IMG/VR virus record: IMGVR_UViG_3300023109_001426
Location: 1 to 33,804 of that record
From: a virus
Reading direction: 5' to 3' (one strand)
Length of the DNA stretch: 33,804 nucleotides
Both the position numbers and the translations under genes were made by a program. Below, in pieces: positions 1-33,804 of the stretch. Under the pieces are notes generated by a model, which searched no databases, was not told the origin of the DNA, and was given only the letters and a program-made list of their open reading frames with translations. The stretch's first letter is position 1, and each line of letters opens with the position of its first letter.

Positions 1-1
1 A

Positions 2-172
2 CATTTAGGCCCAGGCACGCTTCTTTATCGATATGCAATATTACACAATATTCATCCCGATAGTTATAAAATTGATTACGCAATAGTCCGAAGTACTATG
101 CAAGGTAAGGGACTAGACTCTGTCGAAGACTACGATAAAATAAAAAAAATTTGGCAGGAGTGGTACATATAA
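2..172 (+). CDS. C-terminal fragment of an unidentified protein (cut by window edge)
   Basis: An open frame runs from the window edge to a TAA at 170-172 and encodes at least 56 residues ending in IWQEWYI. No start lies inside the window. Its stop codon shares one base with the ATG of the following SGNH-like gene (TAATG), the same tight coupling seen along the rest of the plus strand, which supports it as a real gene. I do not recognise the family from this tail; it is hydrophilic with no membrane segment. Confidence 0.55.
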   Translation, partial: HLGPGTLLYRYAILHNIHPDSYKIDYAIVRSTMQGKGLDSVEDYDKIKKIWQEWYI

Positions 173-1032
173 TGAAATTAATCTTTGACGGAGATAGTTG
201 GACGTTCGGATGTGAAATTGCAGACCCTGTTTTAGCAGCACAGCACCCTCGAGGCACCCATCCAGGAGTATACGATTTTAAGGAAGCAAACGATTATTAC
301 AGAATTCCTAAAATTTATCCTCACTATATGGCAAAACAACTAGATTGCGACTATGTAAATCTAAGTTGGCCTGCTGATGACAACAGAACTATAATAGAAA
401 GAACAATGTCATATATTAGTACAGAATATCTAAGTTGTAATAAATCAACTGATGATATATTTGTAATTATTGGTTGGACAAGTCCTGAAAGAAATAGTTT
501 TTGGTGGAAAAATGGAAACTTTTCTAACAAGTTTAGATTATGGCCACAGGTTCAGAACTTTGGTGATAAGAAGCAGAAAAAACTTTGGAAGATGTATGTT
601 CAGCACATGTGGAACCCGGAAGAGTATATACCACGACACGTCTCAGCAATAACACAATTTCAAAATTTTTGTAATGCTCATAATATTAAATGGTTATCTT
701 ACAATGCGTTTTATCAAACGCCACATCAAGGACCTGATGGATGGCAAGATCTCGACATAATAGAAGAGCTGAAGAGTATTGATTACAACGTAGGTGGCTA
801 CTCATATTCTGATAACGGTAAAAGAAAGTCCAAAAAAATGGTTTTTAGGACGTTATGGGATACAGTTGATCCGGTGAGATTTTATAAAAAGGACCAACCT
901 AATAGTACATTTAAAAGTTTTATTGAAGCAAATGTAGATGATCCTTTAGTAGGTTGGCATCCCAGCCCGTCAGGGCACGAAGCGTGGGCAACTGAATTAG
1001 TAAGATACATAAAGGAAAATAATTTATTATGA
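172..1032 (+). CDS. SGNH/GDSL-hydrolase-like protein
   Basis: A 286-residue protein. Residues 4-11 read IFDGDSWT, matching SGNH block I with the nucleophile Ser in GDS. Near the C-terminus HPSPSGHEAW resembles block V, which carries the catalytic His. NLSWPADDN lies where block II is expected. SGNH enzymes are esterases, lipases or carbohydrate deacetylases/acyltransferases; no signal peptide is visible, so a cytoplasmic role is likely. A TTG at 151 would give a longer form, but the ATG at 172 overlaps the upstream stop and begins directly at the conserved strand, so I prefer it. The next gene is a second SGNH-like protein overlapping by 4 bases (ATGA). Family call fairly sure; substrate unknown. 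Confidence 0.7.
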   Translation: MKLIFDGDSWTFGCEIADPVLAAQHPRGTHPGVYDFKEANDYYRIPKIYPHYMAKQLDCDYVNLSWPADDNRTIIERTMSYISTEYLSCNKSTDDIFVIIGWTSPERNSFWWKNGNFSNKFRLWPQVQNFGDKKQKKLWKMYVQHMWNPEEYIPRHVSAITQFQNFCNAHNIKWLSYNAFYQTPHQGPDGWQDLDIIEELKSIDYNVGGYSYSDNGKRKSKKMVFRTLWDTVDPVRFYKKDQPNSTFKSFIEANVDDPLVGWHPSPSGHEAWATELVRYIKENNLL

Positions 1033-1847
1033 AAAAACTTGTAATATGTGGCGACAGTTTTGCAAAAGGAATTGGTTGTCGAGATCTTAAAAACGAACCG
1101 TACGGAAGTATAGTAGCCGATGAATTAGGATTAGAGCTTATAAATATTGCCAAAGGGTCCAGTACAAATTATAGTATATTTTTACAAGTATTATATGCAA
1201 TAGAGCATATTAATGATATTGAGATGATATTAGTTACTAATACTAGTTATGATAGGGTAGAATGGTTTGCACACGATGCCGTTACAAATAATAAATTTCC
1301 AACTAACTTTGATATAAATTATCATCAATATCCTCCGTATTATCCAGGAAGTTATATGCCACAGGCTGATGGCGAAACACATATAATGCATGATAGCAGT
1401 CGTTATAATGGAAAGATCTTTACAGAAAACTTATTTGGCGTAATTGATTATTTTGATAATGTAGTGGGCACAAAAAATGAAACTCCTACTGGATATTATG
1501 AAAGATTTTATAACGAGCCTAAGAGTAGAACAAAGATATTATATGACTATGCTCAGCATATACATGATCATCGTATAAACAAGATGCATAGTTTAGGAGC
1601 AATAGCAATGTGTCATATTGCTTTAAAAAATGCAAACATACCACACCTTATTGGTACCGAGCCCATAGATGAGTTTAAAAAATTTGTATTAATTGATAAT
1701 AATAATCATATGGAGATAGATTGGGGAGTATTATCAATTAAGTACCCTGATGATATACCCAGTATGCATACTAGTGCCAAAGGACATAGAGCAGCAGCAA
1801 AAATTGCATTAAAAAAAATTAAACAGAATAAGAGGAACAATGAATAA
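1029..1847 (+). CDS. SGNH/GDSL-hydrolase-like protein (second copy)
   Basis: A 272-residue protein starting MKKLVICGDSFAKG, with block I GDS at residues 8-10, a block-II-like NIAKGSSTN, and HTSAKGHRA near the C-terminus in the position of the catalytic His. It follows the first SGNH-like gene with a 4-base ATGA overlap and resembles it in motif order, so the pair may be ancient paralogs. No signal peptide or membrane segment is visible. It precedes a nucleotidyltransferase-kinase fusion, which suggests work on an activated sugar or alcohol, for example removing or moving an acyl group. That role is inferred from context only. Confidence 0.7.
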   Translation: MKKLVICGDSFAKGIGCRDLKNEPYGSIVADELGLELINIAKGSSTNYSIFLQVLYAIEHINDIEMILVTNTSYDRVEWFAHDAVTNNKFPTNFDINYHQYPPYYPGSYMPQADGETHIMHDSSRYNGKIFTENLFGVIDYFDNVVGTKNETPTGYYERFYNEPKSRTKILYDYAQHIHDHRINKMHSLGAIAMCHIALKNANIPHLIGTEPIDEFKKFVLIDNNNHMEIDWGVLSIKYPDDIPSMHTSAKGHRAAAKIALKKIKQNKRNNE

Positions 1848-3372
1848 ACATACAGTAATTTTACCAACTGCTGGATTAGGTACTCGGATGGGCGATTATA
1901 CTAAGCATCTTAATAAAGGATTATTGCCGTATAAAGAAAAGCCTGTTATTGCACATATTATAGATCAATTTCCTATAGACACACATTTTGTTATGCCAGT
2001 AGGATACTTAGCAGATCAAATTAAAGACTTTTGTGCTGTTGCATATAGCGATAGAAATATTACATTTGTAGATGTTGACTGGGAAAGTAATAAAGCTGGC
2101 ACAGGCTATTCTTTATTACAATGCAAAGATTATATCAATAGTTCTTTTTGGTATGTTACTTGTGATACTTTTTTTAACGAACCTGTGGTTACTAATACTC
2201 CTACACATGATTGCTATTATGTAAAAGATATTCCGCAAAAAGATAGTCATTTGTACACAATGTTTAAAACAAATAGTAATATAATACAAGAAATTACATT
2301 TAAAAAAGATGCACCTAGCGACTGGACTGCTTGGACAGGCCTAATGTATATTAGTGAATGGGAAAACTTTTTCGCTAAATTGACCGAACTAAACGATAAT
2401 GAATTTATACAACTAATACAACCTGGCACCATGTGTAAAACATTAAACAGTTGGTTGGATTTTGGCAGTCCTACATTATATCAAACAGCAGTAGCAAAAA
2501 GTCAAAAGTTTGATTTTAGTAAAAAAGACGAAGTTACTTATATTTGTAATAATCGTGTAGTAAAGTGGTGGCACGATAGCACTGTTTCAAAAAAGAAAAA
2601 TTGCAAGCCTGAATTAAATCCTAAAGTATTCCCTTCAAATTGTTTAGTTAAAGGGCAGTTCATGGCTTATGATTTTGTCCAGGGACAAACATTATACTCG
2701 TTTAATAATCCAGTAGTATTTAACAAATTATTAAATTGGCTCGACAACAATGTTTGGACAACTGTAAACAATGATTTGTCGCAATCAGCTATGCTATTTT
2801 ATAAAGACAAGACAATACGTAGGATAGAAAAGTTCCTAGATAAGCATCCTGTATTACAGAATATAACCCATGTAAATGGCATACAGATAAAATCACATCT
2901 AGAATACTTAGATAACATTGACTGGCAATATCTTTCAACTAATACGATACCCGGGTTTATACACGGCGATTTACAATTCGACAATATTATTATAAACAAC
3001 TCTGGAGACTTTATATTAATTGACTGGCGGCATGATTTTGCTGACACAGTTGACTACGGAGATATATATTATGACTTAGCAAAAATGGCCGGAGGATTTA
3101 TAGTCAATTATGCAAGTATAAAAAACTATAATTTTGATTTTGAAATAACTGGAACAGAAGTTACTATTAAAATTCCAAATATAGATGAGATTGATACTTA
3201 TCAACAACTGTTAAAAGAATTTGTATACTCAAAAGGATGGGATTATAAGAAAGTCCAACAATTAATACCTATTATATTTTGGAATATGAGCCCTTTACAC
3301 AAGTCGCCGTTTGGTATATTTCTCTGGTACCTTGGTATGAAAATGTTTGAAGAATTAGAAAATAATTATTAA
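1840..3372 (+). CDS. Bifunctional nucleotidyltransferase-phosphotransferase fusion
   Basis: 510 residues in two parts. The N-terminal part (about 1-235) begins with a sugar-phosphate nucleotidyltransferase signature, LPTAGLGTRMGDYTKHLNKG, at residues 9-28, followed by a VTCDTFF segment in the place of the usual metal-binding Asp. The C-terminal part has an APH/choline-kinase-type Brenner motif, HGDLQFDNI, near residue 375 and IDWRHD near residue 395, the catalytic and metal-binding loops. Such fusions resemble choline- or sugar-activation enzymes, in which the kinase makes a phosphate and the transferase makes the CDP/NDP derivative. A Shine-Dalgarno sequence (AGAGGAA) precedes the ATG, and the gene overlaps the upstream one by 8 bases. 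The domain calls are solid. The natural substrate (sugar, polyol or amino alcohol) cannot be read from sequence. Confidence 0.8.
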   Translation: MNKHTVILPTAGLGTRMGDYTKHLNKGLLPYKEKPVIAHIIDQFPIDTHFVMPVGYLADQIKDFCAVAYSDRNITFVDVDWESNKAGTGYSLLQCKDYINSSFWYVTCDTFFNEPVVTNTPTHDCYYVKDIPQKDSHLYTMFKTNSNIIQEITFKKDAPSDWTAWTGLMYISEWENFFAKLTELNDNEFIQLIQPGTMCKTLNSWLDFGSPTLYQTAVAKSQKFDFSKKDEVTYICNNRVVKWWHDSTVSKKKNCKPELNPKVFPSNCLVKGQFMAYDFVQGQTLYSFNNPVVFNKLLNWLDNNVWTTVNNDLSQSAMLFYKDKTIRRIEKFLDKHPVLQNITHVNGIQIKSHLEYLDNIDWQYLSTNTIPGFIHGDLQFDNIIINNSGDFILIDWRHDFADTVDYGDIYYDLAKMAGGFIVNYASIKNYNFDFEITGTEVTIKIPNIDEIDTYQQLLKEFVYSKGWDYKKVQQLIPIIFWNMSPLHKSPFGIFLWYLGMKMFEELENNY

Positions 3373-3380
3373 TAAAATAC

Positions 3381-3409
3381 TAGACAAAAACAATAAAAGG
3401 TAGTATAAT
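3381..3409 (+). promoter_or_regulatory. Sigma70-like promoter placing the start site at the ATG
   Basis: TAGACA at 3381-3386, a 17-base spacer, and a perfect TATAAT at 3404-3409. It lies in one of the few plus-strand gaps. The start codon of the next gene is at 3416, six bases after the -10 box, so the expected transcript would begin at or within a base or two of the ATG. No Shine-Dalgarno sequence lies at a useful distance. Confidence 0.65.
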
Positions 3410-3415
3410 AAACAA

Positions 3416-4096
3416 ATGTATGATATTGTTTTCATAAGTTACCAAGAACCTAATGCAGACGATAATTGGGAAGCACTTAAAAGTAGGTTTCCTAATGCCA
3501 AGCGCATACACGGTGTTAAAGGAATACATCAAGCACATATTGCTGCTGCAAAGAAATGTTTTACAAAGATGTTTTGGATTGTAGACGGCGATGCTGTGAT
3601 TATGGATGACTTTAATTTTGACTATGAAGTACCTAGTCACCAACAAGATCATGTGCATGTATGGCGTAGTAAAAACCCAGTTAATGATTTAGTATATGGC
3701 TATGGGGGAATTAAACTTTTTCCAAGACGTATGACTATACATATGGATACTAGTAAGCCTGATATGACCACAAGTATTACAGGTAAATTTAAAGCAATGC
3801 CACAGTTATCAAACGTAACTGCATTTAATACTGGACCATTCGAAACATGGAAAAGTGCATTTAGAGAATGTTGTAAACTAAGTTCAAAGATAATTGATAG
3901 ACAAAAGAATGAAGAAACAGAAAGTCGTTTACACATCTGGCAGACAGTAGGAAAAGACCGTCCTTACGGAGAATATGCAATTCAAGGGGCTATTCACGGC
4001 AAAAAATACGGTGAAAAGTATGCCGATTCCCCTGAAGATTTGCGTAGAATAAATGATTTTGATTGGCTACTGGAAAAGTTCAATGGAGACATTTGA
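3416..4096 (+). CDS. Glycosyltransferase-like protein with a DGD motif
   Basis: 226 residues. An N-terminal strand (YDIVFISYQEPN) is followed by FWIVDGDAVI at about residues 53-62, where D57-G58-D59 resembles the DxD metal/nucleotide-sugar motif of GT-A-type glycosyltransferases. Later come a GGIKLFPR segment and NTGPFETW. No membrane segment is visible. I recall proteins of this type in T4-like marine phage genomes without a proven function. It has its own promoter directly upstream and sits between a sugar-activating fusion and a methyltransferase, consistent with glycan synthesis. Family assignment is moderate; donor and acceptor are unknown. Confidence 0.55.
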   Translation: MYDIVFISYQEPNADDNWEALKSRFPNAKRIHGVKGIHQAHIAAAKKCFTKMFWIVDGDAVIMDDFNFDYEVPSHQQDHVHVWRSKNPVNDLVYGYGGIKLFPRRMTIHMDTSKPDMTTSITGKFKAMPQLSNVTAFNTGPFETWKSAFRECCKLSSKIIDRQKNEETESRLHIWQTVGKDRPYGEYAIQGAIHGKKYGEKYADSPEDLRRINDFDWLLEKFNGDI

Positions 4097-5057
4097 ACTA
4101 TTAGATAGATTTGAATTATTATATCCGACTAATTCAAAGTTATCAGATCTTCGCCGTGCTTATATAGATTATGATTTAAGTAGCTTGTTTAGATTGACTA
4201 ATAGCGACGAAGAGTTGCGCAAAGCAGTTTTAGAACAAAATTTACATAGTATATTTAGATTAATTGAAGGCAATGTTACAGAAGATATTGAAGATTTGCG
4301 TAAAGCAGTTTTAGAACAAAATTTACATAGTATATTTAGATTAATCGATGACGAAGATCTCAGAAAGCTTGTATTAGAAGATAATACATGGAAACTTTGG
4401 CCTATACTTGATAGGTATGTTAACACACAATTTACAGCAGCATTTAAAAACTTCTTTGTTAACGAAACAAAAATTTGGAATGACTGTTTTAGCAGAGGAC
4501 AATTAAAAAGCAAACTTTGGTTAGTGCAAGAACTTAAAAAATGTAATGTAGATCTCGGCATTGTGTTTTTGTGTGCAGGCTGGTATGCTACTCTTGCTAC
4601 AATGTTGTTTGAAAGTAACATCAACGTAGATAAAGTTAGATCTTTTGATATTGATCCTAGTTGCATAGATATTGCAAAAGTTTTTAACAAACCATGGTTA
4701 ATGGAAGATTGGCAATTTCAAGCAAGCACAGAAGATATTCATAACATTAATTATGTAGTTCATACTTATAATGTTACTAGGCACGACGGTAGTGTTCAAG
4801 CACTTACTGATCAACCAGATACAATTATAAATACAAGTTGTGAACACATTGAAAACTTTGCAGAATGGTATGATTTAATACCAGAAGGTAAATTAGTTGT
4901 ATTACAAAGCAATGATTATTATGAAATTGAAGAACACGTTAATTGTGTTGGAAGTATAGAAGAGTTTGTAGTAAAAGCACCTATGAATAATATTTTATAC
5001 AGTGGTGAATTTGATTTGCCCAAGTATAGGAGGTTTATGTTAATTGGATATAAGTAA
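4083..5057 (+). CDS. Class I methyltransferase-like protein with N-terminal tandem repeats
   Basis: 324 residues from the ATG at 4083, which follows GGAAAAG and overlaps the previous gene by 14 bases; an in-frame ATG at 4053 would lie deeper inside the previous gene. Residues 23-108 hold four copies of a 16-residue unit of the form LRKAVLEQNLHSIFRL, the middle two identical. The C-terminal two thirds (from about 150) resemble a Rossmann methyltransferase: VFLCAGWYATLA at the SAM loop, RSFDIDPSC as the acidic strand, and NTSCEHIENF further on. I recall such proteins in marine T4-like phages. The substrate is unknown; the repeats may bind a partner or polymer. Methyltransferase call moderate, repeat structure certain. 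Confidence 0.6.
   Translation: METFELLDRFELLYPTNSKLSDLRRAYIDYDLSSLFRLTNSDEELRKAVLEQNLHSIFRLIEGNVTEDIEDLRKAVLEQNLHSIFRLIDDEDLRKLVLEDNTWKLWPILDRYVNTQFTAAFKNFFVNETKIWNDCFSRGQLKSKLWLVQELKKCNVDLGIVFLCAGWYATLATMLFESNINVDKVRSFDIDPSCIDIAKVFNKPWLMEDWQFQASTEDIHNINYVVHTYNVTRHDGSVQALTDQPDTIINTSCEHIENFAEWYDLIPEGKLVVLQSNDYYEIEEHVNCVGSIEEFVVKAPMNNILYSGEFDLPKYRRFMLIGYK
4215..4345 (+). repeat. Two near-identical 50-base direct repeats inside the methyltransferase gene
   Basis: Copy one is at 4215-4264 and copy two at 4296-4345, with an 81-base (27-codon) period. The only difference I see is one base at the sixth position (C versus T, synonymous). The reading frame is kept. Flanking units at residues 23-38 and 93-108 are degenerate copies. 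The near-identity at DNA level points to recent duplication or gene conversion. Confidence 0.9.
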
Positions 5058-5265
5058 TCTTACAGTCAGACAACTACAGACAGAAAGTGCTCGTGCGCTA
5101 ACTACAATACAAGCTACAAATAACAATATTTGGCAGTTTAATAAACAAGCACACCATAATAGTCATAACTGGTACAAAGCAGTTATTGAATGGTATGTAA
5201 AGGAATACGGCGGACTTCCGAGTAAAGTAGGTCCGGGTAAAAATGTTAAGTTAGTATCGGAGTAG
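5044..5265 (+). CDS. Small hypothetical protein with a TTG start
   Basis: 73 residues beginning at TTG (5044) and reading DISNLTVRQLQTES after the initiator. A strong AGGAGG at 5028-5033 sits ten bases upstream, which supports this start although it overlaps the methyltransferase stop by 14 bases. The only nearby ATG (5037) is in the methyltransferase frame. The protein is hydrophilic, with a WYKAVIEWYVKEYGGLP segment and no cysteines or recognisable motif. It sits between the methyltransferase and the nitroreductase-like gene. I do not recognise it. Confidence 0.55.
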   Translation: MDISNLTVRQLQTESARALTTIQATNNNIWQFNKQAHHNSHNWYKAVIEWYVKEYGGLPSKVGPGKNVKLVSE

Positions 5266-5267
5266 TA

Positions 5268-5846
5268 ATGGATTTTAAAGACGCTTTATACGACAGAAGA
5301 AATATATCTTCGTGGTTAGATACCATACCACCAAAAGAAAAAATAGATGAAATAATAAAAATTTTACATGATTGTAGTCCATCTAAACAAAGTGAGGTTA
5401 GGTATAATATTGATATTATAGATAACAGTAACTTTGATAAAAGATTACAAATTTACAAAGCGTGTAAAGCAGATACTCACGAATCAAAACCTACAGGAAG
5501 ATATAATCCTCAGGTATTAGCACCTTGGCTAATATCGTTTTCAGACCAGCGCAGAAATCAAAGTAAACCTAGCAAGTCAGACATGTATTTAGACATTGGT
5601 ATTGCTGTTGCTACAATTTCTTATACAGCGTCTGCGTTAGGTTTAGATACTGGATTATGCAGATGTATAAATTACGAAGACCTTGCTAAGGAAGTTTTAG
5701 GATATAGGCCATTACAGCTTATAGGTATTGGATACAAATCTAGTAGTGAAACATATTATTGTCCGGTTTATAAAAAACAAATGCCTAATATTCGACCACA
5801 TATAAAACCTAATGTCGACGAGTATGTGCAATATGTACAACTATAA
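5268..5846 (+). CDS. Nitroreductase-family flavoprotein-like
   Basis: 192 residues. An early YDRRNISSW corresponds to the RRSxR-type FMN phosphate-binding start of nitroreductases. A central helix, DIGIAVATISYTASALGLD, is followed by LCRCINYEDLAKEVLGY and QLIGIGY, the usual C-terminal pattern of the family. Members bind FMN and reduce or oxidise nitro groups, quinones, enones or azoline rings, often as dimers. It starts just after the small TTG-start gene behind a CGGAG ribosome site, and its end overlaps the next radical SAM gene. Next to redox tailoring enzymes it may act on the same pathway intermediate; this is inference. Confidence 0.7.
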   Translation: MDFKDALYDRRNISSWLDTIPPKEKIDEIIKILHDCSPSKQSEVRYNIDIIDNSNFDKRLQIYKACKADTHESKPTGRYNPQVLAPWLISFSDQRRNQSKPSKSDMYLDIGIAVATISYTASALGLDTGLCRCINYEDLAKEVLGYRPLQLIGIGYKSSSETYYCPVYKKQMPNIRPHIKPNVDEYVQYVQL

Positions 5847-6900
5847 AGATATTAAAGCAATCCATTTAGAAGTAACGCAAAACTGTCAAGCCAATTGTCC
5901 TATGTGTGATCGAAACATGAACGGCAAAGGCATCAACCCACATATAAATTTAGATGAGCTCTCACTAGAGGATTGTAAAAAAATATTTACGCCTTCATTT
6001 ATTGCACAACTAGACACAATGTACATGTGTGGCAACCTAGGAGATCCTATTGTTGCTAAAGATACATTGGAAATATTCAAATACTTTAGATTACATAATG
6101 AAAAAATGTGGCTTAGTATGAATACTAATGCAGGAGCAAAAAATGAAGAATGGTGGAGAGACTTGGCTACGTGCCTTGGTAGAATGGGCGCTGTTATTTT
6201 TTCGGTTGACGGTCTCAGTGACACTAACCATATATATCGTCAAGGTGTTGTATGGAGCAATGTAGAGCGTAATATGAAAGCGTTTATAGCAGCAGGCGGC
6301 AGAGCTCGTTGGGACTTTTTAATCTTTGAACACAATCAACATCAAGTTGAAGAAGCAGAAGCACTTGCTACTGCTTGGGGATGTGAAAAGTTTATGAAGA
6401 AAAAAACAGGTCGTTTTGTTACACAAGATTCAAAAAAGAAAGACTCGCATCAAGCAGTTGATCGTAAGGGCAACAAGTCGGCAGAACTTAAAAAACCAGA
6501 TCAAAAATATCAAAACAAAGCACTATCTAAATTAGATGTAATTAAAAACAAGTACGGCAGTATGGATGCGTATTATGATGCAGCACCGGTAGTTTGCAAA
6601 GTAAAGAAAGAAAACAGTTTGTTTATTACAGCAGAAGGGTTGGCGTTACCATGTTGTTGGACTGCTGGACGTATGTACAAATGGTGGCACAAAGATCCTA
6701 AAGTAGAACAGATATGGGACTTTATACCTGATATAAGCGCCCTACAAGCACGGAACGGTCTAGAGGCAGTGTTTGCCACAGGCATATTTGAACGTATACA
6801 AGACAGCTGGGCAAAGCCTAGTTGTGGCGACGGCAAGTTAAAAGTGTGTGCTATGAAGTGCGGTGCTGAATTTGATCCATTTGCAGAACAATTTAAATAG
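5833..6900 (+). CDS. Radical SAM enzyme with C-terminal SPASM-like cysteines
   Basis: The radical SAM motif is VTQNCQANCPMC (Cx3Cx2C), which binds the catalytic 4Fe-4S cluster. A second cysteine set lies at the C-terminus: VCKVKK, LPCCWTAG and SCGDGKLKVCAMKCG, as expected for a SPASM-type auxiliary cluster. Three in-frame ATGs (5812, 5824, 5833) are possible. I chose 5833 (355 residues, starting MYNYKDIKAIHLEV) because it starts at the conserved core strand and keeps the overlap with the previous gene at 14 bases; none has a good ribosome site. SPASM enzymes commonly modify peptides or sugars through hydrogen-atom abstraction. The substrate is unknown. It differs from the five twitch enzymes downstream in having its extra cluster at the C-terminus. 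Confidence 0.85.
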   Translation: MYNYKDIKAIHLEVTQNCQANCPMCDRNMNGKGINPHINLDELSLEDCKKIFTPSFIAQLDTMYMCGNLGDPIVAKDTLEIFKYFRLHNEKMWLSMNTNAGAKNEEWWRDLATCLGRMGAVIFSVDGLSDTNHIYRQGVVWSNVERNMKAFIAAGGRARWDFLIFEHNQHQVEEAEALATAWGCEKFMKKKTGRFVTQDSKKKDSHQAVDRKGNKSAELKKPDQKYQNKALSKLDVIKNKYGSMDAYYDAAPVVCKVKKENSLFITAEGLALPCCWTAGRMYKWWHKDPKVEQIWDFIPDISALQARNGLEAVFATGIFERIQDSWAKPSCGDGKLKVCAMKCGAEFDPFAEQFK

Positions 6901-6913
6901 GAGTATGTAGTAA

Positions 6914-7642
6914 ATGCCCACTGATATGAAAGTAGTTGCTTTACAGACTGCGAGAGCAGGTAGTAAAAGCATTCCTAAGAAAAATTTATTAGAAATAGAC
7001 GGTCATCCGTTGTTTGCACATAGTATTAATGCAGCGACTAGTAGTAATATAATACAGCATGTATATTGTAGTACAGATGACACTACTATAATGGATTTTA
7101 GTAAACATTATAATTTTAATGTTATTAAAAGACCACCCGAACTGTGCTTAGATAACTGTAGTCATTTAGAAGCTATCCGACACGGTGTAAATGAAATTGA
7201 AAAAGACCTAGGTAAGCAAGATATTGTAGTTTTGTTATTGGGAAATGTTACTGGAATTGATTCTTCTGCATTAGATGAAGCAATTGAGATGCTGGGCAAC
7301 AATGATAGTGTAGTAAGCGTAAGTGAAATGAATATGTATAATCCATTTAGAGCACATAAGATCGTTGACGGGTTACTAGCTACCTGGATACCTCAAGACT
7401 TAATTCGCAGCGATACAAAAGTTAACGATAAGAACAGTGCTGGTAATATATATTATTGTAACGGTAACTTCTGGGTAATGCGGAGAAATGTATTGTTTAA
7501 TCATGATAACAACTTACCGTTTGAATGGCTAGGAAAAAAGATAGTTCCCTACATACAAAATGTTTTTCAAGAGTTAGATGCACCGTGGCAACTAGATTAT
7601 GTAGAACAAAGTATTAACACTTTTAAAGGTCGAATAAAGTAA
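6914..7642 (+). CDS. CMP-sugar synthetase-like (acylneuraminate cytidylyltransferase family)
   Basis: 242 residues starting with TARAGSKSIPKKNLLEIDG at residues 12-30, the nucleotide-binding P-loop-like motif of the NeuA/PseF/KdsB family (normally ARxGSKxIPxKN). It continues with HPLFAHSI, a YCSTDD segment and KRPPEL, all in family order. The family transfers CMP from CTP to sialic, legionaminic, pseudaminic or Kdo-type acids. An AGGAG site lies ten bases before the ATG, and the gene overlaps the next by one base. With the upstream glycosyltransferase-like and NTase genes it points to a glycan product. Which nine- or eight-carbon sugar is used cannot be told. Confidence 0.8.
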   Translation: MPTDMKVVALQTARAGSKSIPKKNLLEIDGHPLFAHSINAATSSNIIQHVYCSTDDTTIMDFSKHYNFNVIKRPPELCLDNCSHLEAIRHGVNEIEKDLGKQDIVVLLLGNVTGIDSSALDEAIEMLGNNDSVVSVSEMNMYNPFRAHKIVDGLLATWIPQDLIRSDTKVNDKNSAGNIYYCNGNFWVMRRNVLFNHDNNLPFEWLGKKIVPYIQNVFQELDAPWQLDYVEQSINTFKGRIK

Positions 7643-8568
7643 TGAATATTTGGGAACAAGGTGCTGTACTTGGCCTCGATAACAACGAGTCTAATAAGTT
7701 ATACGGAATAAAACACTGGCACAGATTCATAAACACTCATCAATATTACTTTGTAGATTTTAATAAATCAATTATACCGGCAATGATCCCGATGGGGTAT
7801 TTTCAAGAACTAGAGCATCGTAAATACTTAACGTATCAAAGCAACTTTAAATATAATGATAACTTTTCTAAATTTAAAAAGTCTTGTCAAAAAATAGATA
7901 ATGTTCTTACCGAATTTAACTTTAACTTTTTTAAAATTAGACACGATCCGGTATTTAAAGCTAAAGAATTCGGCCAATTTTGTATACTAATAAAAGAAAT
8001 ATATCAATACGGTGCCTTTAATTATCCGTGTTGGCGAGTTCATAAAGATCTTACTATAGCATCACATCCCGGCAATCATTTAAACTTTGCTAGAAGGTAT
8101 CTAGGATTGCCTCTAAGGGGATTTATTAGTGCATTAAATACTGACACACATACTCTTAACTTTATTAAATTAAATGCTCAAATAATAAAACATATTAAGA
8201 CTGATAATGATATTATTGAGATACTAGGAACAGATACTATAGCTGCTAGTATACAAAAGTATGGCAACCAGTTAGTACCTTCTTTATATCCATCTGTTCC
8301 TCGACCTTTTTGGTCAGGTTATGATAAAAATGGAAACACTGATTGGCCTTGGGAAGATGCCCGTAACTTTTATGATTACTTAGAATCTACTAGTTATGTA
8401 AGCATTATTGATGAAATAATAAATTCTAACAACTTTACAACAACAATAGCACAGTATGCAACTGTATATAACGACTTTGGTAACGAAACGTTGTTAGTGA
8501 ATAATTTTATAGCATTTTTACTAACTGAGCAATCCAAAGATTCAAACTTTAAACTAACCAAGCAATAA
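7642..8568 (+). CDS. Unrecognised 308-residue protein
   Basis: 308 residues, rich in aromatic, Asn and Lys residues. A central CWRVHKDL and HPGNHLNFARRYLGLPLRGF look conserved-motif-like, and a PRPFWSGYDKNGNTDWPWE segment follows. No signal peptide, membrane segment or cysteine cluster is visible. The gene is AT-rich and translationally coupled to the CMP-sugar synthetase (TAATG). I recognise no family. The coupling suggests use of the CMP-sugar, for instance as a transferase or sugar-modifying step, but this is only a guess from position. Confidence 0.6.
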   Translation: MNIWEQGAVLGLDNNESNKLYGIKHWHRFINTHQYYFVDFNKSIIPAMIPMGYFQELEHRKYLTYQSNFKYNDNFSKFKKSCQKIDNVLTEFNFNFFKIRHDPVFKAKEFGQFCILIKEIYQYGAFNYPCWRVHKDLTIASHPGNHLNFARRYLGLPLRGFISALNTDTHTLNFIKLNAQIIKHIKTDNDIIEILGTDTIAASIQKYGNQLVPSLYPSVPRPFWSGYDKNGNTDWPWEDARNFYDYLESTSYVSIIDEIINSNNFTTTIAQYATVYNDFGNETLLVNNFIAFLLTEQSKDSNFKLTKQ

Positions 8569-8575
8569 GTACAGC

Positions 8576-9991
8576 ATGACAGATAAAAAATATCCTTCAG
8601 ATACATTTTGTTTATTGCCCTGGGTACACCTAAGCACTAGGCCAGACGGTAGTATGAGAGTATGCTGTACAGCAAATGCAAGTAGTGTCGGTGCAACTAA
8701 CGATAAAGAACACGGCGGCCAAGTCGGTATTCTTAAAACAGATGACGGCAAACCTAATAACTTAAATGTTAGTGACTTTGAAACAGCGTGGAACAGTAAG
8801 TACATGAAGAATGTACGCAAGCAGATGCTTGCGGGCGAAAAGCCACCTAGTTGTCTTAAGTGCTATAAAGAAGAAGCAGCAGGACATCGCAGTAAGCGTA
8901 TGTGGGAAACAAAATATTGGAGCGATCGTGTTGATTTAGAAAAAATTCTTGCAGACACTCAGCCAGATGGAGAAGTTCCTCCTAATTTAGCATATATTGA
9001 TTTACGTTTTGGTACTAAGTGTCAGCTTGCTTGTATTATGTGTAGTCCGCACGATAGTAGTGGCTGGATTAAAGATTATAAAAAGATTTTTCCTGAAGTA
9101 AAAAACGAATCACTTAAAGAAATTATGCAATGGCAAGACAAGGGCAGCACTAACGGCAGTAGCTATAACTGGCACAAACAAAATCCTACGTTTTGGAAAC
9201 AGTTTTATGAGCAAATGCCAAGTATGCAACAGATTTATTTTGCAGGCGGTGAGAGTCTTATTATCGAAGAACACTATGAAATACTTGAACATGCGATTAA
9301 GATGGGCTATGCAAAAGATCTTGAGTTACGATACAACTCAAACGGAGTTGAATGGCGAGATGATTTGTTTGACCTATGGAAAGAATTCAAACTAGTACGC
9401 TTCCATTACAGTATAGACAGTATTAAAGAAATGAATGACTATATTCGTTATCCAAGTAAGTGGAGTAGACAAGAAGAAGTATTTCATTTGTTAGATACTC
9501 AGACTAGTAACAATGTTGAAGTTACTATTGCATGTGCAGTGCAAGCACTTAACGTTTATTACTTACCAGACTTTATTCAATGGAAACTAGAACAAAAGTT
9601 TAAGAAAGTTAATATGTGGCCCTTTGGCGCAGGTGGTATTAGTCAACACTTTGTATACTGGCCAGCACATTTAAATGTAAAGAGCTTGCCTACAGACTTT
9701 AAAGCAAAGTGTAGAGAGAAATACGAAGCATGGTATCCTTGGTGGGAAGAAAACTGGGAGTTAGGTATACCTAGTTGGCACAAAGGCAAAGTTGATTATG
9801 ATCAATGGCGCAGTGCTGAATATGGTATTAAAAGACTAAATGGTATTCTTAGTTTTATGGAAAGTGAAGATTGGAGCCAACGCTTACCTGAAATGAAAGA
9901 GTTCTTAGGGTTGTGTGATAAGCAACGTGGAATTACTTTTGAAGAAACGTTTCCTGAAATGAAAGGTATATTTAATGAAAGCAAAGATTAA
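8576..9991 (+). CDS. Twitch-domain radical SAM enzyme 1
   Basis: 471 residues, the longest of five related enzymes. The N-terminal domain has C12 in FCLLPW, C30-C31 in RVCC, and C93/C96 in PPSCLKC, a half-SPASM ('twitch') pattern expected to hold one auxiliary Fe-S cluster. The radical SAM core follows with C149, C153 and C156 in FGTKCQLACIMC, and FAGGESLI as the SAM-contacting GGE motif. An extra C-terminal part of about 70-80 residues is longer than in its paralogs. Proteins of this architecture are known to me from marine T4-like phages with no established reaction. Hand counts give base composition near 48% GC at 8821-8880, much higher than in the AT-rich paralogs. A 17-base overlap links it to the following oxygenase. 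Confidence 0.88.
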   Translation: MTDKKYPSDTFCLLPWVHLSTRPDGSMRVCCTANASSVGATNDKEHGGQVGILKTDDGKPNNLNVSDFETAWNSKYMKNVRKQMLAGEKPPSCLKCYKEEAAGHRSKRMWETKYWSDRVDLEKILADTQPDGEVPPNLAYIDLRFGTKCQLACIMCSPHDSSGWIKDYKKIFPEVKNESLKEIMQWQDKGSTNGSSYNWHKQNPTFWKQFYEQMPSMQQIYFAGGESLIIEEHYEILEHAIKMGYAKDLELRYNSNGVEWRDDLFDLWKEFKLVRFHYSIDSIKEMNDYIRYPSKWSRQEEVFHLLDTQTSNNVEVTIACAVQALNVYYLPDFIQWKLEQKFKKVNMWPFGAGGISQHFVYWPAHLNVKSLPTDFKAKCREKYEAWYPWWEENWELGIPSWHKGKVDYDQWRSAEYGIKRLNGILSFMESEDWSQRLPEMKEFLGLCDKQRGITFEETFPEMKGIFNESKD

Positions 9992-10853
9992 TACAGCAGA
10001 TGATATTGCAAATCATAAAAAATATAAATTAGAGTATGAGCATCACATGTGTGATCTAAAAGATCCCAAGGTTCAGCAAAATATTTCAGAAAACTTTCAA
10101 AAAGCAGAAGTGTTTGAAGAAGCATTTACTGAAGAAGAAATTTCTTGGATGTACGGCTATGCGTTTAGTCGATGTGATAAAGTGCGGCATAATGAGAACG
10201 GTACAATGTTTGTTAGTGGCAATATACAAGGCGTGTACGAAAAGTTTGCAGATAGAATAAATCAAATGATTCCTGGCGCAGAAAATTCTCCGGTAGTCGG
10301 TGGAAACTTTTTTATTACACCTAGTCAGTACGGATTGCATAATGACAGCACACGAGAAACAGACTGGCGAAATACTTTAGATAAAACTCCCTATAACAGT
10401 GAAAGACGTAAATATGTGCCATGGCGTAATATAATTATTCCATTATTTACTGCACCTAGCAATATCGAAAGTCATATGGTTGCTTTTTCTCAACGCCATG
10501 TAGATTATGCACATGTATATCACCACGGTAAGAAGCCTGAGCAGATTGTTGCTACTACCTATCCTATAGTCGATAACTATAGTAATATTAATTTTCATTT
10601 ATTAGACGGTAGTGTACAAGATAGATCTAAGAACTTGATAAAGTATGATACTGATCACTACGATGAGTATTTGTATTATACTCCGCATCGTAGATTAACA
10701 GGGTTGTCACCAGAACTTACTTGCGAATGGAAGCCACGTGCTCCTATTGCTTTTGATGCTGTACAACTACATGCAACAAACAAAGGACGTAAAGATAATC
10801 GTCATTGGGTAACTAAAATGGGAGTATTGCTAACTTTCTTGAGAGAAATATAA
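9975..10853 (+). CDS. 2-oxoglutarate/Fe(II) oxygenase-like protein
   Basis: 292 residues. H122 and D124 in YGLHNDS form the HxD iron ligands, H266 in VQLHATN would be the distal His, and MGVLLTFLR follows in the place of the 2OG-binding strand. The fold would be a cupin-type dioxygenase that hydroxylates or otherwise oxidises an unactivated C-H bond. It overlaps the end of the first twitch radical SAM gene by 17 bases, and a four-gene run of twitch enzymes follows, so it probably acts on the same substrate. A GAAAGG ribosome site precedes the ATG. The family call is good and the substrate is unknown. Confidence 0.75.
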   Translation: MKAKINTADDIANHKKYKLEYEHHMCDLKDPKVQQNISENFQKAEVFEEAFTEEEISWMYGYAFSRCDKVRHNENGTMFVSGNIQGVYEKFADRINQMIPGAENSPVVGGNFFITPSQYGLHNDSTRETDWRNTLDKTPYNSERRKYVPWRNIIIPLFTAPSNIESHMVAFSQRHVDYAHVYHHGKKPEQIVATTYPIVDNYSNINFHLLDGSVQDRSKNLIKYDTDHYDEYLYYTPHRRLTGLSPELTCEWKPRAPIAFDAVQLHATNKGRKDNRHWVTKMGVLLTFLREI

Positions 10854-10876
10854 TGAAACAGTTGGAGAGCAGATAA
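10853..10876 (+). other. Seven-codon mini-ORF between two coupled genes
   Basis: ATG at 10853 shares one base with the stop of the oxygenase gene, encodes MKQLESR, and stops at 10874-10876, directly against the next ATG at 10877. Its GGAGAG also serves as the ribosome site for that next gene. It may carry terminating ribosomes across the 23-base gap. It could equally be chance. Confidence 0.3.
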
Positions 10877-12058
10877 ATGTCTGATACCTTGTGCCCTGCA
10901 CCTTGGGAACATCATTGTATAAACACTAATGGTCGTAATAGGCTTTGTTGTAATGCTGTAACTAGTAAAACTAAATTCCTTGATGGCTTTGAAGACTATT
11001 GGACAAGCAAAGAAGTACAAGACGTAAGAGATCAAATGATCAAAGGCGAACGTCCTGACGCTTGTGTGAGTTGTTGGAAAAAGGAAGACGCAGGCATTAA
11101 AAGCCTACGGCAAGGAATGACAGCAGCATTACAATCTAGAGGAGGCGAGTGGGAAAAATTTACAAGTAATTTAAACTATGTGCCTAACTATCCTATACAC
11201 CTTGATTTGAAGTTAGGAAATTATTGTAATCTTTCTTGTAGAATGTGCAGTAGTTATAGTAGTAGTTCATATGCAACAGAATTTCAGCGTATTTTAAAAG
11301 ATACCGGTATTGATTTAGGCATTAACGATTATGAAAAATATAACAAACAATCTAAATGGTATAACGATCCGCAGTTTGTGAATACTATAAAATCAATGAT
11401 TGATAACGGATTAAGGCATTTAAAATTTACAGGCGGCGAACCTTTGATGGTTCCGTCTGTTAAGAAACTTTTAGATTATTGTATTGAAAAAAATAAAGCT
11501 AAAGATATTGAACTTGTTTTAATTACAAACGGAACATTATTAAATCAATCTTGGATTGACTTATTTTCTCATTTTTCCGATATTTCAATCATTTTTAGTA
11601 TAGACGGAACTGAGGATATCTTTGAATATATTAGACATCCGGCTAAATGGCACGTAATACTTGATAAACTAAATTTGTTAAAAAGTAATAATGATAACAA
11701 ATTCTCTTCATTTATTGCATTTACATATCAAATTTATAATATACTTGAAACTAAAAATATGATAGAATTAGCAAGAAAATACAATGTTAACCTTTCGGCT
11801 ATCATATTAGATACACCAGACTACCTTGATGTTAGCTATGCTCCTGAAAAATTAAAACAACACGCAAAAGATATTATCGAAAATATTACACCTCAAAACC
11901 AAACGGAAAAAACTTTTTTGCGTGACTGTAAAAATGCTATAATCCGAAACAAGCATGATAACGAAAAGAGCAAACGCATGATAGAAGTGAGCAAAATAAA
12001 AGATACATATAAACAACAAAATTTTGATTTGACAGAAATAGCAAAATATTATGGTTGA
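10877..12058 (+). CDS. Twitch-domain radical SAM enzyme 2
   Basis: 393 residues. The N-terminal twitch cysteines are C6 (LCPAPW), C24-C25 (RLCC) and C63/C66 (DACVSC). The core motif is C117, C121 and C124 in LGNYCNLSCRMC, with FTGGEPLM downstream and FSIDGTED later in the barrel. The second half is AT-rich and Lys/Asn-rich. The ATG follows GGAGAG and abuts the end of a seven-codon mini-ORF. Its end overlaps the next paralog by 8 bases, so the two should be translated together. The reaction is unknown; related radical SAM enzymes with auxiliary clusters act on peptides, sugars and cofactors. Confidence 0.87.
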   Translation: MSDTLCPAPWEHHCINTNGRNRLCCNAVTSKTKFLDGFEDYWTSKEVQDVRDQMIKGERPDACVSCWKKEDAGIKSLRQGMTAALQSRGGEWEKFTSNLNYVPNYPIHLDLKLGNYCNLSCRMCSSYSSSSYATEFQRILKDTGIDLGINDYEKYNKQSKWYNDPQFVNTIKSMIDNGLRHLKFTGGEPLMVPSVKKLLDYCIEKNKAKDIELVLITNGTLLNQSWIDLFSHFSDISIIFSIDGTEDIFEYIRHPAKWHVILDKLNLLKSNNDNKFSSFIAFTYQIYNILETKNMIELARKYNVNLSAIILDTPDYLDVSYAPEKLKQHAKDIIENITPQNQTEKTFLRDCKNAIIRNKHDNEKSKRMIEVSKIKDTYKQQNFDLTEIAKYYG

Positions 12059-13088
12059 CTGTGCAGCGATCGATAATGCAATTTTTATTGAAACAGACGG
12101 TGTTATTAAGCCCTGTTGCAAGTACGTATCTCATAATTTTGGACATGTAGATAACTTACACAATATTACATTTGATATTCTAAGAAAAGATAAATGGCCA
12201 ACTGGTTGTTATAACTGCAAACGTCAAGAAGACAACGGAATGCATAGTAAAAGACAACAATACAATGAACTTTATTCTGATAATAACTATTTGTTAGATA
12301 TTGCTTTAGGAAACTACTGTAATCTAAAATGCAGAATGTGTAGTGCTGATAATAGTACAAGTTGGTTTACAGAAGCAAGAAAGTTAGGCATGCCTGTTCC
12401 GAAAGGATTTTCATTATCAAAAAAACAAATAAATGCAGCGTTTGATAGAGTAGACAAATCTAAAAATTTAACCATTGAACTAAAAGGTGGCGAACCTTTA
12501 ATGAATCCTAATGCTGAATATATATTTCAAAAGTGTATCGAGTATAATGCAGAGATAAAGCTTATAACTAATGGTACGCTACTCCCAGATTGGTTTGTAA
12601 ATTTATTACCAAATCTTAACATAGACTTTGCTATTAGTATTGACGGTGTAAAAAACACATATGAATATGTTAGAGGTGACAACACATTCTCTTATGATGC
12701 TTGCATAGAAAATATTAATAAAATAAAATCAATAATAGGTAAAGTAAGATTTAACTATGTAGTTCAAAACTATACTATCAATGATATGCTTGAGTTTGAT
12801 AGTTTAAAGCTTGGCAATATAAACTGGATTGTTTTACAAAATCCAGCGTATCTTCAATGTCATGTTATGCCAGACGAAAATAAAAAACCTATCATAGAAG
12901 AACTACAAAATATACACAATATTCCTATAGGACTTATTGATTTTTTCAAAAAACCTTGTGATAGTACATTGTATAAACAATTTATTGAGTATAGTGCTAA
13001 AATAGACCAGTTTAGATCTCAAAGTTTACAGTCTACTTTGCCACATCTAGTAAATAATATAGGAAATAAATATTATGCCGGAGTCTAA
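12051..13088 (+). CDS. Twitch-domain radical SAM enzyme 3
   Basis: 345 residues, with a shortened N-terminal domain: C4, C22-C23 (KPCC) and C53/C56 (TGCYNC) keep the twitch pattern. The core motif is C90, C94 and C97 in LGNYCNLKCRMC, identical in style to enzyme 2. LKGGEPLM is the GGE motif and AISIDGVKN lies in the barrel. The gene overlaps enzyme 2 by 8 bases and enzyme 4 by 14. The AT-rich composition matches enzymes 2 and 5 rather than 1 and 4, which suggests different times of entry or different donors. Confidence 0.87.
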   Translation: MVDCAAIDNAIFIETDGVIKPCCKYVSHNFGHVDNLHNITFDILRKDKWPTGCYNCKRQEDNGMHSKRQQYNELYSDNNYLLDIALGNYCNLKCRMCSADNSTSWFTEARKLGMPVPKGFSLSKKQINAAFDRVDKSKNLTIELKGGEPLMNPNAEYIFQKCIEYNAEIKLITNGTLLPDWFVNLLPNLNIDFAISIDGVKNTYEYVRGDNTFSYDACIENINKIKSIIGKVRFNYVVQNYTINDMLEFDSLKLGNINWIVLQNPAYLQCHVMPDENKKPIIEELQNIHNIPIGLIDFFKKPCDSTLYKQFIEYSAKIDQFRSQSLQSTLPHLVNNIGNKYYAGV

Positions 13089-14226
13089 AACATTTTGTGT
13101 CTTACCTTGGATGCACCTAGCAACAAATGCAAGTGGCAATCTACGTGTATGCTGTAACAGTACACCTGGTAAGAACTTTGTTACTAAAGAAGACGGAAAA
13201 CCGTATAAACTTAATAGAGACAATCTTGAAGAAGCATGGAATAGTAATGTATATTCAACTATTAGGAAACAGATGCTCAGTGACGAAAGACCTGACATGT
13301 GTGTTAGATGTTTTAGAGAAGAAGATGTTGGCATTAAAAGTGCTAGGCAAAGTTGGAATTCAAAGTGGCAAGAAGATAAAGAGTACACAGAGGACGCACC
13401 TTTTGATATAAGGTATGTTGATTTACGACTAGGTAATTCGTGTAATTTAAAATGTCGTATGTGCAATCCTTATGCAAGTAACATGTGGGTAAAGGAATGG
13501 CACCTTGTAGATAACGCACTAGACCCTGCAGAGTATGAACGTCTTAGTAAAATGAATTGGCCTGAAGATAAAAAGACTTGGGAAAACTTATTCAGTATTG
13601 CACATACTGTTGACGAAATATATTTAACTGGTGGCGAACCGACGGTTATTAAAGAACAACAAAAATTATTAGATTATTTTATTGATAACAATACTGCAAA
13701 AGATATACGTTTAAAGTATAATACTAACTTAGTTTTGTTACCAGAATGGTTACTCGAACGCTGGGGGCATTTTAAAAGAGTACAACTTAATTGTTCAATA
13801 GATGCAACAGGCGCATTAGATACATATATTCGACATCCGAGTAAATGGTCTAAAATTGTAAAGAATTTTGAAGCTATTAGACAATTAACAAATGCAGGTA
13901 TTGAAATACATTGTACAGTTCAAATGTATAATATACTAAGATTGCCTGAGCTAATAGACTGGGCTGCTCCGTACGGACATAGAATATACTTTAACATTCT
14001 CAATCATCCAGAAGAACTAAACATCAGAGTATTGCCTGCTCATCTGAAAGATCAAGCATCAGCGCAGTTACAACCTTACTTGCATTTAGATAAAGTGCAA
14101 GGTATTATTGATTATATGTATGCTGAGGACTGGAATGCTAAGTACGATAAGTTTTTGTCGTATACTGCTGCACTAGACGCTAGTAGAGATGAAAACTTGT
14201 CTGAATTAATACCGGAGTTTGCTTAA
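13075..14226 (+). CDS. Twitch-domain radical SAM enzyme 4
   Basis: 383 residues. C8 in FCVLPWMHL, C26-C27 in RVCC and C76/C79 in DMCVRC make the N-terminal half-SPASM. The core is C123, C127 and C130 in LGNSCNLKCRMC, and LTGGEPTV is the SAM-contacting motif. It most resembles enzyme 1 (both have CxLPWxHL, RVCC and a similar DGKP-N-L-E/D-AWNS stretch before the second cysteine pair), so these two are probably the closest pair. It overlaps enzyme 3 by 14 bases and shares one base with enzyme 5 (TAATG). Substrate unknown. Confidence 0.88.
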   Translation: MPESKTFCVLPWMHLATNASGNLRVCCNSTPGKNFVTKEDGKPYKLNRDNLEEAWNSNVYSTIRKQMLSDERPDMCVRCFREEDVGIKSARQSWNSKWQEDKEYTEDAPFDIRYVDLRLGNSCNLKCRMCNPYASNMWVKEWHLVDNALDPAEYERLSKMNWPEDKKTWENLFSIAHTVDEIYLTGGEPTVIKEQQKLLDYFIDNNTAKDIRLKYNTNLVLLPEWLLERWGHFKRVQLNCSIDATGALDTYIRHPSKWSKIVKNFEAIRQLTNAGIEIHCTVQMYNILRLPELIDWAAPYGHRIYFNILNHPEELNIRVLPAHLKDQASAQLQPYLHLDKVQGIIDYMYAEDWNAKYDKFLSYTAALDASRDENLSELIPEFA

Positions 14227-15317
14227 TGCCATATTGTTCTCTTTTAAAAAATCATATGGCTATAACTTTGCCCGGCGAGTATGTGCCTTGTTGTAGATTT
14301 AAACAAAAAAAAGTAAGTGATAAAAATTACTATGTAGATGAAATCTCTTTTGATGAATATAAGAATAGCCCATATTATCAAAGCATTATTGAAGACATGA
14401 AAACTGGATGGAGTGCAGGATGTATAGCTTGTAAAATAGAAGAAGACAAAAATATAACAAGTTACAGGCAACACAGTAATAATATATATCAAGGGGAAGG
14501 AATACAGTATTTAGAAATTAGTTTAAGTAAACAATGTAATCTAGTTTGTAAAATGTGTCATCCTGTATCTAGTAGTAAATGGGAGGACTTACGTAGTAAA
14601 AGTGAATACTTACAAGAATACTTTGGCAAATATAGAAGAAATGTTACTTTGGACCTAGAAAACTTGTTAGGTGATTTGGATATAAAAAACTTAACACATA
14701 TAAAATATCTAGGCGGCGAACCTTTTATTACGAAAGAAATAAAAGATTTGTTTGATTTTTTAGAACATAAAAATGTTATGCATAATGTAAGTATTCTTAT
14801 TAATAGTAACTGCACTTTATTTCCAAAAAAATGGTTAAGCCAAATAAAAAAGTTTAAAAAATTTAAAATAGGTTTAAGTATTGATGGGTTTGAAAAATCA
14901 TGTGAGTATTCTAGAGTAGGATCTGATTGGAATATTATATCTACAAATCTAAAAAAATGGAAAGATTTTGCAGATAAAAATAAAAATATTGATTTATATA
15001 TTGCATCAACAATAAATGTCTTTACTGTGCATGATATAGATAAGTTAAAAGACTTTGCCAACTCACTTGGTATAAGAGTCTCTTTTACTTTAATTAATAC
15101 TCCGTCACAACTTTCTTTAGAAGCATTGCCTAATGAATATATTAAAAAAATAAAAAATAAATCAAATGAAAAATATTTACAAGATGTAGAAAATGATTAT
15201 TCAAAATCTCTCCGTCTTGTTACATTTATTAATGAAACTGATAAGATGCAAAAAATAGATGTTAAAAAGTATATACCTGATTTATATAAACATCTAGAGA
15301 AGTTAACTAATGCTTAA
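14226..15317 (+). CDS. Twitch-domain radical SAM enzyme 5
   Basis: 363 residues, the most diverged and most AT-rich of the five (hand count 11 G/C in 60 at 14821-14880). Twitch cysteines are C4, C22-C23 (VPCC) and C66/C69 (AGCIAC). The core is C104, C108 and C111 in LSKQCNLVCKMC, with LGGEPFI downstream. GGAG sits nine bases before the ATG. All cluster ligands are kept, so it looks active despite its divergence. It ends with an 8-base overlap into a third SGNH-like gene. Confidence 0.85.
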   Translation: MPYCSLLKNHMAITLPGEYVPCCRFKQKKVSDKNYYVDEISFDEYKNSPYYQSIIEDMKTGWSAGCIACKIEEDKNITSYRQHSNNIYQGEGIQYLEISLSKQCNLVCKMCHPVSSSKWEDLRSKSEYLQEYFGKYRRNVTLDLENLLGDLDIKNLTHIKYLGGEPFITKEIKDLFDFLEHKNVMHNVSILINSNCTLFPKKWLSQIKKFKKFKIGLSIDGFEKSCEYSRVGSDWNIISTNLKKWKDFADKNKNIDLYIASTINVFTVHDIDKLKDFANSLGIRVSFTLINTPSQLSLEALPNEYIKKIKNKSNEKYLQDVENDYSKSLRLVTFINETDKMQKIDVKKYIPDLYKHLEKLTNA

Positions 15318-15954
15318 AATTGGAACATACGGATGTAGTTGGACAGCAGGAACATTTGAAACAAACTACGAATGTTGGCCAGATTATCTGGCAAGAATGA
15401 ATAAAAATATCCAAGTTGATAATTATTCAACTGGTGGATTAAGTATGCAAGCTATTTTATATCTGTTTGAAAAAAACCGTAAAAATTATGATATTAATAT
15501 TGTAAAGATGACAAGTCAAATAAGACATACATTTATAGATGAAACTTTTGAAATAAAACTAGAGAATAAAACAGATAACTATAAATGTTTAGCACATAGT
15601 CCAGAAATATTAACATTTAATGCAGGTGGACATAATAAAGAACATGTACGAGGTCCTTGGAAAGCAAGGAATACAATGCGTATGTACAGAACTATGTTTG
15701 AAAATTATAATGACGACTATGCTACAGTTCAATGTCAAGCATTAGCAAAATACTTTAAGCATAAAGCTGATTTTGTATTTTGCCACCGCCACAAACATCT
15801 ATATGATTTACCACAAATAAAAGATGTGATTGATTTTGATGAGTTTGTGGTAGACGATGGCTATCATTTTGGACCTGCAGGAGCTAACTTAGAAGCACAA
15901 TGGGTATCCATCCGTCTTGACAAAATAATCAAAGGGTTGTATAATAAGAGATGA
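15310..15954 (+). CDS. SGNH-hydrolase-like protein with GCS in place of GDS
   Basis: 214 residues. Residues 4-12 read IGTYGCSWT, where the SGNH nucleophile Ser is kept but the preceding Asp is Cys. The C-terminal DDGYHFGPAGANLEA supplies the Asp-x-x-His-type block V. NYSTGGLSM lies in the block II position, parallel to the two SGNH-like proteins at the left end of the window. No signal peptide. It is coupled to the twitch array upstream (8-base overlap) and to the next radical SAM gene downstream (ATGA), which ties an acyl-transfer or deacylation step to the radical chemistry. Substrate unknown. Confidence 0.6.
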   Translation: MLKIGTYGCSWTAGTFETNYECWPDYLARMNKNIQVDNYSTGGLSMQAILYLFEKNRKNYDINIVKMTSQIRHTFIDETFEIKLENKTDNYKCLAHSPEILTFNAGGHNKEHVRGPWKARNTMRMYRTMFENYNDDYATVQCQALAKYFKHKADFVFCHRHKHLYDLPQIKDVIDFDEFVVDDGYHFGPAGANLEAQWVSIRLDKIIKGLYNKR

Positions 15955-17063
15955 CTGAAGATCTAAAATGGAGCAACTATGACTTTTCAAAAATTCCTTT
16001 CGAGGACATTATCTCAGTTGGGCAACGCACTTTATTGTATCGTGATCTATTTACTGTTAGCTGGTTGCTTGGTAGGTTCTGTAATTACAAATGTTCTTAC
16101 TGCTGGCCTTATGCAAGATCGGATAGAAAAGATCATAGACCGACTGATCTATGTTTCAAAACAATCGACGAAATAAAAAGGCAAGCACGTGGCAACGGTT
16201 TTAATAGCTTTCATTTTAGTTTATCTGGCGGCGAGCCTACTTTTCACCCTGGTTACTTGGACATTCTCAAACATCTTGCTGATGATGTTAGTAACACTAA
16301 TTATACTAGCGTTCATATGACATCAAATTGTAGTCGTAATATGCGATGGTTTGAGGACTATGTTGAAAAAGTAAAACCATTTCATAGAGCAAGCATTACA
16401 GCTAGTTTACATACAGAACACTTAAATACAACGGAGAAGATGCAGGACTTTGCAGATAAGTTAATACTGTGTCAAGAACACGATGTACAAGTTACAATCA
16501 ATATGGTCATGGTTCCGGAATGGTTTGAAAAAGACTGGAACAACGCACTGTTCTTCCACGAACAGGGCATCAACGTTACACTCAAGCCACAAAGCGACCC
16601 AACGGCTTCACGAGTCGTGGATGGTTACACGGATGAAATGTTACAACGATTGTATAACGGAATGCCGCAAATGGCATATACTGAGTCGAAGCGACAATGG
16701 AACGATCGTCCACGGCCAAGTTTCGAACTGCCGCCAGAGACACATGGGTCAAACGACAAAAGTGTTCCATGGCACATGCAAGTAGAGTTAAAAGACTCTA
16801 ACGATAAAAAGTACTATATGGATCAAGCAGAACGCTTTAATGCCTTTAATTTCAACAATTTTGAAGGATGGCGCTGCAATGCCGGTTACAGCGGAATAAT
16901 AATACGGGAGCCTGACGGTAGTGTCAAAAGGAGTTATTCATGTCACGATGCACCACTGGGTAACATCGAGACAGGTTTTACCTTGTTTAAAGAGCCACAA
17001 ACTTGTATCACAAAAAGTTGCGTAAGCAGTGCCGATTCTAAGATTCCTAAAAGGAAGATATAA
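15951..17063 (+). CDS. Radical SAM enzyme (MoaA/SPASM-like), eighth-array neighbour of QueC-like gene
   Basis: 370 residues. C44, C48 and C51 in LGRFCNYKCSYC bind the catalytic cluster; LSGGEPTFHPG is the SAM-binding motif. The C-terminus has WRCNAGYSG, YSCHDAPLGNI and TCITKSCVSS, cysteines placed as for an auxiliary cluster, with the typical C-x-A-G...LGN(I) pattern. It lacks the N-terminal twitch set. The middle of the gene (16501-16800) is about 47% G+C by hand count, well above most neighbours. It overlaps the SGNH-like gene by 4 bases and shares one base with the QueC-like gene. Not a convincing QueE: it is too long and has a SPASM-like tail. Confidence 0.82.
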   Translation: MTEDLKWSNYDFSKIPFEDIISVGQRTLLYRDLFTVSWLLGRFCNYKCSYCWPYARSDRKDHRPTDLCFKTIDEIKRQARGNGFNSFHFSLSGGEPTFHPGYLDILKHLADDVSNTNYTSVHMTSNCSRNMRWFEDYVEKVKPFHRASITASLHTEHLNTTEKMQDFADKLILCQEHDVQVTINMVMVPEWFEKDWNNALFFHEQGINVTLKPQSDPTASRVVDGYTDEMLQRLYNGMPQMAYTESKRQWNDRPRPSFELPPETHGSNDKSVPWHMQVELKDSNDKKYYMDQAERFNAFNFNNFEGWRCNAGYSGIIIREPDGSVKRSYSCHDAPLGNIETGFTLFKEPQTCITKSCVSSADSKIPKRKI

Positions 17064-17674
17064 TGAATATACCAGTAATAGACAAACCTATCGGAGTATT
17101 AGTAAGCGGTGGCGCTGATAGTGCATTACTGTTATATCTATTATTACAATCTTATAATTCGACTATACAAATTTTTACAATAGCAAACAGCCAACGGCAC
17201 TATTATAATGCTAAAGCTGCATTAGATGTTGTACATCGTTGTGCAGAATTAACAAATAACAATAATATAGAACATCATATATTTCACCGTTCTTTACAAT
17301 CTGACAATGACTTTTATGATATTCCGAAATTATATTTTGATCGACAACTTGTTTATAAAGTTTTTCACGGTTTAACTGCTAATCCTCCTACAGAAGATTT
17401 GATTAATTTTCCTAACGAACAGTCAGATCGTGATTTGCAACTTCGTGACCCTAAAGTTAAAAAAGATATTATGCCTGATAATAGTAAGTTTATTTTGCCT
17501 TGGATTAATGTTAATAAAAAAGAAATTTATAATTATTATAAAAAATTAGATTTATTAGAAACTCTTTATCCAATTACTCGTAGTTGCGAGACAGACGACG
17601 ATGTGGGTGCTAATCATTGCGGAAAGTGTTGGTGGTGTGTAGAACGTAAATGGGCATTTGGTAAATTATGTTAA
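17063..17674 (+). CDS. QueC-like PP-loop ATPase with a four-cysteine zinc site
   Basis: 203 residues. SGGADS at residues 15-20 is the N-type ATP-pyrophosphatase PP-loop. Four cysteines, C174, C186, C189 and C192, in SCETDDD and HCGKCWWCVERK match the zinc-binding tail of 7-cyano-7-deazaguanine synthase QueC. QueC converts a carboxylate to a nitrile through adenylation and ammonia; relatives adenylate other carboxylates, and QueC-like proteins also occur in the anti-phage Qat and type IV CBASS systems. No QueD, QueE or FolE is visible in this window. It is preceded by AGGAAG and overlaps the methyltransferase by 7 bases. PP-loop family call strong; deazaguanine role unproven. Confidence 0.7.
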   Translation: MNIPVIDKPIGVLVSGGADSALLLYLLLQSYNSTIQIFTIANSQRHYYNAKAALDVVHRCAELTNNNNIEHHIFHRSLQSDNDFYDIPKLYFDRQLVYKVFHGLTANPPTEDLINFPNEQSDRDLQLRDPKVKKDIMPDNSKFILPWINVNKKEIYNYYKKLDLLETLYPITRSCETDDDVGANHCGKCWWCVERKWAFGKLC

Positions 17675-18438
17675 ACGGTATTGACTATAAACAGTTTTTG
17701 TTAAATTTTTCTAAAACTTTAATATACCAACAAATACAGAAAGACTTTGACATTATAACTTGTCAAAAAGGAATACAACCGTCACTAGATTTTAAGAAAA
17801 GGACAGGGTTAACTTTTAGAGAAATTTACGGAAAACGGTCTTATACTGTAGAGGGAAAAACTTCGATCAGCATTACTACTCTTTATTACTTGCAATTTTT
17901 ATTAGATAAATCACCAGACTATATACACGATATCGGTTGCGGCTGGAATATATGGAAAAGATACTATCCTAATATTGTTGGTATTGATTTTGAGGGAGAC
18001 TATGCTGATGTAAAAGATAAATTTAACGATAGATTTGTAGAAAATAATCGTGAAAAATTTTCTTCTGCTATGTCAGTAAATACTTTTTTAGGTTTAAAAG
18101 AATCAAAAAATTCCGATCCGTTGCCTTGTATTCCGACAACATTTGAAAATTATATAGAGCATTTAACATATTTTGCACAAATCATTTCACCAGGCGGCCG
18201 TGCATTTGTTTCTATTAATAAGTTAGGTTTTTTACAATATACTTCTGATAAATGGTTTAAAGATAATAATGTATCAAAATATGATTCTGATAAATTATCA
18301 AAATTATTATTACAAGATTTACAAAATAATTTTCCCTATAAAATCTTATGCTTTGATTGCGAATTAGATCCTTTAGATTCAATTTCATTCGACGGGTGTG
18401 TGCGTTTGGTATTTGAAAAGGTTGACAGGTTTACATAA
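17668..18438 (+). CDS. Methyltransferase-like protein with IGCGWN loop
   Basis: 256 residues. YIHDIGCGWNIWKRYYPNI followed by VGIDFEGDYAD has the shape of a class I methyltransferase SAM loop and acidic strand, although the loop is unusual (GCGWN rather than GxGxG). A later IISPGGRAFVSINK segment matches the common strand-4/5 region. The N-terminal 75 residues have no recognisable motif. The gene is very AT-rich (12 G/C in 60 at 18241-18300). It overlaps the QueC-like gene by 7 bases. The promoter of the next gene lies within its last codons. Function otherwise unknown. Confidence 0.55.
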   Translation: MLNGIDYKQFLLNFSKTLIYQQIQKDFDIITCQKGIQPSLDFKKRTGLTFREIYGKRSYTVEGKTSISITTLYYLQFLLDKSPDYIHDIGCGWNIWKRYYPNIVGIDFEGDYADVKDKFNDRFVENNREKFSSAMSVNTFLGLKESKNSDPLPCIPTTFENYIEHLTYFAQIISPGGRAFVSINKLGFLQYTSDKWFKDNNVSKYDSDKLSKLLLQDLQNNFPYKILCFDCELDPLDSISFDGCVRLVFEKVDRFT

Positions 18439-18450
18439 TTGTGTTATACT
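18422..18450 (+). promoter_or_regulatory. Strong sigma70-like promoter giving a leaderless transcript
   Basis: TTGACA at 18422-18427, exactly 17 bases, then TATACT at 18445-18450. The only ATG nearby is at 18456, five bases after the -10 box, so transcription should start at or next to the start codon. The -35 box is inside the previous coding sequence. No Shine-Dalgarno sequence is present. Confidence 0.7.
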
Positions 18451-18455
18451 CAACT

Positions 18456-19064
18456 ATGTTTAAGTTTAAGGATATAGCTAAGGAGTATGATAAACATGTC
18501 AACGACCATATTCCTAACTACTCAAAGGTCATACAAAAAACTTTAAGTATTTGTAGCTTATATCCCTATAATTCAGATATTGTTGACTTTGGAAGTGCCA
18601 ATGGACAGACATTAAAAATTTTATCTAATCTTGGGTATAATAATTTGCATGGAGTGGAACCTATCCAAGAAATGATTGACATATCAGATTCTAATATAGC
18701 CACTTATTACAATGAGTTACCAGATATTAAATTTGACATTATCATAGCTAACTGGGTTCTACACTTTATTAAAGATAAAAGTAATATTTTAACTAAATTT
18801 TATAATAGTATGAGTAGTTCTAGCACATTAATTTTAAGTGAAAAGGTTTCTACAGATCTAGTTATAAGGAAATTTTATCATAATTTTAAGATAAGTAATG
18901 GGCTTTCAAAACAGCAAATAGAAAATAAAGAAAGAAGCTTAATAGGGGTTATGTATCTTCTTTCTTTAACAGACTATATTTTGTTACTAAATACCATAGG
19001 TTTCAAAACTATAGAAATTATAGACGGAGATTGGGGATTTGTTACTCTGATGATAAAGAAATGA
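18456..19064 (+). CDS. Class I SAM-dependent methyltransferase
   Basis: 202 residues from ATG 18456. DIVDFGSANGQT is the SAM-binding motif I, LHGVEPIQEMID is the acidic strand plus helix, and DIIIANWVLHFI is the motif IV region, all in the usual order for small-molecule methyltransferases of the UbiE/CmoA/biotin-type group. A GTG at 18441 is also in frame, but it lies in the promoter spacer and would overlap the -10 box, so I reject it. Its end overlaps the desaturase start by 4 bases (ATGA). It has its own promoter and may head the desaturase-oxygenase block. Substrate not known. Confidence 0.75.
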   Translation: MFKFKDIAKEYDKHVNDHIPNYSKVIQKTLSICSLYPYNSDIVDFGSANGQTLKILSNLGYNNLHGVEPIQEMIDISDSNIATYYNELPDIKFDIIIANWVLHFIKDKSNILTKFYNSMSSSSTLILSEKVSTDLVIRKFYHNFKISNGLSKQQIENKERSLIGVMYLLSLTDYILLLNTIGFKTIEIIDGDWGFVTLMIKK

Positions 19065-19717
19065 ATGAAATTATTTTTTATATTACTATAAGCTTTATTT
19101 GGTGGCAAATTCTTTCTTCAGTAGCAATCAGTGCAGGATATCATAGATATTTTACTCATCAGTCATATACTGCTCCAGTTTGGTATGAATACATTGTGCT
19201 ATTATTAGGTCCATTGTCAGGATCTGGTCATGTATTAGGTTGGGCCGGAGTTCATAGGATGCATCATGCCTTTAGTGATACTGAAGAAGATCCTCATAGT
19301 CCTAAATATAAAGGATTTTGGAAAGTTTTTTTGTCTACATTTAAAGTGCCATATATACCACGCAAATTTGTTAGAGATTTATTAAGAAATAAACGAGTTA
19401 TGTTTTTTTATCGTCATCATAATAAAATTAGATTAGGCAGTTTTTTAGTAGGTCTAATCCTATTACCGATAGAATGGTTTATTATTATTTTTATTACTCC
19501 TGTTTTATATGGATATCTTGGTTTTGGACTTATAAATGCAATGTGTCATAAGAACGGCGTAGTTAGAAATAGTTGGATAGCTAATATTTTTACAGGAGGA
19601 GAAGGGTGGCATGTTAATCATCATGAAAATAGTAAAGACTGGCGTATAGGAAAAACATGGTGGCAATGGGATCCGGGGGCATGGATTATTAAACTGATAA
19701 AGGTAAAGAATGTATAA
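19061..19717 (+). CDS. Membrane fatty-acid desaturase-like protein 1
   Basis: 218 residues from ATG 19061. The three histidine boxes of di-iron desaturases are present: HRYFTH (H28-H33), HRMHH (H65-H69) and HVNHH (H184-H188), with GEGWHVNHH typical of acyl-CoA/acyl-lipid delta-9-type enzymes. Hydrophobic stretches at about 5-25, 40-60 and 125-155 fit a membrane protein. The family is usually 250-380 residues, so this is a compact form. The ATGA overlap with the methyltransferase fixes the start; an in-frame TTG at 19031 is unlikely. It would introduce a double bond in a lipid acyl chain or a related substrate at the host membrane. Confidence 0.85.
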   Translation: MNEIIFYITISFIWWQILSSVAISAGYHRYFTHQSYTAPVWYEYIVLLLGPLSGSGHVLGWAGVHRMHHAFSDTEEDPHSPKYKGFWKVFLSTFKVPYIPRKFVRDLLRNKRVMFFYRHHNKIRLGSFLVGLILLPIEWFIIIFITPVLYGYLGFGLINAMCHKNGVVRNSWIANIFTGGEGWHVNHHENSKDWRIGKTWWQWDPGAWIIKLIKVKNV

Positions 19718-20438
19718 TTTTGTAGTTGAAAAAAATAGCTTTGATACTAATGATGTAGAAGATTTATACAACGGTGCAGTAGGTGTCCTAGTAATTAAAA
19801 ATGCTAAACAAGATGATATTGAATTTTTCGGTGAGCTTCTCCCGCAAGACCTATATAAGAGCAAAGTTATTCCGATCGGAACAAAAAACAAAGAGGAAGA
19901 TCATGTCTGGAGTACAACAGAAATGCTTTGGCACCAGGATCGTGCGTATAATGAAAACGTACATCCATTTGTAGGATTGTACTGTATTGCCGCAGACGAA
20001 GGTTCTAGTGCAACTTATTTCTGTGATATGCAACAAGTATACAAAGACAGCTCACAAGAACTTAAAGATGCTTGCGAAGCTGTTGTAGCAGTCAATGAAG
20101 TTGCAAAATATTTTAAACAAGCCGACTACCCGCATACATTTAGAAATAAAGTTTGGGAAAGAGCATATCGTGCCAAAGCACGAGCTAATCACAAACTTGT
20201 ACAAGAAGATCAATACGGCAAATATTATTTTTATAGTGAAGCATATACACTTACTGAACATGAACAGGAACTTAAACAGTTAAGTTACCAAGATAAGTAT
20301 GTGTTTAAGCATGACTGGGAGCCTAACGATTTGGTAGTTTACAATAACTATAAAGTTGCACACAAGCGAGACTTTACTCCACCTGACATAGATAGACGTC
20401 ATTTAAGATTTGCATTAAACAAAAAGGTATTAGCATGA
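19710..20438 (+). CDS. TauD/TfdA-type 2OG/Fe(II) dioxygenase
   Basis: 242 residues. LWHQDRAY gives H75 and D77 as iron ligands; GLYCIAADEGSSATYFCD follows as the conserved strand after the HxD; VAHKRDF supplies the distal H218, and RRHLRFAL holds the Arg that would bind 2OG. This is the full TauD/clavaminate-synthase pattern. The family hydroxylates or desaturates small molecules and lipids. It sits between two desaturase-like genes with overlaps of 8 and 4 bases, so an acyl or alkyl substrate is plausible. Substrate is inferred from context only. Confidence 0.8.
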   Translation: MYNFVVEKNSFDTNDVEDLYNGAVGVLVIKNAKQDDIEFFGELLPQDLYKSKVIPIGTKNKEEDHVWSTTEMLWHQDRAYNENVHPFVGLYCIAADEGSSATYFCDMQQVYKDSSQELKDACEAVVAVNEVAKYFKQADYPHTFRNKVWERAYRAKARANHKLVQEDQYGKYYFYSEAYTLTEHEQELKQLSYQDKYVFKHDWEPNDLVVYNNYKVAHKRDFTPPDIDRRHLRFALNKKVLA

Positions 20439-21064
20439 GCAGTAATCAATTCTTAATACTATTACATCATTTACTAATTGCACTAGGCATCTTTGCATAT
20501 GGATTTGATCCTCTGTGGGCATTTGTTTTGGTGTTTACTGCAATTGTATGGGGAGGTATAGTTGGCGGTAAAATTATGCATTACCACTTTGCTCATTCAA
20601 CATACCAAGACAGTGTACTTAATTATATTTTAACATTTATAGTTATGTTTACAGGTCTTGGTAGTGTATTAAGTTTTGTTGCTAGTCATAGACAGCATCA
20701 TCAATATGCTGATACAGAAAAAGATCCACATTCGCCTACACACATAGGAAAGTTTAACGTGTATGTTTTACGTTGGAAAAAACAAAAGATAAGTCCTAAA
20801 CTGTTTAGAGATATCGCAAAAAGTAGATTTCAAAGATTTATGCACAAGTATTGGTTATATTTTCAACTTACTAGTATTGCAGTACTTGTTATTATAAATC
20901 CTGTGTTTGTTTGTTTTGGTATTAGTTTGTTTGTAGCAACAACATTTCATATTGCTGGCATTACAAACGTTTTAGGACATTTAAACGGTGAACCACGCAA
21001 TGCACCAGAGTTAATATTCACACACGGACCTGCTTGGAAACATGCAGACCACCATAAACACTAG
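20435..21064 (+). CDS. Membrane fatty-acid desaturase-like protein 2, C-terminally short
   Basis: 209 residues. Histidine boxes: HYHFAH (H49-H54), HRQHH (H85-H89) and HADHH (H203-H207). Four hydrophobic segments at about 8-22, 27-45, 62-84 and 145-175 fit a membrane desaturase. The stop follows only two residues after the last box, whereas relatives usually continue with 30 or more residues that form part of the active-site cap; the neighbour at 19061 has that tail. The gene could still be active, as all ligands are present. It overlaps the TauD-type gene by 4 bases. Confidence 0.78.
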   Translation: MSSNQFLILLHHLLIALGIFAYGFDPLWAFVLVFTAIVWGGIVGGKIMHYHFAHSTYQDSVLNYILTFIVMFTGLGSVLSFVASHRQHHQYADTEKDPHSPTHIGKFNVYVLRWKKQKISPKLFRDIAKSRFQRFMHKYWLYFQLTSIAVLVIINPVFVCFGISLFVATTFHIAGITNVLGHLNGEPRNAPELIFTHGPAWKHADHHKH

Positions 21065-21071
21065 GTGAAAA

Positions 21072-21632
21072 ATGATAACAGTTAATACATGGCAAGACTT
21101 TAGAGACAGACCTGAAGTCTTGGAAAAAATAGATTTTTTACTAGAAAAAGCGCAAACTGATCCGAACAATAGAATGCCAGCAAACTATAGTAAAGATAAA
21201 ATAGCATTAGATACAACACAAGCAGTAAGCATTGCCGAAAGAAATGGCGAGCCCTTTGGTTATAGTTGTATTATGCACAGACCTATATACAAAGATAGTG
21301 TTAGAGTAATTAGTAGATTTTACTACTCGCCGATAAAAACAAAAGGATTAAGAAACTCCGAAATGCCATTAAAATACATTTGGAGAGATCATACTATTCA
21401 AATGATTGAACAACAAATTGCAGTAGCATACGATATGGGATATTCAGGTGCTTTTATTTCACAGCATGATAAAGCCCTAAAAGTGTTTAAACGTATGTTT
21501 TGCGGACTTGAAGTATTGTGTGGTGTAAAAGGATGGCAGTTTGATCCTGACAAAAAATACAAAGTATGCAATGGAGCAGATTGCGAGCATTGGATATTTT
21601 GGCACAAAAACTTATACTTAGAGGAAGTCTAA
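21072..21632 (+). CDS. GNAT-like acyltransferase candidate
   Basis: 186 residues. The order of AVSIAERNGEPFGYSCI, SVRVISRFYYSP, a helix-rich MIEQQIAVAYDMGYSGAFIS and ALKVFKRM resembles a GNAT fold: strands 2-4, then the acyl-CoA-binding region, then the helix-4/strand-6 tail. The acyl-CoA R/Q-x-x-G-x-G/A loop is not clear, so the call is weak. AGGTGA lies before the ATG. It sits between a desaturase-like and a TauD-like gene. It could transfer an acyl group to the same product or be an unrelated phage protein. Confidence 0.4.
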   Translation: MITVNTWQDFRDRPEVLEKIDFLLEKAQTDPNNRMPANYSKDKIALDTTQAVSIAERNGEPFGYSCIMHRPIYKDSVRVISRFYYSPIKTKGLRNSEMPLKYIWRDHTIQMIEQQIAVAYDMGYSGAFISQHDKALKVFKRMFCGLEVLCGVKGWQFDPDKKYKVCNGADCEHWIFWHKNLYLEEV

Positions 21633-21633
21633 T

Positions 21634-22611
21634 ATGGAAACAATTACAGAAATACAAGTAGATGATATCAAACGTTTATCAGATACACAAGTTAAACAAA
21701 TTGCAGTACTAGCAGCTCATCGTGTTAATGTTCTTATTAAAGGACAAGAACTAACAAAAGCAGACTATGCCAGAATGATGCAGTGCTTCGGTGTAAATCC
21801 AAAAAGAGATGTTTGGTTTGAGGATAAGGATCATCACGAAGTAATGTATGTTACTAATAAACTGATGTGTGGAGATGACGGTGACAAGCCAGGTGTGTTT
21901 AGTAGAGGCGAACTTAATTGGCACCAAAACGGAACACTAACATTAGATCCAGAAGATTGTGTTGTATTGTACTGTGAAGAGCCTACAAAAGATCCGTGTA
22001 ACACGCACTTTACAAATGGTGTTGCTGCATACAACAGTTTACCACAAGATGTAAAAGATAAAATTGAAAATACAGAACTTATCTTAACAGCAGATACACG
22101 TAGCTTTCACAAACTTAAAAACCCACACTTTGTAAAGCGTAGTATTAAGCCTCGTATACTTGATAACGAACGTGTTTGGACAGAAGTTCCTATGGAAGAA
22201 ATTGCTGAATTGTGGAAAATACAAGATAGAACACGTTCTGCAGGAAGTACAATCGAACGTGAAATGATGGAAAAAGTTGAAAAGTATTCAGAGCTGGGCG
22301 CTCGTTGGAATATGATTTACAAGCGTCTTGTACATAGACATAGACTAACTGGTATTAAAGGTCTTTATTTTCCGTTTTCAAATGTTGTAGGATTTCATGA
22401 TATTCCAGAAGATGAATGGCAAGATTTGTTTAACTTCTTAAAAGATCATTTCTTAAAAACAAGTGCAGAAGTTAAATGGGAACACGGAGATATTGTTTTG
22501 TTTGACAATACACAAGGGTTGCATAAAAGAAGTGTATTCCCAAAAGACGAAAACGGTAATGATCAATCTCGTGAATTATGGCGAGGAGCATTTTGGTACC
22601 ATGACATTTAA
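21634..22611 (+). CDS. TauD/TfdA-type oxygenase with HQN instead of HxD
   Basis: 325 residues. The expected iron motif reads LNWHQNGT: H97 is kept but the acidic ligand is N99. The distal part is intact, with H297 in TQGLHKRSVF and REL-W-R (R314/R317) for 2OG. Overall length and the VVLYCEEP strand after the motif fit TauD. Canonical members use HxD/E; halogenases have HxA/G, which leaves a site for halide. An Asn may change iron affinity or chemistry, or the protein may be a non-catalytic relative. GAGGAAG precedes the ATG. It overlaps the following small oxygenase by 11 bases. Confidence 0.72.
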   Translation: METITEIQVDDIKRLSDTQVKQIAVLAAHRVNVLIKGQELTKADYARMMQCFGVNPKRDVWFEDKDHHEVMYVTNKLMCGDDGDKPGVFSRGELNWHQNGTLTLDPEDCVVLYCEEPTKDPCNTHFTNGVAAYNSLPQDVKDKIENTELILTADTRSFHKLKNPHFVKRSIKPRILDNERVWTEVPMEEIAELWKIQDRTRSAGSTIEREMMEKVEKYSELGARWNMIYKRLVHRHRLTGIKGLYFPFSNVVGFHDIPEDEWQDLFNFLKDHFLKTSAEVKWEHGDIVLFDNTQGLHKRSVFPKDENGNDQSRELWRGAFWYHDI

Positions 22612-23065
22612 TAGCTCTTATCTTAAAATTGCTGACTTTGTAACTACAGAAGAACGTGAAAGCTTATTGTCTTTAAGTGAGTCAGATGATTTTATTCAAC
22701 ATAGGAGCACTAAAAGTGGAAAACTAAGTCCGTTAAATTTTTTGCCTGTAACGTTCCGCAATTTTGATCGTGCATGGATTATGAAAATGCTACCACACGC
22801 AGAACAAGAAATGCATACAGATGGCAAAAACTTAGGAAGAAATGTATTAATTATACATCCTCTTACTGATAACTATTCACCTATAGTAACACAAAATGGC
22901 AATGTAAATACTACAGTTATTGTTAACACGCAGTCTTATCATGCAGTTTACAACAATGAATGTACTAGATTAAATTTACAAATTCCCTTTTCTTATAATT
23001 GGGAAGATATACAAGACAAAGAACACGAATTTTGGAATATTGTAAAGGAGTTGTATAATGTCTAA
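22601..23065 (+). CDS. Small 2OG/Fe(II) oxygenase-like protein
   Basis: 154 residues from ATG 22601, after GAGGAG (22583-22588). MHTDG gives H72 and D74; SYHAVYNN gives distal H114; R123 in CTRLNLQIPF would bind the co-substrate carboxylate. This order fits aspartyl/asparaginyl-hydroxylase-like cupins. A longer frame back to 22463 lies inside the previous gene and lacks a ribosome site, so I use the inner start. It overlaps the next oxygenase by 8 bases, forming a run of three oxygenase genes. Confidence 0.65.
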   Translation: MTFNSSYLKIADFVTTEERESLLSLSESDDFIQHRSTKSGKLSPLNFLPVTFRNFDRAWIMKMLPHAEQEMHTDGKNLGRNVLIIHPLTDNYSPIVTQNGNVNTTVIVNTQSYHAVYNNECTRLNLQIPFSYNWEDIQDKEHEFWNIVKELYNV

Positions 23066-23732
23066 AGCAATGGAAAAGTATTACTCGTACCGAAAACTAG
23101 AAGCAGATGACTATTGGTCGATACATAGAAATTTTTTGACACCTACAAAACTTACAATTGATATAGATCAATTTAATTTGTGTATGCATCAGTATAAAGA
23201 TTACTTTAAGTCATGGGGAAATAATAGGCCTGAGTTAAATGATATAAGGTTAGGATTACCTCTTGTAAATTTACATGGAAAATACGATGATATAGATGAT
23301 ATAAGTATAGGTCCGTTAGATCAATATAATAAAGCTAATCCAGAAAATCCTTTATTAGAAAATGATTTTACTGTGACTACTGAAATATTAGATCATAGTT
23401 GCTTTAATGAGTTAAACATTATAAAAGATTATATGTGTCGCAGTTGTATATTATATTGGAAAAAAGCTGCTAATTTTCTTCCGCATTATGATGTATTAGT
23501 GCCTACTGTAAATTTACGACTATGGGGAACTAATGATCCAGCGAGTGTATCATTGCGTGTACAGCGTGATGGAGAAATGATAGAAGTAGCACATACTGCC
23601 GAACCTGGAAGATTATATTTAATTGAAACAAGCACTTTACATGATGCAGAATGTATCGGAAATGAAGTTTATCAATTTTTCTTAGCATTAAATATAGATA
23701 GTTATGATATTATAAAATCAGAAATGAGATAA
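23058..23732 (+). CDS. 2OG/Fe(II) oxygenase-like protein (Asp/Asn hydroxylase type)
   Basis: 224 residues. FLPHYDVLVPTVNLRLW gives H143 and D145 as iron ligands with the R of NLRLW nearby; AEPGRLYLIETSTLHDAECIGNE carries the distal H195. The pattern resembles the aspartyl/asparaginyl beta-hydroxylase cupin group. The N-terminal 120 residues are not recognisable. AAGGAG precedes the ATG with good spacing. It closes the run of three overlapping oxygenase genes. Substrate unknown. Confidence 0.65.
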   Translation: MSKAMEKYYSYRKLEADDYWSIHRNFLTPTKLTIDIDQFNLCMHQYKDYFKSWGNNRPELNDIRLGLPLVNLHGKYDDIDDISIGPLDQYNKANPENPLLENDFTVTTEILDHSCFNELNIIKDYMCRSCILYWKKAANFLPHYDVLVPTVNLRLWGTNDPASVSLRVQRDGEMIEVAHTAEPGRLYLIETSTLHDAECIGNEVYQFFLALNIDSYDIIKSEMR

Positions 23733-23737
23733 ATTTA

Positions 23738-25375
23738 ATGATAAATTTAAAATTTGTAAATATAGGGATAATTGTAAACGGATCAGATAAAATGATGCGA
23801 ATTAACCCAAATTTTTATCATTTGAAATCTTATTATGAATTCAAAGGAAATCATTTTAAAAAAGTCAATTGGTTGCCGCGCATTTTAGATCCTTGGATTA
23901 GTGTTAATGAAATAGTCGATCAAGTTGCACAGGAAAATATAAATGTTTTATGTTTAAGTTTTTTCTCATGGAATCATGATAAGACTATGATGGTTGCAAA
24001 AATAGTTAAACGTAAATTTCCGCATATTAAAATAATTGCAGGAGGCCCAAACTTATGGGCGCATAAAGACGAAAATTTTTTTATTGAACATTCTTTTATA
24101 GATTATGTAGTGTACGGCGACGGAGAAGAAGCATTTTCAGAAATAATAGATAGCATTGTTGAAAATCGACAATTAAAAGATGACCAAGCTGTAAATATAG
24201 TAACTAAAGAAAAAAAATATCCATTCAGAGTATTTAAAGATCTAAATTATCAAAATACTAGTGCTATTCTTAGTTGTAAAAAAGATATAAAAGAAGATGT
24301 GGAATATTTCTATAAAAAGGAACTTGAAGTAGTTATCCATTGGGAAAGAGCAAGAGGATGTCCCTACAAGTGTAGCTTCTGTGATTGGAGCAGTGGATTA
24401 CATCATAAGGTCACTAGATCTAAATCTGATTGGAAATCAGAAATAGACTTTCTTTTTTCTCTAAATATGAGTATTACACCATCTGATGCTAATTGGGGTA
24501 TTTTTAAAGAAGATATAGAAATTACTCAATATGCAGCAGAAAGAGGAAATTTTTATATACTAAATCTTGCTAAGTTACAAAAAGATAGAGCTTTTGAAAT
24601 GTCTAGAATTATCTTTAGAGAAAATGAAAAAAAGTCAAACCCGAATCAATGGCTGAAATTAAGTTTTCAAGATTTAGACGAAGATGTCCTAAATGCAATC
24701 GAACGACCCGAAATACCCTGGATCGAACATAAATCTTATATTTTAGATTTTGTGGAAGAATTTCCAAAAGCAGTTATTATAGGCGAAATTATATTAGGAT
24801 TACCTAATCAAAAAAGACAAAACTTAATAAATCAATTTTATGAATTTGAAAAAGTAAGCATACAGCTAGTATTTGCACATTTATGGGAAGTTTTACCTAA
24901 CTCACCTGCATACGATGAAGAATATCAAAGAAAATATCAAATAGAATTTAAAAAGTTTACTAGTGTTATACAAACTTTTAACAGCATAGAAGATATACAT
25001 ACGTCAGAAAAAAACGGTGATGCAGGTTGGACAAATTCTACATTTGTTATAAAAAATAATTTTATGGATTTTGAAGACATCATATTTACTAAATTAGTGG
25101 CAAGAATGTATGGAGCATTTAAAATAAAAGATAAGACTTTTCCTTTTAGTATCATTGAAAATTTAATAATACCGAGTTTAAGTATAGAAGCTAAACGTGT
25201 TACGGTTCAAATACTTAAAGAAGGAATATATGGAATTTGTGAAGAAGAAACCGGTGCATGGTATGATTTAGAAACATATTTTATGGACGATAACAACGTA
25301 AAAAAGTTTTTAATGAAATATCAGATAGCAACTGATATACATGCAATGCTAAATATTTATAAAAAAGAAAATTAA
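23738..25375 (+). CDS. B12-domain-type radical SAM enzyme
   Basis: 545 residues. Residues 1-150 resemble the cobalamin-binding domain of class B radical SAM enzymes: NINVLCLSFFSWN, HIKIIAGGPNLW and DYVVYGDGEEAF are in order, though the DxHxxG motif is absent, as in many members. The core motif is C208, C212 and C215 in RGCPYKCSFCDW. A C-terminal part includes ETGAWYDLE. Enzymes of this type methylate unactivated carbons, close rings or use B12 in other ways, with B12 supplied by the host. The gene is AT-rich. A hairpin at its stop may end transcription. It is followed by one more oxygenase. Confidence 0.8.
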   Translation: MINLKFVNIGIIVNGSDKMMRINPNFYHLKSYYEFKGNHFKKVNWLPRILDPWISVNEIVDQVAQENINVLCLSFFSWNHDKTMMVAKIVKRKFPHIKIIAGGPNLWAHKDENFFIEHSFIDYVVYGDGEEAFSEIIDSIVENRQLKDDQAVNIVTKEKKYPFRVFKDLNYQNTSAILSCKKDIKEDVEYFYKKELEVVIHWERARGCPYKCSFCDWSSGLHHKVTRSKSDWKSEIDFLFSLNMSITPSDANWGIFKEDIEITQYAAERGNFYILNLAKLQKDRAFEMSRIIFRENEKKSNPNQWLKLSFQDLDEDVLNAIERPEIPWIEHKSYILDFVEEFPKAVIIGEIILGLPNQKRQNLINQFYEFEKVSIQLVFAHLWEVLPNSPAYDEEYQRKYQIEFKKFTSVIQTFNSIEDIHTSEKNGDAGWTNSTFVIKNNFMDFEDIIFTKLVARMYGAFKIKDKTFPFSIIENLIIPSLSIEAKRVTVQILKEGIYGICEEETGAWYDLETYFMDDNNVKKFLMKYQIATDIHAMLNIYKKEN

Positions 25376-25393
25376 AACTGTTCTCACAGTTTT
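25374..25393 (+). terminator. AT-rich hairpin after the B12 radical SAM gene
   Basis: AAAACTGT (25374-25381), loop TCTC, ACAGTTTT (25386-25393): a perfect 8-bp stem overlapping the stop codon, followed by ATT. The stem is weak in GC and the downstream T run is short, so it may slow or end transcription only partly. It could instead modulate translation of the next gene, whose ATG is 13 bases further on. Confidence 0.4.
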
Positions 25394-25405
25394 ATTGCAC
25401 TAAGT

Positions 25406-26011
25406 ATGTTTAAGAAAGTTGTTGAAAATAAAATGTTTAAAAAAATAGAATTAGATATAGATTATAATAAACTAATACATGAAGTAACAACTGTCAGTAA
25501 ACAGCGCATGGAAGATCCAATGTCCTGGTCATATCAAATTGCAACACAATGCAGAATAGATAATACAGATTCTGAATTTCAGCTCAAAGAAAGCACTAAT
25601 AGTTTATTATACGACTGGAGTAATTGGGATCAAAATTCAGGCAAACCACCACCAAAAAAACCTCAAGATCAGCGTTTGACACAAGAACAGTTTGCAGAAA
25701 CTTGTAATTTATTTAAAGACACTATAATTGAAGAAGTAAATGAACTTGTAAAAGAACAGTACGGTGGTGTTAGAGGACGTATATTAAGTTTACCGCCTAA
25801 ATTTAGCATGACTTATCATTATGATGAATCACCTAGAATTCACATACCTATTAAAGTAAATGAAAAAACATTTATGGTATTAGAGAAAACATGTTATTGG
25901 TTTGAAGTTGAAAATGCTTATTTTGTAGATACTAGGAAATGGCATACTGCTGTGAACGCTAGTATCGATAGCCGTATACATCTTGTTTATTGTGTAAATA
26001 GATTAAACTAA
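25406..26011 (+). CDS. 2OG/Fe(II) oxygenase-like protein (Asp/Asn hydroxylase type), end of island
   Basis: 201 residues. GGVRGRILSLPP leads into TYHYDESPRIHIPI with H138, D140 and nearby R144; RKWHTAVNAS gives the distal H180, and SRIHLVY has R190 for 2OG. The order matches the aspartyl/asparaginyl beta-hydroxylase family. Two starts are possible: 25406, or a second ATG at 25433; both begin MFKK. Neither has a clear ribosome site. The stop codon overlaps the end of the convergent tail-fibre gene by 9 bases. Sixth oxygenase of the island. Confidence 0.7.
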   Translation: MFKKVVENKMFKKIELDIDYNKLIHEVTTVSKQRMEDPMSWSYQIATQCRIDNTDSEFQLKESTNSLLYDWSNWDQNSGKPPPKKPQDQRLTQEQFAETCNLFKDTIIEEVNELVKEQYGGVRGRILSLPPKFSMTYHYDESPRIHIPIKVNEKTFMVLEKTCYWFEVENAYFVDTRKWHTAVNASIDSRIHLVYCVNRLN

Positions 26012-27142
26012 GTTTACCCACGCACCGTTTTCGTAGCCTTGGAATTTGTTATCTGTTGAATTGTAAATAACCATTCCGTTAGCTGCGGTAAGAGCATTAC
26101 GTTCTGTTGTTGTTAATGAACCAAATTGTACAAATCCACTAACTTTTGTGTTACCGTCAAAATCAAATTTTTCAGTAGGTGTAATTGTTCCAAAGCCAAA
26201 TTTTCCATCAGTGCCTATAAACAATTTATTACTGTTAGGCAATGCATAAGCTGCATCTGTCTTACTAATACTGAAACCGTCACTACCGGCCCCTAGTATT
26301 ACGCTTGTGTTTTCACCGTTTACGTCTATAGTTTTAACACCAATAATGCCGTGAAAAACACCAGGTGCGGATAGATCTTGTGTTGGCTGATTATTCACAC
26401 AATATAGTACTGAATTACCTTCTCTTTTTATAAAAACATCAGCACTTACATTTAGATTAAGTGAACCAGATACGTCTATATCCAAAGTACTATTACTGGT
26501 GATTGTGTTTGTTGCTAATGGACCAACAAGATTACCATTAAATTGTTGTAGAGTTGCATCAACTAGTATAGTTGTACTATCGTCTGCAAAAACATCACCA
26601 AATAATGATCCGTGAAAATTTCCGTTTACAACATTAGCAGTCATCTCGTTAGTGCAAACAATATCACCAGTAATATTAATATTACCATTGCCGGTAATAC
26701 TAGATGAATTTAAATCAAGATTTCCACCTAATGATGGATCATCATCGTCAGATAGCACAGACATGCCGGTTGTGTCAGCTCCAACAGTCCAATGTACTCC
26801 GTCATACTGTAAAATACTACCAGGTATAGCATTCTCAATGATTACATCTGATAGATCATCTAGAGAAGCTACACCTCCGACAGTATCACCTGTCCAATGT
26901 GCTCCGTTCCATTTTAGTACATCGCCAGCATTTAACGCCCCAATAACTACATCTGATAGATCACCTAATACTGATGCACCGCCACCGCCGCTACCGACTG
27001 TATCGATTGCAACACCACCTACTGTTGCTCCATCGCCTACATATAGTTTTTTAGTATCGGTTGTATAAATTAATTCACCTTCAACAGGTGTAAAAGATCC
27101 TAGTCTTTCAGCGTCAGTACCGCGTCTAATTTGTAATGGCAT
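26003..27142 (-). CDS. Tail-fibre / structural protein of T4-like marine phages
   Basis: 379 residues starting PLQIRRGTDAER after the Met, then GELIYTTDTKKLYVGDG, an N-terminal motif I associate with tail-fibre or baseplate-attached proteins of marine T4-like phages. Two 24-residue repeats of the form DLSDVxI...G..L...G.HWT lie at 61-84 and 96-119. A beta-rich, Gly/Ser/Asn-rich centre follows, and the C-terminus ends FQGYENGAWVNLV. A late promoter lies upstream and GGAG precedes the ATG. It is convergent with the island, so the island adjoins a virion gene. The protein may contact the host or carry a modification made by island enzymes; the latter is inference. Confidence 0.75.
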   Translation of the reverse strand: MPLQIRRGTDAERLGSFTPVEGELIYTTDTKKLYVGDGATVGGVAIDTVGSGGGGASVLGDLSDVVIGALNAGDVLKWNGAHWTGDTVGGVASLDDLSDVIIENAIPGSILQYDGVHWTVGADTTGMSVLSDDDDPSLGGNLDLNSSSITGNGNINITGDIVCTNEMTANVVNGNFHGSLFGDVFADDSTTILVDATLQQFNGNLVGPLATNTITSNSTLDIDVSGSLNLNVSADVFIKREGNSVLYCVNNQPTQDLSAPGVFHGIIGVKTIDVNGENTSVILGAGSDGFSISKTDAAYALPNSNKLFIGTDGKFGFGTITPTEKFDFDGNTKVSGFVQFGSLTTTERNALTAANGMVIYNSTDNKFQGYENGAWVNLV

Positions 27143-27171
27143 GCATCATCTCCGTAAAATTCGTGTTACAG

Positions 27172-27179
27172 TATTTATG
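27172..27179 (-). promoter_or_regulatory. T4-like late promoter
   Basis: Read on the minus strand the sequence is CATAAATACTG; the first eight bases match the T4 late box TATAAATA in seven of eight positions, and the following ACTG fits the extended consensus partly. It lies about 30 bases before the ATG of the tail-type gene and directly after the stop of the upstream gene. Confidence 0.6.
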
Positions 27180-27181
27180 CC

Positions 27182-27499
27182 TTATCTGCCTTTTTTAAGG
27201 AAGGTGCGTGTACGTTTTTGTACATCGTGTTTGACTTTTGGCGTGTCAATACTGAAGTCAATACTTTTAATAACGTTATCGTAATCTGAAAAAAATGTTT
27301 CTAATGATGATTCTAAAGATTCTGAATCTGTATATTTTTTCTTTTCCTTCGCTACATCAATAGTATATATCTTTCCGTTATTAAAAAAGATATTAATACT
27401 ATTGATGTACTCGATGGGTACAGATTTAATTTCTACATCATTAAATACCTCTGGCCAATGATTAACAATCTCCGGAGGTAACTTACTATTATTACTCAC
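27182..27499 (-). CDS. Conserved hypothetical phage protein
   Basis: 105 residues from a GTG at 27499 (reading SNNSKLPPEIVNHWPEVF after the initiator). An ATG at 27553 is also in frame but adds a Lys/Arg/Leu-rich stretch that lies wholly inside the upstream gene; GGAAG before the GTG supports the shorter form. IEYINSINIFFNNG and a basic C-terminal end (RTRTFLKKGR) are visible. I recall similar proteins across T4-like marine phages without a known role. It sits directly before the late promoter of the tail gene. Confidence 0.65.
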   Translation of the reverse strand: MSNNSKLPPEIVNHWPEVFNDVEIKSVPIEYINSINIFFNNGKIYTIDVAKEKKKYTDSESLESSLETFFSDYDNVIKSIDFSIDTPKVKHDVQKRTRTFLKKGR

Positions 27500-28088
27500 T
27501 AACTTCCGCTTTTTTCTTTTTCTTAGTAGGAAAAAGATCTTCAGCTTGTTCACGAAGCTTCTTAGCTTCTTTAAACATAGCGTCAGCCTGTGACCTATAA
27601 GATGCTGCTAGTTCTTCATCTGAAAGAACGTCGTGGGTATTAGTGTTTGCTATAGGTGCTTCTGCAACTACTGCTTCTGATGTGTCTGTGGGTGTCTTTT
27701 GGCTGGGATCTGTTAAGGCAAGATCTTCAACACTTATACCCTTTTGTTGTGCGATAAGATTATTCAGCTCATCGAGCCTAATTGAAGTCTTTTGATTTGG
27801 AACTAATTCCACTTCATTAGTAGGCATTTTTTGTAGCTTTCCAGTTGCATGAAAAGCTCTTAGCATTAGGCGTCCATCCGGCAAAGGTGATCTATCTAAA
27901 ACAAGTGCTAGATCATCTGCTTCTTGTCCAACTGCTGACTCTACGACCTTCATAAGACTGTCATGTTCGTCAGCAGATAGAGTTTCGGTTGCAATGACCA
28001 GGCAACTATCCGCGTCGCCTGGTACAACTCTATAAGCAACTACCACACGCCGTTTACTTTTTACGAGTCTTCCGACATGTTTGATCAT
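27492..28088 (-). CDS. Conserved hypothetical phage protein with Lys-rich tail
   Basis: 198 residues. An N-terminal domain of about 90 residues (VGRLVKSKRRVVVAYRVVPGD, then LSADEHDSLMKVVES) is followed by a linker rich in Thr, Ala and Pro. A helical segment, RSQADAMFKEAKKLREQAEDL, precedes a KKKKK tail. No enzyme motif is visible. A weak AAGGG precedes the ATG. It lies in an overlapping minus-strand run with other phage hypotheticals. Similar sequences are familiar to me from T4-like marine phages. Function not known; a virion or assembly role is possible. Confidence 0.65.
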   Translation of the reverse strand: MIKHVGRLVKSKRRVVVAYRVVPGDADSCLVIATETLSADEHDSLMKVVESAVGQEADDLALVLDRSPLPDGRLMLRAFHATGKLQKMPTNEVELVPNQKTSIRLDELNNLIAQQKGISVEDLALTDPSQKTPTDTSEAVVAEAPIANTNTHDVLSDEELAASYRSQADAMFKEAKKLREQAEDLFPTKKKKKAEVSE

Positions 28089-28095
28089 TGGTTAC

Positions 28096-28446
28096 TTACC
28101 CTTCTGCTGCTGGTGCTGCTGCTTCAGCTGCTTGTTGTGCTTGCTGTGATGCTGCAATTGCGCCTAGAAACTGCTCTAGTTTTGTATATGTTGCACCTAC
28201 TGTTTGCATTTCGTTTGGACGGAATGCGCCACGCTGACTTGCAACGTCGATGATTACTTTTAGTGCTTGCAGATCTTGTACTGTTAAGTCTGCTGGTGCT
28301 CCGCCTGCTGCTGCTGGCGCTTCTGCTGCGGTTGCTGCTGTATCTACTGCTTCTGCCGCTTCTTGATTCATTTGGTCTTCCATAGTGGTTCCTTCTCCAA
28401 CTGTTGTTTCTTCGAAAGTAGTTTCTTCTTGAGCTTGCTCAGTCAT
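28096..28446 (-). CDS. Ala/Glu-rich conserved phage protein
   Basis: 116 residues. Residues 1-52 are Glu/Thr/Ala-rich and likely disordered. A compact central part (LTVQDLQALKVIIDVASQRG followed by AFRPNEM) appears folded and resembles a conserved segment seen in T4-like marine phages. The C-terminus is again Ala-rich. The ATG follows a strong AAGGAG, and a candidate promoter lies just upstream, so it may be made in quantity. Role unknown. Confidence 0.65.
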   Translation of the reverse strand: MTEQAQEETTFEETTVGEGTTMEDQMNQEAAEAVDTAATAAEAPAAAGGAPADLTVQDLQALKVIIDVASQRGAFRPNEMQTVGATYTKLEQFLGAIAASQQAQQAAEAAAPAAEG

Positions 28447-28471
28447 TGCTATTCTCCTTTTGCTAATAATA

Positions 28472-28501
28472 ATTATCTGACTGTTTCTAGTTATATTTCA
28501 A
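28472..28501 (-). promoter_or_regulatory. Candidate sigma70-like promoter
   Basis: On the minus strand TTGAAA (28501-28496), an 18-base spacer and GATAAT (28477-28472), 26 bases before the ATG of the Ala/Glu-rich gene. The -35 box is inside the end of the upstream coding sequence. The spacer is one base over the optimum, so this is moderate. Confidence 0.45.
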
Positions 28502-28768
28502 ATGTGGACAAGCTAACATAAAATAGGACATCTCTTTTGAGTCTTCAAATCCTATTTTCATAGCATGTTGCAATTCCTTGTTATGATTTATAACTAGTTC
28601 TTTTCCTAAGTAGTATCGACTCTTAAGATTTATTTCTACCCATTTACTTAATGCTTCACCTAGATTATATCTAATACCAGGTATTGTAGCATATTCAAAG
28701 TGCGCAGGGGGGTAGGTTAACCTGCGTTCTCCGAAAACATTATAAGGGTTCGGTGTTAGGTTCTTCAT
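28487..28768 (-). CDS. Conserved hypothetical phage protein
   Basis: 93 residues. RRLTYPPAHFEYATIPGIRYNLGEAL and SYFMLACPHLKYN at the end are motifs I have seen in T4-like marine phages, where the protein has no assigned role. It overlaps the VWA/metallopeptidase gene upstream by 4 bases (ATGA), so it is translated with it. No catalytic or membrane motif is visible. Confidence 0.65.
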   Translation of the reverse strand: MKNLTPNPYNVFGERRLTYPPAHFEYATIPGIRYNLGEALSKWVEINLKSRYYLGKELVINHNKELQHAMKIGFEDSKEMSYFMLACPHLKYN

Positions 28769-30096
28769 GCAGCCTCGTCATAGTGAACTGTCATACCAAA
28801 CGGTCCTTGTAGATTCTTATCATGATTACTATGAACTAAAAAGATTGTATCACAGTAGTCTGGATCTCCCCAGCTATCCCAAGCATATCCATCTGTAAAC
28901 ATAATGAATTTCTTAGGAACAATATCTTCTTCTTTCATATAATGCCAGTTAGCCATAAAATCAGTGCCACCACCGCCTACAACTTCGTACTCAGTAATTT
29001 CACGTCCGTCATCGGCACTAAAGTCGTCTTCATTATATACTTTAGTATCAAAGCACCATATTTTAATTTTATAATCTTTAAATTCGTCCATAATGCCTTT
29101 TACTTCACTTAAGAAGTCAGCAGCTTGCTCGTTTCCGATCGAACCGCTCATATCAATACTAATGCACAGTTCGCATGTATCTAAAAAGTCTTGTCCTGGA
29201 AGAATAGCACCAGTATGCATACTCTTACGATTAGGACGAGCAAATGTAAAGTCATTTTTAATTGTAGATTGTATTTGCTGACGGATTAGTTCACGCCAGT
29301 TCATTTTAGGCTCTGTAAGCTCTTTGATCATACGTGCAACGCCTGCAGGAACATTACCAGCGCCAGCAGTTTGCGCAGCATTAATCATTGCTTCTTTCAT
29401 TTCATCACGGATTTGATCTAATTCTTCTTTAGAATAGCTAGGACGTCCGCCGCTCTTACCACCGTCTTTGCCTTCGTCGTCGCCGTCACCATCGTCGCCT
29501 TCGCTCCAGTCATAGTGTTCGTCTAGCATTTCTCCTAGTTGATCTAAGAACTCTTCACCGTTCTTTTTAGCTTCGTTAAACAAATCATCATATACTTCTT
29601 CTGACATCCAGTCACGGTATTTAAAGTCTTGGAAACAGTCAACTAGTTTAGGAATAGTACCAATACGCTGATCTACTAGCATATTGTTTACAATATAATC
29701 CGCAGCGATATTGTACAGCATCGGATTACGGTCTTCACGGCGTGTTAAGTGATCAAATACGCAGTGTAGGATTTCGTGTGCAATAACAAATTCAATTTCT
29801 TTATTATCCATAGCATTAAAGAATTGTGTATTATAATACAAGTTACGACCATCTGTTGCAGCAGTCATACACCAGTCATCACATGCTTGGATTTTTAAAC
29901 GTGTAGCTAGATTACCAAAGAACGGATGACGCAATAATAAACCAACTCTTGCAGTAATAATACGATCTACTACAATAGCGTTCATTTCTTTTAGCTCATC
30001 TGCGGTAAGGTCTGGATCAGGTGACCAGTTTTTAAGTTTAGTTTGCGTTTTTTTAGCAGACATCTTAATTGTAACAATATCAGTAAAGTCTAGCAT
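28765..30096 (-). CDS. Putative metallopeptidase with VWA-like domain (MoxR partner)
   Basis: 443 residues. HEILH at residues 107-111 is a zinc-peptidase motif, within IEFVIAHEILHCVFDHL. An acidic Gly/Asp-rich linker spans about 195-220. A VWA-like domain follows, with IDMSGSIGNE (MIDAS) near residue 315 and a GGGGTDF and FTDGYA further on. This matches the DUF2201/VWA-like metallopeptidase family, which pairs with MoxR ATPases. The ATG at 30096 has GGAG at good spacing; an in-frame ATG at 30063 is possible. The pair probably acts as an ATP-driven chaperone or protease module on a phage or host complex; the target is unknown. Confidence 0.82.
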   Translation of the reverse strand: MLDFTDIVTIKMSAKKTQTKLKNWSPDPDLTADELKEMNAIVVDRIITARVGLLLRHPFFGNLATRLKIQACDDWCMTAATDGRNLYYNTQFFNAMDNKEIEFVIAHEILHCVFDHLTRREDRNPMLYNIAADYIVNNMLVDQRIGTIPKLVDCFQDFKYRDWMSEEVYDDLFNEAKKNGEEFLDQLGEMLDEHYDWSEGDDGDGDDEGKDGGKSGGRPSYSKEELDQIRDEMKEAMINAAQTAGAGNVPAGVARMIKELTEPKMNWRELIRQQIQSTIKNDFTFARPNRKSMHTGAILPGQDFLDTCELCISIDMSGSIGNEQAADFLSEVKGIMDEFKDYKIKIWCFDTKVYNEDDFSADDGREITEYEVVGGGGTDFMANWHYMKEEDIVPKKFIMFTDGYAWDSWGDPDYCDTIFLVHSNHDKNLQGPFGMTVHYDEAA

Positions 30097-30122
30097 GTAC
30101 CATCTCCGTTTGTTATAATACT

Positions 30123-30150
30123 AATATAACACATCTTGTGCAAATGTCAA
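30123..30150 (-). promoter_or_regulatory. Sigma70-type promoter for the metallopeptidase gene
   Basis: On the minus strand TTGACA (30150-30145), a 16-base spacer and TATATT (30128-30123), about 27 bases before the ATG at 30096. It is nearly the same as the promoter of the MoxR gene, including the TGT before the -10 box and the 16-base spacer. Confidence 0.75.
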
Positions 30151-30154
30151 GAGA

Positions 30155-30179
30155 AAGTGGACCAAAATATGGCCCACTT
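30155..30179 (-). terminator. Hairpin between the MoxR and metallopeptidase genes
   Basis: On the minus strand AAGTGGGCC, loop ATATTTT, GGTCCACTT: a 9-bp stem with one mismatch, ten bases after the MoxR stop, followed by TTTCTCTT. It precedes the promoter of the next gene directly. The T run is interrupted, so termination may be partial. Confidence 0.55.
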
Positions 30180-30188
30180 CCCTTATTA

Positions 30189-31274
30189 TTAGCTACCTTG
30201 AGCAGCTTTAATATACTTTCCGTAACGATCGTGGAATTCGTCGAAACATTCGACAGCATCCGGATCAATCGGCAAGCTATATTGAGTAAGAGCAAGTTTG
30301 ATACCCATAACAACCATTTCGGTGTCAAAGTTATCCATTGAGAAACGTAAGAAATTATTGACCATATTGTCGAACTTCTTATTGTTTGCATCACTTGCTT
30401 CTTTGAGCTCATAACATAATGATACGGTTAAGGAATACATTGCACTGATTTCCGTAGCCTTGAGCTCTTTTACCTTACCTTCCAGAATGTCTGTTGGGTT
30501 AGGCATATTAGCAGCAACTTTACGGTGAGCCATAAATTTTACTGCCAATCCTTCTCCTACTGAACCTGATACTAAATCAGTTGTAGTAGATTCTTCGTCT
30601 TCGTCTTCTAGTAGCTCAGACACAAACGACCAACTACGTGGTGTTGCAAATGCTCTGCTAGGAGAACGTGGATCAAAGTTATAAAGGTCTTGCTTTGCAA
30701 ATTGCAAATAACCTACAACGTCTGAGTGTTGATTATTATCAACTGCCCAGCCAAACCAATCTTCAAATACTACTGCAAGTTCTAAGTGAACAAAGCGATT
30801 TGACAACGGAGCAGGCATACGATATGTAACACCTTTGTCCGCTTCTCGGTTACCAGCTGCAATAATAATTACGTTATCTGGTAATTTGTATTGTCCGACA
30901 CGACGATTTAGAATTAATTGATATGCTGCTGCCTGTACAGCAGGCGCTGCTGAGTTCATCTCATCAAAGAATACTACAATATTATCATATTGTGCAGCAA
31001 ATTCTTCGTCTGGTAACTCTTCTGGCGCACCCCATGTCATTTTTTCTGTTTTAGGATTAAAATGTGGGATACCTTTGATATCAGTTGGGTCCCAAAGACT
31101 TAACCGGATATCAATTAAATGTGAATTAGGTAGAGTATCTGTAACTTGAGCTACGATGTCCGACTTACCAATACCTGGAGGTCCCCAAAGGAAGATTGGA
31201 CGTTTTTTCTTCATAGCACGTAGGATAGCGCTTTTAGCTTTGTTAGGTCCTACTGTTCTTAACATCTCTGACAT
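30189..31274 (-). CDS. MoxR-like AAA+ ATPase
   Basis: 361 residues. Walker A is GPPGIGKS at 31-38 and Walker B is VVFFDEMN around 100-107. AAGNREADKG supplies the sensor-1 region, and APLSNRFVHLEL holds the arginine-finger region. This is the MoxR group. Its partner is normally a VWA protein, and the next gene is one, separated by a hairpin and a second promoter. The ATG has GAGGAA upstream. MoxR-VWA modules remodel or insert cofactors into target complexes; in T4-like phages the target is not known to me. Confidence 0.85.
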   Translation of the reverse strand: MSEMLRTVGPNKAKSAILRAMKKKRPIFLWGPPGIGKSDIVAQVTDTLPNSHLIDIRLSLWDPTDIKGIPHFNPKTEKMTWGAPEELPDEEFAAQYDNIVVFFDEMNSAAPAVQAAAYQLILNRRVGQYKLPDNVIIIAAGNREADKGVTYRMPAPLSNRFVHLELAVVFEDWFGWAVDNNQHSDVVGYLQFAKQDLYNFDPRSPSRAFATPRSWSFVSELLEDEDEESTTTDLVSGSVGEGLAVKFMAHRKVAANMPNPTDILEGKVKELKATEISAMYSLTVSLCYELKEASDANNKKFDNMVNNFLRFSMDNFDTEMVVMGIKLALTQYSLPIDPDAVECFDEFHDRYGKYIKAAQGS

Positions 31275-31310
31275 GTTGTATTCCTCTCATATGTTTCAGT
31301 GCATACAAGT

Positions 31311-31338
31311 AATATAACATCTATACAGAGTTTGTCAA
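31311..31338 (-). promoter_or_regulatory. Sigma70-type promoter for the MoxR gene
   Basis: On the minus strand TTGACA (31338-31333), a 16-base spacer and TATATT (31316-31311). The TGA inside TTGACA is also the stop codon of the preceding gene (31337-31335), so the -35 box is built into the end of that reading frame. The ATG is 37 bases beyond the -10 box. Confidence 0.75.
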
Positions 31339-31715
31339 CCTTTTTCTCTGTTCATTGCCTTAATTAAACCATATTTTCTTATATCACCAGAGAAAAGAGT
31401 TAGTTCGACTGCTTTCTTTTCGTTCGTTACTGTAATACTACGATTGGTAAGGTAATATGGACAGTCAATAAACTGATCTAAAAAGATAATAACTTGTGTA
31501 GTTAGTGGCATTTCAGGAGGATAAGGTATATCGTATGTAGCCAATTCGATCTGTTTAACTATGTCATATCCTGCTTCAGTTAATCTAAGCCCACCGTTGT
31601 CTTTTTCTCTAGTATTTTGCCACCATAGAGGCATGTACTGCTTCACAGTAGTATCATCACTTGATTTATCAAGTTGTTTTAGAAAAATTTTAGTGTAAGT
31701 TTCTTTCCAGTTCAT
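31335..31715 (-). CDS. Conserved hypothetical phage protein
   Basis: 126 residues. YMPLWWQNTREKDNGGLRLTE in the middle and DIRKYGLIKAMNR at the end look like conserved blocks; I have seen similar small proteins in T4-like marine phages. No enzyme motif. It is coupled to the preceding gene by an ATGA overlap, and its stop codon lies inside the -35 box of the MoxR promoter. Role unknown. Confidence 0.65.
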   Translation of the reverse strand: MNWKETYTKIFLKQLDKSSDDTTVKQYMPLWWQNTREKDNGGLRLTEAGYDIVKQIELATYDIPYPPEMPLTTQVIIFLDQFIDCPYYLTNRSITVTNEKKAVELTLFSGDIRKYGLIKAMNREKG

Positions 31716-32002
31716 TCTTCAACTACTACATTACCTTCAGTTAACACATGTACAGCAAAATCATCCGACTTAAACATGTCGTTTAGTCTTTTTGCTAGGT
31801 TATGTGCATGTCCTGGGTTAGAAAAGCTTGTTTTCTTATATTTAGGACCTGGGTAATTAGTAAGTATGTTCGAACTTTTAAGATTGAATGGCTTGCCTCT
31901 ATAAAAGACAGCCCAAATAGCTTCAGCCTCAAGAATTTGTTCACACTTGTATGTAACATTGTCAGTGTGTTCCAAAATAATTGTAGGCTTAGGTCTACTC
32001 AT
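31712..32002 (-). CDS. Conserved hypothetical phage protein
   Basis: 96 residues from ATG 32002 (SRPKPTIILEH after the Met), with AAGGA seven bases upstream. A longer form from 32077 overlaps the upstream gene by 26 bases and is less likely, although GAGGT lies near it. WAVFYRGKPFNLK and GPKYKKTSFSNPGHAHNLA look conserved; similar small proteins occur in T4-like marine phages. No catalytic motif seen. It overlaps the next gene by 4 bases (ATGA). Confidence 0.65.
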   Translation of the reverse strand: MSRPKPTIILEHTDNVTYKCEQILEAEAIWAVFYRGKPFNLKSSNILTNYPGPKYKKTSFSNPGHAHNLAKRLNDMFKSDDFAVHVLTEGNVVVEE

Positions 32003-32051
32003 AGTATCATCCTTCTCGGCGTCAATACTATTTAGCAGTTCTTCACTTAAT

Positions 32052-32297
32052 TCAATTGTTAAAGCCTGTGCCACCATCTAATCGTACCTCTATTACTTCG
32101 TCTGTTTGTGTAGAAGTATTTACTAAAAGCTTTTCTAGGTCCGCAGTTAATCTGGATGATATAATACCCAGCGTAAAGGCAAGATTTTTAGCTTGTGCAA
32201 TAGGTATCCTTACCTCACGCTGATTAGTATTGTCAGCAGCCTTTACTTGCTGTATAAACTGCTGAATAGGTATGGTGTTTATAGGATCACTTTGCAT
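32052..32297 (-). CDS. Small hypothetical phage protein
   Basis: 81 residues. An N-terminal IPIQQFIQQVKAADNTNQ, a helical central REVRIPIAQAKNLAFTLGII and a VIEVRLDGG end are visible. No motif is recognised. It overlaps the upstream gene by 11 bases and is part of the tight minus-strand run between the nuclease and MoxR genes. The coding call rests on position and overlap. Confidence 0.6.
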   Translation of the reverse strand: MQSDPINTIPIQQFIQQVKAADNTNQREVRIPIAQAKNLAFTLGIISSRLTADLEKLLVNTSTQTDEVIEVRLDGGTGFNN

Positions 32298-32745
32298 TCC
32301 AAAGTGCTTCTTTCATTTGTGATTCTGTTTTAAAAGGTCCTTTAGATTCGTAACGTTCAATTGTTACTAATTTAGGACAAAAAGACTTTACCCAGCCTTT
32401 TTCAAATTTAATTACATAATAACCTGCGCAATACAGGCTTTTAGATTTATCACTCTTTGTAAATAACGGTAAGCTTTGCTTAACATTAAACATTGTATTA
32501 TAAGGACGCACACTACACGGATATCCGTGTACTTCTAACACTTCTTCTGTACCATCAGAAACAGTAATAGAGTTTCTAAGATCAATACCTAAGTCTGTTT
32601 TAATTTGTTTTTTATTAGTAAAAAACTGTGTACCTTTTTTACCTGAGAACACAAACTTTTCTTCGTCAAATGCTAAAGTACCAATATTTTCACCTTGATC
32701 TTCAACAATCCAAAATTTGTCTTCTAGTAGTGTTTTTAGTTTCAT
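32287..32745 (-). CDS. Conserved hypothetical phage protein
   Basis: 152 residues. An N-terminal beta-rich portion (FWIVEDQGENIGTLAFDEEKF) is followed by a HGYPCSVRPYN centre and a SLYCAGYYVIKFEKGW stretch. I recall similar proteins in T4-like marine phages. It shares one base with the stop of the nuclease gene upstream (TAATG) and overlaps the next gene by 11 bases. No enzyme or membrane motif is visible. Role unknown. Confidence 0.65.
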   Translation of the reverse strand: MKLKTLLEDKFWIVEDQGENIGTLAFDEEKFVFSGKKGTQFFTNKKQIKTDLGIDLRNSITVSDGTEEVLEVHGYPCSVRPYNTMFNVKQSLPLFTKSDKSKSLYCAGYYVIKFEKGWVKSFCPKLVTIERYESKGPFKTESQMKEALWNAK

Positions 32746-33728
32746 TATTTAATATACCTTGCTTGTAGAGGTTCGGCAAATGATGCTGCTTGATCAGCTA
32801 CACGTTGCATATCCCACTTTGCACAAAACTTCATGAGTCTCATACCTACTTGTGTAATATTTTTACTTTCTACATTGTTAATTTCTTCGTTAATGATTGC
32901 TCTAATGTCTGCGGGTTGTGCAGTTAAGTCACAAAGTGTAACATTGCGTGTATAGTCATCTAGTACACGATGTTCTACACCTTCATGATCTACCCAACGC
33001 TGTAACATCATGTTATTCCAGTTAAAGCCTTTGTCGTTCTTGTCAGCAAATGCTTCTTGTAGGCCTACTTTGTTTTTAGTGCCTTTCTTACGTACACCTG
33101 GATATGCACTAAACACGTTGTCACTAGTGTCGCCACGCATACACTTTTCAAACAACATGAATTCAGGATCGGGAGCAGCCTTAGCTTCACCTGTCTTCTT
33201 ATCAACTACTGCATGACCTTTATCGTCAAAGTAGCCTTTGTATGTAATAGTTGTATTGCTTACACCGTTGTACTGTTGTACATTAGGAGCAATAAGTTGC
33301 GCAAAGTCACCGTCAGTACTAATAATAACATGTTTATCATTAGGATGTGACTGTACCCAACCAGCAATTAAGTCATCTGCTTCTAGTTGCGGATGCCGCA
33401 TAACAGTGCAGTTAGTCTTCTCTGATACAAAGTTCTTAAATTCGTCGAAGATTTCCCAAAACACTGTATCTTCTTCTGTCTCTGCAACAGTCATCTTGTC
33501 TCGAGTAACTTGTCTGTTACGCTTGTAAGGCTCATAGAAGTCTTTACGCCAGCTACGTCCTTCTAAACAAAATACAACATGCGAACCTTCAAAGTCACGC
33601 CACGCTTTCTTAACACTGTTAAGCGTAATGTGTAGAGCCATGCCTACTTTAGTATCTATGTCGCCACGTACTACATGCCTTGCACGGAAGAACGTGTTAG
33701 CAGTATCTACTAGAATATAAGTTGCCAT
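32745..33728 (-). CDS. 5'-3' exonuclease / flap endonuclease (T4 RNase H-like)
   Basis: 327 residues with the metal-binding blocks of the FEN-1/5'-exonuclease family in order: ILVDTANTFFRARH at the N-terminus (D8), CLEGRSWRKDFYEPYKRNR, LEADDLIAGW, STDGDFAQL, and CMRGDTSDNVFSAYPGV, which is the second Asp cluster plus the helix-hairpin-helix entry. T4 RNase H is of similar length and removes RNA primers and flaps during lagging-strand synthesis, so this is a replication gene. It opens the minus-strand block, with its own promoter and 10-base repeats upstream. The family is confident; I do not give a gene symbol because orthology to T4 rnh cannot be shown here. Confidence 0.85.
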   Translation of the reverse strand: MATYILVDTANTFFRARHVVRGDIDTKVGMALHITLNSVKKAWRDFEGSHVVFCLEGRSWRKDFYEPYKRNRQVTRDKMTVAETEEDTVFWEIFDEFKNFVSEKTNCTVMRHPQLEADDLIAGWVQSHPNDKHVIISTDGDFAQLIAPNVQQYNGVSNTTITYKGYFDDKGHAVVDKKTGEAKAAPDPEFMLFEKCMRGDTSDNVFSAYPGVRKKGTKNKVGLQEAFADKNDKGFNWNNMMLQRWVDHEGVEHRVLDDYTRNVTLCDLTAQPADIRAIINEEINNVESKNITQVGMRLMKFCAKWDMQRVADQAASFAEPLQARYIK

Positions 33729-33750
33729 TAGTTTGCCTATTGTTGTTTAT

Positions 33751-33780
33751 ATATACGATTATATACGATTATATACGATT
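33751..33780. repeat. Three tandem 10-base repeats upstream of the nuclease gene
   Basis: ATATACGATT occurs three times back to back with no change. The 10-base period puts copies on about the same face of the helix. On the minus strand each junction creates TATAAT, so several overlapping -10 boxes are possible. Confidence 0.85.
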
Positions 33781-33786
33781 AGTCAA
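33758..33786 (-). promoter_or_regulatory. Sigma70-type promoter for the nuclease gene
   Basis: On the minus strand TTGACT (33786-33781), a 17-base spacer and TATAAT (33763-33758). The ATG is at 33728. The spacer and -10 box are formed by the three 10-base repeats, so other -10 registers also exist. Upstream of it only 18 bases remain in the window. Confidence 0.65.
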
Positions 33787-33804
33787 CCGTTATTAATCCC
33801 ATAA

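Follow-up and report, generated by a model that had tools for sequence, protein, structure and literature searches.

The closest published parallels to the locus that we describe come from marine phages. Host-recognition islands of pelagimyophages contain glycosyltransferases and can differ by cassettes of radical SAM enzymes, and the published passages on this cluster read it as modifying the host surface (Zaragoza-Solas 2020, PMC7029224). Also, 12 radical SAM genes are listed for the T4-like environmental viral genome TARA_ERS488813_N000010 (Nishimura 2017, PMC5332604).

Here, we analyze a 33,804-nt stretch of DNA (the window), which is a piece of an uncultured jumbo myovirus of the gp23 type. 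We somewhat favor the explanation that the island of enzymes in this window is a radical SAM-driven surface-glycan module of uncultured jumbo phages, with interchangeable decorations.

The phage and its island

The window lacks the gene for the Gp23 major capsid protein (PF07068) because it is a fragment; longer relatives (G002-G005) do contain it. Related jumbo-phage records reach 400 kb, and a megablast search of the window against catalogued phages gave zero matches. The first-pass annotation likened these genes to those of T4-like phages. This suits the capsid gene; by capsid, however, the jumbo phages Phosso, 2.275.O, and PA5oct/MIJ3 come closest among catalogued phages, and none of these encodes the core radical SAM enzymes described below.

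The genes from 172 to 26011 are all on the plus strand, and when an overlooked 73-amino-acid gene is counted, no gap between them exceeds 43 bp. The content that was first read from motifs (eight radical SAM enzymes with CX3CX2C, six oxygenases of the 2OG/Fe(II) type, and two desaturases, all on one strand) was confirmed. The island extends beyond the start of the window, as a near-identical contig (G001) has a ninth radical SAM gene and a second glycosyltransferase upstream. At its other end, the island converges with g30 (26003..27142, minus strand), which encodes a fiber-like protein with an Mtd N-terminal domain (PF18454, E = 1.3e-12), and then come phage anchor genes for a VWA/metallopeptidase-like protein, a MoxR ATPase, and an exonuclease (28765..33728, minus strand; phrog_1314, phrog_1297, and phrog_107). 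Adjacency to the fiber-like g30 and contents that are hypervariable between phages are both marks of a host-recognition island, and the presence of a glycosyltransferase within it (g4, of the GT-A fold) is a mark of a glycan or host-recognition island.

In a scan for the T4 late promoter (TATAAATA), the count was below chance expectation, and scans for sigma-70 promoters and for terminators gave no clear signal. We discounted a perfect sigma-70 box at 15917 because it ends just 6 nt upstream of the start codon of g17.

An invariant core in fixed order

Related phages share a core whose order is fixed: g4 (glycosyltransferase), g5 (methyltransferase fold), the 73-amino-acid protein, g7 (R1), g10 (R2), and g17 (R7). 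This order is kept in 16-17 of 17 phage records, which were picked by g17 alone. The glycosyltransferase is present in 16 of those 17, and R2 has an ortholog in 19 of 20 g17-anchored phage records. The core genes are under purifying selection (dN/dS of 0.02-0.17 where measurable). The core is found in hundreds of contigs from uncultured marine jumbo phages. R7 has 574 relatives in IMG/VR and zero matches in 50,697 catalogued phage records, so this abundant viral trait has been beyond experimental reach so far.

The glycosyltransferase g4 (3416..4096; AlphaFold2 pLDDT of 93.7) has a GT-A fold with a DxD motif (DGD/DAD), in which D59 is invariant among homologs and D57 is nearly so. Its best Foldseek matches in the PDB are GT-A glycosyltransferases such as WrtF, RmlT, ArnC, and GalNAc-T, with modest TM-scores of about 0.4; a PDB sequence search with the g4 profile found nothing. 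g5 (4053..5057; pLDDT of 88.7) combines a helical-repeat N-terminus with a class I SAM methyltransferase fold, and its top Foldseek matches are SAM methyltransferases.

The eight CX3CX2C motifs are in g7, g10, g12, g13, g14, g15, g17, and g28. Seven of these eight genes score above the cutoff for Pfam's Radical_SAM family; g28 is a B12-binding radical SAM enzyme. g10, g12, g13, g14, and g15 also pass the curated whole-protein cutoff (170 bits) of NF033640 (N_Twi_rSAM, a twitch-domain family), and with E-values down to 2e-126, a chance match is excluded. In these proteins, cysteines in the arrangement C...CC...CxxC lie N-terminal to the CX3CX2C motif. g7 (36 bits) and g17 (43 bits) miss this cutoff.

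Within the core, R1 (5812..6900; PF04055, E = 1.2e-7) is recognized by synteny as well and has C-terminal cysteines; R2 (8576..9991) is an N-terminal-twitch enzyme (422 bits to NF033640); and R7 (15951..17063), which is the most conserved radical SAM enzyme judging from its IMG/VR relatives, has C-terminal auxiliary cysteines (C309/C331/C352/C357). Outside the core, the twitch enzymes R3 (g12, 10877..12058, 309 bits), R4 (g13, 12051..13088, 175 bits), and R6 (g15, 14226..15317, 213 bits) belong to cassettes, and R5 (g14, 13075..14226, 397 bits) is common but non-core; a PDB sequence search with g14 found nothing. g28 (23738..25375) is a cobalamin-binding enzyme resembling C-methyltransferases of the TokK/KedN5 type (E = 1e-29 to TokK, 7kdx), and its match to NF033712 (4e-25) is under the cutoff. 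Related islands have up to 21 radical SAM genes per phage fragment.

A bacterial counterpart

The five core enzymes, without the 73-amino-acid protein, also cluster in the chromosomes of Bdellovibrionota. We found an ortholog of R2 in 20 of 369 Bdellovibrionota genomes; next to it lies R7 in 17 of these and R1 in 15. Several of these clusters adjoin polysaccharide genes: their neighbors include UDP-GlcNAc 2-epimerase, GT1/GT4, Bac_transf, Polysacc_synt_2, NAD-epimerase, AsnB, GT2, and acyltransferase-SGNH genes. Some loci have no obvious polysaccharide setting, such as L323 (by pheST) and L355 (by a MoxR-like gene), which counts against a glycan product. Because the core enzymes are found near sugar-coat genes of some of these Bdellovibrio-related bacteria, the island most likely makes or edits a surface sugar.

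We found gp23 in none of the 19 R2-bearing Bdellovibrionota genomes that we searched, so the bacterial clusters are not these phages. We rejected L320, L321, and L366 as host genes: they are phage contigs in metagenome-assembled genomes, and the two genomes involved hold gp23, which in G391 shares a contig with R7. The R2 sequences separate cleanly into a phage group and a bacterial group, which argues against a recent exchange of the core between phages and Bdellovibrionota; any transfer must be old. The counterpart also offers a genetic entry, as the five enzymes could be knocked out or produced in bacteria grown in the laboratory.

The 73-amino-acid protein

The 73-amino-acid core protein (5044..5265, with a TTG start) was overlooked at first. 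Its gene stands between g5 and g7 in all testable phage loci (with the methyltransferase in 57/57, the glycosyltransferase in 56/56, and R1 in 46/46). It has 280 relatives in IMG/VR and a dN/dS of 0.03-0.06, and its matches in PHROGs are all at E > 0.1. Its absence from the bacterial clusters that hold the core enzymes sits poorly with a glycan product.

Perfect linkage, together with conservation similar to that of the enzymes, would be expected if the radical SAM enzymes modify this protein or the adjacent fiber and the glycosyltransferase then glycosylates the modified residue, as in RiPP-like or glycoprotein maturation. Many SPASM/twitch radical SAM enzymes of known substrate are peptide maturases (PMC9012708), which counts against a glycan product; the structural neighbors of g4 include SunS/ThuS peptide glycosyltransferases and GalNAc-Ts; and a fiber gene lies at the end of the island. 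However, the 73-amino-acid protein is conserved along its entire length, with no apparent split into leader and core; no peptidase or dedicated exporter was matched in the island; and in Bdellovibrionota the enzymes stay clustered without this protein, in some cases beside sugar-nucleotide genes. We consider modification of a protein or peptide to be rather unlikely.

Swappable cassettes around the core

Around the core, fixed slots hold exchangeable cassettes that make up the remaining radical SAM enzymes, oxygenases, desaturases, and transferases. g8 (6914..7642) is a cytidylyltransferase of the CMP-acylneuraminate/PseF type (PF02348, E = 1.1e-16), although its score against the PseF model (87.7 bits) is under the cutoff of 205.7. 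It forms a sub-cassette with g9 (7642..8568), which has no family match; the two are adjacent in 5/5 occurrences. A separate sub-cassette is g11 with g12 (and sometimes g13); g11 and g12 are paired in 10 of 14 cases. Other cassettes are the nitroreductase-like g6 (5268..5846; PF00881, E = 2.7e-5) and two (g1 and g16) of the three proteins that had been called SGNH-like. Of the three, g1 (172..1032; GDS motif) does match a family (DUF6071, PF19547, E = 1.3e-7), but g16 (15310..15954; with homologs in other islands) and g2 (1029..1847; GDS motif, no family match) are SGNH-like by motif only. g3 (1840..3372) has a nucleotidyltransferase-like N-terminus fused to an APH kinase domain (PF01636 above and PF12804 below cutoff).

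The six oxygenase-like genes (g11, g22, g25, g26, g27, and g29) are upheld, on a basis that varies by gene. Pfam supports the TauD-family oxygenase g22 (19710..20438; WHQD; PF02668, E = 5e-22), the TauD-family protein g25 (21634..22611; PF02668, E = 4e-28), and the aspartyl/asparaginyl beta-hydroxylase-like g29 (25406..26011; Asp_Arg_Hydrox, PF05118, E = 3.7e-6). For the cassette gene g11 (9975..10853; H122xD124...H266, with K281) and for g27 (23058..23732; H143xD145...H195), the support is an HxD...H motif that is invariant among homologs; a PDB sequence search with the g11 profile found nothing. g26 (22556..23065) has an HTD...H motif and no family match. The ligands of the 2-His-1-carboxylate triad (HxD/E...H) are present in g11, g22, g27, and g29. 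As first noticed, g25 has HQN instead (WHQN replacing WHxD), while its distal histidine and arginine are retained. Most of its TauD clade has HxN (WHxN), and the close relatives of g25 are in near-identical contigs only. Separately from the island, this clade offers a way to study non-heme iron chemistry that lacks a carboxylate ligand.

Both desaturases match FA_desaturase: g21 (19064..19717; PF00487, E = 5e-9), a membrane di-iron enzyme of the fatty-acid-desaturase type with histidine boxes, and g23 (20435..21064; PF00487, E = 4e-8). The desaturases and AspH-like genes would also fit lipid or protein targets, which speaks against a glycan.

Also in the tail, g20 (18441..19064) is a class I methyltransferase (PF13489, E = 2e-8), g24 (21072..21632) has homologs that recur in the tails of other islands, and g19 (17668..18438), which had been called methyltransferase-like by reading alone, has no match in the libraries. 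The QueC-like label of g18 (17063..17674), a PP-loop ATPase (PF06508, E = 5e-11), stands, but well under the QueC equivalog cutoff (38 versus 150 bits). If g18 were to act with the TauD-like, methyltransferase, and radical SAM genes on phage nucleobases, then the island would hypermodify DNA or RNA, and PHROG names such as QueE-like radical SAM and tRNA methyltransferase point the same way. But g18 lies outside the core, the window has no match to a QueD or transglycosylase family, and the bacterial counterpart is chromosomal and partly beside polysaccharide genes. We view hypermodification as very improbable.

The first-pass annotation proposed a single tailoring pathway and suggested checking for ordered co-occurrence. 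For the core, a single pathway is supported and the order is borne out very strongly (in phages and, minus the 73-amino-acid gene, in bacteria), but a single pathway is not supported for the tail genes g19-g29, which are scattered, and the order of the genes outside the core is mixed or not kept. Earlier, g14 had seemed universal (19/19 records) because those records had been selected by g14; it is absent from 17 of 17 g17-anchored records, so we rejected it as a core gene. Within one pair of phages, dS varies from 0.14 to 1.18 between neighboring genes, which indicates a gene-level recombination mosaic. These three observations could also mean that the core alone is a pathway and that the genes for the other radical SAM enzymes, oxygenases, and desaturases are auxiliary and sit in a hot spot independently of each other. 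Nevertheless, the cassettes hold fixed slots and travel in pairs, and the same enzyme types recur together in very different islands and also on Bdellovibrionota contigs (L322 and L364). Independence of these genes seems quite unlikely. With the core in fixed order and the other genes variable, we propose a fixed core pathway with interchangeable add-ons, rather than one pathway with eight radical SAM enzymes.

How a surface-glycan module might work

If the island is a surface-glycan module, then the core would make one unusual sugar-containing unit. g4 would attach a sugar; the radical SAM enzymes with auxiliary clusters may carry out dehydrogenation, epimerization, deoxygenation, or carbon-carbon steps on the attached sugar, for which the oxidation of an aminocyclitol by the twitch enzyme BtrN is a precedent (PMC9012708); and g5 might act on the product or assist. 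The 73-amino-acid protein could be a phage-specific adaptor, carrier, or substrate. The cassettes would decorate the unit differently in each phage, with extra twitch radical SAM enzymes, 2OG oxygenases, the cytidylyltransferase with g9, SGNH proteins, the B12-radical SAM methylase, or desaturases. As a result, the surface of the infected cell might be altered so that superinfection or readsorption is blocked, or else the virion might be coated, and competition between phages would favor fast diversification of the decorations.

Among the Pfam matches of the 29 island genes, there is no Wzx/Wzy/ligase-type gene, flippase, polymerase, or complete nucleotide-sugar pathway, so we do not class the island as a biosynthetic locus for O-antigen or capsule. 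This absence also speaks against the glycan explanation.

If the glycan explanation is true, then these phages alter surface sugars by radical chemistry that is combinatorial and sensitive to oxygen. This would open a new front in the competition of phages with each other and with their hosts, and it would be a source of new enzymes for sugar editing. More tentatively, the core (GT-MT-73aa-R1-R2-R7) may be an undescribed biosynthetic system, in which successive radical SAM enzymes and a small dedicated protein make a unit that is unknown in characterized bacteria, either a sugar of an unusual kind or a small carrier protein that has been modified. The enzymes would be common to Bdellovibrionota and to jumbo phages of the ocean; the phages would vary the system combinatorially with up to about 20 radical SAM enzymes, B12-radical SAM methylases, and TauD-like enzymes that lack the carboxylate ligand, some of which might halogenate or otherwise not hydroxylate.

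Comparison with known systems

Five of the radical SAM enzymes (g10 and g12-g15) belong to the NF033640 subfamily, whose model names no reaction, and g7, g17, and g28 fall outside it. BtrN, the dehydrogenase of butirosin biosynthesis, offers a possible analogy, as a radical SAM enzyme with one auxiliary cluster that acts on a cyclitol (PMC9012708). However, the twitch domain is C-terminal in BtrN and N-terminal in g10 and its relatives, and the homology seen is that of the general superfamily. Among TokK/KedN5-type B12-dependent methylases, g28 matches TokK over 340 residues, but it is under the cutoff for the KedN5 subfamily and its pathway context differs.

TARA_ERS488813_N000010 is similar in that it is a T4-like phage from the sea and has roughly a dozen radical SAM genes; it appears in the relevant part of its report as an inventory of Fe-S proteins, without analysis of arrangement or function (PMC5332604). 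The pelagimyophage host-recognition cluster is also similar in that it is hypervariable, lies near tail fibers in gp23-type marine myophages, and includes glycosyltransferases and some radical SAM enzymes (PMC7029224). In contrast, our phages are jumbo-sized, with a PA5oct/Phosso-like capsid protein, and the passages that describe the pelagimyophage cluster present radical SAM enzymes only as added cassettes, with no invariant GT-MT-73aa-R1-R2-R7 core, small protein, or bacterial counterpart (PMC7029224). A phage with a dozen radical SAM enzymes had already been published; what appears to be new is the core, together with its counterpart in bacteria and the small protein.

Enzymes of the island

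The first-pass annotation claimed eight radical SAM (rSAM) genes with a CX3CX2C motif in the island (genes g1 to g29, 172-26011, plus strand), and motif and family searches of the window found all eight to be real. Five are above the cut-off for NF033640, an NCBIfam family of twitch-domain rSAM proteins, and have C...CC...CxxC upstream of the CX3CX2C core; g7 and g17 have extra C-terminal cysteines. g28 is cobalamin-binding by family and matches TokK (1e-29). Pfam confirmed the desaturase, TauD, and Asp hydroxylase labels. Of the other proposed oxygenases, g11 and g27 have an invariant HxD...H, and for g26 the motif is the sole support. The SGNH labels and some methyltransferase labels fared less well than the others.

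A fixed core with variable slots

In 19 long phage records, the genes GT (g4), MT (g5), R1 (g7), R2 (g10), R5 (g14), and R7 (g17) occur in the order GT-MT-R1-R2-R5-R7. Because these records had been chosen by g14, we repeated the order test with records chosen by g17. The order was invariant: R1 and R2 were present in 17/17 records and GT and MT in 16/17 each, while g14 was in 0/17. (Counted over 20 g17-chosen records, R2 was in 19.) Thus, the core is g4, g5, a gene for a 73-amino-acid protein, g7, g10, and g17.

Variable genes occupy fixed slots around this core: the nitroreductase-like g6 before R1; g8 and g9 between R1 and R2 (together in 5/5 cases); g11/g12/g13 between R2 and R7; and desaturases, TauD, AspH, and B12-rSAM genes after R7. 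Between two close phages, the synonymous divergence (dS) of adjacent genes ranges from 0.14 to 1.18, which is the pattern expected of recombining cassettes. The highest rSAM count was 21, in one 117-kb fragment; two single phage fragments, G008 (117 kb) and G016 (57 kb), have 20-21 rSAM genes each. g17 has 574 relatives in IMG/VR and none in catalogued phages.

The 73-amino-acid gene (5044-5265, TTG start) lies between g5 and g6 and was missed by the first-pass annotation. Across aligned phages, its protein is 55-75% identical to the window's copy, with dN/dS of 0.03-0.06. IMG/VR contains 280 relatives, and a search of 50,697 phage records gave no match; the protein belongs to no family. In 57 distinct loci chosen by this gene alone, g5 was directly upstream in 57/57, g4 was upstream in 56/56, and g7 was downstream in 46/46.

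A bacterial counterpart and the proposed product

We scanned 84,980 genomes with g17 and obtained a few Bdellovibrionales/Bacteriovoracaceae contigs. We sampled two phyla for g10. Using score thresholds set by hand, we found orthologs in 20 of 369 Bdellovibrionota genomes (about 50-63% identity) and in 0 of 397 genomes of the second sample, excluding its seed, a phage-carrying MAG titled Gammaproteobacteria that was the sole source of g10 there. Adjoining g10 in the 20 genomes were R7 in at least 17, R1 in at least 15, and relatives of g4/g5 in at least 14; these counts are minima, as the loci are of unequal length. The cluster contigs are bacterial, because they reach 1.6 Mb, pheST is close to the cluster in one case, and the T4-type major capsid protein gp23 was absent from the 19 cluster-bearing genomes searched. 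(Both MAGs that hold phage contigs have gp23.) The R2 sequences form separate phage and bacterial groups, which implies an old split. Bdellovibrionota might be the host or the donor lineage of these phages.

Chromosomal R1-R2-R7 clusters with GT/MT are found in the Bdellovibrionota contigs L323-L326 and L351-L365, several with polysaccharide genes. Leading up to the cluster, L357 encodes UDP-GlcNAc 2-epimerase, GT1/GT4, NAD-epimerase, a bacterial sugar transferase, and Polysacc_synt_2, and L325 encodes an epimerase, AsnB, GT2, and an acyltransferase-SGNH fusion. Two Bdellovibrionota contigs (L364 and L322) also have desaturase, AspH-like, g24-like, and TauD genes that resemble the phage tail cassettes.

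The predicted structure of g4 is a GT-A glycosyltransferase (pLDDT 93.7; the best structural matches are WrtF, RmlT, and ArnC, with modest TM-scores of about 0.4), and structure prediction and structural matches suggest that g5 has a SAM methyltransferase fold. Together with the bacterial context, these predicted folds favour a surface glycan as the core product. The glycosyltransferase would provide or transfer a sugar, the auxiliary-cluster rSAMs would change its carbon skeleton, and the cassettes would decorate the product. BtrN is a precedent for a twitch rSAM that acts on a cyclitol (PMC9012708). We infer both the identity of the molecule and its place, on host or virion. The core might instead modify a peptide or protein: peptide maturases are numerous among SPASM/twitch rSAMs, and the 73-amino-acid protein keeps this reading in play. 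We consider this reading less likely than a glycan. The bacterial clusters retain the core enzymes and lack the protein, which argues that the protein is not an obligatory core substrate. A surface glycan remains our preferred product.

A TauD clade with HxN

The TauD-family protein g25 (21634-22611) has WHQN in place of the TauD-type iron ligand motif WHxD. WHxN is also the motif of most phage relatives of g25 and of one relative from a Bdellovibrionota contig, alongside a few D, A, and H variants. The distal His and Arg are retained; g22-type relatives keep WHxD. (The g25-clade relatives are L250, L256, L029, L305, L287, L252, L014, L246, L296, L303, L272, G009, G019, and L322.) 2OG halogenases and AspH are known cases in which the carboxylate ligand has been lost (PMC13168262). 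The g25 clade may perform halogenase-like or other non-standard Fe/2OG chemistry.

Phage identity and known systems

The window is a fragment from IMG/VR, whose records are fragments. In its minus-strand flank (26003-33728), the gene next to the island and convergent with it (26003-27142) encodes a fibre-like protein whose N-terminal domain is of the Mtd type by family match. Phage anchor genes for a VWA/metallopeptidase-like protein, a MoxR ATPase, and an exonuclease also lie in this flank. The same island occurs in larger records (G002-G005, 172-400 kb) that encode gp23, and the G002 protein shares 70-75% identity with those of the jumbo phages Phosso, Vibrio 2.275.O, and PA5oct/MIJ3. Megablast found no relative of the window among catalogued phages. 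Distant rSAM genes (about 23% identity) are present in catalogued Vibrio jumbo phages (OZ196521.1, Vibrio phage K566), at five places in one of these genomes; such phages could be a laboratory model for phage rSAM islands.

In the papers searched, which lay mainly outside subscription journals and preprints, neither the fixed core nor the 73-amino-acid protein is described, and we saw no account of the Bdellovibrionota cluster or of the HxN clade. Phage rSAM genes themselves have been described: one paper reports 12 of them in a T4-like marine genome of 183 kb (PMC5332604), and another reports rSAM cassettes in the host-recognition islands of pelagimyophages (PMC7029224).
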